Part shown: positions 1-64,000 of the stretch, one piece after another | Numbering within the stretch: position 1 is the first letter of the stretch | Layout: every line of letters begins with the position of its first letter | NCBI GenBank assembly: GCA_017448985.1 | Contig: JAFSKL010000024.1 | Location: 1-64,000 of the forward strand | Source of the DNA: Paludibacteraceae bacterium | Lineage (GTDB): Bacteria > Bacteroidota > Bacteroidia > Bacteroidales > Paludibacteraceae | Direction: 5' to 3' | DNA length: 64,000 nt | Notes under the pieces: generated by a model | Told to the model about the DNA's origin: nothing | Database searches by the model: none | Seen by the model: only the letters and a program-made list of their open reading frames with translations | Made by a program: the position numbers and the translations under genes

Positions 1-4
1 CGTG

Positions 5-114
5 CACCCATTTACCACCCAATCCCGCATCATCCCCGCACCATTTTCGCACCATTTTCGAGTCATTTACAATACCACTCCGTTACCACTACGTACCGTC
101 ATAGCACCATCGCA
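5..114. repeat. Degenerate 11-bp tandem array, about ten units
   Basis: The sequence falls into consecutive 11-base units that share a core like gcaccatttac. The two units at 38-48 and 49-59 are identical and the others have drifted. It starts at or before the window edge, so the true length is unknown. No gene is seen in it. It has the same unit length and unit number as the array at 36035-36144, although the words differ. Confidence 0.6.
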
Positions 115-132
115 ACCAAAAGTCTTCGTTAA

Positions 133-267
133 TTAGCGTCGGAGCTGTACGGCTGGACGCGGACGGACCTGCAGTTGCGGGTGAACATCCGTCACCGGAC
201 CTGGCTGTACGACTATGAGGTGGCGGCTCTGAGCGTGTACGCCGGCGTGCAGTTATTGAGAGGATAA
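133..267 (+). pseudogene. C-terminal remnant of a beta-barrel-like protein
   Basis: An open frame follows an in-frame TAA at 130-132 and reads about 44 residues to TAA at 265-267. Aromatic and charged residues alternate (YGWTRTDLQLRVNIRHR, then YDYEVAALSVYAGVQLL), as in the last strands of an outer-membrane barrel. There is no start codon or ribosome site, and a good terminator follows at once. This suggests the 3' end of a lost gene whose body was replaced by the 11-bp array. The identity is inferred from composition only. Confidence 0.35.
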
Positions 268-270
268 GAA

Positions 271-300
271 GAAAAAAGCGCAGTTTTTTGCGCTTTTTTC
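271..300 (+). terminator. Intrinsic terminator after the barrel remnant
   Basis: An 11-bp stem (gaaaaaagcgc paired with gcgcttttttc) has an 8-base loop and ends in a T run. Its symmetry lets it work on both strands. It lies four bases after the stop of the barrel remnant, which supports that remnant having once been a transcribed gene. Confidence 0.75.
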
Positions 301-352
301 TGTATTTTCGCCCTTGTGGCAGAGAATAGCGAATAGCCAACGTTTGGAATAA

Positions 353-459
353 ATGACAAAGACCAATGCAAATTTTATGGAAAAAATGACAAAGACCAAT
401 GCAAATTTTATGGAAAAAATGACAAAGACCAATGCAAATTTTATAGAAAAAATGACAAA
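353..459. repeat. 33-bp tandem repeat, three copies plus a partial fourth
   Basis: Units start at 353, 386 and 419, with a partial unit at 452. Each begins atgacaaagaccaatgcaaa and runs into ttttatggaaaaa. Copies 1 and 2 are essentially identical and copy 3 has one change (ttatag). The array ends directly at the -33 region of the promoter for the ATPase gene. The inner word atgcaaattt resembles the -33 half of local promoters. Confidence 0.9.
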
Positions 460-463
460 ACTC

Positions 464-495
464 TTGCATATATCAAAAAAAAGCTGTACCTTTGC
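464..495 (+). promoter_or_regulatory. Bacteroidota-type promoter of the DUF4143 ATPase gene
   Basis: A -33 element TTGCATA (464-470) is followed by TAccTTTGC (487-495), the Bacteroidota housekeeping -7 form. Transcription would start near 502, about 20 bases before the ATG at 520. Confidence 0.75.
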
Positions 496-519
496 AGCGG
501 ATTTTGAACCTTAGGAATC

Positions 520-1896
520 ATGCTGGAAAGAAAATTCACAACAGAGCTTCGGACGTTTCTGAAGACCAACACAAAAAAAATCATGCTCATCAACGGAGCG
601 CGTCAGATAGGAAAGTCTTATCTCATCCGCTATGTCGGTACACAGTTGTTTACGCATTTCATTGAGATAGATCTTCGTGAGGACAAAGAAGGTCCCAAAG
701 TGTTTGCCAATGTGCGTTCAACTGAAGATTTTTATCTCCAGTTAGGCATCATAGCCGGTGGGCAGTTGGGCGATAGATCCGACACTTTGGTCTTTTTGGA
801 TGAAATTCAATCGTATCCGCATCTGCTCACTATGCTCAAATTTCTCAATAAAGAAGGGCGGTATCGGTATATTGCCAGCGGTTCACAATTGGGCATCGCC
901 TTAACCAAATCGACTTCCGTTCCGATGGGTAGTGTGGATATTCGACAGATGTTCCCGTTGGATTTCGAGGAGTTCCTCTGGGCAATGGGTGTCGGCAAAG
1001 AGGCTATTCAGACGATGCAAAAAGCATTCGAGGCGCGTCAATCGCTCAATGAATCGACGCATGACTACATCCTCAAACTATTTCGTTATTATCTGCTTGT
1101 CGGTGGTCTGCCAGATGCCGTAAACCAGTTCTTGGCGGACCGTAATATGGTAGCGATTCGCAAGATACAAGCTGATACGCATGAGTTATATAGTATCGAT
1201 GCTTCCCAATACGATGAAGAGAACCGGCTGAAGATACGCAAAGTGTATGATTTTATTCCGTCGGCATTGGAGAATAAAAAGAAACGTATCATCGTTAAGA
1301 ATATTGAGAACAAAGAAGGCAAGCAGTATTCGGACTATGAGAACGAATTTGAATACCTGATTGAATCGGCGATAGCGTTGGACGTGAACGCAATCAGTAA
1401 CCCGCGTTTCCCGCTTGCGGAATCGGTTGTTAAGAACCTGCTGAAACTCTATCTCAACGATGTAGGTATTCTCACGCAGATCTTGTATAGCTACAACATC
1501 AATGCTATCCTCAATGATGAGCGCAGTATCAATTTAGGTACTGTTTATGAGTCCGTAGTGGCTCAAGAACTGCGTGCGCATGGATATAAGAAATTATATT
1601 ATTATGATAATAAACACCACGGTGAGGTGGACTTTCTGATTGATGATTTTGATACATTGTCGGCTCTGCCGCTGGAAGTTAAATCCGGTAAGGATTATTA
1701 CGTACATAGCGCTTTGACACATTTCGTCAAAACACCGGACTACCATATTCCACAGGGTGTCGTTCTATCTAACGAACGGGAAGTGACACTGAAAGGGAAG
1801 ATCATCTACATGCCGATTTACTATGTCATGTTCTTCCATCGCACGACCAAAGATGAAGTCATCCTTCCTCCGTTGGAAATGCCGAGCGAGGCATAA
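520..1896 (+). CDS. AAA-type ATPase, DUF4143 family
   Basis: A 458-residue protein of the widespread AAA_14/DUF4143 family, whose cellular role is unsettled. The N-terminal P-loop domain has Walker A GARQIGKS (residues 26-33) and Walker B LVFLDE (about 90-95). The C-terminal part has a nuclease-like layout, GEVDF with D371 followed by EVK (E386, K388), which is the D-(x)n-ExK pattern of PD-(D/E)XK folds seen in this family. The length is normal for the family. The gene stands alone with its own promoter behind the 33-bp repeat, between a gene remnant and a frameshifted gene. Such ATPases are often accessory genes. I see no partner toxin or antitoxin. Confidence 0.85.
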   Translation: MLERKFTTELRTFLKTNTKKIMLINGARQIGKSYLIRYVGTQLFTHFIEIDLREDKEGPKVFANVRSTEDFYLQLGIIAGGQLGDRSDTLVFLDEIQSYPHLLTMLKFLNKEGRYRYIASGSQLGIALTKSTSVPMGSVDIRQMFPLDFEEFLWAMGVGKEAIQTMQKAFEARQSLNESTHDYILKLFRYYLLVGGLPDAVNQFLADRNMVAIRKIQADTHELYSIDASQYDEENRLKIRKVYDFIPSALENKKKRIIVKNIENKEGKQYSDYENEFEYLIESAIALDVNAISNPRFPLAESVVKNLLKLYLNDVGILTQILYSYNINAILNDERSINLGTVYESVVAQELRAHGYKKLYYYDNKHHGEVDFLIDDFDTLSALPLEVKSGKDYYVHSALTHFVKTPDYHIPQGVVLSNEREVTLKGKIIYMPIYYVMFFHRTTKDEVILPPLEMPSEA

Positions 1897-1928
1897 TGGT
1901 ACTGCCGGTATCTCTTCAAATGCTGCTT

Positions 1929-1953
1929 TTTTTTGCCCAAAAACGGCAAAAAA
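1929..1953 (+). terminator. Possible terminator hairpin after the ATPase gene
   Basis: A stem ttttttgcc/ggcaaaaaa with a 7-base loop lies about 30 bases after the stop codon. It is A/T-rich and has no separate T run after the stem, so activity is uncertain. Confidence 0.4.
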
Positions 1954-1992
1954 CACGAAATGATAAAAAAATTTTATTTAATGATAACAATT

Positions 1993-2018
1993 ATATGCAA
2001 TTTTTTTCGTACCTTTGC
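1993..2018 (+). promoter_or_regulatory. Promoter of the secreted-protein gene at 2051
   Basis: TATGCAA (1993-1999) is followed by TAccTTTGC (2010-2018), which matches the other promoters of the window. The predicted start is near 2025, about 26 bases before the ATG. Confidence 0.65.
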
Positions 2019-2050
2019 AATCTGATTTTGGGAAAATATATCAATAACCA

Positions 2051-2578
2051 ATGAATATGAGAAAACTCTACCTCCTCGCGCTGGCGGGACTGATGGTCCT
2101 GGGCGCAATGATGCAAGTACAAGCCAAGGTGATAGACCTGGCGGAGTTGACAGGCGATTATGAGATTCAGGACGGCGACACGCTGACCGGCAAGTTGGCC
2201 GACGGTGTGGAGATAGCCGCTTATGTCCCCGTGACGGTGTATCTCCGGGCGGTGGACATCAACGACGATGAGTCGCTCAATGCGTTCACGGACAATGCGG
2301 GATTGACTTTCTACGACGATGCGACGGTCATCCTGATCGGTAACAACCTCGTCCGCGGTTTCGAGTACGGTATGCCCGGTGTGTTCATTCAGGCCGGTAA
2401 GACGCTGGTCATCGACGACGGAGTGGAGCACAACGGTCTGCTGAGCGCCAACGGTCAGAACGGCGGCGCGGGTATCGGTGCCATGGCTTCGCACGACTGC
2501 GGTAACATAGTGATCAGGGGCGGTACGGTGTATGCGTTAGGCGGTATCGGTGCTGTGGGAATAGGCGGCGGTCGTTAA
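2051..2578 (+). CDS. Secreted glycine-rich repeat protein, truncated by frameshift
   Basis: A 175-residue frame with a clear signal peptide (MNMRKLYLLALAGLMVLG...QAK). It continues into a repetitive sheet-like region with a glycine-rich end (GGTVYALGGIGAVGIGGG), a style common in Bacteroidales surface proteins of unknown role. The frame stops right after GGGR. A second frame starting at 2574 continues with the kind of C-terminal linker and tail these proteins normally have. The gene therefore looks frameshifted, and probably also shortened by loss of repeat units. It has its own promoter and RBS-proximal start. Function is unknown. Confidence 0.6.
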   Translation: MNMRKLYLLALAGLMVLGAMMQVQAKVIDLAELTGDYEIQDGDTLTGKLADGVEIAAYVPVTVYLRAVDINDDESLNAFTDNAGLTFYDDATVILIGNNLVRGFEYGMPGVFIQAGKTLVIDDGVEHNGLLSANGQNGGAGIGAMASHDCGNIVIRGGTVYALGGIGAVGIGGGR

Positions 2579-2732
2579 GATCAACGCTATCGGTACGGTG
2601 GCTTACACGGACGAGTGCAAGGAGAAGATTGATGCTGCGCGTGACGCTTATGACGCCCTCAGTGCGGACGGCAAGGTCTATATCCTCATCGGCGACCGGA
2701 TGTATGATGCTACGGGAAAACTAGTTGACTAG
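2574..2732 (+). pseudogene. Out-of-frame C-terminal tail of the gene at 2051
   Basis: This frame overlaps the end of the preceding gene and encodes VKINAIGTVAYTDECKEKI, a helical linker (AARDAYDALSADG), and the tail KVYILIGDRMYDATGKLVD. The tail resembles the terminal tails of three intact secreted proteins in this window (31907, 36711 and 40682 genes). No start codon or ribosome site serves it. A shift at the glycine-rich junction near 2570 would rejoin it to the gene at 2051. Its stop codon lies inside an 8-bp word array. Confidence 0.6.
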
Positions 2733-2789
2733 TTGACAAGTTGACCAAATCGTACATCAATCGTACATCGTAAATCGTCCTTCGTACAT
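2723..2789. repeat. 8-bp and 7-bp word arrays
   Basis: Three octamers (agttgact, agttgaca, agttgacc) are followed by heptamer words of the form cgtacat, cgtaaat, cgtcctt, cgtacat. Bases 2759-2789 are identical to 23842-23872, inside the O-antigen ligase gene. Confidence 0.85.
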
Positions 2790-2820
2790 AGAAAAAGGCG
2801 CTGAGAGCGCCTTTTTCTAT
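2788..2820. terminator. Bidirectional terminator between convergent genes
   Basis: A perfect 15-bp stem (atagaaaaaggcgct paired with agcgcctttttctat) has a GAG loop. A and T runs on its flanks let it stop transcription both ways. It serves the gene at 2051 and the leftward operon, whose last stop codon (2817-2819) is inside the stem. Confidence 0.9.
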
Positions 2821-5228
2821 AGTCCAAGGTGAATTCTGAATCGCATACCCCATTGGATGTGCGGACTGAGGGACCAGACGGAATACAGATCGCAGACACG
2901 CAGTATATTGCCCAACCCTATGCCGAGTTCGGCGTAGAGACCGCCCTTCGGGCTGATCGAAGTGAGACCGGCTTCGCCTGTTAGACCGCTAACGCTGTTA
3001 GACAAGTAGCCATAGGCAATCTTGGCTTCTACGAGCTCGCGGAGGTGCAGCCACCGGATACCAGGAATGAGATTGAACAGGATGCCTTGGCCGTTCCACT
3101 CCGTTTGGAGCGTCACATACTTGTCAGCCATCAGTTCTCCGCCGTGCAAGAAAGTGAAGCGGTAGGGATCATAGGCGTAGCCCTGGTTCGCGTCTGCCTG
3201 CCATAAGAGCGTCTGCGGTACGCGCCCGAACAAGGCGCCCGCCTGCAAGGCATAACTCAACGTCCCGCCCATACCCAATTGGGCGTGTTGCGTCAACAAG
3301 ACGCGAAGGTGCGCGTAGAGTTGGCTGTTGGCTATTGACTGTTGGCTATTGGCCCAGTGCCCGAACTCGGCTCCTATGGCTAATACAGGGTACTTGCTCG
3401 AGTAGGCGTACCTCCGCATGAAATAGCCGTCGTACTTGCGTTCACCCCAACTGAGGCGCGCTATCAGACTCAAAGACTGATAACTGATGACGGACGAAGG
3501 ATCGCTCACCGATGCCGGCATCCATCCTGCCCGCACATAAGCGCTGGTCTCTACTTTGTCCGTCCAATCGGCGAACCAGTGGAGCTGCAGTTGGCGTTGC
3601 CGGAGCGCCGTGTTGACGCAGAGCGAGTCCCTCTTAAGCGCCTCAAAGGCATAAGCCGTGAAGTCGAAGTTGCGCCAGCCCATCGAGTTCTCCCTAAGCA
3701 ACCGGTCGAAATCGTCCACCTCGGACCATACATAGCGGTCGTTGTACTCGAGCTGCAGGGTGTTCTTACGCGGCGTAGGCAGGTTAACCGATATACGTCC
3801 CATACCCTTCGGACTGCGGTCCTTGAAGCCGTAGCCCACACTTGCCTCTAATGACACTACTTTCGAGAAGCGCTCGTTGGTGCGGAAAGGTAAGCCGATA
3901 TGCACTCCCTCGTGTTGATTTACCTGCAGTATCTCCTCTACGTGACCGATATCGACCGGCGTGCCCGTAGGTATATAGCCCGTCATAGCGATCGTGGCGA
4001 ACCACTTGGCGGTGCGCATCAGCGGCAAGGAGTCCAGCGCCGCAAATGCGGTGTCGGCGGCGGCAGTGGTTGGTTCGAGATGTCGAGATGTCGAGACCTC
4101 GAGATCTCGAAGATCCGCCGCCTTGTTTCGCAGCGAGGTGGTAAGCAGCAATGTCGGGAAGACGGTGCCGGCTTTCTCGCTCTTGATGGTGAAATCGAGT
4201 AGTACGGATATCGACTCGTCGGCTATAGTCCCGTCTTCTGCCAAGGTCTGGTTCACATGGAGCGTGTTCACATAGTTGACCGCTACCTCTGCCGGTACAT
4301 AGGCCTGAATGGAGCGCAAGGCATAGTTGGTGGTATCGATCACCATCTCGCCGTTGAAGGTGGCGTAGAAGGGATTCCTCGTCCTGAATGAAATTCGGAC
4401 GAGGTTGGTCGTTAGTCCGGTCAGGGCCTCGTTGGTCGTTGGATCATCCTCTTTGAGGATGTAATACCGGTAGTATAAGTTTCCTCCTGCGGCGAGAGGG
4501 GAGAGGAAAGCGTGACCCATGAGGCTGACGCTGTTCGCGTAGAAATTGAGGTTACCCTCATTGCCGAGCAGGGTGGAGTAGTCGGTCTCGCTCAGTATCA
4601 GCGCTTGGGTGCGCTGGTCATTGGCAGGGATCATTTCCGGTCCGCTGAACCGGAAACTCTGCGTCTCGCGGTACAATGGCAGGATGTAAGTCGAGTCCTC
4701 TTGGGCGATCATTCCCGCCTGCAGGCTGCGCCATAGTGCCCGTCTGAGCTGGCGTTTGCCGATATGCGACACGAAGAGTGTCTGTTCTTTCTGCGTCGTG
4801 AACACCCGATTCTTATGCATCGTCCGGTCGTTGGCCTCACGATGTGCCCGCACTTGCCTGAGCAGCTCCAAAGCGGGGTTCTCATTGGGTGCTACCACTA
4901 TTTCTGTCAGCGTAGCCGTTTTCTCCCGCATAGCTACTTGCAGGCCTGCTTTTGTACCGGGTTCAATCTCAAAGCGCTGGGTGAAATAGCCGACGGCGGA
5001 AAAGACGAGCTGGCACTTGGCCTCCATATCGACCCGCAAGGCATAATTGCCGTTCTCGTCCGAACTGGTACCTATCTTCGTACCCCGAAAATGGATGTTC
5101 ACATTGGGAATCGCCTCGCCTGTCGTCTCGTTGACTACCTCGCCGACGAGGATCGTCTCGACGGCATAAAGAGGCCAATAGCCAATAGCTAACAGCCAAA
5201 AGCCTATTATGAGTTTGCGGGGTGACAT
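2817..5228 (-). CDS. DUF5686 outer-membrane protein with carboxypeptidase-like domain
   Basis: An 803-residue outer-membrane protein. It begins at MSPRKLIIGF, chosen because a signal peptide follows at once and because it overlaps xerD by only 22 bases. Residues about 25-110 form a carboxypeptidase regulatory-like domain (GEVVNETTGEAIPNVNIHF, then TSSDENGNYAL). The rest fits the DUF5686 family, a Bacteroidota barrel with TonB-receptor-like architecture and unknown substrate. It is the last gene of the rpmH-rbfA-permease-lipoprotein-xerD operon. Three word arrays lie inside its coding sequence without breaking the frame: 3321-3355, 4077-4108 and 5176-5203 (the last within the signal peptide). 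Confidence 0.85.
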   Translation of the reverse strand: MSPRKLIIGFWLLAIGYWPLYAVETILVGEVVNETTGEAIPNVNIHFRGTKIGTSSDENGNYALRVDMEAKCQLVFSAVGYFTQRFEIEPGTKAGLQVAMREKTATLTEIVVAPNENPALELLRQVRAHREANDRTMHKNRVFTTQKEQTLFVSHIGKRQLRRALWRSLQAGMIAQEDSTYILPLYRETQSFRFSGPEMIPANDQRTQALILSETDYSTLLGNEGNLNFYANSVSLMGHAFLSPLAAGGNLYYRYYILKEDDPTTNEALTGLTTNLVRISFRTRNPFYATFNGEMVIDTTNYALRSIQAYVPAEVAVNYVNTLHVNQTLAEDGTIADESISVLLDFTIKSEKAGTVFPTLLLTTSLRNKAADLRDLEVSTSRHLEPTTAAADTAFAALDSLPLMRTAKWFATIAMTGYIPTGTPVDIGHVEEILQVNQHEGVHIGLPFRTNERFSKVVSLEASVGYGFKDRSPKGMGRISVNLPTPRKNTLQLEYNDRYVWSEVDDFDRLLRENSMGWRNFDFTAYAFEALKRDSLCVNTALRQRQLQLHWFADWTDKVETSAYVRAGWMPASVSDPSSVISYQSLSLIARLSWGERKYDGYFMRRYAYSSKYPVLAIGAEFGHWANSQQSIANSQLYAHLRVLLTQHAQLGMGGTLSYALQAGALFGRVPQTLLWQADANQGYAYDPYRFTFLHGGELMADKYVTLQTEWNGQGILFNLIPGIRWLHLRELVEAKIAYGYLSNSVSGLTGEAGLTSISPKGGLYAELGIGLGNILRVCDLYSVWSLSPHIQWGMRFRIHLGL
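3321..3355. repeat. Heptamer array inside the DUF5686 gene
   Basis: Five units: ttggctg, ttggcta, ttgactg, ttggcta, ttggccc. On the minus strand it is translated as the insert-like string NSQQSIANSQL in the barrel region. Confidence 0.85.
4077..4108. repeat. Octamer array inside the DUF5686 gene
   Basis: Four units: gagatgtc, gagatgtc, gagacctc, gagatctc. Bases 4092-4110 are identical to 51193-51211 in the DUF4861 gene. Confidence 0.85.
5176..5203. repeat. Heptamer array in the signal-peptide region of the DUF5686 gene
   Basis: Four units: caatagc, caatagc, taacagc, caaaagc. Read leftward they encode GFWLLAIGYWP, so the hydrophobic core of the signal peptide is itself made of array words. 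Confidence 0.85.
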
Positions 5229-6115
5229 TGGAGTATCGCTTTGCGGAGGTCTTGCACATTGAGGTGGGTGTAGATCTCGGTCGTGGCCAGGTCCTCGTGG
5301 CCGAGCAGTTGTTGTATCACGCGCAAGTCGGCGCCGTTCTGCAGGAGGTGCGTGGCAAACGAATGGCGCAAGGTGTGAGGACTGACAGTCTTGGTGATAC
5401 CCGCTTCGGCGCACAGCCGGCGCACAATGGTGAAGACCATGGCGCGTGTCAACGGACGACCGTAGCGATTGACGAACGCATAGTCTTTCGACTCGGGCTT
5501 GACGGGCCACGAACTGCGTTCCTGCATCCAGTAGCCGAACCACTCTTCCGCTACCGGCGAGAGCGGCACCAGGCGTTGCTTCGAGCCCTTGCCCTCAATC
5601 AGCATATAGTGCTCGTTCAGGTAGATCCGGCTGAGGCGCAAGTTGACCAGTTCGCTCACGCGCAAGCCGCTACCGTACAGCATCTCCATCATCGCCCGAT
5701 TGCGGTGGCCTTCGTTCGAACTGAGATCGATAGCGCCCATCATCGCATTCACTTCCTCCAGACTCAGGACAGTGGGCAGGTGTTTGGACTTACGCGGACC
5801 TTCGAGCAGTTCCGACGGGTCCTGGTCGATATAGTCCTTGTAGAGCAGAAAACGAAACCACGCGTGTACACCTGCCAGGATACGCGCTTGCGTGGCCTCC
5901 GACTGAACCGACTTGAACTGCTCAAACACGAACGCTTCCAGTTCCTCGAACGACATATGCACCGCGTCCAACTGATGTTCGTCCGCGTACTGACGCAGCT
6001 TGTCAAGGTCCATCTCGTAGGCCTCAATGGTGTTGGGCGAATAGCTGCGCTCGAGACGCAAGTAGGTGTGGTACTCGCGTAGCAGCTCTTGGTCGGATGT
6101 CACTGTTTTACCCAT
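5207..6115 (-). CDS. xerD: Tyrosine recombinase XerD-like
   Basis: A 302-residue site-specific recombinase that resolves chromosome dimers at dif in partnership with XerC. The N-terminal core-binding (SAM-like) domain covers roughly residues 1-100. The catalytic domain shows the R-H-R-Y set: R in GSGLRVSEL, HTLRH, LLGHEDLATTEIYTH with the nucleophile near Tyr282. The length equals that of typical XerD/XerC. It sits in a housekeeping operon with no integron or phage genes nearby, which argues for the cellular Xer enzyme. XerC versus XerD cannot be fully settled here, but the C-terminal motif is closer to XerD. It overlaps the upstream lipoprotein gene by 16 bases. Confidence 0.85.
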   Translation of the reverse strand: MGKTVTSDQELLREYHTYLRLERSYSPNTIEAYEMDLDKLRQYADEHQLDAVHMSFEELEAFVFEQFKSVQSEATQARILAGVHAWFRFLLYKDYIDQDPSELLEGPRKSKHLPTVLSLEEVNAMMGAIDLSSNEGHRNRAMMEMLYGSGLRVSELVNLRLSRIYLNEHYMLIEGKGSKQRLVPLSPVAEEWFGYWMQERSSWPVKPESKDYAFVNRYGRPLTRAMVFTIVRRLCAEAGITKTVSPHTLRHSFATHLLQNGADLRVIQQLLGHEDLATTEIYTHLNVQDLRKAILQCHPANS

Positions 6116-6693
6116 GGGATGAGGGCGCCGCTAAACGAGCAGTTATAAGTGGAACGCGTACCGTAGGTGTTGCGGTAATAGAGCGTGAAAAGGAGGCTGT
6201 CGTTGCGATAGACGAACGAGCCGGAGTCCAGCACCTGGATGCGGGAGATATTGCTCTCCTGGATGTCCAGAAGGTACATGCCGTGAGGCATTCCTTCGAA
6301 ATCGCGACCGGGCAGAAAACTGAAGGCTGAAATCTGATAGCTGACGGCTGATAATGAGTCCGGCGGAATGGAACGGTACTCACCCGATTCTAACAACGAG
6401 TCCGGCACGAAGATATCCGAGAGGTAGAGGTTGTAACCCGTCCCCTCTATCTTGTGCTCCTCGTTGAGCGTCAAGCCTTCCGAATAGAGGTCGAGCGCTA
6501 CCACTGCATACGGCACCGAGTCATAGCAGTGCCCGTAAACCTCTTCGTAGGCTTGTGTATATTCCTTCGGCATCCCGCTGCGATAGGTAGGCGTCGAGGG
6601 CTTGCAGGCCGCAAAGACCGTTAGCACTGTGAGAAGTGTGACCGCTGCCGCTGTCAGACCGTTTATACTGTGCGATTTGTTCATATCTTTCAA
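6100..6693 (-). CDS. Predicted lipoprotein, unknown function
   Basis: A 197-residue protein with a lipoprotein signal: a hydrophobic stretch TAAAVTLLTVLTVFAAC with the lipobox cysteine near residue 30. The mature part is rich in Tyr, Ser and Asp and has no family I recognise. A second Met at residue 4 is an equally possible start. It lies between the LolC/E-like permease and xerD in one operon, so a role in the envelope is plausible but only inferred. A heptamer array (6320-6354) encodes SAVSYQISAFS in its middle. Confidence 0.65.
   Translation of the reverse strand: MKDMNKSHSINGLTAAAVTLLTVLTVFAACKPSTPTYRSGMPKEYTQAYEEVYGHCYDSVPYAVVALDLYSEGLTLNEEHKIEGTGYNLYLSDIFVPDSLLESGEYRSIPPDSLSAVSYQISAFSFLPGRDFEGMPHGMYLLDIQESNISRIQVLDSGSFVYRNDSLLFTLYYRNTYGTRSTYNCSFSGALIPWVKQ
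6320..6354. repeat. Heptamer array inside the lipoprotein gene
   Basis: Five units: ctgaagg, ctgaaat, ctgatag, ctgacgg, ctgataa. They are translated in frame on the minus strand. Confidence 0.85.
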
Positions 6694-6738
6694 TTTTCCA
6701 TTTTCAATTTTCCATTTTCAATTTTCCATTTTCAATTT
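6691..6738. repeat. Alternating heptamer array across a gene junction
   Basis: Seven units alternate caatttt and ccatttt. The array spans the permease stop codon (6718-6720) and encodes its last residues (KLKMEN). It also runs up to the start of the lipoprotein gene, so it includes that gene's ribosome-binding region. Confidence 0.9.
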
Positions 6739-7977
6739 CCTCGTGGGATAATATGCTGCCACGAAGCCCAGCGCCAAGACGATGACGGCGACGAGCAGCA
6801 CATCCGGAGCCTGTACCTGAACGGGGTAGGCGGAGATGACATACTCGCTTCCGCTGCCTAACTTGAGCCATCCGAAAGCCTGCTGGCAGAGGCACAGCGC
6901 TACGCCGAGGATTAGTCCTATGGCGGTGCCCAGGGACGAGATGAGCCATCCTTCGAGCAGGAAGACACGTCGGATGGCCGATTCATCGGCGCCAAGGTGC
7001 GAAAGGATCCGGATGTCCTCGCGCTTGTCGATGATGAGCATCGAGAGCGAACCGATGATGTTGAAGCTCGCGATGAGCAGGATGAAGACCAACAGCAGTA
7101 CCGTGAGCCATTTCTCGATGCGCAGAATGCGGAAGAAATCCGCTTGCTGCTCGTAGCGGTCCAGCACTTTGTATCCCGGCCCTAACGATTTGGAAATCTT
7201 CAATTTTAAATCTCCAATCTTCATTGTGCTCTTCGGCTGAATCCGAAGAGCACTTGCCGTGTACTCGTCGTAACCGAAGAGCCGTTGGGCCATCGGGAGT
7301 GAGACCAACAGGAGCTGGTCGTCGTACTCGATCTGGTTCACCGCAAAAGTGCCGGCGATGAACGCGTGTTCATGGCGCAGCGACTTGTCCGGTCGCAACA
7401 GGTTCACCGTACCCGTTCGTTCCGGTGCGTAGAAATGCAGCGCTCCTACGAAATGGGCGTTCATACCTATCTGTGCCGCGAGTCCGCGACCCAACACCGT
7501 TCGTTCAAAGGCTCCGTCGTACACCGAGTAATAGCCGTCGGTGATGATGGAGTCGATATGCGCAGTGCGCGCGAACAGACTGTCCACGCCCAACACCCGC
7601 GCGGGCGTCTGATGGTCCTTGTAGCGGATAAGCGCCGTCTGCTCCAGTTGCATCGAGACAGCCTCTATGTCCTCGCGCGCGTACAACGAAGCGACAGGCA
7701 GCGTGTCGGTACGAAGTGTCTGGCCTTCGGCCGGTACCACGAGTAACGGCGGGTCGAATTCCGAGAACATATGTTCGACCAATGCCCCGAAACCGTTCAT
7801 CACGCTTAGCACACAGATCATCGCCGCTGTAACCACAGCTACAGCGGCGGCACTGATGCCGGAGACGATGTTGATGGCGTTATGCCCTTTCTTCGAGAAC
7901 AGGTACCGCCAGGCGATATGGAAATGAAATGTTTTAATGATGTAATGTTTTAATGATGTATTTAGATATTGTATCAA
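6718..7977 (-). CDS. ABC transporter permease, LolC/LolE-like (FtsX family)
   Basis: An inner-membrane permease of 419 residues from the FtsX/MacB group, probably for lipoprotein release or export. It has an N-terminal membrane segment (IAWRYLFSKKGHNAINIVSG), a large periplasmic domain from about residue 70, and three C-terminal membrane segments with the FtsX-like run VLLLVFILLIASFNIIGSLS. The ATPase partner is not in the window. No ATG exists upstream of the conserved N-terminus. The frame opens after TGA with TTG at 7977, and the first 15-18 residues (IQYLNTSLKHYIIKTF) are built from repeat words. The start is therefore TTG or an unusual codon. A further array at 7194-7221 is translated as KIGDLKLKISK. 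Confidence 0.85.
   Translation of the reverse strand: MIQYLNTSLKHYIIKTFHFHIAWRYLFSKKGHNAINIVSGISAAAVAVVTAAMICVLSVMNGFGALVEHMFSEFDPPLLVVPAEGQTLRTDTLPVASLYAREDIEAVSMQLEQTALIRYKDHQTPARVLGVDSLFARTAHIDSIITDGYYSVYDGAFERTVLGRGLAAQIGMNAHFVGALHFYAPERTGTVNLLRPDKSLRHEHAFIAGTFAVNQIEYDDQLLLVSLPMAQRLFGYDEYTASALRIQPKSTMKIGDLKLKISKSLGPGYKVLDRYEQQADFFRILRIEKWLTVLLLVFILLIASFNIIGSLSMLIIDKREDIRILSHLGADESAIRRVFLLEGWLISSLGTAIGLILGVALCLCQQAFGWLKLGSGSEYVISAYPVQVQAPDVLLVAVIVLALGFVAAYYPTRKLKMEN
7194..7221. repeat. Heptamer array inside the ABC permease gene
   Basis: Four units: aaatctt, caatttt, aaatctc, caatctt. They lie in the periplasmic-domain coding part and are in frame. Confidence 0.8.
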
Positions 7978-8004
7978 TCAATACAACAATACAACAATAC
8001 ATCA
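7931..8004. repeat. 16-bp duplication and 8-bp words at the permease start
   Basis: The 16-base unit aatgttttaatgatgt appears as two near-perfect copies around 7928-7960. A run of aatacaac-like octamers follows at about 7978-8002. Together they fill the rbfA-permease junction, including the place where the permease start codon and ribosome site should be. Confidence 0.75.
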
Positions 8005-8337
8005 ATTTTTTAACAGCTCATCGATATGCTCCATCCGGTCAATGGTATCGTCCAGATGGAAGATGATTTCGGGAATGATGCGCAGTTGATGGCGCTCCAA
8101 GGTGCCCAGTTCTCCGCGGAAACGATGTTTGTTCTCTTCAATCAGTTCCATAGTGGAAGCCACTTTGTCCTGCGGAAAAACAGAAAGGTAGATATGGGCA
8201 ATAGATAAATCAGGCGAGACGCGCACTTCGCTTACGGAAATCAATGTCCCGTGAAGCGCGCGCGCGTATCGCAATAGGATGTCGCTCATGTCTTTCTGAA
8301 TCAGACGAGCGATCTTGTGTTGTCGAGTAGACTCCAT
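8002..8337 (-). CDS. rbfA: Ribosome-binding factor A
   Basis: A 111-residue 30S maturation factor that binds near helix 1 of 16S rRNA. The start MESTRQHKIARLIQKDMSDI is the typical helical N-terminus. The KH-like fold follows with VSEVRVSPDLSIAHIYLSV and a C-terminal I-F-H-L-D-D-T stretch, as in known RbfA. The length is normal. It follows rpmH by 3 bases, so both are surely on one transcript. Confidence 0.9.
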   Translation of the reverse strand: MESTRQHKIARLIQKDMSDILLRYARALHGTLISVSEVRVSPDLSIAHIYLSVFPQDKVASTMELIEENKHRFRGELGTLERHQLRIIPEIIFHLDDTIDRMEHIDELLKN

Positions 8338-8340
8338 TAA

Positions 8341-8499
8341 TTAAAATTTGTGGCGACCTTCGTCAGCTACAGTCAGTTTCTTGCGACCTTTAGCACGACG
8401 AGCAGCCAATACACGGCGACCGTTAGCGGTAGCCATTCTCTCCAGAAAACCGTGCGCATTGCGACGCTTGCGTTGAGATGGTTGGAATGTTCGTTTCAT
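8341..8499 (-). CDS. rpmH: 50S ribosomal protein L34
   Basis: A 52-residue, strongly basic protein that begins [18 protein letters not shown] and continues [19 protein letters not shown], the signature of L34. It has a short C-terminal extension ([12 protein letters not shown]), common in Bacteroidota. It is the first gene of the leftward operon, behind a leader of nearly 190 bases with its own promoter. dnaA and rnpA are not next to it. Confidence 0.95.
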
Positions 8500-8627
8500 T
8501 GTCTTGTTGTATTTTTTTTAGTTTATGTTTCAAATTCTGAACAGCTTAAGACCAGCTTTCTACCAGCCTTTAACCTGCTTCCGATACCTATTTTATGTAC
8601 CCACAAAAAAGTGCTAATTTTTCATTA

Positions 8628-8688
8628 TTCGACGAAAAAAGCGGAAGCCAATTTTTTCTCAATTGTACCAATTTCGACGAAAAAAGCG
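8628..8688. repeat. 16-bp direct repeat in the rpmH leader
   Basis: ttcgacgaaaaaagcg occurs at 8628-8643 and exactly again at 8673-8688. The second copy lies at the predicted transcription start of rpmH. The rest of 8500-8690 holds no gene. It is a leader region with A/T runs. Confidence 0.8.
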
Positions 8689-8689
8689 T

Positions 8690-8722
8690 GCAAAGGTACT
8701 GCTTTTTTTTGAATTGACAAAA
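8690..8722 (-). promoter_or_regulatory. Promoter of the rpmH operon
   Basis: On the minus strand TTTTG (8722-8718) is followed after 19 bases by TAccTTTGC (8698-8690). It is divergent to the promoter of the giant gene at 8810. Confidence 0.75.
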
Positions 8723-8746
8723 TTTTTTCGATTTTTTTTGATTTTT

Positions 8747-8780
8747 TTTTGCGTATATGCAAATTTTGTTGTATCTTTGC
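8747..8780 (+). promoter_or_regulatory. Promoter of the giant type IX-secreted protein gene
   Basis: TTTTG (8747-8751) is followed after 20 bases by TAtcTTTGC (8772-8780). The ATG follows at 8810. Confidence 0.75.
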
Positions 8781-8809
8781 ACGCTAATTTGAATTTAACC
8801 TTGTATATA

Positions 8810-11800
8810 ATGAAGAATTTTCGGTATATTATAGTATTATTGCTGGCGTTCGCCGGACTGACCCCGATATGGGCTCAGACTCCCGTCGTCGTTTCGCCGG
8901 TCACCAGTACGGAAGGTTACGATTTCTTCGTAACTTGGTTGCTTAACGGAAACCGTGGTCCTAAGGATAAGGACTTGAAGCTCCAGATCATGATCACATC
9001 GGAAACGGTGCCCGGTCATCCGGAGATAACGACCAACAATGTGCGTGTCGAGTATCCCGGCGGCGGTCAGGATGTGGCTATACCTGTGGGCACGACGCAA
9101 GTGGTGGATATAACGCAAGGTGAGTCTGTCTATATCGATGTGGAGAAGAACGAGGCCGAACAGATAGCCAGCAAGGCCACCGGTGTGCATGTTTATAGCA
9201 AGAACGGCGTCAAGATGACGGTCTATGCGGGTAACAAGATCGGTAACGATGTGGGATCGACCAGTTTTGATGGCGGCCATGTACTGCCGAAAGAGGCGCT
9301 GGGCTATGAATACATCGTTCAGTGTAACGCCAACGATATCATGGCGACCGAGTTCGTCATTATGTCCACGGTGCCCGGCAAGACCAATGTGACCGTCAAT
9401 ATCCCGGAGAAAGTGAAGACCAGTACGGGCAAAGACGGTACGCTGACCGTGAATTTCGAAAAGGCCTATCAGATCTATGTGGTTCGTTCGCAGACTATCG
9501 ACCCGGGTGCACAGGAGACCGAAGATGTCTCTTCCATCGACCTTTCCGGAACGACTATCTGTTCCGACCAGCCGATAGCGGTTTGGAGCGGAAACCAGGC
9601 GGCTTATTATCCTTCTACCATGTCGGGTTCTACCGATCACGCTTATGACCAGTTGTTGCCGATCAACCATTGGGGAACGCAGTTCGTGGTTCCGATGATG
9701 AAGTACGACCCGTCGCTCTTCAAGATGAACCATATGCTTATTACCGCGCGGGACGAAAGTACGACGGTCACGGTGAAGCACGGCAGTGAGACGCAGACAT
9801 TGAATTTCCAGGACATAGGCGAGACGAAGGATGTGCTGATGATACGCAGCGATGCGAGTGATGCCGGTATTTTTACGGTGAGTGCCAACAAGCCCGTTCA
9901 GGTGTATCTGCATACTCCTACGGCTGCGGCCAATGCCGGTTCGATGGACGCACAAGGTAACCTGCCGATGCCCGGCGATGCGTCCATGACAATGATCCCG
10001 CCGCTGGAGTTCCTGACGGATACTACGATCTTTACCACCTATACGCCACCCGGACTGCCTGCACAGACCACGCTCTTGCATAAGGTGGCTATCTGGGCAC
10101 GCAAAGCCGATGCCGGTTCGGTGCGCTTGGATAACAACACAGTTCCGTTTGCCGCTATCCCGGGCAATAACGACTATCAGGTGGCTACGGTCGATATGAC
10201 GGAAGGAACGCATATCGTCACCGCGCCGAAGAAATGCTTTTCGGGATATGTGTACGGTTTGGCCAACGGACAGGCCTATATGATGCCGATAGGCTACGAT
10301 TTTATGCCTGTTCAGGACTCGATCTTCCTCGCCGACAAGGACCAGGACTGGAAGAACCGTGTCCGCACTTCCGACTGGAGCTCCAAGTATCCCGACAACG
10401 GAGGCTGGCATCTGGACAAGACCGAGCTGCCGGATCTGCCCACGCAGTTCGACACCGTCTTTGTGTGCGACAGTACCAAGTTGCGCTTCCCGCTTACGCT
10501 GCATAACCATTGGGACGAGATCAAATGGGAAGTGATGCGTATAGACCAGAACAGTCAGAGACGGACCGAATATACCGACGATGCCGATGTGCGTCAGACG
10601 GGCGATTTGACCAAGACGCATCCGTTCCTCGAGACGCAGTTCTTTATGCTCCCCGAGCGCAACAAAGCGCCCAAGCAGCGTCACCCATACGAGGACTTTG
10701 AGGTACGGGCGGTGCTCTATCACAAGCCCCATCTGTGCGATTTTGATGACAAAGAGAAATGGCCGAAGGACACGCTCAATGCCATTGTGCGCGCGTTCCG
10801 TATATATAGAGATACCACCTGGATGATCCGTTGCGACAACGATCCCGCGCTGGATAAGTTCTTCCTCAATCCCGAGACGAAGGAGTCGCAGATGGTCATC
10901 AAGTCGCCTACCGACACCAAGACCTACACCGTCACGACCCAGACACTGAGCTACGGCGGTGATCCGACCAATAAATCCAAACTGAACACCTATACCCAGA
11001 GCTACACCACGCTCTACAACAAGCGTTTCGGTCTCGACTTCGGCTGTGACTCAATCGTCACGCTCAAGGTGCTGCTCTGTAAGAGTGATGTGGAGGTGCG
11101 GGATCCGTACTATGTGTGCGAGTCTGACTTGGCGGATATCAAGGCCACGCTCGGAGGCGATTTCTTCAAGGACTACCGCCTGCTCGAGACCCTCGAGGAG
11201 CACAAGAAGACGATTACGAACAGTATGATCGACCAGAACAAGGACTTCGGTGACGGCTGGATGTACTTGGGCGGTTATACCAACAATCTGGCCCGTACTT
11301 GGCAGTTCAAGGGCACCGATGTAATCCGTACTACGGACTGTAACCCGGATATGGAGATTTGGCACGCTGCGCCGTATAACGCTTCGTGGCCCAACAACAG
11401 GCCTGTGATCGGTTGCGACAAGTCGCTGACCATCGAGCTCCATGTGTTGACCGTTACTGAATACGAGTATAGTGCCGTTTCCTGCGGCGATAAATATACC
11501 TGGACCTACAAGGTGAACAACGCCAACAATCCCAAGGAAGAGACGGAGACGCTGCTCCGTAAGGACATCGGTAAGGGTGCCCACGATGTGGTGCGCTATT
11601 ACACGCCTAAGTCCAAAAGGCCCGGATGGGAAGCCAAGGACTGTCCGACGGAGAAGCACACACTGCATATCAACTTCACCGACGGAGATGTGACCGAGGA
11701 TATAGACCTCTGCGACGACGGCGAGAAGTTCATCGTCAACAAAACTGCCTATCCGGATATCGAGCAGGAGGACTACTATCAGGAGTTTGATCCGACAGGC

Positions 11801-14800
11801 AAGAGCGGTGTTTCCACCCTCGGACCTATCCACTGCGTCACCACCGAGGAGTGCTCCTATGACCTCACTTTCCGCTTCAATGTGCATACCGTGGAGCGGC
11901 ATAACGATACCATCGTCTATTGTTACGAGGACGGCTCGCAAGTGATGCACAAATGGGACGGACACCGTCAGCCCTGGATGCAGGAGCAAGGTCAGCCGGA
12001 TAAGACGCGCAAGCGGTTCAACGATTCGACCAACCCCTTGAAGTTCAACCGCGACAAGAACAAGCTCATCGTCTATGAGCTGACCGATACCCTGCTCACT
12101 TCCGGATGCCATATCGTCTATCGTCAGACGGTGCTGATGATGCCGCCGTACTCGACTTCCGAGATGCGGGATCCTATCTCCAGCGAGGAGTATTTCGAGT
12201 GGCAAGGCGTGCTCTGGGTAGGCGACAAAGTGAATACGGCTACCGTCAGCAACCCCAACCACCTGCCTATAGGTGTGCTGCGCGAGTACGGTATGACGCC
12301 TCCTACCGACGGCTGGGTAGTGGAGTATTTCGCCGGTAACTACACCTATGCACTGACCACTACGACCCAGACGCGTCCGCGGCATCGTGAGGACGGAACG
12401 CTGACCGCAGTCTGCGACTCAACGGTACAGCTCCTTGTGCAAGTGGGTGAGGTACAGCGCGAGAAATCGTATGACTACACCTGTAGCAGTGAGATAGAGT
12501 ACATCTGGTACGCAGGCGGTATTACGCCGGATACCATTTGGCTTAATGACTTCGAAGGCAAGGACTATACCAAGATCACCGATTCGATTACGATCCATAA
12601 GGGCCGTTACGATCTCTTGACCTCTACCGCCAAACGTCGCGATAAGAAAGACCCATGGCCCGTGGCAGGTATGCCGGCAGAGTTCGACCATTATCTGACT
12701 ATCTTCCCCGCTTACATCAAGGCCTATGACACCATCGTTTGTCAGGATCCGGGCAAGACGGTCATCTTCAAAGAGATGGAGTTCCCGCTGGACGACTTCG
12801 GCGTGTTAGAGGATAAGAACGACGCCAAGAAGACCAAACCCAAGACATGGATTCATCCTGAGACATTAGAGGAGTTCAAGGTAGAGTGCGATAGTGGTGA
12901 GATGGCGCGCGTGTTCATCGAGCCGATCTACAATGACTATCTCAACCGCGAAATGGCTACCGACAAGCGCTATTTCTACACGCACGATACCTTGCGGTTC
13001 TTCACCGATCCGGCAGTGCTCTTTGTTGGCTCGGACTTCTTCATCACCCACCCGCACATAACCGACCTTGATGAGCTCAAAGCGAAAGCCGGTGTCGATT
13101 CGATCGTCTATCTGGACAAGACGCTGGTTCCGGACCTGGCCCGTACGGATGTGGACTGGCGTGTACATACGGCATTCTATTCGTGTGACCAATGGGCTCC
13201 GAGCGGTAGTCGCGTGTTGGATATCAATGGCAAGCCGCTGGGTTGCGACAGTACCTCGTACCTCGAGCTGTACATCAAGAAAGCCATCATCCATGATCCC
13301 GTGAATATGGGTGATAACGGACATATATGCGGTGATGACCAGAACACGGTATGGTCTTTCGGCGGTGATACCACGACGAGCGTCACAGGCAGCAAGCGTG
13401 AGACTTTCCCGTTCACCACCGGTGAGTACTTCAGTTATTACTATGACGGTGATGGCAATATCATCGGTTCGGTGCCCTTCGACGAAGAAGATGGCGCTAC
13501 TCGCAGGAACGCCGGTCAGAACGATGTCAATTATAGCGAAAACGATGACGGTACGCGTACCTATCTCTTTATAGACTCCGTCTGGAACGACATCTCCGGC
13601 ATGTACGATGTACATATACAAGCCGTGACCGTTTATCCGACCTATGTCATTGACTATTTGAAGAAGAAAGTGAAAGCGGAAGGCGGAATACCCGATGAGA
13701 ACAATACCATCATGTCAGTATGTGCGGACGATGTCTTCCCGTGTCCGTGGGATCCAAGTCAAACGATAGAGGTGGCGAAATTGGAGCGTAAAAATCGTAT
13801 CGCTTACTATGCCGATACCCTTTATCAGAAGCACTATCAACCGGTTAAGGTCGATTCGATCATCTATCTCCGTTTGATGGTCTATGGTAACTCGCCGACA
13901 GTGCTCACACACCCGCATTGCTTTAACGATCCTCCTTACCAATGGAGAAATGTGGAAGGTCTGCCGGTCAATGCGACTGTCTATTATGACCCCTTGCAGT
14001 TGATGAAGGATACGCTGCTCGATACGATAATGACGGCTGACGGCTTGTCGTGTAAAGACTATCTTACGCTCATCGTTAAATGGCAACCGGCCTATGGAAT
14101 AGAGGAATTTAAGGGTAAGTCTAAACAGTTTGATAGGCAATATATTGAACCCTACGAAACGCGGAATAAGTTCTGCCAGAATGACCCCAATCCGCATTGG
14201 ATTTTGGAGGATGGTACGGAGCATATACCGACGAATCTGTATGACGCTGATGGTAATAAGATTCCGGATAACAAGATACCGACGGATATGGCTGCCAGCG
14301 ATGATTACATCTATATTGTGCGTGATAGTCTGGAGACAGTCGGCTGTTTCTGCGACTCCGTATTGACGCTTTATTACATGTTGACGGAAGCGCCGAAAGA
14401 AATTCCCAAGGAAATACGAGCGTGCGAAAAGGAGGTGGTACACTTTGAGGGACTGGATATTCCTATTGAGCAAGACATGGAGAATCCGATGTATGTCGAG
14501 ATTCCGAATGGAACGAGTTGTCCCGATAAGTATATCTTGACTTTCATCATTGACGAACTGTCGCGGTTCAAGGAAGTGGAAGCAGGTCCTATATGCTATG
14601 ACGATGTGTATGATTATACCACCTATCAGGTTTATTATAAGTTCACCGGTCCTGCTCCGCAAAGTTACAGTATCTACTATTCTCAGGAGGCTAAAGATTC
14701 GTTGCACATAAAATCCGATTTGGAAAATCAGACTGTCCCATATATCAATATGGATGAATGGTCACCCGAGAAAGTATATACCTTGGATGTCAGACTGCCG

Positions 14801-15493
14801 GCTATTCCGGATAAAACCAATTATCCTACCCCCGGAATCTATGATGCTACGATAGGCTTTAATAATGGAAACTGTTCCAGTGACGAGTTCATGAGCTATC
14901 CCCTCAAACTCGATGTGCGCTATCCCGAGTGGATCATGGAGCAGCGCCATGGTGACCTCATCGTCCTCCTCGACTCCGTCGATAACGGACACCGCCGCTT
15001 TACCGGCTTCCAGTGGTATAAGGAAGGACGCAAGCTCGAGGGCTATATCAAGCCTTACCTCTATATCCCGGGTGGACTCGAGGTCGGAGCCAGCTATTAT
15101 GTGGAACTCACAGAGACCAACGCACAGGGTGATACCATTACCACTTCGCCTACCTGTCCCATCATCGCGGAGGCAGCTCCGAACGGCGGTAACGACAGTG
15201 ACCTCGATCATGGTCCGACAGGCGACTATCTCTCCGTCACACCGACTTGTGTGCCGCTCGGACGAACCATCATACATATACTCGCCCACGACGAACACAG
15301 TTCCGGTACCTACCGCGTCAGCACCATCGAGGGACAGTATGTCTCCTCCGGCGAGTTCCACGGACAGGCTACGGCTATCAATATACCTGCAGTCGAAGGA
15401 ATGTATGTGGTGCAGGTACGGTCGAATAACAAAGAGGCGATCGAGTCGTATCGCTCCATCAAAGTAGTAGTAGGAGATCTATGCCAAGAGTAA
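8810..15493 (+). CDS. Giant secreted IgGFc-binding-like protein with type IX sorting domain
   Basis: A 2227-residue surface or secreted protein. It starts at MKNFRYIIVLLLAFAGLTPIWAQ, a clear signal peptide placed 30 bases after the promoter. Residues about 20-520 match the IgGFc-binding N-terminal style (DQLLPINHWGTQFVVPMM). At least a dozen modules of about 90-130 residues follow. Each opens with a motif such as VCESD, CGDKYTW, VCQDPGK or ICGDDQN, and several close with GCDSxxxL. This suggests Cys-linked Ig-like domains. The last 75 residues are a type A type IX sorting domain (YRVSTIEGQYVSSGEF, then GMYVVQVRS). The next gene, a barrel, overlaps it by 13 bases. Binding partner unknown. Confidence 0.85.
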   Translation: MKNFRYIIVLLLAFAGLTPIWAQTPVVVSPVTSTEGYDFFVTWLLNGNRGPKDKDLKLQIMITSETVPGHPEITTNNVRVEYPGGGQDVAIPVGTTQVVDITQGESVYIDVEKNEAEQIASKATGVHVYSKNGVKMTVYAGNKIGNDVGSTSFDGGHVLPKEALGYEYIVQCNANDIMATEFVIMSTVPGKTNVTVNIPEKVKTSTGKDGTLTVNFEKAYQIYVVRSQTIDPGAQETEDVSSIDLSGTTICSDQPIAVWSGNQAAYYPSTMSGSTDHAYDQLLPINHWGTQFVVPMMKYDPSLFKMNHMLITARDESTTVTVKHGSETQTLNFQDIGETKDVLMIRSDASDAGIFTVSANKPVQVYLHTPTAAANAGSMDAQGNLPMPGDASMTMIPPLEFLTDTTIFTTYTPPGLPAQTTLLHKVAIWARKADAGSVRLDNNTVPFAAIPGNNDYQVATVDMTEGTHIVTAPKKCFSGYVYGLANGQAYMMPIGYDFMPVQDSIFLADKDQDWKNRVRTSDWSSKYPDNGGWHLDKTELPDLPTQFDTVFVCDSTKLRFPLTLHNHWDEIKWEVMRIDQNSQRRTEYTDDADVRQTGDLTKTHPFLETQFFMLPERNKAPKQRHPYEDFEVRAVLYHKPHLCDFDDKEKWPKDTLNAIVRAFRIYRDTTWMIRCDNDPALDKFFLNPETKESQMVIKSPTDTKTYTVTTQTLSYGGDPTNKSKLNTYTQSYTTLYNKRFGLDFGCDSIVTLKVLLCKSDVEVRDPYYVCESDLADIKATLGGDFFKDYRLLETLEEHKKTITNSMIDQNKDFGDGWMYLGGYTNNLARTWQFKGTDVIRTTDCNPDMEIWHAAPYNASWPNNRPVIGCDKSLTIELHVLTVTEYEYSAVSCGDKYTWTYKVNNANNPKEETETLLRKDIGKGAHDVVRYYTPKSKRPGWEAKDCPTEKHTLHINFTDGDVTEDIDLCDDGEKFIVNKTAYPDIEQEDYYQEFDPTGKSGVSTLGPIHCVTTEECSYDLTFRFNVHTVERHNDTIVYCYEDGSQVMHKWDGHRQPWMQEQGQPDKTRKRFNDSTNPLKFNRDKNKLIVYELTDTLLTSGCHIVYRQTVLMMPPYSTSEMRDPISSEEYFEWQGVLWVGDKVNTATVSNPNHLPIGVLREYGMTPPTDGWVVEYFAGNYTYALTTTTQTRPRHREDGTLTAVCDSTVQLLVQVGEVQREKSYDYTCSSEIEYIWYAGGITPDTIWLNDFEGKDYTKITDSITIHKGRYDLLTSTAKRRDKKDPWPVAGMPAEFDHYLTIFPAYIKAYDTIVCQDPGKTVIFKEMEFPLDDFGVLEDKNDAKKTKPKTWIHPETLEEFKVECDSGEMARVFIEPIYNDYLNREMATDKRYFYTHDTLRFFTDPAVLFVGSDFFITHPHITDLDELKAKAGVDSIVYLDKTLVPDLARTDVDWRVHTAFYSCDQWAPSGSRVLDINGKPLGCDSTSYLELYIKKAIIHDPVNMGDNGHICGDDQNTVWSFGGDTTTSVTGSKRETFPFTTGEYFSYYYDGDGNIIGSVPFDEEDGATRRNAGQNDVNYSENDDGTRTYLFIDSVWNDISGMYDVHIQAVTVYPTYVIDYLKKKVKAEGGIPDENNTIMSVCADDVFPCPWDPSQTIEVAKLERKNRIAYYADTLYQKHYQPVKVDSIIYLRLMVYGNSPTVLTHPHCFNDPPYQWRNVEGLPVNATVYYDPLQLMKDTLLDTIMTADGLSCKDYLTLIVKWQPAYGIEEFKGKSKQFDRQYIEPYETRNKFCQNDPNPHWILEDGTEHIPTNLYDADGNKIPDNKIPTDMAASDDYIYIVRDSLETVGCFCDSVLTLYYMLTEAPKEIPKEIRACEKEVVHFEGLDIPIEQDMENPMYVEIPNGTSCPDKYILTFIIDELSRFKEVEAGPICYDDVYDYTTYQVYYKFTGPAPQSYSIYYSQEAKDSLHIKSDLENQTVPYINMDEWSPEKVYTLDVRLPAIPDKTNYPTPGIYDATIGFNNGNCSSDEFMSYPLKLDVRYPEWIMEQRHGDLIVLLDSVDNGHRRFTGFQWYKEGRKLEGYIKPYLYIPGGLEVGASYYVELTETNAQGDTITTSPTCPIIAEAAPNGGNDSDLDHGPTGDYLSVTPTCVPLGRTIIHILAHDEHSSGTYRVSTIEGQYVSSGEFHGQATAINIPAVEGMYVVQVRSNNKEAIESYRSIKVVVGDLCQE

Positions 15494-16662
15494 GACAAAT
15501 AGCAGTTCTATTGCTCTGCCTCGTCAGCCTTGCCGCTTTCGGACAGAGACGCTATTCGGCAGACGGCCGCAATGAGCGTAACTTGTCGAAAGCGAGAGGT
15601 TTCTCCACGCGGGATGTGGATAATAAGACCGATGCTTTTCTGGGTCTTCACGCTTCGTTATACAAAGGTGCAAGGCAGTATCTGGGCTTCTCCGTGGATG
15701 GCGGATGGAGCACTTTCCTCACCAATACACCCGTCGCTTCCATGACTCCCGGTGGCTGGGCTGCAGGAGGTAAGTTGCTCTATGAGTATCATTTCGGTCT
15801 GCTATTCCTGCAGACTGGTCTCGGTGCCGGCTTCCAGCGCGTCACTACGCCTGTCAACAGCAGCCTCATCGATGACTCGTGGCGCACCTTCTATAATGGC
15901 TATTCCAAGCCGGAGGACGGAGCGCTGCATCCCATGACCGACCCGTTGGATGGTGTCCATTTCACGATGAAGCATGTGTTCGACGGACGCTCGGATGTGT
16001 CCGAACTGTGGTATGCGCAGCTGCCCGTTAATGTGGGCTATTATATCGTCGGCACCTATGGCATCGGCTATTTGATGCTCGGTGCGCAGGTTATGTATGC
16101 CTTCGCCGGCAAGACGATCATGCATGCTACCGGTACCTCCACCGGTACCTTCGATGTCGATGATGGACATCACTATATAGGCGTAGCCGAAGAGATGGAT
16201 AACCACGGCTTCCGCAAGGATGTGCCCATCGCCTATACCTCCGCGCGTCTGCCGATTAAGTTGGGCAAAGCCGCTGGACTCGATGTGCTCGGACATCTCG
16301 AGGGCGGATATGAGTTCAATACTTTCCAGAAGATCCGTCAGTACCGTGTCAAGCGTTCCGACAAACTCGACTGCCGGCTGCGTTTCGCCGGATTCGTGGA
16401 TGTTAGCCTCGGCAGTATCTACCCGCATGGAGCACAGAGCATGTACGAATCGGAGGTCGAAACCGGCCGCAAAGGACAGGAGACGCTTTATGATTTCTAC
16501 CATCCTTTCAAGACGCCGTTTGTGATGAATCATATCTACTCGACGGCGGTGCCGGGCAATAAGACTTGGCTGCGTAATATGACGGTAGGTGTACGCTTTA
16601 CGGTGCTCTTCAGCCTTCAGGCGCAGGAACACTGTATCCTCTGTGACCCTTGGCGTCATTAA
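15481..16662 (+). CDS. Outer-membrane beta-barrel protein, partner of the giant protein
   Basis: A 393-residue protein with a signal peptide (VRQIAVLLLCLVSLAAFGQ) and many amphipathic strands with aromatic girdles (GLLFLQTGLGAGFQRV; YGIGYLMLGAQVMYAF). It ends in strand-like residues before a short Cys-containing tail. It overlaps the preceding giant gene by 13 bases, so translation is probably coupled. By analogy with Bacteroidota adhesin-barrel pairs such as SprB-SprF, it may anchor or help export the giant protein. This is inference, because I see no clear PorP/SprF signature. Confidence 0.7.
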   Translation: MPRVRQIAVLLLCLVSLAAFGQRRYSADGRNERNLSKARGFSTRDVDNKTDAFLGLHASLYKGARQYLGFSVDGGWSTFLTNTPVASMTPGGWAAGGKLLYEYHFGLLFLQTGLGAGFQRVTTPVNSSLIDDSWRTFYNGYSKPEDGALHPMTDPLDGVHFTMKHVFDGRSDVSELWYAQLPVNVGYYIVGTYGIGYLMLGAQVMYAFAGKTIMHATGTSTGTFDVDDGHHYIGVAEEMDNHGFRKDVPIAYTSARLPIKLGKAAGLDVLGHLEGGYEFNTFQKIRQYRVKRSDKLDCRLRFAGFVDVSLGSIYPHGAQSMYESEVETGRKGQETLYDFYHPFKTPFVMNHIYSTAVPGNKTWLRNMTVGVRFTVLFSLQAQEHCILCDPWRH

Positions 16663-16678
16663 ATCGACCAACGAACCA

Positions 16679-17782
16679 ATGCGTAGCTACACTCTTTCCG
16701 AACTATGCAATGAGATAGGCGAGGTGCTGAGCGAAAGCTTGGCGCCTTCTTATTGGGTCCGCGCGGAGATCAGCAGTCTCTCCGTCAAAGGCGGACATAT
16801 GTACCTCGATCTGGTCGAAAGCGCAAAAAGCCAACTGCCAATAGCCAAAATGCGGGCTACCTGTTGGGCGGGAACGCAGGAATTGATCTGCACCTATTTC
16901 GAATCGGAGACGGGACAATGGCTGCAGGCGGGAATGAAAGTGCTGGTAGAGGCAGAGGTCCAATGGCACGATGTCTATGGGCTCAGCCTCTCTATCCTTA
17001 ATATCGACCCTTCTTATACGCTGGGTGACATAGCCCGTCAGCGCCAGCAGACGATAGCTCAACTGCAAGCCGACGGACTGCTCGATGCCCAGCAACTGCT
17101 TCCGCTGCCGACGCTCATCCGGCGCTTAGCCGTTATCTCTTCTCCCGATGCCGCCGGCTATGAGGACTTCAAGCATCAACTCGATAGTTCACCTTTCACC
17201 TTTCACCTTTCCCTTTTCCCTGCTACCATGCAGGGTACCTCCGCTGCAAAATCCATGCTCGCTGCCCTCGATGAAATCTCCTCCAACGACCAACGACCAA
17301 CGACTAACGACCAGTATGACGCAGTCATAATAATCCGCGGTGGCGGTGCCACTACTGATCTCAGTTGCTTCGATGACTATAACCTTTGCGCTGTCTGTGC
17401 GCAGTTTGAACTGCCTATCCTCACCGGCATCGGTCATACACGCGATGTGTCGGTGCTCGACCTTGTGGCCCATGAGGCGCTTAAGACTCCCACAGCTGTC
17501 GCCGAATGGCTCATCCATCGTTTGGAGGCGCAACAGGGCCGCTTGGAGGATCTCTTGGTTCGCTTACGGCGAACGGCTGACCGGCAGAAGATGCTACGGC
17601 AACATCGGGTAGAACTGCTCGAGCAGCGCCTCGCTGCCTGCAATCCCGAATGGGTCTATCGACGCGGCTACAGCCTCCTCACCCTTAACGGCCAAGTGGT
17701 GCGCTCCGTCCGTGACCTCCATAGAGGCGACATCCTCACTTCGCACCTTGCCGACGGCTCTGTGCAAAGCACTGTGTTATGA
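16679..17782 (+). CDS. xseA: Exodeoxyribonuclease VII large subunit
   Basis: A 367-residue catalytic subunit of the exonuclease that degrades single-stranded DNA. It starts at MRSYTLSELCNEIGEVL, where family members begin. An OB-fold N-terminal domain (YWVRAEISSLSVKGGHMYLDL) precedes the central domain with the hallmark IIIRGGGATTDLSCFDD and GIGHTRDVSVLDLVAH. The helical C-terminus is shorter than in E. coli XseA, as is usual in this phylum. Two heptamer arrays (17189-17218 and 17284-17311) are translated as SPFTFHLSLFPA and NDQRPTTNDQ at variable loops. No xseB gene follows. The next gene overlaps the stop by 4 bases. Confidence 0.9.
   Translation: MRSYTLSELCNEIGEVLSESLAPSYWVRAEISSLSVKGGHMYLDLVESAKSQLPIAKMRATCWAGTQELICTYFESETGQWLQAGMKVLVEAEVQWHDVYGLSLSILNIDPSYTLGDIARQRQQTIAQLQADGLLDAQQLLPLPTLIRRLAVISSPDAAGYEDFKHQLDSSPFTFHLSLFPATMQGTSAAKSMLAALDEISSNDQRPTTNDQYDAVIIIRGGGATTDLSCFDDYNLCAVCAQFELPILTGIGHTRDVSVLDLVAHEALKTPTAVAEWLIHRLEAQQGRLEDLLVRLRRTADRQKMLRQHRVELLEQRLAACNPEWVYRRGYSLLTLNGQVVRSVRDLHRGDILTSHLADGSVQSTVL
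17189..17218. repeat. Heptamer array inside xseA (first)
   Basis: Three exact tcacctt units are followed by a degenerate tcccttt. They encode SPFTFHLSLF in the catalytic domain. Confidence 0.9.
17284..17311. repeat. Heptamer array inside xseA (second)
   Basis: Three exact caacgac units and one taacgac encode NDQRPTTNDQ directly before the catalytic-core strand. The same words recur at 39738-39786. Confidence 0.9.
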
Positions 17783-18567
17783 TTCTTTCCAATGAACAAC
17801 GATTAGGTGTCATCATCCTTTTTGTGCTGGCTTTGGCTGGCTGGTTTGTGGCGGCGTTATGGCCTACATTCTTCGGAACGGAGGAAGATTCGGCACCCAA
17901 GAAGAAATACCGTACATGGGAGGAACGCAAAGACTCGATGAAACGGGCTGACTCGTTGCGTTATGCCGAGTGGGCAGCCGAACGGGAACTGCGTTATGAC
18001 TCGTTCCGGCTCGCAGACTCCCTTCGCCGGCTCCAATGGAAGCGGGAGCGTCAGCAGAAGTACGACTCGTTCCGCGTGTCCAACCGTCTTTGGTGGGACT
18101 CCGTCCGTCGTGACGACTCGCTCTGGCGGGACTCGGTAGGACTGCGGTATGTGGCCCATGAGAAAAAAGACACCGTTCTCGACCTCAATCTATGCGACAC
18201 CGCTGAACTGCAACTCATCCGGGGTATCGGTGTCTATACGGCCACGCAGATTGTACGCTATCGGGAGCAATTAGGCGGTTATTATTCGCCGCTCCAACTG
18301 ACTGATTCCGCCCTATGTAACCTTCATCTGGACACGCTCCTTCACCATTTTACGGCAGATCCCGCCAATGTGCGCACAATGAATGTGAACCGCTCCCGGC
18401 CTACCACTCTTGCTCGCCACCCATACTTGCGTTTTGAGCAAGCCCAGGCCATCTATGACCTCCGTCGCAGGCAAGTGACGCTGCACTCCATCGATGACCT
18501 TCGTTCGCTGCCCGAACTGACCGATGCCGATCTTCTCCGTCTCACTCCGTACCTGCGCTTTGAGTAG
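17779..18567 (+). CDS. Membrane-anchored helix-hairpin-helix protein (ComEA-like)
   Basis: A 262-residue protein. Residues about 10-30 form one membrane segment (VIILFVLALAGWFVAALWP). A highly charged helical stretch follows with repeated DS-(L/F/V)R words (residues 50-125). Then come two helix-hairpin-helix regions: LDLNLCDTAELQLIRGIGVY with TATQIVRYREQLGGY, and VNRSRPTTLARHPYL with AIYDLRRRQ. Such domains bind DNA without sequence preference, and ComEA uses one in DNA uptake. Two tandem HhH domains with an N-terminal anchor are common in Bacteroidota. The 4-bp overlap with xseA suggests co-expression. The exact role is unknown. Confidence 0.75.
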   Translation: MILSNEQRLGVIILFVLALAGWFVAALWPTFFGTEEDSAPKKKYRTWEERKDSMKRADSLRYAEWAAERELRYDSFRLADSLRRLQWKRERQQKYDSFRVSNRLWWDSVRRDDSLWRDSVGLRYVAHEKKDTVLDLNLCDTAELQLIRGIGVYTATQIVRYREQLGGYYSPLQLTDSALCNLHLDTLLHHFTADPANVRTMNVNRSRPTTLARHPYLRFEQAQAIYDLRRRQVTLHSIDDLRSLPELTDADLLRLTPYLRFE

Positions 18568-18587
18568 GCTGCGAACACGAGAAAGGA

Positions 18588-18602
18588 CTGCCAAAATGGC
18601 AG
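18588..18602 (+). other. Short perfect hairpin upstream of grpE
   Basis: ctgcca and tggcag pair around a 3-base loop between the HhH gene and grpE. It is not a CIRCE element and there is no T run, so a regulatory or processing role is open. No convincing TAnnTTTG promoter is visible here (TAggaTTTG at about 18612-18620 has one base too many). Confidence 0.4.
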
Positions 18603-18659
18603 ACAATGGGTGTTTGGCATAGGATTTGACACAGTCAAGTTGTAAAATTATGTCTGAAT

Positions 18660-19205
18660 ATGAAAAAAGAAGAGAAAATAGAAAAGAATGATGAACTTGA
18701 GGTTCTTGATGATGAAATGAGCCTCTCGCAAAGCGAACTTAATGATACGGAAGAGACAGAGGAGGCTGCTGAGAGTGAAGAGGAACAGATCGAAGCGCTG
18801 AAAGCTCGCATCGCGGAGCTGGAGGATAAGAACCTTCGCATGATGGCGGAGTTTGACAACTACCGGCGTCGTACCAACAAGGAGAAACTCGAACTGATGT
18901 CAACGGCCGGCGAGCGCATCTTCAAGGAGATGCTGCCGCTCATTGACGACTTCGAGCGGGCTTTGGCAGTTATTGACGATGAGGGTGTACGCCTGATTTA
19001 TCAGAAGTTCATGGCCTTCCTCGATAAGAACGATGTGCATCCCATCGAGACGGAAGGCGCGGACTTCAATACCGACGAGCACGAAGCCGTGACCACTTTT
19101 GCGGCCGGAGAGAACCAAAAAGGCAAAGTGATCGACTGCACCCAAAAGGGCTACAAACTCGGCGATAAAGTGATTCGTTTTGCAAAAGTAGTAGTAGGAG
19201 AGTGA
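18660..19205 (+). CDS. grpE: Nucleotide exchange factor GrpE
   Basis: A 181-residue co-chaperone that releases ADP from DnaK. The N-terminus is acidic and disordered (residues 1-45). A long coiled coil follows ([20 protein letters not shown]), then the conserved [15 protein letters not shown] and the C-terminal beta domain ending [19 protein letters not shown]. The start [10 protein letters not shown] is preceded by an alternative ATG in another frame at 18650. It lies 4 bases upstream of dnaJ. dnaK is not here. Confidence 0.95.
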
Positions 19206-19209
19206 AATT

Positions 19210-20376
19210 ATGGCAGAAAAACGAGATTATTATGAAGTGCTGGAAGTGCCGAAGACGGCCACAGCCGAAGAGATAAAGAAGGCTTACCGCAAGAAAGCTA
19301 TCCAGTATCACCCGGATAAGAACCCTGGCGATAAGGCTGCTGAGGAGAAGTTCAAGGAGGCTGCCGAGGCCTACGAGGTGCTGTCTGATCCGCAGAAACG
19401 GCAACGCTATGACCAGTTCGGTATGGCTGGTATGCAAGGTGCCGGCGGTTTCAGCGGTGGCGGTATGTCGATGGAAGATATATTCGCGCATTTCGGTGAT
19501 ATCTTCCAGGGCGCAGGCTTCGACCTTGGTGACATCGGCGAGATGTTCATGGGTGGAGGTCGTGGCAGTCGTGGTCCGCGTGTACGGCGAGGCAGTGATA
19601 TGCGTGTCAAAGTGCGGCTGACGCTCGAAGAGATAGCCAAAGGCTGCGAGAAGAAGATCAAAGTGCGCAAACTGGTGCAGTGCAAGGACTGTAACGGCAC
19701 CGGTAGTGCCGACGGCCGAATGGAGACCTGTCCGACCTGCAAAGGTTCGGGTCGTACGGTGCGCCAACAACGCGGTATCTTCGGCATGATGCAAGTGCAA
19801 TCGGATTGCGAGACCTGCGGCGGCGAAGGAACAGTGATCAAGAACAAATGCCCCAAGTGCGGCGGTCAAGGTATCATCCGTGACGAGGAGATCATCACCA
19901 TCACTATCCCTGCAGGCGTGATGAGCGGTATGCAACTGACCGTTTCGGGCAAAGGCAATGCAGCGCCTCACGGCGGTGTGAATGGTGACCTGCTCGTGCT
20001 CATCGAAGAGGAGGAACACAAAGATTTCGTTCGTCAGGATAGTGACCTCATCTACAACCTGTTGCTCGATATGCCGACAGCAGTGCTTGGCGGGCAAGTG
20101 CAGATACCGACGCTCACGGGCGATGTCAAGATTACCATCACACCGGGTACCCAACCCGGCAAGGTGCTCCGAATGCGCGGCAAAGGTCTGCCTCGTATCG
20201 ACCAGTACGGACACAACTACGGCACCGGCGACCTGCTCATCAATGTAGGCGTCTATATACCCGAGCGGCTCAGCAAAGACGAACGCCAGCTCATAGAGCA
20301 ACTCAAAGACAGCCCGAACATAGCACCGGGCTCTGCAGATAAGAAGAACTTCTTCCAAAACCTGTTTGGGATATGA
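19210..20376 (+). CDS. dnaJ: Chaperone DnaJ
   Basis: A 388-residue type I Hsp40. Residues 1-70 are the J domain with HPD in [11 protein letters not shown] Gly/Phe-rich stretch follows ([17 protein letters not shown]). Then come four zinc-binding repeats, [24 protein letters not shown] and CPKCGGQG, and two substrate-binding beta domains. It works with DnaK and the GrpE encoded just upstream. The length is normal. Confidence 0.97.
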
Positions 20377-22814
20377 AAAGCAGGTTGACCTTAGCGGTTG
20401 GCTTTTGGCTATGGGCTACTCTATGTCTCAGTATGCAGGTGCGTGCTGAGGCATTTCCCGTTTTTGGAGTGGATACCACCAGCAGCACTTTCTTCCGCGA
20501 TTGGTATCAAACTACTGACCTTGCTCATTATCTGGACAACTGTTCGCCCTATGTGGTCTATGAAGCGGAGACGACAGGCGAGTGGAACCTCGGCGACCGG
20601 AGCATCTTCTCGATAGCCGGTAACTCGTTCCGCCAAAATAAGTACCACCTCAACGGGATGCGTATTGACAGCCGTACCCAGGCCGGTAACACCTTGCTGC
20701 ATTTGCAGATGGACCGTACCTCCTTGGTGCTCGACTACCATGACGGCGAACTGCTTTTTACCGACGACAGTGTGCAAGCCCGGACGATTCGTCTAACCGG
20801 CAATGTGGGTAACCTGGGCGGAATATCTCCGGGAACACGCCAACTGATTAACCTCTTTCATTCGTCTGCCGAGGAACGAACGCTTGACGCGCGACCGATG
20901 CAAATGCGCAATCATATGGTGGGTGCCGGCACGTTGGACGCTACGGTGGCTATTCCTGCTTATGGCCGGCGTTATTACCAGCACGCGTATGTGCATGTGG
21001 GCCAGCGTCGCCTCACGGCTTTTGACCACACCGGCATCAGCGGTATGTATGATGCACCGTTCTATCGTGCGCAGTTGGACGGCGAGATTCCTCTCAACGC
21101 CAAACGCTCAACACTCAACTATTTCCTCGTGACGCAGGGTAGGAGCGACTATGGTTCGGAACTCTATCTCAACGCCAACGAGCAAGCCCTGATGCGTGCT
21201 TATCAGGCGGGACTGTACAGCACCACGCGTTGGACCAACGGCGGCGTGTTAGTGGCGGGACTCAGTTACGAGCTGACCGGTCTTAAGCACGACTCTTTGC
21301 AGTTCTCCCGTAATATCTTCGACCATGACGGCGAGGCGTTCGACCCGTGGTATGCCGACGGACGCCTGCACGCCCTCAACCTGTCCGTGCAGTACGACCA
21401 GCCTTTCCTTCCTTGGCTGCGCCTGCATGCTGAAGGATATAACTCGCTGCTCCATTTTCGTCCAACGACCGATGCTTGGAGCAACCGGCTCTATGCGCAG
21501 TCCATGACGGACGCTGTACCGACAGAACTCTACACTGCTTATTGGCACTCATTGCCTTTCACGGCGGGTCTGCTCGAGAACGAAGTGTTGGCCATCGGCG
21601 AATGGAATCCGGCGAAAGGACTGAACCTCTACGCCCACCTCGGTCTCTCGTTGGACGGTATCCTCTTGGGGCATGGCCGTTCGGTGGTCACGCCCAACCT
21701 CCTCGCCAAGTTGGCCCTCGACTACTCGCCCGCATGGTGGTTCCGCTTCGGTCTCTCGGTCAGTCATCATCGTATGTCGTACACCGTGGACGAAGTGCAG
21801 TACCTGAGTGCCGACTATCTCGCCGGCGAACTGCGTTATTCGGACAACACCCTCTTGGCTACAACCGGCAGTGCGTACCACACGCCGGATAAGAACCTCT
21901 GGCTTCATCAGCCCTCCTATGCCGTAATCGACCTGCCTATTGCGTTCACTTTCGGTAAGAACCGCCGTCACGAGTTTGCCTTGCTCAATACAATCCGTAA
22001 GTACTACAACCAGTGGTTTACGACTTATGCGGACGGCCTCGATGCTAACATGGTGCAGCAAGGCGATTTCTATTTCTTGCGCGAAGGCCCCAAGGACTAC
22101 CTCGTCACCACGCAGCCGCTCGACCTCATGTCCTCGCGCGCGGGCGGGCGTACTCCTTATTATATGTCTAACCTTGTGCGCTATACCTATACCGGCCGCA
22201 AATGGTATGTCATGGTCAGTTGGCAGAGTTACCTCATGGCCGGTCTAAGCACCCTCGGCAACGGACCCCTGCATAATAACATAGGCGCTCTCGCGGAGAG
22301 TTCGGCTAATCCCAATACTTATCTGGCAGCGGAAGAGATGGAGAAGAATCTGCTCTATCAGGGCAACTGCCGTCTCAATCAGGACAAGTCGTTCATCCTG
22401 CGTATGCAAGTCACCTACAACGCCTGCCGCTATTTCTCGATCGGTTTCAACGGCAAGTTCAAGGACGGTCAGCCGTTCTCCAACTACCGCACTGTCGCTT
22501 ACGCTTCGCCTACTGGACCCCCGCAGATAGCGCTCTACAACGCCGATGCCAAGGGCATCAACATGGCCAATAACGAGTTCGGCAAACGCGAGGACGCGTT
22601 CTTCAACTTTGAACTGCGCGCTACCGGACGCTGGTGGGCGCGTGATATACCGATGTCGCTTGAGGTTCTCTGTTACAACCTATATGACTTCGGCACGGCA
22701 CTGACCGAATATACTTTTGATGAGAAAATGGAGCATGCCCGTCGAACGATGAGCATGTGTATTCCGCGAGGTTTACTGTTCACCTTCCGCGTGGGACTGG
22801 AGAAGAATCAGTAG
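20373..22814 (+). CDS. Large outer-membrane barrel, TonB-receptor-like
   Basis: An 813-residue protein with a signal peptide ([20 protein letters not shown]). Residues about 60-190 look plug-like ([20 protein letters not shown]), and a long series of amphipathic strands runs to the end ([12 protein letters not shown]). It is TonB-dependent-receptor-like but lacks a visible N-terminal carboxypeptidase-like domain and has no obvious TonB box. It overlaps dnaJ by 4 bases (ATGA) and ends 42 bases into the convergent O-antigen ligase gene. The substrate is unknown. The words at 20394-20412 (ggttggcttttggcta) belong to the ttggcta word family. Confidence 0.7.
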
Positions 22815-24026
22815 CATACCCATCGTCCAGAGGGCAACACCGTCGTATCGGCCGAACATACATTCCGTACACATATTGAGCATAAAAAGGGTAGTGAACA
22901 GCACCGCTGTTGGCCGCCCTTTCTTGTTAGTACAAAGCGGCACCGAGCACCAGGCCAGCAGGAACAGCAGCAGTCCCGCAACGCCCAACTCAATCAGTTC
23001 CTCCAAATACTGGCAATGCGCATTGTATCCCCTCTCGTAGTAATAGTCGAACCCTGCTTCACGATACCGTTCGCGCAAGTAGTCCGTGCATTGACCCGCA
23101 CCCAAGCCGTACAGCAGATAGTCACTCGGTTGCTGCAAGCCGAAACCCCAAATATTGAGCCGTATGTCGTGGTAATAACTCACTTCCCGCATTTGTTTCA
23201 CCGCCTCCATGTTCACATATTCCGTCCGCGGATGGAACTTGAGCACGGCGCCGCTGAGCAATGCGCCCAAGGCTAACATACAGAGTCCGTAACGCAGGCG
23301 ATACCGTTGTGGCAAGGCATAGATGATGCCGATGACGAGCATCACGACGCCGGTGATGATCGCTTGCCGTGAACCCGTCAGCGGAATAATGGATAGCATC
23401 ACGGGGAGCGTCCACACTAACCTCCATCGTCTCTCCCTCCATACTTGTACGGCCATCACGGCTCCCAACAGCGCCACGCTGCTCAGGTACAGACGATGTT
23501 TGATGTGCGAAATATTATCTGCCACAAATGTCAGCCAGTCGGGTATCGAATTGTCCCAATCGGCACTCAAAGGCAGCAGTGCTGTCCAGTCGCGGTGGTA
23601 GAAAAGGACCGTCATCAGTCCCAAGTAAACGGGCACTGCCGCTACGCAACTCCACGCCAGCACCTTGCCTGCCAGCTTCCAGTCATACCGTTCGTTCAGC
23701 CCCCATATACCCACCGGAACTAACACCGCGAAGGTCAGATATCGCTCTATCTGTCTTGCCCAAGCTGCACTGTCTGCTGCCCACAAACCAGACACCGCTT
23801 TCCACACAAACCACAATCCGAAAACCAGGAAAGGAATCGTAAATCGTACATCGTAAATCGTCCTTCGTACATTGGGTTTCCTCAGCCATCGTCCTTCCAA
23901 CAGCCAGAACACAAACCAAGTGACGCTCACATACCGCAAGGCAATCTGCGGGAAAGGCAGCAACGCAACCACAGTCAGGAACAGTCCGTACTGGATGCGA
24001 CCTACTATGTCTTGATACCGATTCAT
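22773..24026 (-). CDS. O-antigen ligase / polymerase family membrane protein
   Basis: A 417-residue polytopic protein with about ten hydrophobic segments and one larger periplasmic loop that contains YYYERGYNAHCQYLEELIELG, the His-containing Wzy_C pattern of the O-antigen ligase family. It would join or polymerise surface glycans on the periplasmic side of the inner membrane. It ends the leftward glycan block and overlaps the glycosyltransferase-kinase gene by 4 bases. A heptamer array (23837-23872) encodes RRTIYDVRFTI in a cytoplasmic or loop position. WaaL versus Wzy cannot be decided. Confidence 0.8.
   Translation of the reverse strand: MNRYQDIVGRIQYGLFLTVVALLPFPQIALRYVSVTWFVFWLLEGRWLRKPNVRRTIYDVRFTIPFLVFGLWFVWKAVSGLWAADSAAWARQIERYLTFAVLVPVGIWGLNERYDWKLAGKVLAWSCVAAVPVYLGLMTVLFYHRDWTALLPLSADWDNSIPDWLTFVADNISHIKHRLYLSSVALLGAVMAVQVWRERRWRLVWTLPVMLSIIPLTGSRQAIITGVVMLVIGIIYALPQRYRLRYGLCMLALGALLSGAVLKFHPRTEYVNMEAVKQMREVSYYHDIRLNIWGFGLQQPSDYLLYGLGAGQCTDYLRERYREAGFDYYYERGYNAHCQYLEELIELGVAGLLLFLLAWCSVPLCTNKKGRPTAVLFTTLFMLNMCTECMFGRYDGVALWTMGMLLILLQSHAEGEQ
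23837..23872. repeat. Heptamer array inside the O-antigen ligase gene
   Basis: Units cgtaaat, cgtacat, cgtaaat, cgtcctt, cgtacat. Bases 23842-23872 are identical to 2759-2789, about 21 kb away. Confidence 0.9.
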
Positions 24027-25339
24027 CTTTGTCGTGCTTCTCTATACGCGCGGAGCAGCAGTTGCCGTTCCTCGTCACTGATAATGAGTTTGTCCGCTTG
24101 CCGCATACCTTGCCGCAAACTGATATGCCGGCAAACGCGCATCCGGTTCAAATCTACCAACTGCATTCGGCTACCGTCTTCGTTGAGCAGTATATTGCCG
24201 CCGGTGAAATCCAAGGGATAGAACCCTTTCGCATGCAGCTTCGCCATGAACCGCCCTACGTCTTCGATGATCCGTTCCCGCTGCGGGAAAGCCTTGTCCC
24301 GCTCCACTTGACGGAAGGTGTATGGCAATTCGGACAAACGACAGGCATAGTAACTGTCTCGCAACAAACCCCGTTCCCGATCTTCCTTATATGCCAAGGG
24401 ATTCGGCGTCAACTCGCCCAATGCCTGAGCATACACAAAACTGCGTTGGGCCTTGCTTGCGCGCAGCTGGCCATAAATGAGGCTGTTCGGAAAACGCGGC
24501 CGGTGAAAAGACTTGACCACGATGTCCTCGCCAATCACTTTGATCGTGTTCCGCCCCTCATGCAGCACTTTCGTTGATGCCGCAAACGCCTCGTCCATAT
24601 GCGCTAACAGAGTCTGTTCTTCTAGTTGCCGGTTAGTCATCACATAGTCCTGCCAACGCGTTCCCTGTTCGTGATGGAACGAACCGCAGCCTTCCGCTTT
24701 TGCCTGCTGACGGGTTGCAAAGCGCTTTGCCATCTGTTCCGGACTGCGGTACTGGTAGTGATCGACAGGGATACACTGCTCGTACACGCGACCCCAAGGA
24801 TGCGGATAACGCCAGCGTTCCGACCAACACAGCAAAGCCGAATGGCGCATGAATCGCCGTTCCCGACGAAGGGTAGGGGCGACATGTGTAATCAACTTTC
24901 GGTCTTTCTCAAAATCGCCGCTAAAAGTATTTTGCTCGATGTCCTCTTGAGTCAGCACAAAATCCCGGCTCTCCTTCTTAACCGTCCGATATCTGCGTGG
25001 CACCGAAGCCAGGAATGCCCGAACATCTCCCGGGTAGAACTCATCGGCATCGAGCCGCACACACCACCAGTCATTGCAAGTCATCTCATGCCGGAAAGCC
25101 TTGAACGCCTTCGCTCGCAGACCGATATGGAATGGTCCTTCATACCGCAGCCATGGGATGATCTGCGGATATTCATTCGCCAAAGCCTGCACAGTCTCCC
25201 ATGTACCGTCATCAGAATCGTTGTCGATCACGATGATCTTGTCCGTCCAGCGGCAGGCGTCCTTCAGCGAAGCCGCAATGACATCAACTTCGTTCTTCAC
25301 CACTAACAGGCTGTATATCTTAAATTTTGTCTCTGCCAT
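24023..25339 (-). CDS. Glycosyltransferase family 2 fused to a WaaP/KdkA-like kinase
   Basis: A 438-residue two-domain protein. Residues 1-250 are a GT2 glycosyltransferase: LLVVKNEVDVIAASL, IIVIDNDSDDGTW, and a DxD-type motif LDADE (97-100). Residues about 255-438 resemble the lipopolysaccharide kinase fold. The candidate ATP-binding lysine is K276 in DIVVKSF, the catalytic loop is YPLDFTGGNILL (D377, N382), and the metal-binding aspartate is D396 in LVDLNR. A bifunctional enzyme that adds a sugar and phosphorylates lipid A core or a similar glycan is the natural reading, but inferred. Neighbouring genes are a second GT2 and the O-antigen ligase. Confidence 0.8.
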   Translation of the reverse strand: MAETKFKIYSLLVVKNEVDVIAASLKDACRWTDKIIVIDNDSDDGTWETVQALANEYPQIIPWLRYEGPFHIGLRAKAFKAFRHEMTCNDWWCVRLDADEFYPGDVRAFLASVPRRYRTVKKESRDFVLTQEDIEQNTFSGDFEKDRKLITHVAPTLRRERRFMRHSALLCWSERWRYPHPWGRVYEQCIPVDHYQYRSPEQMAKRFATRQQAKAEGCGSFHHEQGTRWQDYVMTNRQLEEQTLLAHMDEAFAASTKVLHEGRNTIKVIGEDIVVKSFHRPRFPNSLIYGQLRASKAQRSFVYAQALGELTPNPLAYKEDRERGLLRDSYYACRLSELPYTFRQVERDKAFPQRERIIEDVGRFMAKLHAKGFYPLDFTGGNILLNEDGSRMQLVDLNRMRVCRHISLRQGMRQADKLIISDEERQLLLRAYREARQR

Positions 25340-26024
25340 GAATCAACTTGTTCCAATAATACAATAACGGATTAGTCTTTTTGAGATGCTTCCACGGGCG
25401 ACTCGAATGCGGCTTGTGCACCACGCGGTTTGTGACCTGCAGTATGTTTCCGAAACCCAACTGCCGCGCCTTACGGCTGATATACACATCGTACCAGTTC
25501 TTCTTCGGGGCCAACTGCTGAAAATCGTACGCCCGCAGAAAATCATTCGTCAACAGCGTACAGCAGAACGACAGCCGTTTCTTGCACTCCCCGTCTTGCG
25601 TCCATCTCTTTGCGTACTCGTACGGGAAATTGATATCGCCTTGCTCATCCGTGGTCACCGCTGCCACCAAACCAATGGAATTGGCGGTTGCACTTTCCGC
25701 TAATCGCTCAATTGTCCCCGGCTTGACGAGCACATCGCTCTCCACAATGACCAAGTGCTGTCTCTTCTCAAGACATCGTCTCTGTGCCTCTATCAGCACC
25801 CAACGGTAATTGGGTGAAGGGTGCTCCGTATGCTTGGCCACATGCACCACTTCAATGCATGTCTCATCCCGCAATGCATCTAATCGTGCCGCATTCTCCG
25901 GCGTCGAATAGTCGTCATACACCGTTAGCGTGTAACCGCTTGCCAGCACTGCACGAATCGCTGCCTCCGCCGTCGCCCACGAGTCCTTGACGGGCATCAC
26001 AATATGTACCAAATCATTTACCAT
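25320..26024 (-). CDS. Glycosyltransferase family 2
   Basis: A 234-residue GT-A enzyme that begins MVNDLVHIVMPVKDSWATA. This start is chosen because the nucleotide-binding strand follows at once and the overlap with wzi-like is then only 7 bases. Other features are TVYDDYSTPENAARL and the acidic motif VIVESDVLV near residue 95-103. A C-terminal helix ends with basic residues. The acceptor is unknown. It overlaps the fusion gene by 20 bases. Confidence 0.8.
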   Translation of the reverse strand: MVNDLVHIVMPVKDSWATAEAAIRAVLASGYTLTVYDDYSTPENAARLDALRDETCIEVVHVAKHTEHPSPNYRWVLIEAQRRCLEKRQHLVIVESDVLVKPGTIERLAESATANSIGLVAAVTTDEQGDINFPYEYAKRWTQDGECKKRLSFCCTLLTNDFLRAYDFQQLAPKKNWYDVYISRKARQLGFGNILQVTNRVVHKPHSSRPWKHLKKTNPLLYYWNKLIHGRDKI

Positions 26025-27442
26025 TGATGAATCAATCCTTTCTTGCTCACAGTGATCATAGCCCCGAAACTGTTGCCGAACTGCGTACCTATATCTGCGC
26101 CGAGACGCAGACCAAAGTCCATGCCCCACGCCTGATCCACATGCTTTTGCACTTCAAACAGTAGTGCTACATTTTGGCTCTGCCGCGGTTCAAAATAGGT
26201 GCCCCAATTGCGCGTATAGGCCATCATCGCACGGTATTCAAAGCCGTAAATATCTCCGCCCACACCTGCAAAATGTGTCCGAACACGATTGTTGTGCGGA
26301 CTCAACAGCGCACTGCCTATCGTACGACCGAAATGCGTCCAGCCCTGCTTGTAACCGCTGTTGTTGAAATAGTCACTCCGGCCACCGTATATCAGTCCGT
26401 CGCGGTCGTGCCAAGGACCGTCCTGCGCCGTCGTGTTCACAAACTCATAGGTCAGCGCATTGATGAACGACCACCTGTTCTGCCGTATGTTCAATCCCCA
26501 CAGCCCGTCCGCCTGATTGCTGAAACCGATGAACCGGCCGCTGTTGTCTTCGAAAAGCGTTTGCCAGTAAGCCGTTACGCACCATCCGTCCCACTTGGCC
26601 GTTAGCGCCAACTCTTGAAAAGCAATGTGATTACCTTCCGCATTGCGCTGATCACTCAGACTCACGCCGCCGTCTTTGACCATAAAAATATGCTTGTATG
26701 TAGCCCATGAAGTCGAATATTGTCCGAATTCCGGCGAACGACCGCCCCATTGAGCCACATGGTGAAACTCGTAACTCAGATTCACCGGCAAGTCCCCGCC
26801 CACGCGTAAACCGATGAACTTATGGTGCAGCAACGCACCCGTGGTCGCTATCGTCGTGTCCAAACGGTTGTCGTCCACAAACCAGCCATGCGCCAAACCG
26901 CCCTTGATCTCGAAATACCCGAAACATCCGGGGAACGGCATATAACGGTCTATGCCGATGCTGATGCGCGGAATCGGTTGTGCGTTACCCGAGAAAAGCA
27001 GTCCTCCGGTCGAAAGCCTGTTGTCTTGCGACCCGCAAGTCATTGGCTGAATACCCGCCGTCACATCGATGATATATAGTCGCACATGGGCATATAGTTC
27101 GCGGAAATATCCCGTAGCCCGTTCGGTGTCAAAACGGCCTGTCAACAGCACCCCGAAATCGTAGTCAAACCACCGGCTTGGCCTTGTTGCTCGCTTGTAC
27201 ACACCGGCCGTTATATTGCCGCTAAACGGCGCCGCACTGATGTTCCCGTGCTCGTTGGCGTGCAACCAGAAAGGTGCCTGTGTCCCCGATGAAGCCACCG
27301 CGGACACCTCCAACATGTACTGCAGCGTATCACGAGCCGTGTCAGGCTGATGCATCGCTACCGGCCAGAAATCGCGTGTCACGGCGCCCAACTCGCACCA
27401 TGCCGCCAACAGACAAACCACTATGTGAACCTTACTCCTCAA
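26018..27442 (-). CDS. Capsule assembly Wzi family protein
   Basis: A 474-residue outer-membrane barrel with an N-terminal signal peptide (HIVVCLLAAWCELGAV) and the Wzi-like pattern MLEVSAVASSGTQAPFWLHANEHG. Repeated amphipathic strands follow. Wzi helps attach capsular polysaccharide to the cell surface. Its place between a kelch lipoprotein and glycosyltransferases supports a surface-glycan role. Confidence 0.8.
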   Translation of the reverse strand: MRSKVHIVVCLLAAWCELGAVTRDFWPVAMHQPDTARDTLQYMLEVSAVASSGTQAPFWLHANEHGNISAAPFSGNITAGVYKRATRPSRWFDYDFGVLLTGRFDTERATGYFRELYAHVRLYIIDVTAGIQPMTCGSQDNRLSTGGLLFSGNAQPIPRISIGIDRYMPFPGCFGYFEIKGGLAHGWFVDDNRLDTTIATTGALLHHKFIGLRVGGDLPVNLSYEFHHVAQWGGRSPEFGQYSTSWATYKHIFMVKDGGVSLSDQRNAEGNHIAFQELALTAKWDGWCVTAYWQTLFEDNSGRFIGFSNQADGLWGLNIRQNRWSFINALTYEFVNTTAQDGPWHDRDGLIYGGRSDYFNNSGYKQGWTHFGRTIGSALLSPHNNRVRTHFAGVGGDIYGFEYRAMMAYTRNWGTYFEPRQSQNVALLFEVQKHVDQAWGMDFGLRLGADIGTQFGNSFGAMITVSKKGLIHQW

Positions 27443-28403
27443 TATAATACCAGTGTTGATGCAATTGTTGCATATCGCTTTCGCCCAAACCGAAGTACAG
27501 GCGTCGGCCTATGCCGCAAGCCACGCCGTTCTCTGTCGGCCCGCAAGGTATGACACCGCAAGTCTGCCAGCTGTCGCTCTCCGGCTGATAACACAATATG
27601 TCCTGAAAATGGAATCCCGTCGTCAACGGGTCGCCGTTATGCCAGCCTCCCACAATCCAAACGCACTGACTCGTAGCCCCGCAAGCCGCATTCTGCCGGC
27701 CCTTTCTCGGTAACGATGCCCGCCGCTCCCAGCCATTGGCTGACGGCACGAACTCCCACCATTCGGTTCGGCAATCGGTGTGAAAACCCGTACCGGCAAA
27801 GAACCTCCCTTCGCACGAAGCAGCCGCCATACTCATCAGCCGTGAAGGCCAACTGCCCGTCTTACTCACCGCTTCCCATCGGTCATCCGCTATCGAATAG
27901 CGCCACCACTCATCGCCGTAACCCTTGAAACCGAATCCGACCCATACCGACCCCTCATCCGCAAAAGCAATCGCCGCCGCTGTCTTCTCTGACGGAAAAT
28001 CTGCCAATCGCGTCCAACGGTCCGTCTTCGGCTCGTACCGCCAGAAATCGCGCAAGTACTTGCCCGCCTCATAGATATCGCCGCCCTTGAATCCCAAACC
28101 CATATATGCCGCCTGCCCGTTGGTGCAAGCAACGCCGTTGCCCCGTTCCGAAAACGATTCCGGCAGGTCCTTCGTCTGCCAACTGTCCGTCCGAGCCGAG
28201 TAAACGAGCATGTTCTCCACATACTTGCCGTTCGCGTTACGTCCGCTGACCACATAAACGGTGCTGTCCAGCGCAAAACTCATCGCTACGGCACGGCCTT
28301 CCGGCGGAGCCGCACATTCATGCACCTCCACTTTCACCTCCGTCGGACGACAAGCCGCCAACATCGACGCCAAGCAACATATTATGCACCTACTGACTTT
28401 CAA
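27432..28403 (-). CDS. Kelch-repeat lipoprotein
   Basis: A 323-residue lipoprotein with the lipobox LAAC near residue 18. At least five kelch-type blades follow, each with a paired-Trp pattern: NMLVYSARTDSWQTKDLPE, FWRYEPKTDRWTRLADFP, WWRYSIADDRWEAV, WWEFVPSANGWERRASLP, and ILCYQPESDSWQTCGVIP. A seven- or six-bladed propeller is likely. Kelch propellers bind proteins or glycans, and NanM-type ones are mutarotases. Its position between the phosphoglycerol-transferase-like gene and wzi suggests a surface-glycan accessory role. No catalytic residues can be assigned. It overlaps wzi by 11 bases. Confidence 0.75.
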   Translation of the reverse strand: MKVSRCIICCLASMLAACRPTEVKVEVHECAAPPEGRAVAMSFALDSTVYVVSGRNANGKYVENMLVYSARTDSWQTKDLPESFSERGNGVACTNGQAAYMGLGFKGGDIYEAGKYLRDFWRYEPKTDRWTRLADFPSEKTAAAIAFADEGSVWVGFGFKGYGDEWWRYSIADDRWEAVSKTGSWPSRLMSMAAASCEGRFFAGTGFHTDCRTEWWEFVPSANGWERRASLPRKGRQNAACGATSQCVWIVGGWHNGDPLTTGFHFQDILCYQPESDSWQTCGVIPCGPTENGVACGIGRRLYFGLGESDMQQLHQHWYYIEE

Positions 28404-28436
28404 TTTTTAATTCTTAATTTTTAATTTTTAATTCAT
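28402..28436. repeat. Heptamer array between the kelch and LTA-synthase-like genes
   Basis: Units aattttt, aattctt, aattttt, aattttt, aattcat. It covers the 3' end of the LTA-synthase-like gene (stop at 28414) and the start of the kelch gene. Confidence 0.9.
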
Positions 28437-30372
28437 CGTTCACCATCCGATGCACATACTGCTGAATATAGCCCTTCAGATAATCGGTCATCGGCGCAAC
28501 CCGTTCCGCTGCCACACTTGCCGCTATGTTATTGCGCAAACACGGATCCTGCCGGTAGTCATACACCGCCGTCACCTTTGTCCCGTCGAACTGCACCAAC
28601 AGACTATCCGAAAAAATCTGGTACAGCGGCTCGTTGTAGCATACCGCGTACGGATGAATCTTCGGACTTGTCACCGCATCCTCACCGAAAGCGATATACG
28701 GCTCATCGTAATCCACATAACTCAGCACCGACGGCATAATATCCGTCTGACTGATCACCTCTTCCCGACTTCCGGTAAAATAGGTGCTATTCGGATGATA
28801 GAACGCAATCGGCACTTCATACAGCCCTTTCGCGTTCGTGTATTCAGGCAGACTCAATTCGTTCGTATGGTCGCCCGTAATGACAAACAGCGTCCGCTCA
28901 AACCAGGGCTGCTGACTCGCCGTCTCGAAAAAACGCCGCAACGCATAATCGGCGTATCCTATCGTCTGATGAATAGGCCTGTTCCCCTTCGGAAAAACGC
29001 CCTTGTACTGTTCCGGCACTTTGAATGGATGATGACTCGATGCCGTAAAAACCGCCGTCATAAACGGTTCGGCCATCTCGCTCATCGTCTCGGCGTAATA
29101 TTGCAAAAACGGCTCGTCCCAAATAGCCCAGGTCCCGTCAAACACATCGTCATCCTCATACGCCTCTTCAAACTCATCCTTGCCGTAATAGTCATCAAAT
29201 CCCGCACTTCGCGCATAGGCCTGAAAACCCATACTGCCGTTCGGCGCACCGTGGAAAAACGCTGTCTGATAGCCCTTCTTGCCCAAACACTCCGCGATGG
29301 ACGAAACGGCATTCGTCGAATACGGCGTCACGATATACGGTTCTATCAGACTCGGAATCGACGACAGCACCGACGGCATGGCATCAATACTCTTCCGCCC
29401 TGCAGCAAACGACTGTTCAAATGTCAGGCTCTGCGCCAATAGACTGTCCAAGAACGGCGTATAAGAGACATGTCCGGCAATGTCCTGATTGTAAAAACCG
29501 ATATATTCCGTGCTGAACGACTCTAAAATGAGCACCACTATATTGTCCGTCGGTCCGCTGTAATAGCCTCTCGCCCATGGGGTATGCACCGGATTCATAT
29601 GGCTCGCCAACTCCTCCTCCGCAAAATACGCCGGTTCTTCGTACACCGTATTCTCGAGCGATTTCATCAGGCAGAACGGCGTGTTCAACACCAGCGCCGT
29701 CTCTCGCGGATTATCCACATACTGCATCGCGTTGCTGATCGTGATCGGCCGTGTGTAGCGTCCGAAACCGCCGCGGATTCCTATCACGCCTAAATAAACG
29801 GACACTAACAGAACCGCCGTCTCTCGCACATAATAGCGCCTAATTCCCTTATTGTCCCGTGGTAATCCTAGACCATAGTGCTTCCTAATACCTAAGAAGA
29901 GCCCTACCAGTACGATGAGTCCGAGCAGGCCCACATACCAATAATCCCATATCCCTTCGCACAAAATGCGCCAGAGATTATGCTCGTATTGAAACTCCGA
30001 GAAGAATGTGCAAGTCGTGCGACGGTCGGTAAAACGAATATAGACAATGTCTATCATGTTGACCAAAATGCCTATCGCATTCGGTATCCAAAACAGCCAA
30101 ACCAACTTCTGCTGCACCTTCGGCCGCATCCGCCATTCCGCCGGTAACGGCAGCAAGATCATGATTATATAAAGCGAACTGAGGTATAGAACCGCCGTCA
30201 GGTCAAACCGCATTCCGCCGCACAGAATCTCCCAAAAGTGCGCAAAAGTCATGTCCGGAAACATCGAGTCGTTCACCGCGTAGCAAAAAAGGCGCATACA
30301 GGTGTATAGCGCCATTACCAGCAGTAGATTGCACACCGCTACAGTCCACGGATGTCTCCAGAGTTTTTTCAC
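28414..30372 (-). CDS. LTA-synthase-like sulfatase-family transferase
   Basis: A 652-residue membrane protein. Five hydrophobic segments lie within residues 1-210. The periplasmic alkaline-phosphatase/sulfatase-type domain follows with [17 protein letters not shown] (metal and E site), the nucleophile region [23 protein letters not shown] and [10 protein letters not shown]. In Gram-negatives this family transfers phosphoglycerol or phosphoethanolamine to periplasmic glycans or lipids rather than making true lipoteichoic acid. It overlaps lptB by 4 bases. Confidence 0.85.
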
Positions 30373-31103
30373 TTCCTTCGCTTGAGTTCGAAATTGCGAC
30401 CTAAATAGTTCTGCCGAACGATCGGATTCGCCGCCAGCTCTTCCGGTGTGCCGTGGAAAAGGATCTTTCCTTCGAACAGCAGATACGCACGGTCGGTAAT
30501 CATCAGCGTCTCATCAACATTATGGTCGGTAATTAAGATACCGATATTCTTGTCTTTCAACCGCCAAACGACATCCTGAATCTCTTGCACGGCAATCGGA
30601 TCCACGCCCGCAAACGGTTCGTCCAGCATCACGAACTTGGGCTCAATCGCCAAACAACGCGCAATCTCCGTCCTACGCCGTTCGCCTCCGCTCAAGCGGT
30701 CGCCTAAATTATGCCGCACATGCGCCAAGTTAAACTCCTTGATTAGTTGCTCCAGCTTCTCGGCCTGATACTCTTTGCTGAAATCGGTCAGTTCCAATAC
30801 CGACCGCAAGTTATCCTCCACGGTCATCTTGCGGAATACGCTCGCCTCTTGCGGCAGATACCCGATGCCCATCTTCGCACGCTTGTACATCGGAAAACCC
30901 GTTATGTCCTGGTCGTTGAGAAAAATGCGTCCGTTATTGGCCGCCACCAGACCGGTCGTCATATAGAAAGTAGTCGTCTTGCCGGCGCCGTTCGGGCCCA
31001 ACAAACCCACTATCTCGCCTTGCGTCAGCTCAATCGACACATCATCAACAACGGTCCGCTTGCCGTATTTCTTTACCAGATGTTCTGTGCTCAGTCTATC
31101 CAC
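30369..31103 (-). CDS. lptB: LPS export ABC transporter ATP-binding protein
   Basis: A 244-residue ATPase that powers the LptBFG complex, which extracts LPS from the inner membrane. Walker [13 protein letters not shown]-loop region [19 protein letters not shown], signature [16 protein letters not shown], Walker [14 protein letters not shown] and the switch His in [12 protein letters not shown] are all present and LptB-like. It is grouped here with a surface-glycan block. Confidence 0.93.
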
Positions 31104-31110
31104 AAGAAAT

Positions 31111-31145
31111 AATTTTTAATTCTTAATTTTTAATTCTTAATTTCC
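31111..31145. repeat. Heptamer array between lptB and exonuclease III genes
   Basis: Units aattttt, aattctt, aattttt, aattctt, aatttcc. It includes the stop codon of the exonuclease gene and the leader of lptB. Confidence 0.9.
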
Positions 31146-31894
31146 ACCATAACGGGACAATGGTCCGAATGTACTGCTTCCGTTAAAATCTTTCCGTCTT
31201 GGAGCCGGCCTCTCAGGCTCTCGCTTACCCACAAGTAGTCAATCCGCCAGCCCACATTGCGTGCTCGGGCACCGGCTCGCCAACTCCACCAGCTGTACCG
31301 CTCCGCACTCTGGTCGAACACGCGGAACGAATCGACCATGCCGCTGGCTTCCCAACGGTCCATCCACTCGCGCTCTTCCGGCAAAAATCCAGAAACGCCG
31401 ATTTGCCGTTCAGGATGATTGATGTCTATCGGCTTGTGGCAAATGTTGTAATCGCCGCAGATCACCACATTCGGTCGCTCTTTGCGCAGCGCCTCTGCCC
31501 ACACCAACAGCTCCTCCAGAAACGCCATCTTCACCGTCTGACGGATATCGCCGGTCGTACCGCTCGGGATATACGCATCCACAATGGTCAGGTCGCCGAA
31601 ATCGGCTCGCAGCACACGCCCTTCCTTGTCAAACTCGGGATTGCCGATGCCCACAACCACTTTGTCCGGCTCGCGTTTCGTGAAGATAGCAACACCCGAA
31701 TAGCCTTTCTTCTCCGCCGAATGAATGTAACTGTGATAGCCTAATTCCTGAAACGCCATCACATCTATCTGGTCCGGCTGTGCCTTGCTTTCCTGAATAC
31801 AAAAGACATCAGGACTCTCGGCTTGTAACCAGTCCAAGAGCCCTTTGTTGATAGCAGAGCGGATTCCATTAAGATTGTAAGAGATGATTTTCAT
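31130..31894 (-). CDS. xth: Exodeoxyribonuclease III
   Basis: A 254-residue AP endonuclease and 3'-5' exonuclease of base-excision repair. Landmarks are [31 protein letters not shown] (catalytic Glu), [12 protein letters not shown] (Asp/Asn) and the terminal [10 protein letters not shown] (Asp-His). All catalytic residues of the family are in place. Confidence 0.93.
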
Positions 31895-31906
31895 ATGCGT
31901 TAGCGT

Positions 31907-33505
31907 TTATCGCTCCAACTGACGGCCGTTCAGGTCATACACCTTGTCGCCGCGGATGATCAGCACTTGTCCGTTCCGTATGATCTTCGTTGCCGTCGCG
32001 CCGTCGTCCACATGCTCTACACCTGTCGGTTCGGCGCCGCGGTAACTGAATGTCACAGCGCCGCCGTTCTGCAACGCGATATTGGTAATCTCATGGTCGG
32101 TAAACGCCGTCCAACTCTTCGCGCCGGCAGGGAAAGCATCCTTCTTATCCGCATAACTGCTCGTGTTCTCCGCTGCTTCCATGAGGTCCACGCCCATGTT
32201 GGTCGCCGAGTTGTTGACAGCGTTGTTGGCCCAGTTGCTGGAGCTGTATTTGATTTTGGTAATCAGCATTCCTTTGCCGGGCAGATACAGGTCCCAGCCA
32301 GTCTGCGTACGGCATTCGACCAGATAGAAAGTGGTCGGATTGGGATCATTGCCTACCAGATTGTGCTGATCGCCGCTACAGAGCAGCAATGCCTCCTTGC
32401 ATTCGTTCAGCGGATTCAACCATACATACTCAGGATCCGTCAGTACACGCGGGGTGAGCCAGCCCATGTAGAAACGCTCGTAAGCCGAATAGGCGGGAGG
32501 CGTATTGCCGTCGTTGTTGTATGGACCATAATCGAGGATATCCCACTCGAGCAATGTATGCAAGCCTTTGGAAGTCTGATTCGTCTCGTACAGATCCGGC
32601 AAGCCGAGTACATGGCTGAACTCGTGGCAGAAAGTACCAATACCGTTATACAGTTTGCTGTAATAGCTGATCTCGTTCGAGCAAGCATAGTTACGAACGG
32701 CTTTCCCGTCAACGTTGCAAGTCACGCCCATATAACGCAAATCGTAGTTGTGCGGCCAAACGGTGTTCGCCGGACCGCCATCTGCCTCGCCGTAGCCAGC
32801 GTATAGCACATATACAAAGTCCACTTTGCCGTCGTTGTCGTTGTCATACTGCGTAAAATCCACGCCATCCTCATCGGCCATCTTGCAGGCATCACGGATC
32901 ATCTCGCCCACATTTGCATCGTCGTTTTTTCCATAGTATGCATACGACTGACTCAGCGTGTACGGACCTACCACATCGAACTGCGGATTGTACTGTCCCC
33001 AACTCGTGTCGTGGAAATACTGACGGGCACTTCCGCTCGCCTTGACATTCACATGCTCCGTGTAGGTCTTGCCGCCGTATTCGTACTGATAATCGTACTT
33101 GTAACTGCGGGTGAATGTCTCGCCGTTAATCATCTCGTGAATGGTATCGACCGGCGTGACAAAAGCCTTGTTGGCAAAATTGACCATGATCAGCAATCCG
33201 CGCGGAGCCAGGTTCAACGCACCGCCGATCTGTATCTCTTGCTGTACACGACGCGCCTGTGCGCGAGCCATGTTGTGCTGCTCGCGTTGTGCACGCTGGT
33301 CGGCACTCATCGGTTGAAGCGTCTCTTCGTCCAACCAGTTGCCTGCCTCGTCTGTCATGTGGTGACTGAAAGCATCACCGTGTAAGAATACTGTCTTCTT
33401 CGTCCCGTCCTCTGCTGTCCGCGTTATCGGACCACGACGCGCCGGAACTGCCGTCGCACTCACTGCCACCATGCATACCATCAGTATGCTCCAAATCTTC
33501 TTCAT
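31907..33505 (-). CDS. Secreted M6-family metallopeptidase
   Basis: A 532-residue secreted protease with a signal peptide and a propeptide-like region (residues 20-100, RGPITRTAEDGTKKTVFLHG). The M6 catalytic domain has the zinc motif HEFSHVLGLPD (His294-His298 region) and calcium-site-like DNDNDGKVDFVYV. Residues about 500-532 form a linker and short tail (KIIRNGQVLIIRGDKVYDLN, then GRQLER), like the tails of the 36711 and 40682 proteins. A second M6 gene lies at 37121. Substrate unknown. Confidence 0.88.
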   Translation of the reverse strand: MKKIWSILMVCMVAVSATAVPARRGPITRTAEDGTKKTVFLHGDAFSHHMTDEAGNWLDEETLQPMSADQRAQREQHNMARAQARRVQQEIQIGGALNLAPRGLLIMVNFANKAFVTPVDTIHEMINGETFTRSYKYDYQYEYGGKTYTEHVNVKASGSARQYFHDTSWGQYNPQFDVVGPYTLSQSYAYYGKNDDANVGEMIRDACKMADEDGVDFTQYDNDNDGKVDFVYVLYAGYGEADGGPANTVWPHNYDLRYMGVTCNVDGKAVRNYACSNEISYYSKLYNGIGTFCHEFSHVLGLPDLYETNQTSKGLHTLLEWDILDYGPYNNDGNTPPAYSAYERFYMGWLTPRVLTDPEYVWLNPLNECKEALLLCSGDQHNLVGNDPNPTTFYLVECRTQTGWDLYLPGKGMLITKIKYSSSNWANNAVNNSATNMGVDLMEAAENTSSYADKKDAFPAGAKSWTAFTDHEITNIALQNGGAVTFSYRGAEPTGVEHVDDGATATKIIRNGQVLIIRGDKVYDLNGRQLER

Positions 33506-33507
33506 AT

Positions 33508-33542
33508 AATTTTTAATTTTTAATTCTTAATTTTTAATTCAC
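33508..33542. repeat. Heptamer array between two leftward genes
   Basis: Units aattttt, aattttt, aattctt, aattttt, aattcac. It encodes the last residues and stop of the 117-residue gene and is the leader of the M6 gene. Confidence 0.9.
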
Positions 33543-33887
33543 CTTCTTCTGAATGCCGTGTTTCTTCAACCAGCGCACCTCACCTTTGCTTCGCTTCTCC
33601 GCGTTATGCGCCTTGCGGCAACTGATCACCACTTCACCTTTGCGATTGGTCTTCATGTATTTTAACCAACCGCTCTTGTGCTCTTTGATTTGCCATCCGT
33701 CCTCGGTCATCGCCCAATGCTTCCGCTCGTCTCCGCGCAAGTATGTGCGCAAAGTGTCGCCGTTAGGTTGCACGCGTTCTATCAAACCCCGATAAGCCGG
33801 AACGCCAAGTCGCTGAGGCGTTTCCTCTGCCCGCGCACTCACCACTACTGCCGCCACAAAAGCAGCCAATAAAAGAATCTTTTTCAT
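33534..33887 (-). CDS. Orphan M6 propeptide-like secreted protein
   Basis: A 117-residue protein with a signal peptide (KKILLLAAFVAAVVVSARA). Its mature part (YRGLIERVQPNGDTLRTYLR, then MTEDGWQIK) aligns by eye with the propeptide segments of the M6 peptidases at 31907 (RGPITRTAEDGTKKTVFLHG) and 37121 (PGWIAYTQADGSTIDLQIVG). It lacks any catalytic domain and ends with basic residues. It lies directly upstream of an M6 peptidase in the same direction. It may be a propeptide-type inhibitor or chaperone made in trans, or the remnant of a lost peptidase gene. Confidence 0.6.
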   Translation of the reverse strand: MKKILLLAAFVAAVVVSARAEETPQRLGVPAYRGLIERVQPNGDTLRTYLRGDERKHWAMTEDGWQIKEHKSGWLKYMKTNRKGEVVISCRKAHNAEKRSKGEVRWLKKHGIQKKVN

Positions 33888-33894
33888 ATATCGT

Positions 33895-34653
33895 TTAATT
33901 GTTATTGTCTTTTACTTTCTTGAACAACTCACTCGCAAACACAAAATCATTCAGCGCCTCGTTGTTGCTGTTGAATACTTCATGCCGCGACCCTTGCCAC
34001 TCTTTCTTACCGCCTTTCAGGAACACGATGTTGTCGCCGATCTCCATGATCGAGTTCATGTCGTGACTGTTCACAATCGTACATATATTGTACTCACGCG
34101 TGATATCCTGAATCAGCGCATCTATCACCAGACTCGTCTTCGGATCCAGACCCGAGTTCGGCTCGTCGCAGAACAGATATTTGGGTTCCAACACGATCGC
34201 TCTCGCTATCGCTACGCGTTTCTGTTGGCCGCCGCTTATCTCGCTGGGCATCAGGTGCCAAACCCGTTCCGGCATCTCCACACGACGCAAACAGAACTCT
34301 GCCCGAGCTTGCATCTCTTCACGGCTTTGATGACTGAACATCTCCATCGGAAACAGCACATTCTCCATCACGCTCATACTGTCGAACAGCGCACTTCCCT
34401 GAAACAGCATCCCCACTTCACGGTGCATCATCCGTATCTCCTTGCTGCTCATCTTCGCCAGGTCCCTGCCGTCGTACAGTATCTGCCCGCTATCTACGGA
34501 ATGAAGACCGATCAGACTCTTCATCAACACCGTCTTGCCCGAACCCGACTGACCGATGATCATGTTCACCTCTCCGTCCTTCAGCGTTGTACTCACATGG
34601 TCCAACACCACATTCCCGTCGAAACTCTTTACTATGTCCTTTACTTCTATCAT
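33895..34653 (-). CDS. MlaF-like ABC ATPase
   Basis: A 252-residue ATPase of the MlaF/Ttg2A group, which energises phospholipid transport between membranes. Walker A GQSGSGKTVLMKS, signature ISGGQQKRVAIARAI, and Walker B LFCDEPNSGLDPKTS with the characteristic Asn-Ser are present. It pairs with the MlaE-like permease 123 bases upstream. The MCE-domain partner (MlaD) is not in the window. Confidence 0.88.
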   Translation of the reverse strand: MIEVKDIVKSFDGNVVLDHVSTTLKDGEVNMIIGQSGSGKTVLMKSLIGLHSVDSGQILYDGRDLAKMSSKEIRMMHREVGMLFQGSALFDSMSVMENVLFPMEMFSHQSREEMQARAEFCLRRVEMPERVWHLMPSEISGGQQKRVAIARAIVLEPKYLFCDEPNSGLDPKTSLVIDALIQDITREYNICTIVNSHDMNSIMEIGDNIVFLKGGKKEWQGSRHEVFNSNNEALNDFVFASELFKKVKDNNN

Positions 34654-34776
34654 CTCTATCTATCGACCAATCTTGGGCGATCATCATCTCTATCTATATT
34701 TTGTGTTATTGCTGATTATTGATTATTTTCGGAAATTTTTTTTGTTATAAATAATAGGTTTTTTTATGTTTTTTTC

Positions 34777-35520
34777 TTATAATAGTAATTTCGATAAAAT
34801 GAGATCCAAAAACAATATCGTAATATTGCTGTTCACCACGGCATTCGTACTCGCCCGACCTACATCCAATGCCCCGCCGTGCGCATAATAGCCGTAGTAA
34901 CTGCTCATACTCGTTATCACAAACGCAAACACGAGCGCCTTGATAATCGCGTACCACACAAAATACGGATTGAACGCGTACTGCACACCGATCAGGTAGT
35001 CATGCACCGTGATGATATCCGTAAACGCTCCGACGCCCCAACCGCCTATCAGACCTGCCGCCGTCGAGATGATGAACAGGAACGGCATGATACTCATAAA
35101 CGCTAAAATCTTCGGCAGAATGAGATAATTGGCGCTGTTCACACCCATTATCTCCATCGCATCGATCTGTTCCGTGATTCGCATCGTGCCTATCTCCGAA
35201 GCGATGTTTGAACCCACTTTTCCCGCTAAGATCAGACACAGGATCGTGCTCGAGAACTCCAACAGCAGCGTGTCTCGCGTCAGCAGACCCGTGATGTATG
35301 TCGGCAGCAACGGATTCTCCGTGTTCGTCTTCGCCTGAATAGTCAGAATAGCCCCGATAAAAACGGAGATCAGCAGCACAATCGGCAACGACTGCAAGCC
35401 CTGCTTCTCCAGCTCGCGACTGTACTGCCGCCAGAACATACGCTGCCGATCCGGCAAGCGCAAAACGCGCCTCATCAACAGCACATATTCACCCGTATGT
35501 TGTAAAATATGCAAACTCAC
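34777..35520 (-). CDS. MlaE-like ABC permease
   Basis: A 247-residue permease for lipid transport with five or six membrane segments and the family core AGKVGSNIASEIGTMRITEQ, then IDAMEIMGVNSANYLILPK. The open frame extends upstream, but the promoter at 35546-35554 lies inside that extension. I therefore place the start at GTG 35520 (VSLHILQHTGEYVLLMRRVL), which gives the normal family length. An ATG 17 codons later is the alternative. Between it and the ATPase gene, atcatctctatctat occurs twice (34646-34700). Confidence 0.85.
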   Translation of the reverse strand: MSLHILQHTGEYVLLMRRVLRLPDRQRMFWRQYSRELEKQGLQSLPIVLLISVFIGAILTIQAKTNTENPLLPTYITGLLTRDTLLLEFSSTILCLILAGKVGSNIASEIGTMRITEQIDAMEIMGVNSANYLILPKILAFMSIMPFLFIISTAAGLIGGWGVGAFTDIITVHDYLIGVQYAFNPYFVWYAIIKALVFAFVITSMSSYYGYYAHGGALDVGRASTNAVVNSNITILFLDLILSKLLL

Positions 35521-35545
35521 GAATGTCGTATTTATCAAATTGCGT

Positions 35546-35580
35546 GCAAATTTACAACAAATATTTGGAATACACAAGGA
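35546..35580 (-). promoter_or_regulatory. Promoter of the mlaE-mlaF operon
   Basis: On the minus strand TAaaTTTGC (35554-35546) is preceded by TATTCCAAATATTTGTTG. The upstream 18 bases nearly match those before the rightward promoter at 35947, so the two promoters are mirror copies. Confidence 0.7.
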
Positions 35581-35633
35581 TTTGACGGTAAAAATCAAAT
35601 TTATTTGCATTTTTCTCTCATTTTTGCCTTTAT

Positions 35634-35862
35634 ATGGGCTTGCGGATGTAGCCCATCCCTCCCTCATGGCTTCCTTCGGGATTCCGGTGTTCCGCGATAC
35701 CGGGATTCCATGGCCTTCGTCTATTGTCCTGTCCTCGGGTTGCTTTCTTTGTCCCGTGCTCGCGACATTAGGCGCGAGTCCCTGTTTCTCCTTCGTCCGT
35801 TAGCCCGGCATCTCATGCCGTGTTACATCCTGCTGTTCACTCCTCGGCGCTACTCCGCCGAG
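35634..35862. other. Cluster of hairpins between divergent promoters
   Basis: This gene-free stretch (the whole gap is 35521-36177) holds successive stem-loops: atgggct/agcccat (35634-35656), ccggt/accgg with the direct repeat cgggattcc at 35678 and 35701, ctcgcg/cgcgag (35759-35778), cggcat/atgccg (35806-35820) and ctcggcg/cgccgag (35843-35862). It is flanked by the 16-base direct repeat tcaaatttatttgcat (35595-35610 and 35914-35929). It lies upstream of both divergent promoters. A palindromic mobile repeat or a structured RNA with its own unseen promoter are both possible. I recognise no RNA family. Confidence 0.45.
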
Positions 35863-35920
35863 TATAGTTTAGTCCGTAGAAATCAAATTCTCTGATATTT
35901 TTCGCATAAAAATTCAAATT

Positions 35921-35955
35921 TATTTGCATATTCCAAATATTTTTTGTATCTTTGC
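35921..35955 (+). promoter_or_regulatory. Promoter of the gene at 36178
   Basis: TATTTGCATA (35921-35930) is followed by TAtcTTTGC (35947-35955). Transcription would start near 35962, leaving a leader of over 200 bases that contains a hairpin and the 11-bp array. Confidence 0.7.
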
Positions 35956-35989
35956 ACTCGATTTCAGACAAAAACTCATCAACTCTCTA

Positions 35990-36014
35990 GTATTATATAC
36001 TATGTATATAATAC
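35990..36014 (+). other. Perfect 10-bp A/T palindrome in the leader of the 36178 gene
   Basis: gtattatata and tatataatac pair around the loop ctatg. It lies shortly after the predicted transcription start, so it may be an RNA hairpin or a protein-binding site. Confidence 0.5.
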
Positions 36015-36034
36015 AAACGAAAACGAAAGCAAAA

Positions 36035-36144
36035 TTTAGTGCGTGATAAGTGCGAGATAAGTGTGTCGTAAGTGCGCGGTAAGTACGAGATAATAGGGGT
36101 TGTCAGGTACGCGACGAGTAGGCGACAAGTACCCGGCAAGCACC
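36035..36144. repeat. Degenerate 11-bp tandem array, ten units
   Basis: Consecutive units read tttagtgcgtg, ataagtgcgag, ataagtgtgtc, gtaagtgcgcg, gtaagtacgag, ataataggggt, tgtcaggtacg, cgacgagtagg, cgacaagtacc, cggcaagcacc. The core is about rtAAGTRCG. The array ends 33 bases before the start codon at 36178. Confidence 0.8.
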
Positions 36145-36177
36145 CTTCAATATGCAAACATCAAAATTCCCGTTTAT

Positions 36178-36606
36178 ATGGCAAAAATTAAACATAAACC
36201 CCACATTGAGGAAATGCTCGGAGCTCACGCAAAAGGCGGAATGGTAGAGCGCCGAAAGACTTTCCATGACTTTGCCGGCAATGTGACCAAGGTCGGTCGC
36301 CTGGAGGCTTATACCCCTCGACCCCGCAACTACAAAGCCAATCCGATCATGATTCGCGAACGAGCCAATATGACCGCTTTCGGCAATGCCTCCCACCTCG
36401 CGCAGGAATTCATCAATGCCCTCAAAAACCAAACACCGCTCCCGCCTGAGAAACAAGCGTTCTTGGATGGTATCATGGCCCGTTTCTATGCCCAACTCAA
36501 AGGCAAACCCGATCCTATCGCACCCAAAGATAAAGACGGAAACTTCACCATCTATGTTCGCCCGGACAACTTCATCCGCGCCGTCCTCCGCAAAGAGCTT
36601 AAGTAA
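36178..36606 (+). CDS. Small basic conserved-looking protein, unknown function
   Basis: A 142-residue protein starting MAKIKHKPHIEEMLGAHAKG. The basic N-terminal third (GMVERRKTFHDFAGNVTKVG), a proline-rich middle and a C-terminal helix (NFIRAVLRKELK) suggest a nucleic-acid-associated or cytoplasmic protein. There is no signal peptide and no family I can name with certainty. Similar small proteins are, to my memory, widespread in Bacteroidales. It is monocistronic with its own promoter and an unusual 11-bp array in the leader. Confidence 0.65.
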   Translation: MAKIKHKPHIEEMLGAHAKGGMVERRKTFHDFAGNVTKVGRLEAYTPRPRNYKANPIMIRERANMTAFGNASHLAQEFINALKNQTPLPPEKQAFLDGIMARFYAQLKGKPDPIAPKDKDGNFTIYVRPDNFIRAVLRKELK

Positions 36607-36663
36607 TATCCGCCTTGCTGCTTGATATTTTTGAATAATTTTACGCTTTTTTCTCTTTTTTCT

Positions 36664-36694
36664 TGCATATTTCCAAAAAATGTTGTACCTTTGC
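36664..36694 (+). promoter_or_regulatory. Promoter of the M6-S26-PqqD operon
   Basis: TTGCATAT (36664-36671) is followed by TAccTTTGC (36686-36694). The first start codon is at 36711, only about 10 bases after the predicted transcription start. Confidence 0.75.
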
Positions 36695-36710
36695 ACCCGC
36701 AATTGAAAAA

Positions 36711-37124
36711 ATGAAGAACATGAGAAAATTTACAATCCTCTCTCTGTTGCTGCTGGCGGGCGTTGTGGCCTTGGCTCAGCAGTATTCGGTTACCTATCAG
36801 GGGTATCCGTTCAAACTTAGAACATCTTGCGACGAACCGTTTTTTACCGCAGGTGAACATCTAACTCTCTCCGCGGGCAAGCCCTCTATAGCGGGCAAAG
36901 AGTTCACGGGCTGGCTGTATGACGGCACGCTCTATCAACCCGCGCAGAAGTTTATTATGCCTGCCAAAGATGTCGTTTTGGTGCCTATCTTCGACAACGA
37001 ATGGCCTACCGCTATCGACCAACAGCAAACGCCTGATGACAGCCGCAAAGTGCTGGAGAACGGCGTGCTGTTCCTGATTAACAATGGTGTCAAATATTCA
37101 ATTATGGGAGAGCGTGTACAATGA
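36711..37124 (+). CDS. Small secreted protein with InlB-like domain and short tail
   Basis: A 137-residue protein with a signal peptide (MRKFTILSLLLLAGVVALAQ) and one small beta domain of InlB/Listeria-Bacteroides-repeat style (AGKPSIAGKEFTGWLYDGTL; MPAKDVVLVPIF). It ends in the tail RKVLENGVLFLINNGVKYSI-MGERVQ. The tail closely parallels that of the 3088-residue protein (RKVLINDILYIITPEG, ending SVTGKKIQ). Its stop overlaps the ATG of the M6 peptidase gene (ATGA). Function unknown. Confidence 0.7.
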   Translation: MKNMRKFTILSLLLLAGVVALAQQYSVTYQGYPFKLRTSCDEPFFTAGEHLTLSAGKPSIAGKEFTGWLYDGTLYQPAQKFIMPAKDVVLVPIFDNEWPTAIDQQQTPDDSRKVLENGVLFLINNGVKYSIMGERVQ

Positions 37125-38989
37125 AACGGATCTTTTTCTTCTCGCTGCTGATAGCAGCTGCCACCGTAGTGAACGCTGTACCTGCTCGTCCGGGATGGAT
37201 CGCTTATACGCAAGCCGACGGTTCGACCATCGACCTGCAGATCGTGGGTGACGAGTTCGCGCATTGTCTCATCAACCGCGACGGGCAGCAAGTCAAACTG
37301 AATGCTCAAGGCATGTACGAAGTGGTCGGACAGGCTCCTTCGCCCGCCAAGTTGCAAGCACGCCGTGCCGCCAACAAAGCCCGCAAAGTGCGCAAACAGT
37401 TTGGTGTGACGCCTAATCTCGCACCGCGGGGAATAGTCATCATGGTCAATTTTACCGACAAGGAGTTCCTGGAATCGCATCCGAACTCGGTCATCGACTC
37501 GCTCTGCAACGCCAAGGATTGTAAGGTCAATAAGTCCGGCGGAACGAACTATCCTTCTGCAGCACAGTACTTTAGCGACCAGTCCAACGGGGCGTATCAT
37601 CCTGTCTTCGATGTCTATGGACCCGTCACGCTCAGCAACGATGTCCAGTACTACGGCGAGAACGATGGGACATCGTCTGATAACGATGTGCGACCTGCCA
37701 ATATGGTGGTGGAGGCCTGCAAACTGGTCGATGCATTGGGCGTGGACTTCACGCTTTATGACTCCGATAATGATGGCAAGATAGACTTTGTCTATGTTAT
37801 CTATGCCGGCAAAGGCGAAGCGTCAGGCGGTAGCGCCAATACCATCTGGCCGCATAGCTATTCCATCGGCGAACAACTGGCGCTGGAGCAGTATTACAGC
37901 TTTCATACCGATGAGTTTTACGAGGATTATGGCGCGGAGTTTGTGCCCTATTTCACGGACGAATATGCCGAAGCAGACTGCTATGTGGACGAGAAGATGA
38001 TCAACACTTATGCTTGTTCCAATGAGCTGTCAGGCAACAGTCTCGACGGCATCGGTACGCTTTGCCACGAGTTCGGACATGTCATGGGACTGCCCGATTT
38101 CTACGACATCTATTATGATGTCAACAACGACGAGAAACTGACGCCGGGCGATTGGGATGTCATGGACGGCGGCGCGTACAACAAGAGCGGACACTGCCCG
38201 CCTAACTACAACGTTTGGGAGAAATATTTCTTCGGATGGCATCAGCCCATCAACCTCGGCAACAAAGAGAAGAAACTGAATCTCATCGCGAATGGTCAGG
38301 AAGGCTACCAGGCTTACCAGATAACGGCTGGCAACGATCTGGTCGGACCGACCGACAGTCTCCAAAACAATGCGCCCGTCTATTACATCGAAAACCGCCA
38401 GCAGCAAGGATGGGATAGGGGATTAGGCGCGCACGGACTCCTCATCTGGAAAGTCAGCTATAGCGAATCCGCATGGACGGCCAACGAGCCCAACACCGAG
38501 GCTTATGTTCCTCGATTCACACTCGTCTGCTCCGAAGGCTCCAAGATAGGCGGTTCCAATGCTTCCAAGAATGTCTTCCCGTATGGTTTAACCAAATCAT
38601 GGACCGGCATTGCCAATAAACCCCTCAAGCAGATAACGGAGAATGATGGCGTCATTTCCCTTGTCTATATCAACGAACCGGCTGTCTATACCGTGCGTTG
38701 GGTGGTAGATGGCGAAGTGATTGAAGAGGCCGAATATGCCATCGACGGCTCCGAAGACTTGAAACTGCCCACTGAGATGGATATTCCTTGCGATGACGTA
38801 ATGATGCTTATCGGCTGGACGGCTGACTATCCCAACTGGGCCGATCCGTTCGATGAGCCGGATGACCTGTTTGACGAACCACAAGGCAAAGTGACAGCCG
38901 ATGTCACCTACTATGCCGTCTTTGTGGAAGACATGCCCGAAGTGGATTGCCTCAAAGCCATCCAACAAGGCAAAAACTGCGGTGAATGA
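37121..38989 (+). CDS. Secreted M6-family metallopeptidase with C-terminal beta repeat
   Basis: A 622-residue secreted protease with a signal peptide and a propeptide-like segment (PGWIAYTQADGSTIDLQIVG). The catalytic domain has HEFGHVMGLPD (His316-His320 region) and a Ca-site-like DSDNDGKIDFVYV. A C-terminal InlB-type repeat (YTVRWVVDGEVIEEAEYAI, then TADVTYYAVFVEDMPEV) is present. Unlike its paralogue at 31907, it ends in CLKAIQQGKNCGE instead of the YxLxG tail. Translation is coupled to both neighbours by 4-bp overlaps. Confidence 0.88.
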   Translation: MKRIFFFSLLIAAATVVNAVPARPGWIAYTQADGSTIDLQIVGDEFAHCLINRDGQQVKLNAQGMYEVVGQAPSPAKLQARRAANKARKVRKQFGVTPNLAPRGIVIMVNFTDKEFLESHPNSVIDSLCNAKDCKVNKSGGTNYPSAAQYFSDQSNGAYHPVFDVYGPVTLSNDVQYYGENDGTSSDNDVRPANMVVEACKLVDALGVDFTLYDSDNDGKIDFVYVIYAGKGEASGGSANTIWPHSYSIGEQLALEQYYSFHTDEFYEDYGAEFVPYFTDEYAEADCYVDEKMINTYACSNELSGNSLDGIGTLCHEFGHVMGLPDFYDIYYDVNNDEKLTPGDWDVMDGGAYNKSGHCPPNYNVWEKYFFGWHQPINLGNKEKKLNLIANGQEGYQAYQITAGNDLVGPTDSLQNNAPVYYIENRQQQGWDRGLGAHGLLIWKVSYSESAWTANEPNTEAYVPRFTLVCSEGSKIGGSNASKNVFPYGLTKSWTGIANKPLKQITENDGVISLVYINEPAVYTVRWVVDGEVIEEAEYAIDGSEDLKLPTEMDIPCDDVMMLIGWTADYPNWADPFDEPDDLFDEPQGKVTADVTYYAVFVEDMPEVDCLKAIQQGKNCGE

Positions 38990-39510
38990 GAATGAAAAAA
39001 CTCCTTTCTACTATACTATGCTTACTCGTCCTCAGCCCTGCTCTCACCAGGGCTGAGACGATAACGCATGAGTTTGCTTCCGGCTTCACTTTTTCGAATA
39101 GCAACAAAACGGCCACTAAGGACGGATTTGCCTATTCATGCGGTTCCAGTACAGCGTCATTCTGGTTGGATTTGATATATGGTTCTGTTATCAGTCTAAA
39201 TATGCCTGATGGCAGTAGTGCGGCAACTACTTCTCCTGCCATAGAAAATCTGACACGGGTGAAGATTTCTCTTTATCCGGCGAGCAAATGTGAGAACCTC
39301 AAAGTATATATTTCCACGGATGGATCATCATGGGGAAGTGCTTTGTCGGGAGATGCCATAGAATACGGGAATAGTGGCATAATATACGCCTTTTTGCCTA
39401 AAGGTAATTATTACCTGAAGTTTGCCAATACGACCTCAACGGCCGTTTCGATCATTCAAGTTGAATATACCACCGAGCCTTGCGTTTGCCTCAAAGTCGT
39501 TTCTGAATGA
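38986..39510 (+). CDS. Secreted beta-sandwich protein, unknown function
   Basis: A 174-residue protein with a signal peptide (KKLLSTILCLLVLSPALTRA) and a single beta-rich domain. The motif VYISTDGSSWGSALSGDAIE, then YYLKFANTTS and SIIQVEYT, resembles modules of the giant protein at 40682 (IVQYSKDGSTWHTWL; FIEYSTNGSQFKVLGGEV, then YVRFKTT and NVRVTRKTY). It may be a stand-alone version of that module. The C-terminus has a Cys pair (TEPCVCLKV). It is coupled to the M6 peptidase and the S26 peptidase genes by ATGA overlaps. Confidence 0.65.
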   Translation: MRMKKLLSTILCLLVLSPALTRAETITHEFASGFTFSNSNKTATKDGFAYSCGSSTASFWLDLIYGSVISLNMPDGSSAATTSPAIENLTRVKISLYPASKCENLKVYISTDGSSWGSALSGDAIEYGNSGIIYAFLPKGNYYLKFANTTSTAVSIIQVEYTTEPCVCLKVVSE

Positions 39511-39992
39511 AAGTGGCCAATGACATATTGATTCCTGAGTTGGCACGCCTTATCGGTGAAGGCAAGGAAGTGCGCTTTACGCCTTCCGGCGTCAGTATGC
39601 GGCCTTTCATCGAAGGCGACAAAGATAGTGTCATTCTTGCTCCCGTTCAAACCCCTCGCGTTGGCGACATCCTTCTGGCACAAGCCACCAACACGCAGTC
39701 CCCAATCTATGTTTTACATAGATTAATCCGCATTGACCAACGACTAGCGACTAACGACCAACGACCAACGACCAATAACCAATCACCTTTATACATCCTC
39801 CAAGGCGATGGTAATTTGCAAGGTGAAGAACAATGTACGCGCGCGAATATAATTGGTGTCGTCACGCACATCGAAACGCCTCGCGGACGCCGCAAACCCC
39901 TCACTCGCGGAAGACTCTGGCACTACCTCTTTCCCTGCCGCCGGTTCCTTCTCAAGATCTACCGCCACACCTGGCTCAAATGGTGTTACTAA
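39507..39992 (+). CDS. S26-type signal peptidase-like protein (Ser/His dyad)
   Basis: A 161-residue peptidase of the S24/S26 superfamily. The nucleophile is in the SGVSMRPF motif. The partner is likely the His of YVLHRLIRI, which follows GDILLAQ. This Ser/His arrangement is that of SipW and ER-type signal peptidases rather than Ser/Lys LepB. No N-terminal membrane segment is visible, and the C-terminus is basic and aromatic. Seven heptamers (39738-39786) insert DQRLATNDQRPTTNNQ between the His motif and the next strand (ILQGDGNL). Such genes often neighbour PqqD-like genes in Bacteroidota, as here. Confidence 0.8.
   Translation: MKVANDILIPELARLIGEGKEVRFTPSGVSMRPFIEGDKDSVILAPVQTPRVGDILLAQATNTQSPIYVLHRLIRIDQRLATNDQRPTTNNQSPLYILQGDGNLQGEEQCTRANIIGVVTHIETPRGRRKPLTRGRLWHYLFPCRRFLLKIYRHTWLKWCY
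39738..39786. repeat. Seven-unit heptamer array inside the S26 peptidase gene
   Basis: Units caacgac, tagcgac, taacgac, caacgac, caacgac, caataac, caatcac. It is translated in frame and shares words with the array at 17284-17311 in xseA. Confidence 0.9.
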
Positions 39993-39998
39993 AAAGAT

Positions 39999-40026
39999 AT
40001 TCATTATTCATTAATCATTATTCATT
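39999..40026. repeat. Heptamer array abutting the pqqD-like start codon
   Basis: Units attcatt, attcatt, aatcatt, attcatt end at 40026, and the ATG follows at 40027. The array therefore occupies the whole ribosome-binding region of that gene, with no purine-rich site. Confidence 0.9.
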
Positions 40027-40311
40027 ATGCGAACAATTCCCGGCTTCAAATTGCGCAAATTAGGCAATGAATACATCCTTGTAGGTGAGTCGATGGAACT
40101 CATCAATTTCAACAAGATGATCACGCTCAACGAGACTGCTGCTTTCCTTTGGGAGCAAGCCGAAAGTTTATCCGCCAAGCTTGACGGATTCACCCCTTCA
40201 GACCTCTGCAAACCTCTCTGCGCCGAGTATGATGTCGCGCCCGAACAGGCCATGACAGATGTGGAAGCTACCATCCATTCCTGGCTCGATGCCGGAGTCA
40301 TTGAGGCCTAA
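40027..40311 (+). CDS. PqqD-like protein (RiPP recognition-element family)
   Basis: A 94-residue protein of the PqqD family, small winged-helix proteins that bind leader peptides of ribosomal peptides for modifying enzymes. The pattern EYILVGESMELINFNKMITL, NETAAFLWEQ and a C-terminal helix (TDVEATIHSWLDAGVIEA) is typical. No radical-SAM enzyme or other maturase lies in the window, so it is not evidence for PQQ synthesis. It follows the S26-type peptidase in the same transcript. The 50-residue peptide encoded at 49960 is a candidate substrate only by proximity. Confidence 0.8.
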   Translation: MRTIPGFKLRKLGNEYILVGESMELINFNKMITLNETAAFLWEQAESLSAKLDGFTPSDLCKPLCAEYDVAPEQAMTDVEATIHSWLDAGVIEA

Positions 40312-40336
40312 AAAGTGGGGTAAAATACAACATTTG

Positions 40337-40363
40337 GAGAAGACGCAAGTCTTCTCTTTTTTT
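40337..40363 (+). terminator. Intrinsic terminator with GCAA tetraloop
   Basis: A perfect 8-bp stem (gagaagac/gtcttctc) is closed by a GCAA tetraloop and followed by seven or more T. It ends the operon that begins at 36711. The remainder of 40312-40681 holds the promoter of the giant gene and its leader, and no other gene. Confidence 0.95.
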
Positions 40364-40503
40364 ATGAACAATGCTAATGTATCAATTTGAGTATTATTTT
40401 ACGATAAATCTTCAAAAGATGCCGTTTTGCCAGGATCAAAATGTCACATTTTTTAAGAAACGACTATACTCTCTTATTATTCGTACTCCAAATGAACTTA
40501 AAA

Positions 40504-40535
40504 TTTGCATAATTCAAAGAATTATATTAATTTTG
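40504..40535 (+). promoter_or_regulatory. Promoter of the 3088-residue protein gene
   Basis: TTTGCATAA (40504-40512) is followed after 20 bases by TAatTTTG (40528-40535). This leaves an A/T-rich leader of about 140 bases before the ATG at 40682. Confidence 0.6.
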
Positions 40536-40681
40536 TACGCTTTTTTGGCGCTTATGGATAGACAAATGTGCGGAAATGCTTAAAAATAGGACATTTTGCC
40601 AACTGCACTTTACAAAACCAAAAATCCCAAAAAAGAACATAAAAATCATAATAAACAACGTAATTTAAGGTATAAAAAGAT

Positions 40682-43600
40682 ATGAGAAAATTTTTACAAA
40701 ATCTCAAAAATCTCAAAAGTCTCAAAAATCTCATGCAGATTTTTAAATGGACAAATGGACAAATGGACATGTCCAAAACACAACTCGTTGGGGCTGTGGT
40801 AAGTCCAAAGGAAGTGCAACAACGAACAAACCTCCAAGGAATCTCCAACTTATCTCTAACGTTTTCCTCGATAAAGTATGCTATTTGCGTGCTGCTGATG
40901 CTTGTGATGGGAGTTGGAGAGATGTGGGGAGGAAGTAAAACTGGAACTTGGAAGGCCGCAACTGCTGTTATAGATGGGAAAGGTGGAAGTGCAACGGCTA
41001 AAGTTTTCGTATATAATTTAGTAGGAGGAGATAGTGAGAAAAAATCAGTAACTGTAACATCAGCAACAGCAAGTACAGCTGAATATTCTCAAACAAAATC
41101 CCAGTGGATAGGAACTCCGATTTTAGATTCTCACTATCCACAGTATACAAGAGAAGTTTATGATGGCTATTCTTTTGACGGCTGGTATAATACAAGTGGC
41201 ACTAAAGTTTCTTCGGATGCAACATATTATCCTCGTGAAGGTGTAGGATTGCTTTCACATGGAGCTACTAATGATAATTGGAACTATACATTCAAAGCCA
41301 AATTTACTCCAGTAACTGTAAACTCTGTTTCGAGCAATCCGGTATCTACTTCGGGTACTGCTCTTAAGATCACAGCACCGGGCGATGCTGGTGCAAAGAC
41401 GGCGGAAATTAAATTTACAGTTTCTAGTAATGCGGATGCGGAGGCTGACTTTAATGCCCCGACGGTTTCCGGTACAGGTTGGTCTATTGTTTCGTGGAGT
41501 TTGAGCGGTACAACTGTAACGGTGACCGTTAAATATACTGCAACGAACACAACAACCCAAGGTGAGCATACGGGAACGGTAACTTTGACTTCTAAAGCTG
41601 ATTCGAGTAAATCTACAACCGTTTACGCAAATGTAGATTTGACGCCGCATATATCGGCAGATCCTACGGAGTTGGATTTCGGAACGTTTACGATAGGCGT
41701 AGATAGCGAGATGCGTGAGACCGTCACGTTGACGTTCGATGCGAATGCTGTCACGTTCTCCGTGTCTTCGGGTATCAACCCGTTTGTGTCAACATTGAGT
41801 AATGACCACAAGACCTTAGCGATAGACTTTAATCCGACGGAGGTAGGTTCGTGGACGAAGACCATCATCGTGACGACCAAGAATAATCAGAGCACGAAGC
41901 TGTCCGCTTCGGACACCATTACGCTGAAAGGACAAGCGCAGGCTAAAACGAACCCGGAATACACGTGTAATATAGCAAATACCTACATGGTGGACGATGC
42001 GGCAATTGACTTGCAGTCCTTGTGGACGAGTACCAGTGATGGTGCAATTACGTATTCGATTGAACAATTTACTCCGTCCGGAAGCAATAACGGCGGTGCC
42101 ACTCCTCCTGCGATTTCTTCCGACAACCGCTATTTGTCGCTTGGTCAAGCGGGAACGGTAGAGTTGAAGTTAACGCAGGGAGGTGCTACCAGTTACTTTG
42201 CGGATAGCGCTACCAAAACTATCACTATCAAGAAATACGAGACGAAGTTTACCGGTTCGGCGTATAATATGATGGTCGAAGGTAAACAGACTGCGAACTA
42301 TACCTATGAAAATACTTCTGCTGATAAGCCGGAGGCAAGCAGTAATGATAACTTCTACTATACGATCGATGATGTATCACTTAGAACGTCGGTAAACAAG
42401 GGTTCTAACGTTGTGACCTTTAATCCCGCCAACAAGCAGATCACGGCTTGCAACGCAGGTACAGCGAAGATTACACTTCATCAGAAAGAGACCTATAAAT
42501 ATACGGGTACAGAAAAATCGTTTGATGTAAAAGTTGAAAAGTATAATAGTGCTTTTAGTGGCGCATCCAATGTTGGTGTGACGGTTGAAGAAACGAAGGA
42601 TGCGGGTTATAGTTTGACCTATTCGAAGCCCGATAACTCGTATATAGGCGATGCGCTTCAGGCCGGTAACCCGACAGAGAATTCGGGTGATTACTACTAC
42701 ACTTTGACGCAAAATGTGACAACCGATAAAACAGAAGGTAGTGCGGATGCATCTATCGCTGCGGCATATGATGCAGGCACAAAGAAAGCTACCGGTAAAA
42801 ATGCCGGAACGTGTACGGTTAACTTGTATCAGAAAGAAACCTACAAGGTGAATGCTGCTACTCCCGCCAGCTTTGTGGTAACGGTCACAAAGAATGAAAA
42901 TACGATTTATGTCAAAGGGAATGCTAATTACAGCAGTTCTATCTATACCGATTCCTACGATAGTGATTTGACATTGACTGCCACTAATACTAACTACACC
43001 GACTATCCGATTTCTTGCACGCAGACAGAGGGAACGGATATTGCCACGTTCTATCGGGCAGATAAAGTAGTATATTCATCGTATAAGTTGGGAAAGGCTA
43101 CATGGAGTCTTCACCAAGATGAGAACTATAGGTACAAAGAGGCGAATGGCTCGTTTAGTGTGACGGTAAAAAAAGCCGCTGAGGCAACGAATTGCTATGT
43201 TGTGACCAATAAGTCAACATCTGCAAGTAGTCCGTTATTTGGAGGCGAAAGATACGGTGATGCTATAGCATTAGATGGTACAGGTGATAAATTAACATTT
43301 TATGCAAAGCGCACTGGTTTAGGAGATGTGTCTATTGTCCAATATTCCAAAGATGGAAGTACTTGGCATACGTGGTTAACTGAAATAGGTATTGATGCTG
43401 GTGGAAAAACTTTTGGCCCCTATAAATTCTCGGATATTCCCAATGGTGACGGTGATAAAGTAACCCATCTTCGTTTTGGTGTTTCGGGTTCAACATCTTC
43501 AATAGATTATAATTATAGCAGTATTTATGTAACCCGCAAGACCTATCTCAATGCATCCGATTTAACGATTGATAAGACGAGTGCGGGTAGCCCTGTTTAT

Positions 43601-46600
43601 CCTTCTGATGGAACCGGTGTTGGGAAATTGAAGATTGATTATTCGCTTGCTAATGGTGGCGATTTGAAGATTTTGAATGATAATGATAAGTTTACTTTAA
43701 GTAAGACAACGATATCGAATGTAGATTGTAAGACGGGTACGGAAACCATCACTATCGAGTATAAATCTGCTACAGCAGGGACGGATTATGCGCACTTGTT
43801 GATTTACAACAACGTCTATCGCAAGGAGGTGACTATTACAGGCATAACAGTGAAGAAGAAACCGACAGTAACTTGGAGTCCGGACGCAACTATTTTCAAT
43901 GTAGGCGAAGAATTGACTGCTACGAATGGGAATGGCTTGACGGTTGAATTGTCTGTAGCTGCTGCAGATGCGGCATATGTGACTTGCCAAGACAATAAAG
44001 CAGTGATGACGGCAGAAAAGAAGACGGGAACAGTGACTGTAACTGCGCAAGTGACAGGCAACACAATCTATGCGGACGCGGATATTACGAAAACGATAAC
44101 GATTACCAATAAGGAGAAGCAGTATATCACGTGGGATCAGAATTTCTCGCGTTTGAAAACGACGGATAACCCCAAATCCATTACCTTGAATGCGACTACG
44201 ACCAGTGGTATTCCTGTGACGTATAAGTTAGAGGGCGATGCGACGGGCTTGAGTTTGTCGAAGAATGAGCAGACGGGTGTGTGGACGTTGACGTATTCGA
44301 ACCAAGTATGTAAGAATACGACTATTGTAGCGGAAGAGAAGCAAGGTAATGATACCTATGCACCAGCAGCGAGCGTATCCAAGCCGGTGAAGGTAATTGA
44401 TCCGACGAAGGCCTGTGATGTGAATACAACGGTTATCAATTCGGATACAGAGATGAAGAACAGATCAGAGAAGCATCCCATTGATATTCCGGATACGATG
44501 ATCATTAATGCCCGACTTACGAATCCCAACTGGTCTTTCCTATATTCTAATGACTTTAAGGTAAAGTTCTATGACGAAGAAGAAAATCAGATAGGCGAAA
44601 CGAAATCATATGACAAGGATAGAATCAATAGTTCAGATCCGATTACATTAACCGGTTTGAGTCGGGATGCTAAGTTTGTTGAATTGATTTCAGAAGCCAG
44701 TCTGGGTTATACTGTTTCCAGCTTGACCTATAAGCAGCAGAAATACTGCGAGACAGACAAGAAAACATTGAATTTTGTGACGAATCCGAATACCAAACCG
44801 GAAATGACGTTTACCGTGAACTATGCGAACTATCCTATTTCGCTGGAGTGCGAAAATAAGAAGTTTACGATTAGTCCGGAGTCCTTTGGAGATTGCGGTG
44901 AGAAGGGTACACAAACTGTTACTGTTACCTACACAGCAGGCGCCGGAGGCACCGATAATGGCAATATTCTTTATATCAAGGATAATACGGGTGTAGTATT
45001 GGAAAAATGCACGTTGAATGTCACCATTAATAAGTTGACTCAGGGTATTGAAAGTACGAATATTGCGAGCTCGTATAACACGACGGATAGAGTAGAACTG
45101 AGTGCTACGACAAACTCCGGTTTGAGCGACTTTACGTATTCGGTAACTCCTACCGATGTAGCATCGATTAGCGGCAATGTGTTGACCTTCAAGAAATCGG
45201 GTACGATAGCGATTACTATAAGTGAGCCTGGTAATGGTGTTTATCAACCGTGTTCTACTAAGGTAGAGAATGTAGCGGTGAATAAGGTTACTCCGACGAT
45301 TGCTACCGCTCCGACGGGAACGAATGCGACATACTTGCAAAACTTGAGTACCAGTACACTCAGTGGTGGTAAGGCAACCGTTACTTTGCGTGGTGTAGCC
45401 AATACTGAGGTTGCCGGTTCGTTTGCATGGACGAATGGTACTACTATGGTCAACGGCGCTGCAGGCACGAATAGTTATGAAGTGACTTTCACACCGGAAA
45501 ATAAAGATATGTACAATCCTGCTACCGGAATGGTTGAGATTACGGTTGCTAAGGCTAATCAGGCTATCAAGATGAACAACGGTACCGTGAATGTGGCGGT
45601 TAATACAGGTTCGGATGCCAATAGTGCAGACTCGCAGTTGAACCTGACGAATTTAATCGCTTCGCAGACGACGGATGCATTGGATGCTAATCGTACCGGT
45701 GCAGTAAGCTATGAGGTAATCAGCGAAAACAGCGCTAAAGCAACCATTAGTGGTACGATCTTCTCGGCTACTGCGGCTGGTGAATATAAAGTTCGTGCTA
45801 CCAAGGCAGCTACCAATTATTACAATGCTGCTACGGATGAGTTCACGGTAACGGTGAACGCACGTGCGAATACTTTAGATATTGCGAGTGCATGCACGAA
45901 GTACGTAGGCCAAGAGGTGACGGATGTGCTTACGAATGTCAATAGCAACGGTGAGATTCATGCGGAAAGTACAGATGGTACGATTGCTTACTATGACATT
46001 GTAAACAAAAAGATTGTGATCCCGAACAGTGAGGCGAAATCGTTTGATCAGACGAAGGTAACAATTACCATTTGGCAGGACGCTACCGCTCAGTTTGTGG
46101 CTTCCGATGTGAAGACGATCGAGGTAACGGTTAAGAAATATGACAATGCGATTACTTGCGACTGGGGGACATGGAGCAAGACTCTGAATTTTGATGAGCG
46201 CGTCGATGTGCACTTCATCTCCAATAATACAGCTGCCGTCAATGCGCCGATAGAAGTTACTCAGATTTTGGGAGATTCAATAGCTACGTACAATAGAGCG
46301 CAAAACGCGATTTATGCTGCTTGGAATATCGGTCAGGCTAAGTGGGAAATTTCGCAAGCAGAGAACTACATGTACAAAGCAGCTTCCGCACAAACATTAA
46401 CTGTGACGGTGGATAAATTGAAAGCGGAGGGATGCTACGTACTCAATGAGACAGCAGAACACACCTTGTTCGGTGTAGCCGGTATTGAGACTGGCGATTC
46501 ATTGGAATTGTCTGCTCCGGGTAAAGATTTGTACTTTGATGCAAAGCGTGACCCGACAGGTGCAAACTATTTCTTCATTGAGTATTCTACTAACGGTTCT

Positions 46601-49600
46601 CAATTCAAGGTATTAGGCGGCGAGGTGGATTTGAGCACTTCTTATGAGACATATGGTCCATACACATTGCCGGAAGGAACGAAGTACGTTCGCTTCAAGA
46701 CCACTGCAGGAGCTACGCTTACCAAACACTATAAGAATGTACGCGTGACACGTAAGACGTATTTTGATATTGAGGATAAGGACGGCTTGAAGATTTCCAG
46801 CATGGATATGCCGTTGAATCTCGTAAGTAATGACCCGATTAATGTTAACTCGTCCAAAAAATCATTCTATATCGACTACAATACTTGTGATGATGAGATT
46901 CACATCTCCAGCAACCATCCGTATTATACGATTAAGGAAGCGGATAAGGCCTTTAGCGCATCGACTACTAACGGCGTAGGACGTCGAGAAATAGAGGTGA
47001 CCTACACTTGTGCTACCTCGGATACTTCCTCCGCTGTCATCTCGGTTTACACCAAATATGACCATAAGACGATCACTATCAATGGGCATACCGATAAAGG
47101 AACACAGGAACTTAATTGGAAGCAGCCGGACTTTGTGACGGATACGGTAAGTCTGCCTGTAGGCTACTTAGGTATTGCGGCTACGGTTTCCAGCGGACTG
47201 CCTCTAACATATTCGATTCTGCAAGACGAAGATTCCGTCATTCGCATAGCTGAGGATAAGTATTCGTTTGAGGTTATAGGCGAAGGAACGGCTCACTTGA
47301 CGGTAACACAAGAAGGAACGACAACCTTGCATCCCGTTACCGGAACACGCGTCATCGTGGCTACCGGAAAGAAACTGCAGATGATTCGCTGGTTCCAAGA
47401 TTTAACCAACTCATTGACTGAAGGTGATACTGTTCGTCTGGAAGCCGAAGTGTATGTGATGAACTCAAGGACAGGAGTTTATGCGAAAGACGATGCACGT
47501 ACCGGCCTTCTGCAATACACTTGTCCTGAGAATAATGGTAAGATAGTTGTCTTTGGAGGAGACTCGCTGCGTGTCATTGGAACAGGTCAAACAACACTAA
47601 CTGCTTCCGTAGGAGGTGATGACTTCTATGTGGCTGCTGCTTCGGTAACGATGCCTATCAATATTCGTTCGCTTTCAGATACCTGTCAAAGCAAACTGTT
47701 GGTAAATTATACTGCAGAACAAACATTCGAACCGGATGTGGACTGGGGATTCACCAATTTGAACTTGACGAAAGCTGAGTACGGCGATACGATTCTGATT
47801 GACCAAACAGTCGGCAAACCGGATAAACTCTCATTCATGCACAGCGGAACAGCATATGTCGCTCCTGTGATTAATACAGAGCATTATCAGGGAGCTATCA
47901 AAGCACAGCAGCGTATCCGCGGTGCGTGGGTAGATGTAGCAGGTTCGCGCGTATCACCGACGAAGGGCGTTTGGCATGAACTCAGCAACATCCAATTGGA
48001 TGAAGACGCTGATGCTATCCTTATTATGCGTGAACAGGGTGCGTATGGTTATCATCATGTGAAAGACATAAAGGTAACGATGCTTCCGTATCTGCGTGCA
48101 GAGGAGACCATCTTTATCAGTACGGAAGTCGGTGCGACTGTAGATACAACCATAACGCTCCAATACGCGAATGCAAAGGCTGCATTGACCGCAGAAACCA
48201 AGCGGAAAGCAAATGATGTCTTCGTAGTACGTAACTCCGTATTCTATCCGAATTGTGGAACTATCGGTACCTATAATTGGCCGATTCGTTTCACGCCTAC
48301 AACGATTGGTGACTGGTTGGATACTGTGGTTATCAAAGATAGTGGAACCGAAGATAGTATTCTTGTCTATATTCAAGCTTCCGTAGCTCCGAGTGCTGTG
48401 TTTATCTATCAAACAGATACAATGAATGGGCAATGGAATCAAGATGGAAACTGGGGACATAATGGCGCATTGCCGACTGAAGATGATCACGTGATAATAA
48501 AGAGTGATGTGATTATCCCGGAAAACGATATAGTTTACGTAAAGAGTCTTACTATTGAAGAAACGGCTACCGTGAAAGTAAATGGTACGTTAGTCGTTAT
48601 GGAAAGTACACCGGATAGGTTCTCGTATGGTAATATTCATGTTAGGAAGAATGGTTATGTTGACCTGCACAACATTACTGTAGGTGCCCTGAAAATTAAT
48701 GACTTCATCCTTGATGCGGCTCTGGGAGGCGTAACAAGCACCGGATTCTCAGGACAAGTGGAAAGTGCGGAGAAATTGGTCGTGAATGGCGATGCATATT
48801 TCCAAATGACGTTGAATCCAAGCGGAAGCAACACACTCGGCTGGTATGACTTCGTAGTGCCATTTGAAGTAGAGGTTATGGGCGGAATTTCCATCGCCGG
48901 TGATAACACTCCTCTCGTTTTCAATGATAATTATGCTGTAATGAATTATAGTGAGGCAAAGCGGGCTGAAAAGGGTAAGGATTGGAATAAATTCCGGGGC
49001 ACGATGGAACCCGGTAAGGTTTATACTATTGCGGTAGATGCAGAACATCCTGAGTGGAATACCGTCCTCTTTAAGAAAAAAGACGGTGTATCAATTACCG
49101 GAGACCGCACTTATACCACAGAATATTCTTCTGCGATTGGCGAGGTGAAAGATAGAGGTTGGAACGGATTCGGTAATGGTACGTTGCGGCATGCCAAATT
49201 GGATTTCAATGAAGGAGACGACACAAAGGTTCAGCTCTATAATCGTGCTAAATATTGTTATCAACCCAAAGAAGCGAAAGATGTAACAATCGCAGTCGGA
49301 ACATCCTTCTTTATTCAATATGATGCCGTTCAATCAGTAAAGTTGAGCCCTGCAACAACAAATACTTCGTTCCTCGCTCCACTACGCAGCCAACGTACTA
49401 CAAGTGAGTTCCGCTTAGCGATGACTTCAGAAGAAGGTGAAAAAGTCTCTGACCATCTATGGGTATCCGCAAGCGAAGAAGCTACCGGCGAATATGTCAT
49501 CGGGCACGACTTGCTCAAGATGGGTACGCCTTCGGAATCTAAAATAGCGCAAGTTTGGGCAAAGCAAAACAGCAATCGGTTGTGCGATATTGAAATGCCG

Positions 49601-49948
49601 CTCGATAACAACGGAGCACATTGTGACCTTGGTATCTTTGCTCCGCAAGCAAGAACATATTCGTTGGCTGTAGAGAAAGCACCGCAAGATGTGGTTCTCT
49701 ACTTGACCCACAACGGCCGTCCGATATGGAACTTGACGATGAGTCCGTATGAGTTTGATCTTGAGCAAGGTACAACCGAAGGCTACGGCTTGCAGTTATA
49801 TGTTCGTCAGTCGCCGGAAGTGGCTACTGGTGTGGATAGCGTTCAGGATGAAGAAGTCGGAGCTCGGAAAGTGTTGATTAATGACATCCTCTACATCATC
49901 ACTCCTGAAGGCGCAATATTCAGTGTGACGGGTAAGAAAATTCAATAA
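40682..49948 (+). CDS. Giant repetitive secreted protein (3088 residues)
   Basis: This has an unusually long N-terminal part before the hydrophobic signal core (residues 64-79, AICVLLMLVMGVGEMW). The first 30 residues are encoded by 9-mer and 8-mer arrays (NLKNLKSLKNLM). The body is a chain of Ig-like and choice-of-anchor-like beta domains. Four related longer modules open with CYVV (about residue 837), CDVN (1244), CYVL (1917) and CQSK (2336). A region near 2580-2650 (QWNQDGNWGHNGALPTEDDH) looks like the start of a beta-helix. The end RKVLINDILYIITPEG...SVTGKKIQ is the short tail seen in three other secreted proteins here. It is more A/T-rich than its neighbours. Probably a surface adhesin or matrix protein (inferred). 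Confidence 0.8.
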   Translation: MRKFLQNLKNLKSLKNLMQIFKWTNGQMDMSKTQLVGAVVSPKEVQQRTNLQGISNLSLTFSSIKYAICVLLMLVMGVGEMWGGSKTGTWKAATAVIDGKGGSATAKVFVYNLVGGDSEKKSVTVTSATASTAEYSQTKSQWIGTPILDSHYPQYTREVYDGYSFDGWYNTSGTKVSSDATYYPREGVGLLSHGATNDNWNYTFKAKFTPVTVNSVSSNPVSTSGTALKITAPGDAGAKTAEIKFTVSSNADAEADFNAPTVSGTGWSIVSWSLSGTTVTVTVKYTATNTTTQGEHTGTVTLTSKADSSKSTTVYANVDLTPHISADPTELDFGTFTIGVDSEMRETVTLTFDANAVTFSVSSGINPFVSTLSNDHKTLAIDFNPTEVGSWTKTIIVTTKNNQSTKLSASDTITLKGQAQAKTNPEYTCNIANTYMVDDAAIDLQSLWTSTSDGAITYSIEQFTPSGSNNGGATPPAISSDNRYLSLGQAGTVELKLTQGGATSYFADSATKTITIKKYETKFTGSAYNMMVEGKQTANYTYENTSADKPEASSNDNFYYTIDDVSLRTSVNKGSNVVTFNPANKQITACNAGTAKITLHQKETYKYTGTEKSFDVKVEKYNSAFSGASNVGVTVEETKDAGYSLTYSKPDNSYIGDALQAGNPTENSGDYYYTLTQNVTTDKTEGSADASIAAAYDAGTKKATGKNAGTCTVNLYQKETYKVNAATPASFVVTVTKNENTIYVKGNANYSSSIYTDSYDSDLTLTATNTNYTDYPISCTQTEGTDIATFYRADKVVYSSYKLGKATWSLHQDENYRYKEANGSFSVTVKKAAEATNCYVVTNKSTSASSPLFGGERYGDAIALDGTGDKLTFYAKRTGLGDVSIVQYSKDGSTWHTWLTEIGIDAGGKTFGPYKFSDIPNGDGDKVTHLRFGVSGSTSSIDYNYSSIYVTRKTYLNASDLTIDKTSAGSPVYPSDGTGVGKLKIDYSLANGGDLKILNDNDKFTLSKTTISNVDCKTGTETITIEYKSATAGTDYAHLLIYNNVYRKEVTITGITVKKKPTVTWSPDATIFNVGEELTATNGNGLTVELSVAAADAAYVTCQDNKAVMTAEKKTGTVTVTAQVTGNTIYADADITKTITITNKEKQYITWDQNFSRLKTTDNPKSITLNATTTSGIPVTYKLEGDATGLSLSKNEQTGVWTLTYSNQVCKNTTIVAEEKQGNDTYAPAASVSKPVKVIDPTKACDVNTTVINSDTEMKNRSEKHPIDIPDTMIINARLTNPNWSFLYSNDFKVKFYDEEENQIGETKSYDKDRINSSDPITLTGLSRDAKFVELISEASLGYTVSSLTYKQQKYCETDKKTLNFVTNPNTKPEMTFTVNYANYPISLECENKKFTISPESFGDCGEKGTQTVTVTYTAGAGGTDNGNILYIKDNTGVVLEKCTLNVTINKLTQGIESTNIASSYNTTDRVELSATTNSGLSDFTYSVTPTDVASISGNVLTFKKSGTIAITISEPGNGVYQPCSTKVENVAVNKVTPTIATAPTGTNATYLQNLSTSTLSGGKATVTLRGVANTEVAGSFAWTNGTTMVNGAAGTNSYEVTFTPENKDMYNPATGMVEITVAKANQAIKMNNGTVNVAVNTGSDANSADSQLNLTNLIASQTTDALDANRTGAVSYEVISENSAKATISGTIFSATAAGEYKVRATKAATNYYNAATDEFTVTVNARANTLDIASACTKYVGQEVTDVLTNVNSNGEIHAESTDGTIAYYDIVNKKIVIPNSEAKSFDQTKVTITIWQDATAQFVASDVKTIEVTVKKYDNAITCDWGTWSKTLNFDERVDVHFISNNTAAVNAPIEVTQILGDSIATYNRAQNAIYAAWNIGQAKWEISQAENYMYKAASAQTLTVTVDKLKAEGCYVLNETAEHTLFGVAGIETGDSLELSAPGKDLYFDAKRDPTGANYFFIEYSTNGSQFKVLGGEVDLSTSYETYGPYTLPEGTKYVRFKTTAGATLTKHYKNVRVTRKTYFDIEDKDGLKISSMDMPLNLVSNDPINVNSSKKSFYIDYNTCDDEIHISSNHPYYTIKEADKAFSASTTNGVGRREIEVTYTCATSDTSSAVISVYTKYDHKTITINGHTDKGTQELNWKQPDFVTDTVSLPVGYLGIAATVSSGLPLTYSILQDEDSVIRIAEDKYSFEVIGEGTAHLTVTQEGTTTLHPVTGTRVIVATGKKLQMIRWFQDLTNSLTEGDTVRLEAEVYVMNSRTGVYAKDDARTGLLQYTCPENNGKIVVFGGDSLRVIGTGQTTLTASVGGDDFYVAAASVTMPINIRSLSDTCQSKLLVNYTAEQTFEPDVDWGFTNLNLTKAEYGDTILIDQTVGKPDKLSFMHSGTAYVAPVINTEHYQGAIKAQQRIRGAWVDVAGSRVSPTKGVWHELSNIQLDEDADAILIMREQGAYGYHHVKDIKVTMLPYLRAEETIFISTEVGATVDTTITLQYANAKAALTAETKRKANDVFVVRNSVFYPNCGTIGTYNWPIRFTPTTIGDWLDTVVIKDSGTEDSILVYIQASVAPSAVFIYQTDTMNGQWNQDGNWGHNGALPTEDDHVIIKSDVIIPENDIVYVKSLTIEETATVKVNGTLVVMESTPDRFSYGNIHVRKNGYVDLHNITVGALKINDFILDAALGGVTSTGFSGQVESAEKLVVNGDAYFQMTLNPSGSNTLGWYDFVVPFEVEVMGGISIAGDNTPLVFNDNYAVMNYSEAKRAEKGKDWNKFRGTMEPGKVYTIAVDAEHPEWNTVLFKKKDGVSITGDRTYTTEYSSAIGEVKDRGWNGFGNGTLRHAKLDFNEGDDTKVQLYNRAKYCYQPKEAKDVTIAVGTSFFIQYDAVQSVKLSPATTNTSFLAPLRSQRTTSEFRLAMTSEEGEKVSDHLWVSASEEATGEYVIGHDLLKMGTPSESKIAQVWAKQNSNRLCDIEMPLDNNGAHCDLGIFAPQARTYSLAVEKAPQDVVLYLTHNGRPIWNLTMSPYEFDLEQGTTEGYGLQLYVRQSPEVATGVDSVQDEEVGARKVLINDILYIITPEGAIFSVTGKKIQ
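40701..40768. repeat. 9-bp and 8-bp arrays at the start of the giant gene
   Basis: Nonamers atctcaaaa (twice), gtctcaaaa, atctcatgc encode NLK-NLK-SLK-NLM. Octamers aaatggac then repeat three times. They create several in-frame Met codons (residues 18, 28 and 30). Confidence 0.85.
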
Positions 49949-49959
49949 GGAGGACAGTT

Positions 49960-50112
49960 ATGAAAAAGTATATTGCACCGAAAACAAAGTTGGAAAAAAT
50001 ATGTGGAGATGTACCATTATTCGGACTTTTACCGGATAGTTACCACGGTTCTGTAGGAATGCCTCATCGTAACCATCCCCTTTCTCCCAAAGACAGCGTT
50101 CCGGTATTCTGA
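49960..50112 (+). CDS. 50-residue peptide, possible RiPP-like or small secreted product
   Basis: A short gene 11 bases after the giant gene, with a strong aaggagga Shine-Dalgarno sequence, which is rare in this window. The product starts MKKYIAPKTKLEKICGDVPL and continues FGLLPDSYHGSVGMPHRN, with one Cys and a Gly/His/Pro/Ser-rich C-terminal half. Peptides starting MKKYxxP are frequent in Bacteroidales and are often near export or peptide-modification genes. A PqqD-like protein and an S26-type peptidase are encoded upstream, so a leader-core precursor is possible. No hydrophobic signal peptide is seen. Confidence 0.6.
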   Translation: MKKYIAPKTKLEKICGDVPLFGLLPDSYHGSVGMPHRNHPLSPKDSVPVF

Positions 50113-50170
50113 TAGCGTGCACCCAATATGCCGAACGCGCAGTTAGAGATTGGTTAACTATACCTTGATT

Positions 50171-51241
50171 TTAACGAAGTGTCGCTGCCCAGCGGCGAAG
50201 ATAGTTGAGCCACTCTGTTGCATTTGTTGCAACGGGGTGGTCTTCTTTTGTGGCGCCGCAGACGGTGAGGTAGAAATGACAAGTGCCCGGCTCACCATAT
50301 TCGCCAAAACGCTCCTTGCTACTTTGCAGCTGCAGCAGACACAAGTTGTTGCTCCTGTCTTGCACCAATTCGCCGGCAAATTGCTTCGGAATAAACACCC
50401 CTAAACCGACGGTCTCTTTGGCGTACTTGACGGTGTCATTGACGGGAAAATCCGTTCCCCAGGAAGCGAGGAGAATGCCGTTTGGTAATTGGATATTGGT
50501 GATTTGTGATTGGTCATTTGGCCCTTTCGCAGGAATGGTCTGGACGCCGGTACAGAGGCCTTCGATGCGATCGGAGACTTTGACATCGCAACGCATATCG
50601 CGGTGCCCGGCACGCATCGTATACTCGGCTCTTAGGTTCACGATCTTTCGCGTCTCCGGATCGTCCTGTTTGCCATCCGGAACAGTCCAATCGATGTCAC
50701 AAACGGCGATAGTGGCCTTGTCGCGGGTTTGACTGACGATCCACTGTTGGCGCTCGCCTACATCTTCTATATGATAGAGTTTGTTGTTCCAGTATTTGAC
50801 CGTACCGACGCCTACCGTGCCGCTCACGCGTAAGATATCATCGCCGTAGTTTTCTGCCAACAGACTGTCGTTAGGATACCAATAACTCGTCGCCAACTCC
50901 AGGCGCGGTGTGCGTTTGCAATAGACATCAATGGTCTGCTTCTTGTCGAAATAAATACGATAGGCCATCAGCTCACTTTCCACGGCCACGCCATGATGAT
51001 GCAACTGATGGTAGGTGTCTGCCCATGGTCCGTCGTACCAAGCTTTGACAGGATAACAATGCCGCGTCTTGCCTTCCGCGTGAATGACGGTATAGCCGGC
51101 GACGGTTGAGTCCGCAGGAGAGCCAATAGCCCAGAAGGAAGTGGCTACTCGCGGTGTGCAACTCGCGAGCAGGACGCCCATTAGCGAGATGACGAGACCT
51201 CGAGATCTCGAGATTTCGACCGATTTAGTTGATCTTGACAT
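50171..51241 (-). CDS. DUF4861 family lipoprotein
   Basis: A 356-residue lipoprotein with the lipobox LLASC near residue 28 and the DUF4861 pattern (HHHGVAVESELMAYRIYFDK; GDDILRVSGTVGVGTVKYW). DUF4861 proteins occur with pectin- and rhamnogalacturonan-degrading enzymes in Bacteroidota and are thought to act on glycans. The GH28 gene directly upstream supports this. An octamer array encodes its N-terminus (SRSRGLVIS) and a heptamer array encodes NDQSQITNIQL in the middle. It overlaps the GH28 gene by 17 bases. Confidence 0.8.
   Translation of the reverse strand: MSRSTKSVEISRSRGLVISLMGVLLASCTPRVATSFWAIGSPADSTVAGYTVIHAEGKTRHCYPVKAWYDGPWADTYHQLHHHGVAVESELMAYRIYFDKKQTIDVYCKRTPRLELATSYWYPNDSLLAENYGDDILRVSGTVGVGTVKYWNNKLYHIEDVGERQQWIVSQTRDKATIAVCDIDWTVPDGKQDDPETRKIVNLRAEYTMRAGHRDMRCDVKVSDRIEGLCTGVQTIPAKGPNDQSQITNIQLPNGILLASWGTDFPVNDTVKYAKETVGLGVFIPKQFAGELVQDRSNNLCLLQLQSSKERFGEYGEPGTCHFYLTVCGATKEDHPVATNATEWLNYLRRWAATLR
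50484..50518. repeat. Heptamer array inside the DUF4861 gene
   Basis: Units ggtaatt, ggatatt, ggtgatt, tgtgatt, ggtcatt. On the minus strand it reads DQSQITNIQLP, in frame. Confidence 0.9.
51186..51217. repeat. Octamer array at the start of the DUF4861 gene
   Basis: Units gagatgac, gagacctc, gagatctc, gagatttc. Bases 51193-51211 equal 4092-4110. The array extends the N-terminus ahead of the lipoprotein signal. Confidence 0.85.
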
Positions 51242-52790
51242 TTTCTACCGTGGGTGCGAGGGAGAAGGCTTCGCCTTTCTCGGGGGAGATATGCACATTG
51301 TCGATCACGAGTCCGTCCGTTTGGCGGAAGAGGGCTCCTTCGGTGGCGCTCATCGTGATATTGCGCAGCGTCACATTCTGAATCTTCATCTCCGGCAGAC
51401 CGTTGAAATAGATGGCGCGTTTGAGGTTTGTGCCTGTCACATTCTCGATGACGATATTGCGGAAGGCAGGTGTCTCTTCGCTCACTTCGGGTGCTTCGGC
51501 GTTCATACGAGCCGCCAGTTCCTCTTCCGTTTCTTCACCGGCTCCTTTTCCACCGTAGAAGAGGTCAAATAGCAGACCTTCGTTGGGGATATTGGCCATA
51601 TAGACATCGCGAATGAAGATATTCTCCACTACGCCTCCGCGGCCACGGGTGCTCTTGAACCGCAAACCCACATCCGTGCCGATATAGAGGTTGTTGCTCA
51701 CCTGCACATTCTTGATGCCGCCGGACATCTCCGACCCGCACACAAATCCTCCGTGACCGTGATAAACGACACAGTCATCAACGACGACATTCTCCGTAGG
51801 AATGCCTCTGTCGCGACCGGGTTTGTCTTTGCCGGATTTCATACAAATGGCATCGTCACCCACATCGAACGAACAATGACTGATGACCACATTCTTGCAG
51901 CTCTCGATATCGACGCCGTCGCCGTTCTGGCTGTACCACGGGTTGCGCACATTGAGGTCACGCAGGATGATATTCTCGCAGCACATAGGGTGCAAGTTCC
52001 AAGCCGGTGAGTTCTCAAAAGTCACGCCTTCCAGCAGGATCCCTTTGCAGTCCACGAAATGCAGCATCACCGGTCGCAAGAACGATTTGACCACTTGCCA
52101 TAAACTGTCATCCTCGATCACCGGCACATTCTGGTCCAAACAATAACTCTGTGCCAGCAAGGACGCGCTATCCGGATACCATATATCGTTCGCCACAATG
52201 CCGCCTTTCTCTTTCAGATGCTTCTTCCATTGTCCCGGAGCCATCTTGCTCTTCTTCAGCGGTCGCCACCAGTCGCCGTTGCCGTTGAAGGTGCCATGTC
52301 CCGTGATAGCTATGTTCTCTGCGTTGAGGGCGTTGAGCGGACTGGTGCAACGCTTGGTGGGAATACCTTCGAACCACTCGTCGTAGATCTCGTACAGATC
52401 CAAGTCGTGCGAGAAGACGATGAAGCTGTTCGGTTCGGTGTACAGGCGCACATTCGATTTGAGCGTCAGCGGCGCAGTCGAGTAGATACCTGCGGGAATG
52501 ATCACCGTTCCGCCACCTGCTACGGTGCAATCGTCGATGGCTTTCTGGATGGCTTGTGTTGCCAATTGTTCACCTGTCGGATCCGCTCCATATTCCAGCA
52601 CATTGAAGGTGCGTTTGGGGAAGGTGGGCACCTTCACTTTGGGCATCTTGAACGAAGCCGCTTTGGTCAAACGGTTGATGTCGCGTTGCTTCGTCGTTTG
52701 GTACTTAGGCGTGTGGGAAAGGCCCAGAACAAGTGCCGTAATAGCCGCTCCAAGGAGCATCAGCAGGAAGCTGTAGAGGAATTTTTTCAT
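51225..52790 (-). CDS. Glycoside hydrolase family 28 (polygalacturonase-like)
   Basis: A 521-residue enzyme that starts MKKFLYSFLLMLLGAAITAL, with an N-terminal signal anchor. The right-handed beta-helix carries the GH28 catalytic set: NGDGVDIES (N-x-D), VGDDAICMKSG (DD), YHGHGGFVCGSE (His) and LRFKST (R-x-K). Predicted to cleave polygalacturonan or rhamnogalacturonan in the periplasm or at the surface. Near residue 440, an acidic insert (GKGAGEETEEELAARMNAEA) interrupts the helix. The ATG overlaps the stop of truA by 4 bases. Confidence 0.9.
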   Translation of the reverse strand: MKKFLYSFLLMLLGAAITALVLGLSHTPKYQTTKQRDINRLTKAASFKMPKVKVPTFPKRTFNVLEYGADPTGEQLATQAIQKAIDDCTVAGGGTVIIPAGIYSTAPLTLKSNVRLYTEPNSFIVFSHDLDLYEIYDEWFEGIPTKRCTSPLNALNAENIAITGHGTFNGNGDWWRPLKKSKMAPGQWKKHLKEKGGIVANDIWYPDSASLLAQSYCLDQNVPVIEDDSLWQVVKSFLRPVMLHFVDCKGILLEGVTFENSPAWNLHPMCCENIILRDLNVRNPWYSQNGDGVDIESCKNVVISHCSFDVGDDAICMKSGKDKPGRDRGIPTENVVVDDCVVYHGHGGFVCGSEMSGGIKNVQVSNNLYIGTDVGLRFKSTRGRGGVVENIFIRDVYMANIPNEGLLFDLFYGGKGAGEETEEELAARMNAEAPEVSEETPAFRNIVIENVTGTNLKRAIYFNGLPEMKIQNVTLRNITMSATEGALFRQTDGLVIDNVHISPEKGEAFSLAPTVENVKIN

Positions 52791-53584
52791 AGGATTATAT
52801 TGTTTGGATAAGTTATTTCTATTAGTGCGAGCCCTTCTGCGGGCGCCGAGTGTCCGGCTTTGCAACGGTCTTTGGCCGCTATCACTTGTGCGAATTCGTC
52901 CGCCGTCATTTTTCCTTTGCCCACTTCAAATAGTGTGCCGACAACAGCACGAACCATGTTTCTTAGGAATCGGTCGGCGGTGATGACAAAACAGGCTTCG
53001 TACTCGTTTTCCTTCACCCAACGGGCCTCGCGAACATCACAAATCGTGGTCTTGACATCCGTGTGTGCGCGGCAGAACGATGCGAAGTCCTGCTTTCCCA
53101 ATAAGGCTTTGCTTGCCTCATTCATAGCGGTAAAGTCTAGGATTGACCCTACGCGGGTACGGAATTGGACCGTGAATGGATCCTTTCGTGTGGTGATGCG
53201 GTAGTGGTAGGTGCGGGAGGTGGCATCGAAGCGTGCGTGGGCATCGTCCGTGACACGCTGAATGGCCTGCACGGCGATAGAGGCGGGCAGGAGACTGTTC
53301 AGGCGTCCGACCAGGTTGGCAGGCAGGCTGCGAAGTCTGCCAAGATTGGCGGAGGGATGGCTGCTTGGATTGGCGGACTGAGCCTGAGGCCAATCGAAAT
53401 GCGCGACCATCTTCTCGGCATGGACACCGGCATCGGTTCGACCGGCGAAGGTGAGAGCCACGGGTTCGCGCAAGATGGTAGCGAAAGCCGCTTCCATTTC
53501 CGCTTGCACCGTGTTTCCGTTCGGTTGCGTCTGCGAACCGTGGAAATCCGTGCCGTTATATGAGAAGGTGATGAAGTAACGCAT
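52787..53584 (-). CDS. truA: tRNA pseudouridine synthase A
   Basis: A 265-residue enzyme that makes pseudouridine at positions 38-40 of tRNA anticodon arms. The catalytic Asp is in FAGRTDAGVHAEKMVAHFD. Other conserved stretches are RYFITFSYNGTDFHGSQTQP, FDATSRTYHYRI and DRFLRNMVRAVVGTL. The length is normal. A short low-complexity part (SANPSSHPSANLGRLRSL) lies in a variable loop. Confidence 0.93.
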   Translation of the reverse strand: MRYFITFSYNGTDFHGSQTQPNGNTVQAEMEAAFATILREPVALTFAGRTDAGVHAEKMVAHFDWPQAQSANPSSHPSANLGRLRSLPANLVGRLNSLLPASIAVQAIQRVTDDAHARFDATSRTYHYRITTRKDPFTVQFRTRVGSILDFTAMNEASKALLGKQDFASFCRAHTDVKTTICDVREARWVKENEYEACFVITADRFLRNMVRAVVGTLFEVGKGKMTADEFAQVIAAKDRCKAGHSAPAEGLALIEITYPNNIIL

Positions 53585-53636
53585 TTACCATTTAGTCATT
53601 TACCATTTACCATTGATTGGACCATTTGGTCATTTA
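53583..53636. repeat. Heptamer array downstream of the first flippase gene
   Basis: Words of the catttac/catttag type. Bases 53590-53636 are identical over 47 bp to 62042-62088. The last bases overlap the flippase stop codon. Confidence 0.9.
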
Positions 53637-55123
53637 TTTTTCCATTGTGTTATTTGGACATTGATTTCCGGGGAGAGTTTCGTTTTGTAGGCGATGAGGG
53701 TACCTCCGCCGATGAGCACGAGGCTGCGGACGATGCTGTCGAACCATATATTGAGCGCAGGTACAAAAGCCTGCCAGAGCGTGTTCAAACCGAAAAGGAA
53801 GATGAGCAACAAAGCGATGTACCACCAGTTCCGATCCACTACGCGGAAATGGCACAGGGGCACAACGGTAGCGATGATCAGCAGGTAGTAGAGCCCATAC
53901 GAAAGGAGGTTGCTGAATGCGGCGCCTTGCATGCCGAACCTGGGCACCAGGTAATTATTGAGCAGGAGCGCGCTGACTGTCAGAATAAGCGACAGGAGCA
54001 GGCTGAATGCATAGAAACGGCTGTAGTTGAGAGCCGTGAGACAGATGGTGAACGAAGCCAAAACCAATTGGCTGACGCCCAAGATGAGTACCACATCTTT
54101 GGCTTGGGCAAAGGTGGTACCGTTAGGAAGAATATGGAAAATAAGGTCGATGTTGACCCAGATAAGCAGCAGAATGAATCCGCCGATGAGGAGCATGTTG
54201 CGTGTCACCTGACGCATGAGGAACGAACACTGTTCGGAGTCCTGCTCCTTGATGGCATGTGCCAGTTGCGGCGAAGCGATGGCTGCCACCGAACGGCTCG
54301 GTACGCTGACCATGACGGCCATATAGGTGGCAATGGCAAAGATGCCGGTGCTATCCAGACCCATCTTGGCGGTGACGAAGAACGAGGAGAGCGTAGGTGC
54401 GAGGACCGTGGTCATGGCGGAGACAATGAGAAAACCCGTATAGACGAGGTAGCGTCTGACCAGAGTTAGGTTGCTGCGCAGGAAGTTCCAGTCGGGTTGC
54501 AAACGAACAGGGTGAAGCGCCCGGAAGTAGCACAGGTTGATGAGTGCAGCGAGGGCATAATTGCAGCAAAGGCCGATGACGAATCCATCCATCGAGAGCA
54601 CGCGGAAGGCATAGAGCAGGTAGAGAGCCAGCAAGCCGAGACGCACGACCAGTTCGCGTACGGCGCGAGGCAAGACGATGTGCATGAGCACATTGCAAGT
54701 GGTCTCGCAGATGCTCTGGTAGAGCATGAAAAAGGCAATGGGCAGTACGAAATAGTAGTACTCGACAAAGAGCGGACTCTTTTCGCCGAACCACGCGCCC
54801 AACGGTACATGGCAGGCCCAATAGATGAGTGCAAAGAGGATGAATCCGATGAACGGTACGACCATCGCCCAGAAGAAGAACCCGTGGTCCTCGACGCTGT
54901 CTTTTTCCTTAAAATACGGGAAGAAACGGATGATACTGGCGTTCGTACCCAGTTGCGCCAAACCGACGAAGAGCGTTGCCGCGTCGATGAGCACCCGTGC
55001 CAACCCGATTTCCTCGGTAGTGAGGAAACGGGTTTGCACGAAGAACACCGTGATGATGCCGACAGCTATGCCGGCATAGGTCACTATAGTGCCACGAATC
55101 GACTGTTTGGCGATAACGCCCAT
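53630..55123 (-). CDS. Polysaccharide flippase-like membrane protein (Wzx/MATE type)
   Basis: A 497-residue protein with about 12-14 hydrophobic helices. The start MGVIAKQSIRGTIVTYAGIA is the usual oligosaccharide-flippase N-terminus. It would move lipid-linked oligosaccharide across the inner membrane. A second member of the family lies at 57704. The substrate is not predictable. Confidence 0.85.
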   Translation of the reverse strand: MGVIAKQSIRGTIVTYAGIAVGIITVFFVQTRFLTTEEIGLARVLIDAATLFVGLAQLGTNASIIRFFPYFKEKDSVEDHGFFFWAMVVPFIGFILFALIYWACHVPLGAWFGEKSPLFVEYYYFVLPIAFFMLYQSICETTCNVLMHIVLPRAVRELVVRLGLLALYLLYAFRVLSMDGFVIGLCCNYALAALINLCYFRALHPVRLQPDWNFLRSNLTLVRRYLVYTGFLIVSAMTTVLAPTLSSFFVTAKMGLDSTGIFAIATYMAVMVSVPSRSVAAIASPQLAHAIKEQDSEQCSFLMRQVTRNMLLIGGFILLLIWVNIDLIFHILPNGTTFAQAKDVVLILGVSQLVLASFTICLTALNYSRFYAFSLLLSLILTVSALLLNNYLVPRFGMQGAAFSNLLSYGLYYLLIIATVVPLCHFRVVDRNWWYIALLLIFLFGLNTLWQAFVPALNIWFDSIVRSLVLIGGGTLIAYKTKLSPEINVQITQWKNK

Positions 55124-55254
55124 AAAGCCATTTACGATTTAATCATGAACACTTTTCGGATTTGTTCATTTATTGTTTCATTGAACCATTTAGTTACACG
55201 GCTAAATAGCCAAATGGTACATAAATGGTACATGGTACATGACAAAATGGTAAA

Positions 55255-56499
55255 TTACTTAATCGCCAATAACTCAACCGTGAAGATGAGTGCGGCGTAG
55301 GGAGGAATGGACTGTCCGGCACCGCGCTCGCCGTAACCGAGTTCGTACGGGATGTACAGTTTGTATTTGGAACCTACAGGCATCAGTTGCAGACCTTCGG
55401 TCCAACCTTTGATGACACCGTTGAGCGGGAACTCGATGGGTTCGCCACGCTGGTAGCTGCTGTCGAAGACAGTGCCGTCGATGAGGGTGCCCTCATAGTG
55501 CACTTTGACAGTCTGTTCAGCGGTCGGTTTCGCACCTTTGCCTTCGCGGAGCACCTCATACTGCAAGCCGCTTTCGGTCACTTTGACGCCATCGCGGAGT
55601 GCGTTCTCCTGAAGGAACTTCTCGCCTTCAGCTTTGGTCTCACCATACTTGCGACCGTTGATGACCTGCTCTACATACTGGTTGGCCTCTTGCGAATCCA
55701 TTTGCTCGGTGTAGTTGTACAGACCATTGATGAAGCCTTGTTTGATGAGGTCGTAGTTGGTCTCGAGTCCTTCGATGCCCAGCAGACCTACAGCCTCTTG
55801 CTCACGGATAGCGGTACCGACGCTCTTGGCCATTTGCACCAGTTGCGGGTTACGAACATTCATCTTGAGGCCTTCGTTCACGTTGTCGATGAGCTCATTG
55901 ATGCCTTCGCCGGTGGTGTCGGTGGCCAGCAGGTACATGCTGATTTGCGAACCGTTAGCCCAGCCGAACGAGTAGTTGAGCGAGTCGAGGAACGATTTGA
56001 GCTCGATGGTCTTGGTTTTCTTCGGGCACTTGGCGGTAACAACCTTTGCGTTGGATTCTTCCGGTTGCGTCTGTGTGGCGCGTGTGAGGAAAGCCTCTGC
56101 CTCGGCTTGGCTCAGTACGGACGAGTCCGAGTAGAGGGCATTAACCAGACCTTGGAAGAAGATCTTCTCGTTCAGCGTCCAAGCTTCGCGCTCAGCCAGA
56201 CCTTTCTTCTCAAAGCGCTTTACGGACGAACCTAACTGACGACCCGTCTGGGCGATCTCGCTCAGCGGTTCCTCTTTGTCCAGGTAGGCTGCTTCGAGTG
56301 CGTCAATGAACTCAGTCACTGCTTCGTCACTGCTGTCGTTGCGCAGATAATAGGTCTTGACCTGCAGACCGTTGAGCAGACCGAGGGCATAGTTGACCGA
56401 GTCGATCTCGTTGTTCAGCGTCACTGTCCGTGCCGTGTAACTGTTGCCGCATGAAATCATAGCCATTACGGCAAGAAAAAGAATACTTACTTTTTTCAT
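55255..56499 (-). CDS. FKBP-type peptidyl-prolyl isomerase lipoprotein
   Basis: A 414-residue lipoprotein ([12 protein letters not shown] lipobox, Cys near residue 17). Two FKBP N-terminal helical domains come in tandem (residues about 30-150 and 165-290). The FKBP catalytic domain follows at the C-terminus ([38 protein letters not shown]). Periplasmic folding helper, probably anchored in a membrane. Its catalytic domain is nearly the same as that of the next gene, which points to tandem duplication. The gap upstream (55124-55254) is made of words such as aaatggtacat. Confidence 0.9.
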
Positions 56500-56530
56500 A
56501 AAAATTAATCCATTAAATTTTTTATACAGT

Positions 56531-57046
56531 TTATTGAATTGCTAAAAGTTCTACGGTAAAAATGAGTGCGGCGTAGGGAGGAATGGATCCACCGGCGCCT
56601 GTTTCGCCATAGGCGAGTTGGTAAGGGATGAACAGTTTGTACTTGGAGCCTACCGACATCAGCTGTAGGCCTTCGGTCCAACCTTTAATGACGCCGTTGA
56701 GCGGGAAAGCGATAGGTTCGCCGCGGCGGTAGCTGCTGTCGAAGACAGTGCCGTCGATGAGCGTGCCTTCATAGTGCACTTTGACGGTGTCGGTAGCTTT
56801 GGGTTTCTGGCCTAAGGTGGCTTCTAAAACCTCATACTGCAAGCCGCTGGGGGTCACCTTTACACCCTCGCGTTTGGCGTTCTCTGCGAGGAATTTCTCG
56901 CCTTCCTCTTTGGCTTTGGCAGACATATTCATCACATAGTCGATGCCTGCTTTGAACTCGTCATAGTTGAGTTCTTTCTGTCCGTACTGCATCAGGTATT
57001 GTGCGACGGATGTTCCTAATTGAAACGATAAACTGTTTGTGTTCAT
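56531..57046 (-). CDS. FKBP-type peptidyl-prolyl isomerase, cytoplasmic form
   Basis: A 171-residue protein without a signal peptide. One short FKBP N-terminal domain (residues 1-60) and one FKBP catalytic domain ([38 protein letters not shown]) are present. It is closely similar to the C-terminal domain of the lipoprotein at 55255, so the two are paralogues located in different compartments. Confidence 0.9.
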
Positions 57047-57061
57047 ATAATGTATTTTCGG

Positions 57062-57088
57062 AATTTTAATTCTTAATTTTTAATTCCC
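57062..57088. repeat. Heptamer array before the FKBP gene
   Basis: Units aatttt, aattctt, aattttt, aattccc at the ribE-FKBP junction. It includes the last codons of ribE. Confidence 0.85.
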
Positions 57089-57699
57089 AGCACCGCTGCG
57101 TAGCGGGAGAGGTACTTGCCGAGGATGTCGAATTCGATATTGACGACGGAGCCGACTTGCAGGTACCGGAAGTTGGTGTTTTCGTAGGTGTAGGGGATGA
57201 TACACACGGACACGAAACCCTTATTACCCTGTATGTCGGGTTCGCAAACCGTCAGGCTGACGCCGTTGATGGTGACCGAACCTTTGTCCACGCAGAAATA
57301 GCCTCGTTCGATCATCTCGCGGCAACTGTCATATTCAAAGCGGTAGTACCAGCTGCCGTCGGTCTCTTTGGCTTCGATGCAAACGGCTTTCTGATCGACG
57401 TGGCCCTGCACGATATGGCCATCCAGCCGACCGCCCATCAGCATCGAACGCTCCACGTTGACCCAATCGCCTTCGCGAAGCAGGTCGAGGTTGGTCAGAC
57501 GCAGCGTCTCCTGCATGGCGGTGACTGTGTAGAGGTCGCCTTCGATACGAACGACTGTCAGGCACACACCGTTATGGGCTATCGATTGGTCGATAGACAG
57601 CGGTTCGCCAAACGGGTTGCGAAGCGTGAAATGTTTATTCGTCTGCTCGGTCTCAATCCTGACGACCTGAGCCATGGTTTCTACGATTCCTGAAAACAT
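57073..57699 (-). CDS. ribE: Riboflavin synthase, alpha subunit
   Basis: A 208-residue enzyme that makes riboflavin from two lumazine molecules. The start [12 protein letters not shown] and two lumazine-binding repeats are visible ([20 protein letters not shown] with [21 protein letters not shown]), as is GHIVQGHVD. The length is normal. No other rib gene is adjacent. Confidence 0.93.
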
Positions 57700-57703
57700 G
57701 AAA

Positions 57704-59149
57704 TTATTTGTGATTTGTGATTTCTGATTTGTGATTTAATATTGCGGATAAGGGGAAGTCCTTGCGGGTGAGGACGAAGAGGTAGATACCGATGAGGACC
57801 GTGCCGATGCCCATGAGGATCCACATGTTGTGGATGTAATAGAGTCGAAGGGCGTAATAGACCGCGAGCAGTCCGAGCGTCAGGGCCGTGTAACGACCGA
57901 TGACAGGCAGGTCGTAGGGGATGGGTGCTTTCTTCTGGCCGATGAAATACGACAGGAGCATTATGACAAAGTAACAAACCAGACTACTTCCGCAACTTGC
58001 CCAATAACCGATCCGCGGAACGCCCACTATCTGCAACACCAGCGTGATCACCAGACCGATGATGGAGAAATATGCTCCCCACTTGGTCTCGTCCGTCAGT
58101 TTGTACCAGAAACTGAGGTTGAAGTAGATCCCTTGGAAGACATAGGTCCAGAGCACGACCGGCACTATCTTCAGGCCGTCCCAGTAAGCGCTGGAGACGA
58201 TGTAGCGGAAGATATCGAGGTAGAAAATGACGCCGAGCAAAATGAGGAACGAGAAGATGATGTAGTACTTCATCGCGTCGGCGTAAGCTTCGGCGGACTG
58301 CCGGTCCTTATGCTTGGAGAAGACGAAGGGTTCGTAGGCATAACGGAAGGCCTGCGTGAACATCATCATTACCATTGCCACTTTGAAACAAGCGCCGTAG
58401 ATACCCAACTGTGCCTGCGCGTCTTCGCCCGTATAGAGGTACGGGAAGAGGATGCGGTCCAGCGTCTGGTTCATGATACCTGCCACGCCCAAGACGAGCA
58501 GCGGCAGCGAATAACGAAGCATCTCTTTGAGCACTTGTGCGTCGAATCGTCCGCCTTTTGGGAATGTGAACGGAAGCAGACATAGTGTCTGGATCGTGGT
58601 GGCAAGGATATTGCTGAGGAAGACGTAGAAGACATCGTTCTTCTTGAGGACTACCAGGAACAGCAGGTTGAACGCTATGTTGAGGAGCACGAACAGCAGT
58701 TTGAGTGCAGCAAAGCGGATCGGTCTTTTCTGGTAACGGAGGTAGGCAAACGGGATGGAGGCAAAGGCATCGATAGCCACGGTGGTCGCCATCATCGCAA
58801 TGAACTCCGCATGTCCGGCGTACCCCAAGGCGTTGGCGATGGGGTGTTGAAACAGGCAGACGAGTACGGCAAACAGGGTGCTCGTGGAGAACAGCGTCAG
58901 GTAGGCGGTCTTGTAGACATCATTGGCGTTGTAGTCTTCGCGGTTGGCAAAGCGGAAGAAGCCTGTCTCCATACCATAGGTGAGGAGGACCAACAGAAGG
59001 GCGGTCCACGCGTAGAGGTTGGTGACGACGCCATAATCGGCTGTTCGTGCCAAGGCGTAGGTGTAGAGCGGTACCAAGAGGTAGTTGAGGAACTTACCGA
59101 TGATGCTGCTCAGTCCATAGATGGCGGTGTCCTTCGCCAAAGATTTCAT
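57704..59149 (-). CDS. Oligosaccharide flippase-like membrane protein
   Basis: A 481-residue protein with 12-14 membrane helices. I start it at MKSLAKDTAIYGLSSIIGKF, the family N-terminus. An ATG five codons upstream (MVNGS) is made by the repeat words of the junction and is less likely. The last residues (ILNHKSEITNHK) are encoded by the heptamer array at 57711-57738. Family role: translocation of lipid-linked sugars. Confidence 0.85.
   Translation of the reverse strand: MKSLAKDTAIYGLSSIIGKFLNYLLVPLYTYALARTADYGVVTNLYAWTALLLVLLTYGMETGFFRFANREDYNANDVYKTAYLTLFSTSTLFAVLVCLFQHPIANALGYAGHAEFIAMMATTVAIDAFASIPFAYLRYQKRPIRFAALKLLFVLLNIAFNLLFLVVLKKNDVFYVFLSNILATTIQTLCLLPFTFPKGGRFDAQVLKEMLRYSLPLLVLGVAGIMNQTLDRILFPYLYTGEDAQAQLGIYGACFKVAMVMMMFTQAFRYAYEPFVFSKHKDRQSAEAYADAMKYYIIFSFLILLGVIFYLDIFRYIVSSAYWDGLKIVPVVLWTYVFQGIYFNLSFWYKLTDETKWGAYFSIIGLVITLVLQIVGVPRIGYWASCGSSLVCYFVIMLLSYFIGQKKAPIPYDLPVIGRYTALTLGLLAVYYALRLYYIHNMWILMGIGTVLIGIYLFVLTRKDFPLSAILNHKSEITNHK
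57711..57738. repeat. Heptamer array at the end of the second flippase gene
   Basis: Units tgatttg, tgatttc, tgatttg, tgattta. It encodes the C-terminal NHKSEITNHK and lies against the ribE start. Confidence 0.9.
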
Positions 59150-59188
59150 CGAACCATTTACCATTTTCTCATTTTCTCATTTCTGCAT

Positions 59189-59857
59189 TTAGTCATTTTG
59201 TCCCGCTACACAAATTACTATCTCGCCTTTGGGCGGTGTTTGTTTAAAATGACCAATCAACTCTGTCAAAGTGCCTCGAATGGTCTGCTCGTGCAGTTTG
59301 CTTATCTCTCGTGAGACGGAGGCTTTGCGTTCGTCGCCGCACACTGCCGCCAACTGCTCAAGGGTCTTGACCAGACGGAAGGGCGATTCGTAGAGGATGA
59401 AGGTCTCGTCCAATGCGGCCAGGTACTGCAAGCGCGTCTGCCGGCCTTTCTTCTGCGGGAGGAAACCCTCGAAGTAGAAGTGGTTATTGGGTAAACCGCT
59501 GTCCACCAGTGCCGGTACAAATGCTGTAGCTCCGGGCAGGCATTGGATCTCGATGTCAGCTTCTGCGGCTGCCCGGACGAGGAAGAATCCTGGGTCCGAG
59601 ATGGCCGGAGTGCCGGCATCGGAGATAAGCGCGATGTTCGCACCCGCTTTGAGGCGCTCCACGATGTCCGCTGAGGTCTCGTGCTCGTTGAACTTATGGT
59701 GCGACTTGAGGGGTGTATGGATATCGAAATGCTGAAGGAGCACACCGCTGGTACGCGTGTCTTCCGCCAAGATCAGATCCACTGATTTCAGCACTTCGAT
59801 TGCACGGAACGTTATGTCCTGCAAATTCCCCACCGGTGTCGGCACGATGAACAGCAT
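59189..59857 (-). CDS. rsmI: 16S rRNA 2'-O-ribose methyltransferase RsmI
   Basis: A 222-residue SAM-dependent enzyme that methylates C1402 of 16S rRNA. Signature stretches are MLFIVPTPVGNLQDITFRA, LILAEDTRTSGVLLQHF, LISDAGTPAISDPGFFLVR and LPGATAFVPALVDSGL. The C-terminal helical domain is short, as in other Bacteroidota. Confidence 0.93.
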   Translation of the reverse strand: MLFIVPTPVGNLQDITFRAIEVLKSVDLILAEDTRTSGVLLQHFDIHTPLKSHHKFNEHETSADIVERLKAGANIALISDAGTPAISDPGFFLVRAAAEADIEIQCLPGATAFVPALVDSGLPNNHFYFEGFLPQKKGRQTRLQYLAALDETFILYESPFRLVKTLEQLAAVCGDERKASVSREISKLHEQTIRGTLTELIGHFKQTPPKGEIVICVAGQND

Positions 59858-59889
59858 TCTTAATTCTTAATTTTTAATTTTTAATTTAC
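59855..59889. repeat. Heptamer array between rsmI and the coiled-coil gene
   Basis: Units cattctt, aattctt, aattttt, aattttt, aatttac. It covers the start of rsmI and the stop of the upstream gene. Confidence 0.85.
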
Positions 59890-60470
59890 CCAAAACGTCT
59901 GTGCAGGGTGACAAGGAATTGCTGGTAGGTACTGCTCTCTGTATCCCAGTTGAAGCGGCTGATGTATCGGATGGCCTCGTCGAACGAGTTCAGTTCGTTC
60001 AGTTCGTTGAGGGTGCGTTGCATCAGTTCTGCGTTCTGACCGAAGAGTTCGCGCTGGTACAGGAAGCGATCGCCTAACGAGATAGCCAAACGGATGTCAT
60101 CGACGGCTTTGCCGTAAACAGCGGCCTTGGGTGAGGCGGGCTCTTCCTTAATGGGCTCGATCACGGGATCAGGTTCTACTACCGGTTTGGGGTCAACAAC
60201 GGGCTCGGGTTCCGCTACAGGCGCTGCTACTACAACAGGCTTTTCCACAACAACCTCTTTGATCACCTCTACGGGCACTTCTTTGATGACTTCTTTCTCG
60301 ATCACCTTCGGTTCCTGAGCCGGACGGCTCTTGAGTTCATCCAGTTCAGCCTCGACACTGGCCAGTTCAGCCTCCAAGGCTGCGATACGCTCATCGTTGG
60401 ACGCTATACGAGCCTCGTCAGCGGCAAGGCGTGCCTCCAATGCCTCGAAATATTTTACTAACTCTTCCAT
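59886..60470 (-). CDS. Coiled-coil protein with conserved C-terminal domain
   Basis: A 194-residue cytoplasmic-looking protein. Residues 1-50 are a coiled coil (ARLAADEARIASNDERIAAL). Residues 50-115 are low-complexity Val/Glu/Pro repeats (KEVPVEVIKEVVVEKP; EPEPVVDPKPVVEPDP). Residues 125-194 form a compact helical domain (DRFLYQRELFGQNAELMQRT, ending FNWDTESSTYQQFLVTLHRR). The C-terminal domain is recognisable in many Bacteroidales proteins, but its function is unknown. It lies between the POT transporter and rsmI. Confidence 0.7.
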   Translation of the reverse strand: MEELVKYFEALEARLAADEARIASNDERIAALEAELASVEAELDELKSRPAQEPKVIEKEVIKEVPVEVIKEVVVEKPVVVAAPVAEPEPVVDPKPVVEPDPVIEPIKEEPASPKAAVYGKAVDDIRLAISLGDRFLYQRELFGQNAELMQRTLNELNELNSFDEAIRYISRFNWDTESSTYQQFLVTLHRRFG

Positions 60471-60480
60471 GAAGAATTTT

Positions 60481-60501
60481 CAATTTTCAATTTTCAATTT
60501 A
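60481..60501. repeat. Heptamer array at the end of the POT transporter gene
   Basis: Units caatttt, caatttt, caattta. The last includes the stop region of the transporter gene. Confidence 0.85.
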
Positions 60502-62025
60502 TTTGGTCGCTTCCTCCAGTTTTTTCATGATGGAGAACATGAATATGGCAGCTACGAGACAAACGCCTACGAAGACGGTCCAAACGATCCACAGAGGTAT
60601 ATCGCCCCATAGTTTTCCACCGATGCGGACGAGGTAGTTACCGATAGCGGTAGCCACGAACCAGCCACCCATCATCATACCTTTGTACTTGGGCGGAGCC
60701 ACTTTGCTGACGAAGGAGATACCCATCGGGCTGAGGAGCAGTTCACCGAAAGTCAGGATGAGATAGGTATAGATAAGCACATTGGCATTGACGAAGGTAG
60801 CGTCTCCGCTCATGCGTGCCATCTCTTGCTGCGCCGGTGTCAACAGACCGATGGAGCAAACGGCCATCAGCACATACGCTGCGGCGGCAACAACCATTCC
60901 GTACGCTATCTTGCGCGGAGCCGAAGGCTCTTTGCCGCGTTTGTTCAGTGCACCGAAAATAGCCATACTAACCGGTGTGAGGGCCACTACATAGAACGGG
61001 TTGAACTGCTGGAAGATAGGAGCAGCGATACCAAGTTCGGCCGGATGATTGAAGTACTGGAAGACCAGGAAAGCGGTGACGACAGAGCCGACGCAACCCC
61101 ATATGATTTTGGCTTTGCCGGTGTTCTCACCGAAGATACCGAAGAGCGCATAGACGAGTACGGCAACAGCTACCAGGTTCCAGATGCTGAAGGCCATGGT
61201 CTGAGCGCCGGTCACAACCGGGTTGACAAACTCATCGGCGAAGAAGGTAAGCGTGAGACCGTTCTGATGGAAGGCCATCCAGAAGAAGAGCACGACGGTG
61301 AAGACCAGGCAGAGCGCCACAATGCGTTTCTTGGTCTGCTCCGGCGTCAGTTCCTCCACTTTCTCTTTACTGCTCTGCGCCACCTGTTTGGCGGTGTGCT
61401 CCACATGCTTGAACCAGGGACGGCAAGCGTAGTAGATAGCTATACTGACGATGAGCGAAGCGCAAGCCACCATGAAGGCGAAGTGATAACTGTCGTTGAC
61501 ATTGTAGCCCAAACTGTCTTGTGCCCAGGACATGATCTTGACCGCAGCGGTAGGCGCGAACATGGCACCGATGTTGATCGCCATGTAGAAGAGCGAGAAG
61601 GCGGCGTCACGGCGGTCAGCGTACTTGGGATCGTCGTACAGATTGCCGACCATGACCTGCAAGTTACCTTTGAACAGACCCGTGCCGAACGAGATGAGAA
61701 GCAGGGCGAGGAGCATGATTCCCATCGCAAAACCGCTGCCACCCAAGGGTATAGCCAGGCAGATATAGCCGAGGAACATGACGAAGATACCGATGGTGAC
61801 GCACTTGCCGTAACCGATTTTGTCAGCTATCCAACCGCCTATCAACGGCAGAAAATACACACATGCCAGAAATCCGGCGTAGATACGACTGGCAGCATCG
61901 GCCGACAGTCCGAAATTAGCGCGCAGGAAGAGCGCAAAGACGGCTAACATGGTGTAGTAGCCGAAGCGCTCGCCGGTGTTGGCCAGCGCGAGCGCAAATA
62001 GTCCTTTTGGTTGATTCTTAAACAT
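60499..62025 (-). CDS. POT-family peptide transporter
   Basis: A 508-residue proton-coupled oligopeptide transporter with about 14 membrane helices. The PTR2 motif region ANTGERFGYYTMLAVFALFL (ExxER-like) near residue 15-35 and GGWIADKIGYGKCV are diagnostic. It imports di- and tripeptides. It lies beside ilvE without overlap. Confidence 0.9.
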   Translation of the reverse strand: MFKNQPKGLFALALANTGERFGYYTMLAVFALFLRANFGLSADAASRIYAGFLACVYFLPLIGGWIADKIGYGKCVTIGIFVMFLGYICLAIPLGGSGFAMGIMLLALLLISFGTGLFKGNLQVMVGNLYDDPKYADRRDAAFSLFYMAINIGAMFAPTAAVKIMSWAQDSLGYNVNDSYHFAFMVACASLIVSIAIYYACRPWFKHVEHTAKQVAQSSKEKVEELTPEQTKKRIVALCLVFTVVLFFWMAFHQNGLTLTFFADEFVNPVVTGAQTMAFSIWNLVAVAVLVYALFGIFGENTGKAKIIWGCVGSVVTAFLVFQYFNHPAELGIAAPIFQQFNPFYVVALTPVSMAIFGALNKRGKEPSAPRKIAYGMVVAAAAYVLMAVCSIGLLTPAQQEMARMSGDATFVNANVLIYTYLILTFGELLLSPMGISFVSKVAPPKYKGMMMGGWFVATAIGNYLVRIGGKLWGDIPLWIVWTVFVGVCLVAAIFMFSIMKKLEEATK

Positions 62026-62041
62026 AACTTTTATATTTACG

Positions 62042-62088
62042 ATTTAGTCATTTACCATTTACCATTGATTGGACCATTTGGTCATTTA
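62042..62088. repeat. Heptamer array downstream of ilvE, copy of 53590-53636
   Basis: Forty-seven bases identical to 53590-53636 in the same orientation. It supplies the ilvE stop codon (62086-62088). Confidence 0.9.
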
Positions 62089-63141
62089 GTCAATGATGTC
62101 GCACCAATGGTGCGAGTCCTCAGCGCGGCCGTACTGGATGTCCTTGAGGGCGCGGTAGAGGTCCGTGAGTACTGGTCCGGGTTCGCTGCCGAAGCTGTAC
62201 TCTTTGCCCCGTTCGGGATCCAGGACGCGGTCGATGGGCGAGATGACACAGGCTGTTCCGCAAGCTGCGGCTTCGCACATGTCCGCCAACTCTTCGAGCC
62301 GTATCTTGCGTCGCGTCACTTTGATGCCCCGTTCCCGCGCCAGCGTCATCAGACTGTCGTTCGTGATACTCGGCAGAATGGCACTCGACCGCGGAGTCAG
62401 GTACTCATATGAGGACGCTTTCGCCCCCTCTCTTGAGGAGAGGGTCGGGGAGAGGTTTTTAATTCCAATAAAATTGGCAGCCGAACATTCATCTATGTAG
62501 CGGTGCGTCTTGGCATCGAGGAAGAGGCAGTCGAGACCCATGGCGTGAGCTGCTTCGGTGGCGCGGAAAGAAGATGCGTAGTTACCGCCTACCTTGAACT
62601 GTCCCGTACCGAAGGGTGCTGCCCGGTCCACATGGCGGTTGACGATGAAGGTCGTGCAGTGGAACTTGCCCGGGTAGTACGGACCGATGGGCGAGGGGAT
62701 GACGATGAACTCAAAGTCCTGTCCCGGACCTACGCCCAAACGGGGTGTCGTGCCGATGAGTAACGGACGGAAATAGAGCGTGGCACCCGTTCCGTATGGC
62801 GGTACCAGTTCGCGGTTCCTGTCCAAAGCCAGCCGGATAGCCCGTCCGAACAGTTCCTCCGGTACCGGCGCCATGAACAGTCCTTCCGCACTGCGGGCCA
62901 TGCGCTTGGCGTTCTCGCGCCAGCGGAAGATGCGAATCTTGCCGTCCACGCCGCGGAACGCTTTCAAGCCCTCGAACGCTTCCTGACCGTACTGCAGGGC
63001 CGTTGCCGACACATGCAAGTGCAGGTATTTGTCCTGCGTGGCGTAGGGGTCGCTCCAAGCGCCGTTATGGTATCCCGCCCGAACGATGTATTCCGGTTCG
63101 GTATAATGAAAGCCCAAACTATTCCAATCAATCTCTTTCAT
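62086..63141 (-). CDS. ilvE: Branched-chain amino acid aminotransferase
   Basis: A 351-residue PLP enzyme for the last step of Leu, Ile and Val synthesis and the first step of their breakdown. The PLP lysine is in GTGQFKVGGNYASS (near residue 183). Other landmarks are YGQEAFEGLKAFR and ECSAANFIGIK. Start MKEIDWNSLGFHY is taken. An ATG directly before it is made by repeat words. About 17 residues (NLSPTLSSREGAKASSY) replace the usual short turn between FIGIK and YLTPRSSAILPSITN, which is an in-frame insertion of a palindromic element. Confidence 0.92.
   Translation of the reverse strand: MKEIDWNSLGFHYTEPEYIVRAGYHNGAWSDPYATQDKYLHLHVSATALQYGQEAFEGLKAFRGVDGKIRIFRWRENAKRMARSAEGLFMAPVPEELFGRAIRLALDRNRELVPPYGTGATLYFRPLLIGTTPRLGVGPGQDFEFIVIPSPIGPYYPGKFHCTTFIVNRHVDRAAPFGTGQFKVGGNYASSFRATEAAHAMGLDCLFLDAKTHRYIDECSAANFIGIKNLSPTLSSREGAKASSYEYLTPRSSAILPSITNDSLMTLARERGIKVTRRKIRLEELADMCEAAACGTACVISPIDRVLDPERGKEYSFGSEPGPVLTDLYRALKDIQYGRAEDSHHWCDIID
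62415..62462. repeat. Palindromic element inserted in ilvE
   Basis: The core ccctctc-ttgag-gagaggg (62426-62444) is followed by tcggggagagg. Such ccctctcc...gagaggg elements occur as intergenic repeats in Bacteroidota. Here one is translated. Confidence 0.65.
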
Positions 63142-63171
63142 CATTCCATCATTCTATCATTCCATCATTCA
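63140..63171. repeat. Octamer array between the WbqC-family gene and ilvE
   Basis: Units atcattcc, atcattct, atcattcc, atcattca. The array touches the ilvE start codon and provides a second ATG. Confidence 0.9.
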
Positions 63172-63683
63172 TCAAATAGCGTGTCCAGCACGCTCAATTC
63201 CGTTTGCCACGGATGTCTGTCTGTCCATATCTGTCCGCTCCAGTCGGTAGTACGATTTTCAATTGTCGATTGTCGATTATCGATTATTGACGGCCTTTCT
63301 TTGTTTAACAGGGCGACCAATGTGGCATTCAGTTCGTCATTCAGGTCCAGCAACCATTTGTACTCTTTCTCGTAGAACGGCCGCAGGTAGTCCGCAAAAT
63401 AGAGGAAGTACGGCGTGTGTTGGTAGGCGCTCACGAGTGTTATCCAATGCTGGTGTTGCCAGCGCGTCTGGTAACTGATCTCAATGTCGCGTGTCAGTTG
63501 TTTATGTTCTACTTTCTTCACCGGCACGGTCAGACGGACTAATTCGCCTTTTGCGTCACGGATGAGGCTCCTGTTCCGAAAGGTCTGTTTCTCGAATGTC
63601 TCCATCTGTTCGATCGTGGCAGGTTCGCTCATCAGCGCCTCCATATACGACCTCGGCGGCAAATAGGCTGTTGGCAAAATCAT
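63165..63683 (-). CDS. WbqC-family protein
   Basis: A 172-residue protein of the WbqC family, found in glycan loci and next to signal peptidase genes in Bacteroidota. Biochemical role unsettled. Recognisable stretches are MILPTAYLPPRSYMEALM, ETFEKQTFRNRSLI and WITLVSAYQHTPYFLYFADY. A heptamer array at 63262-63289 encodes IDNRQSTIENR between the central helix and the C-terminal helix. It overlaps the lepB stop by 3 bases. Confidence 0.8.
   Translation of the reverse strand: MILPTAYLPPRSYMEALMSEPATIEQMETFEKQTFRNRSLIRDAKGELVRLTVPVKKVEHKQLTRDIEISYQTRWQHQHWITLVSAYQHTPYFLYFADYLRPFYEKEYKWLLDLNDELNATLVALLNKERPSIIDNRQSTIENRTTDWSGQIWTDRHPWQTELSVLDTLFDE
63262..63289. repeat. Heptamer array inside the WbqC-family gene
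   Basis: Units attgtcg, attgtcg, attatcg, attattg. They are translated in frame on the minus strand. Confidence 0.9.
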
Positions 63684-64000
63684 CGTCCTGTCGCTTTGTG
63701 GAAGAGCCTGTTCCAGCGGATCTTGCGGTTGTCTTTATCGATGCTCAGCCAGATGAAGACGGGCCGTCCGACGATGTGGTCCTCGGGTACGAAGCCCCAA
63801 TAACGGCTGTCGGCGGAGTTATGGCGGTTGTCGCCTTGCATCCAGTAGTAGTCCATGCTGAACTCGTACTCTTCGCCGATGCGTATGGGTTTGAACTCAT
63901 AGGCGTCGGCTATGCGCTTGTAGAGCCAGTAGTTGTCTTCGGTGATGAGGATGCGGTCGCCCTTTCGCGGGATGTAGATGGGTCCGTAGTTATCGCGGGT
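63680..64000 (-). CDS. lepB: Signal peptidase I, C-terminal part (cut by window edge)
   Basis: The last 106 codons plus stop of a leader peptidase. The C-terminal signature MQGDNRHNSADSRYWGFVPE, then HIVGRPVFIWLSID, is clear. It removes signal peptides from exported proteins at the inner membrane. The catalytic Ser and Lys lie in the missing upstream part. The stop overlaps the WbqC-family start. Confidence 0.93.
   Translation of the reverse strand, partial: TRDNYGPIYIPRKGDRILITEDNYWLYKRIADAYEFKPIRIGEEYEFSMDYYWMQGDNRHNSADSRYWGFVPEDHIVGRPVFIWLSIDKDNRKIRWNRLFHKATGR

Follow-up and report, generated by a model that had tools for sequence, protein, structure and literature searches.

Drifting heptamer arrays with lineage-specific words in operon spacers and protein loops of a Paludibacteraceae bacterium and its relatives

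The window, that is, the whole 64-kb stretch of DNA analysed here, comes from a Paludibacteraceae bacterium (genome G000) and carries short tandem arrays of drifting words both within and between its genes. A sequence-only reading had listed 24 of them, 20 with period 7 and four with period 8; the words are present at all 24 sites on direct inspection, and Tandem Repeats Finder returned a row at 23 (19 of the 20 period-7 sites, at the listed period or its double, and 4 of the 4 period-8 sites), together with unlisted arrays at 62035, 55222, 7924 and 59155. Neither Rfam at gathering cut-offs nor a tRNA scan gave a match in the window. Outside the homology-based tests described below, ORFs are longest-ORF calls, and such calls swallow stop-free arrays.

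Arrays within reading frames lie on both strands. On the minus strand, ORF 2817-5543 (DUF5686) holds a period-7 array with the sense-strand word AACAGCC (3320-3353), a period-8 array of TCGAGATC (4075-4115) and, near its 5' end and just below the stop of ORF 5207-6115, a further period-7 array (5174-5204). ORF 6100-6693 contains a weak array recovered only as period 14 (6311-6344, listed at 6320), and ORF 6718-7977 a weak drifting period-7 run (7194-7225) that has no Tandem Repeats Finder row, its words being visible in the sequence itself. The same strand carries a period-7/14 array (23835-23869) in a Wzy_C (O-antigen ligase family) gene at 22773-24026; a period-7 array (50482-50518; +3 residues relative to the ortholog median) in the DUF4861 gene 50171-51241, and a period-8 array, again TCGAGATC, at the N-terminal end of that ORF (51185-51219), adjoining the stop of the GH28 gene 51225-52865; an AAATCAC array (57706-57737, period 7) at the C-terminal end of the Polysacc_synt gene 57704-59164; and a period-7 AATCGAC/AATCGAT array (63253-63290) in the hypervariable loop (residues 132-144) of a WbqC-like protein. 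On the plus strand, the exonuclease VII large-subunit gene (xseA, 16589-17782) has two period-7 arrays, TTCACCT (17188-17221) and CCAACGA (17283-17313), and an S24/S26 peptidase-like gene (39507-39992) has a 53-nt period-7 array of CAACGAC (39735-39787). The peptides named in the sequence-only reading are encoded as it had stated: SNDQRPTTND in XseA (by the CCAACGA array), VRRTIYDVRFTI in the Wzy_C protein and NDQSQITNIQLPN in the DUF4861 protein.

Arrays at gene junctions lie mostly on the minus strand. The period-7 word pair AATTAAA/AATTAAG covers a 10-nt gap (28404-28413) together with the ends of the ORFs on either side (28398-28433), and fills the spacers between ORFs 33534-33887 and 31907-33505 (33507-33539) and between ORFs 59886-60470 and 59189-59857 (59856-59887). 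A 51-nt array, (AAATTGAAAATGGA)n, spans the junction of ORFs 6718-7977 and 6100-6693 (6688-6738), and a period-7/14 array of AATTAAGAATTAAA that of ORFs 31130-31894 and 30369-31103 (31110-31143). Further period-7 arrays occupy the spacers of ORFs 53630-55123 and 52787-53584 (CATTTAC, 53582-53614), of ORFs 55255-56499 and 53630-55123 (TAAATGG, imperfect and previously unlisted, 55222-55255), of ORFs 57073-57699 and 56531-57046 (AATTCTT, 57062-57086), of ORFs 60499-62025 and 59886-60470 (AAAATTG, 60475-60500) and of ORFs 62086-63144 and 60499-62025 (AAATGGT, previously unlisted, 62035-62066). A period-8/16 array lies over the spacer of ORFs 59189-59857 and 57704-59164 (previously unlisted, 59155-59202), and another, GAATGATG, reaches from the stop to the start codon where ORFs 63165-63683 and 62086-63144 meet (63137-63174). 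Without assigned strand are an intergenic period-8 array of ACTAGTTG (2720-2745) and a period-7 AATAATG array after gene 39507-39992 (39998-40028), which overlaps a 96-aa ORF on the other strand. Arrays in genes do exist, as had been claimed, but many of those listed fall in operon spacers.

A segment scan of the window at threshold 12 gave 15 arrays of period 7, 7 of period 8, 2 of period 9, 1 of period 10, 2 of period 11 and none of periods 2-6, against shuffle means of 0-0.05 over periods. G000 was further sampled at 464 kb of its 2.36 Mb, where exact arrays of at least 2.5 copies numbered 9, 6, 73, 10, 1 and 0 for periods 5 to 10, against 9.0, 1.7, 0.7, 0.3, 0 and 0 in shuffles of the same sequence. 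Period 7 is therefore in clear excess over periods 5, 6, 9 and 10, the comparison fixed beforehand as the one that could overturn the claim, and both shuffle comparisons rule out an origin by chance, as the sequence-only reading had maintained. Period 3 also exceeds its shuffles (2031 vs 1439), as codon structure would give, and period 4 shows no excess in the same 464 kb (95 vs 106). Period-7/14 arrays reach 24.8 per 100 kb in the G000 sample and 25.9 in the 38 nearest named loci (Bacteroidales, half titled Paludibacteraceae, one operon region only), the nearest named relatives of G000 being of animal-gut origin; in longer stretches of six congeners the density is 11.3-21.7, G000 being the richest of the seven genomes so counted, in the other Bacteroidales groups sampled 3.6-15.7, in phylum-wide samples 1.5-2.2, and in 50 kb of E. 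coli there are none. Together with the turnover between relatives described below, this density bears out the proposal of an active genome-wide process.

The two settings in which the arrays reside, operon spacers and variable protein loops, are those first proposed. Among operon spacers of at least 15 nt, 78 of 152 carry an array, often spanning from stop to start codon by homology-based gene ends, and 74 carry none at the threshold applied; 110 of 279 junctions are shorter than 5 nt. Period-7 spacer arrays extend into the upstream stop region in 33 of 44 cases, and these end a median of 1 nt from the start codon, the remaining 11 a median of 5 nt. The word contains a stop codon on the sense strand in 29/33 of the arrays touching the stop and 8/11 of the others, compared with 13/33 and 2/11 on the antisense strand. 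A role as three-frame stop cassettes was considered and set aside: the sense bias persists in this homology-based count, but most of it is explained by seeding, because three-quarters of the period-7 arrays include the upstream stop region.

Coding arrays lie in variable loops, with a period of 7 and not a multiple of three. Non-terminal arrays in homology-supported genes, counted with gene 59886 set aside and orthologues counted apart, number 59, with period 7 in 34, 14 in 12, 8 in 5, 15 in 5, 9 in 2 and 6 in 1. Gene 59886 has 27 arrays, mostly of period 12, 9 or 15, and with these included period 7 or 14 accounts for 47 of 86. For some orthologues of gene 57704 the alignment-based ORF ends run past a stop, the rows concerned being terminal or few and the argument independent of them. 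Coding inserts range from -4 to +20 residues relative to the ortholog median and are not multiples of 7; the array of the S24/S26 peptidase-like gene is a 14-15-residue insert relative to three relatives, and between its homologues P0011 and P0006 the loop differs in length by exactly 7 residues. Coding arrays are stop-free, as had been noted, but a period-7 array of three or more units reads every triplet of its circular word, so that only stop-free words are possible inside an ORF; the absence of stops is thus survivorship and needs no insertion bias.

Close relatives differ in array length and content where their flanks hardly differ, as a comparison between strains had been expected to reveal. 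Loci L057 and L039 carry different arrays at three sites whose flanks match at 99.6, 99.1 and 97.5%; at two of these, part of the sequence is shared at one end. The WbqC loop falls below 50% identity in 28 of the 280 pairs that are at least 98% identical elsewhere in the protein. Between L056 and L060, an AATTGAG array measures 18 vs 53 nt (5 units) and a 9-nt array 7 vs 61 nt (6 units). Of the 47 differences in length recorded where flanks are 92-97% identical, only 13 are divisible by 7, which implies that something beyond simple unit slippage is involved. Among 74 array-less alleles from relatives with flanks at least 90% identical, 25 contain the word exactly (3.6 expected), and no exact copy was found in the other 49. 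Such unit-step changes and local seeds, with the genome-specific recurring words described next, agree with slippage and with a degree of templating, two of the three processes suggested earlier.

The vocabularies of words are lineage-specific and nearly all-or-none in whole-genome counts, one word set being less clean: (CAACGAC)x2 occurs 28 times in G000, 19 times and once in two congeners, and not at all in 18. Word match is 0.0240 within genomes and 0.0066 between them (0 of 1000 permutations as high), and one genome sample alone holds 58 word classes, the words here being of many kinds and mostly A-rich. Same-word pairs 3-20 kb apart number 38 (permutation mean 23.0, maximum 35, 500 permutations); without the two commonest words the proximity is weaker (29 pairs; mean 16.2, maximum 29, 1/500), and the same-word rate in the 160-400-kb bin (0.042) is as rich as in near bins (0.044 and 0.048). 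Mosaic genomes could also cause the clustering. Block copying between arrays finds no support in 206 same-word pairs, whose longest shared strings measure 17.0 nt vs 16.3 after unit shuffling, and the orientation concordance of such pairs, chromosomal or gene-relative, is weak (69/113; 105/170). At all 14 of the (CAACGAC)n loci with a spanning ORF (20 loci in total), the word lies on the sense strand, a pattern that survival of polar peptides would produce. Variation within arrays is concentrated by position (0.302 vs 0.115 at random, 288 arrays); the case for a single hypervariable position per unit is weak, nested duplication accounting for the pattern equally well.

The foremost alternative is that these are ordinary long simple-sequence repeats, arising by local one-unit replication slippage, with recurring words reflecting the sequence preference of slippage; we consider it rather unlikely as the full account, while giving it real weight. 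In most genomes heptamers predominate among repeats with 5-11-nt units, in many they are over-represented, and slippage with a 7-nt polymerase contact has been proposed (Mrazek et al., 2007, as reported in PMC4679880 and PMC4692102); G000 likewise has tandem 5-11-nt units beyond chance, heptamers being the commonest, and the unit-step length changes, the local seeds and the contact with the upstream stop region all fit. A later survey from the same group, in its excerpted text, finds 4-11-mers normal or weakly over-represented in prokaryotes (PMC4060949). In long simple-sequence repeats, units divisible by three are likeliest in coding regions (Mrazek et al., 2007, via the same two sources), whereas here 46 of the 59 non-terminal coding arrays have period 7 or 14, units drift, and one genome has many words. 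Local slippage is further opposed by the persistence of period 7 in genes, where single steps break the frame, by different arrays at one site between nearly identical flanks, and by vocabularies that are nearly all-or-none among congeners with presumably very similar polymerases.

Selected regulatory sites, that is, repeated sites for RNA- or DNA-binding proteins near start codons, as proposed for TAACTGA repeats, are an improbable explanation. The closeness of spacer arrays to the start codon and the sense bias of their stop codons speak for them; relatives, however, differ in the word at the same junction, where many genomes have overlapping or abutting genes and no spacer at all, and identical words recur inside unrelated ORFs. 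The TAACTGA repeats of Beggiatoaceae, Cyanobacteria and five Bacteroidetes, including Paludibacter propionicigenes, in which two TAACTGA sets are reported, resemble the present arrays, as far as the excerpted text of the source goes, in being heptamers with a patchy distribution by lineage, in lying mostly in spacers a few nucleotides from the start codon in the main genome, and in having relatives with empty intergenic regions, one word forming 169 sets in one genome (MacGregor, 2015; PMC4679880). Other heptamer direct repeats in these five Bacteroidetes, and one set of two repeats inside a gene near its end, are given in the same source, so that the sequence-only reading erred in knowing of no Bacteroidota counterpart. 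A position just 5' of a start codon is shared by the spacer arrays. Unlike in those genomes, dozens of words occur together here, many arrays lie in protein loops, and TAACTGA is not the word in use: its tandem pair, TAACTGATAACTGA, has one match each in 3 of 21 genomes, G000 included. Among the matches listed in the open-access literature, none describes multi-word heptamer arrays in Bacteroidales, the 2015 report being the one that touches the family.

Cyanobacterial STRR are heptanucleotide tandem repeats and, by description, are like the present arrays in being tandem heptamers in a bacterial genome. A Calothrix heptanucleotide case is cited in PMC4692102, whose excerpted text also describes GGGAATC of Xanthomonas and GGGGA(C/T)T of Nostoc: dispersed heptamers, mostly four units near ORF ends, with fixed and variable positions and prominent ones at different genes in two related species, as here, but with one G-rich, quadruplex-forming word family per genome, whereas ours are many and mostly A-rich. 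Borg tandem repeats, fast-evolving, A-enriched, present in spacers and ORFs and creating new protein segments, are likewise similar, but in the excerpted account their units are perfect and, in ORFs, all divisible by three (PMC9879509), neither of which holds for the drifting, mostly period-7 arrays found here.

That a telomerase-like or other reverse transcriptase writes the repeats from a short RNA template is very improbable. DRT10 writes tandem-repeat cDNA from a non-coding RNA, with 9-nt units in one system (PMC12632851, excerpted), and lineage-specific words do resemble a template; RVT_1, however, was not found in G000 (97% complete), the genome richest in arrays among the seven counted, just 10 of the 31 genomes searched gave a match, and 58 word classes would have to be supplied in one genome sample, though a divergent reverse transcriptase, or one encoded in the missing few percent, may have escaped the search. 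The same 31 genomes disfavour two other routes: Ku was found in none, which speaks against end joining through it, and MutS in 30, including G000, the sole miss being a 54%-complete genome, which speaks against MutS loss. IMS, a domain of DinB-type polymerases, occurs in 26 of the 31, G000 included, an observation that argues neither way.

Equally improbable is a conventional non-autonomous mobile element, MITE-like or RPE-like, that carries the arrays. Rickettsial palindromic elements are longer palindromic repeats inserted in frame into many unrelated proteins, and the dispersed copies and in-frame protein inserts seen here recall them; the present arrays differ in being tandem words, mostly 20-60 nt long, and at 23 (CAACGAC)n sites in two genomes nothing is common beyond the array, save overlapping windows within one locus. 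Among the other word families inspected, one same-word pair alone shares flanks (G002:C2:97260 and 302581), apparently because the region was duplicated. With no flank sequence common to same-word arrays, the non-autonomous element of the sequence-only reading, taken in its usual sense, is not borne out. An assembly or sequencing artefact can practically be dismissed: most genomes compared are metagenome assemblies, and two of three isolate records, both Prevotella, lack a period-7 array in the stretch examined, but most arrays are below usual read length, they recur in assemblies from different studies and in array-loop proteins with many members (17 for P0139 and 815 for P0141 in the protein collection), and the isolate Parabacteroides massiliensis L086 has two.

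Heptamer repeats in scattered bacteria have, to our knowledge, no established mechanism, and we know of no explanation for the number seven. The reading that we favour, at a probability of roughly 55% and on sequence comparison, is that arrays may arise when slippage or template switching recurs in bursts as DNA is synthesised, with a 7-nt step (and 8 nt as second choice), several units being added per event, followed by spread of the word and then selection. That several units would be added together is suggested by the fact that single 7-nt steps in a gene would pass through frameshifted states. The template would be partly local sequence and partly arrays already resident in the genome, which would explain how a few words come to occupy dozens of unrelated sites in one genome and why most congeners lack them. 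Selection would then keep arrays only where they are harmless, namely in stop-start spacers, where words mostly contain a stop codon, and in protein loops, where they must be stop-free. For the step length, a polymerase contact length is the leading idea (Mrazek et al., 2007, as cited in PMC4679880).

Heptamer repeats as such are already known; their residence in coding loops, the array swaps and the private vocabularies are new. More tentatively, and as a possibility that we would not yet back, the heptamer words may be the smallest known spreading sequences, propagated at the DNA level by ectopic templated copying that involves neither reverse transcriptase nor Ku nor flanks of the transposon kind. 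If so, a handful of 7-nt words per lineage would move into dozens of unrelated spacers and, in frame, into protein loops, giving the proteins of each lineage a "dialect". Many close genomes are available in this clade, with arrays that differ between almost unchanged flanks and that pass through different filters in spacers and in coding loops, and the birth process would thereby become measurable in units per event, word source and distance dependence. The arrays also suggest how new protein segments can originate by mutation without regard to the codon, and why operon spacers vary in length.

The words of all 24 arrays listed by the sequence-only reading are present in the window sequence, and 23 of the 24 have a Tandem Repeats Finder row at the assigned period or its double. 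In a segment scan of the window (threshold 12), period 7 shows the strongest excess and period 8 the next, with one or two arrays each at periods 9, 10 and 11 and zero at periods 2-6. A fairer copy-number test, counting exact units at 2.5 copies or more against dinucleotide shuffles, was applied to a 464-kb sample of this genome (the window and 20 stretches) and returned 73 arrays at period 7 against 0.7 in shuffles, the counts being 9 against 9.0 at period 5, 6 against 1.7 at period 6, 10 against 0.3 at period 8, 1 against 0 at period 9, 0 against 0 at period 10 and 4 against 0 at period 11; period 3 is above its shuffles (2031 against 1439), and period 4 shows no excess (95 against 106). Period 7 therefore exceeds periods 5, 6, 9 and 10, which speaks against refutation of the earlier view that the arrays are not due to chance. 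The 38 nearest named loci (709 kb) hold 123 period-7 arrays against 1.3 in shuffles, and 40 stretches from elsewhere in the phylum (758 kb) hold 6 against 2.7.

These 38 records (L047-L084) were picked by similarity of the window's POT transporter gene and are metagenome assemblies, mostly from ruminant or other animal guts by those titles that state a source; 19 are titled Paludibacteraceae, the rest uncultured Bacteroidales or Candidatus Colicola. The density of period-7/14 arrays per 100 kb is 24.8 in this genome (an assembly of 2.36 Mb in 45 contigs) and 25.9 in the 38 loci, where a regional bias is possible because all surround one gene; longer stretches of six congeners give 11.3 (G014) to 21.7 (G006). 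Among further POT-locus records, grouped by title, densities are 15.7 in Rikenellaceae/Alistipes (7 records), 10.3 in Parabacteroides (2), 8.4 in Prevotella (14), 6.8 in unplaced Bacteroidales (12, one titled Paludibacteraceae) and 3.6 in Muribaculaceae/Bacteroidaceae and others (6); other families of the order reach 1.5 (8 stretches), the rest of the class 1.9 (13 stretches) and other classes 2.2 (19 stretches), and 50 kb of E. coli MG1655 hold 0. Dense multi-word heptamer arrays also occur in some IMG/VR contigs of 0.57-0.68 G+C (L240: 19 in 13 kb); in the G+C-rich contigs L240, L241, L242, L246 and L256 of this viral collection, 4.5-13.6 kb long, the number of period-7/14 arrays per contig is 6-19, AGTCGAA/AGTCGTG mixtures among them, densities from a sample selected for holding such a heptamer word.

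The array words are genome-specific, and whole-genome pattern counts show private words directly. CAACGACCAACGAC, two tandem units of CAACGAC, has 28 matches in this genome, at 21 sites on 15 contigs and on both strands; among congeners G015 has 19 and G009 has 1, with zero in 18 of 21 genomes, including G001-G003 (75-90% complete), the closest by POT protein, and its reversed control is 0 in all genomes counted. AATGGACAATGGAC matches 37 times here, 21 in G004, 18 each in G002 and G032, 13 in G026, 5 in G030 and once each in G003 and G018, with zero in 33 of 41 genomes and a reversed control of 1 in total. CATTAACCATTAAC (11 in G002, 2 here, 3 each in G001 and G004, zero in 17 of 21) is a weaker case, its reversed control reaching 5 in a genome, and AATTTTTAATTCTTAATTTTT (27 here, 0-5 in 40 congeners) is symmetric, so that its reversed control is uninformative. 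Array words recur far above random 7-mers of the same context (for example, Simpson index 0.0169 for coding arrays of this genome; null mean 0.0015, maximum 0.0052). Across seven genomes, with same-word arrays within 3 kb counted once, the word match probability is 0.0240 within and 0.0066 between genomes, and 0 of 1000 permutations were as high. Same-word arrays cluster: pairs at 3-20 kb number 38 in six genomes (mean of 500 permutations 23.0, maximum 35) and 29 without the two commonest words (mean 16.2, a value this high arising in 1 permutation of 500), but such pairs are just as frequent in the 160-400-kb bin as at short range. No flank sequence is common to 23 (CAACGAC)n sites in 20 fetched loci of two genomes (10 of this genome's 21 and 13 of G015's 15), and an ORF of at least 80 aa spans the array in 14 of the 20 loci.

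Turnover between relatives was followed in 516 arrays with flanks (window and 55 stretches; both flanks aligned in 3362 array-genome pairs). Length differs in 47 of 72 period-7 pairs with flanks 92-97% identical, by a multiple of 7 in 13 of the 47, and in 5 of 11 in the 97-100% band, two of these five being one contig twice, since some stretches are a contig fetched twice, which populates the 100% identity band. At three sites with flanks 99.6, 99.1 and 97.5% identical, locus L057 has an array other than that of L039, with some sequence in common at one array end at the latter two; recombination may contribute here, because L053 has nearly L057's array at the first site. Pure unit change is seen between L056 and L060 (18 against 53 nt at one array, 7 against 61 nt at another). 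Of 74 alleles that lack the array and have flanks identical to 90% or more, 25 contain the exact word where 3.6 would be expected; local seeding and remnants therefore explain array words in part only.

Within genes, the S24/S26 peptidase-like gene at 39507-39992 contains a 53-nt run of CAACGAC-type units, and three relatives are 14 or 15 residues shorter at this place. Among the matches listed (120 of 927, 121 sequences with the query), the aligned span is 26-61 residues, homologues at 84-96% identity vary from an empty to an array-filled loop, one pair showing a difference of exactly 7 residues. In the homologues P0039, P0048, P0066, P0076, P0091 and P0108 the loop is instead filled by a SPLPLGEGRGEA-type peptide, perhaps a palindromic element lying in frame. 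The WbqC-like protein (loop array at 63253..63290) has 19 period-7/14 arrays in 36 aligned sequences. Of these, 16 fall within a single loop (window residues 128-148), where the words are many and unrelated to one another, and the other 3 lie close to residue 50. Among the matches listed (120 of 2290), its 121 sequences hold 53 distinct loop peptides. Where identity outside the loop is 98% or more, 28 of 280 pairs have loops less than 50% identical; at 95-98% the figure is 328 of 817. Thirteen gene families hold 86 non-terminal arrays, counted as sequences and not as independent events; 27 belong to ORF 59886-60470 (periods mostly 12, 9 and 15), and the other 59 comprise 34 of period 7, 12 of 14, 5 each of 8 and 15, 2 of 9 and 1 of 6. 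Coding repeats usually tend toward 3n units, a rule cited in PMC4679880. Coding arrays are stop-free, as the sequence-only reading had it, and their lack of stops is survivorship. The gene xseA (exonuclease VII large subunit) carries two arrays with different words within 17188-17313.

Operon spacers were compared between relatives by homology at ten junctions in the 52.8-63.7 kb region. An array occurs in none of the 110 of 279 distinct junctions with gaps below 5 nt and in 78 of the 152 with spacers of at least 15 nt, leaving 74 without one at the threshold used; the 78 comprise 44 of period 7, 21 of 8, 6 of 11, 5 of 9 and 1 each of 6 and 10. The upstream stop region is reached by 33 of the 44 period-7 arrays, their end lying a median 1 nt from the start codon, and in these 33 the array is the whole spacer. 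Among these 33 the word contains a stop triplet in sense in 29 and in antisense in 13; for the 11 arrays that start past the stop, the counts are 8 and 2. A given junction can be a gene overlap in one genome and tens of nt of unrelated word in another. Period-11 arrays (24-68 and 36038-36145 in the window) form a second class, mostly intergenic by longest-ORF calls: between genes lie 13 of the 17 in the sample of this genome and 25 of the 29 in the 38 named loci. Some are common to relatives at the g56531-g55255 junction.

Elsewhere in the window, a 33-bp tandem repeat at 345-459 (3.5 copies, 97% match), inside minus-strand ORF 89-469, has 11 codons per unit, unlike the heptamer arrays, and an AAA_14/DUF4143 ATPase at 520-1896 matches PADLOC model PDC-S01 (E 1.6e-175). 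There are two very large ORFs, 8663-15493 (2276 aa) and 40682-49948 (3088 aa); the latter may truly start downstream of its called start, because it opens with a 9-nt array (40698-40733) and an 8-nt array (40745-40769).

As to mechanism, several units would be added in one burst, because unit-wise growth in genes needs two frameshifted intermediates per 21 nt. A reverse transcriptase is an improbable machine, none being visible to RVT_1 in this 97%-complete genome, and the searches of 31 genomes disfavour both Ku-dependent joining (Ku in none) and MutS loss as the cause (MutS in 30, including this one). RVT_1 matches do occur in other families of the order (L228-L230) and in 5 of 18 congeners searched. 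Polymerase slippage or template switching remains as the likely process, and existing arrays may serve as templates, since vocabularies are private to genomes; this step is the least secure because block copying between arrays is not supported. Selection would sort words afterwards, keeping stop-bearing ones in spacers and stop-free ones in loops.

Among published repeats, heptamers as the commonest 5-11-nt class, the TAACTGA repeats, which occur in Bacteroidetes too, and the Xanthomonas GGGAATC repeats are of the same kind as these arrays, the latter two having as their own feature one widely dispersed, lineage-specific word. New here are the coexistence of many words per genome, period 7 within proteins, near-identical relatives with different arrays at one site, and a clade that lets the array process be measured.
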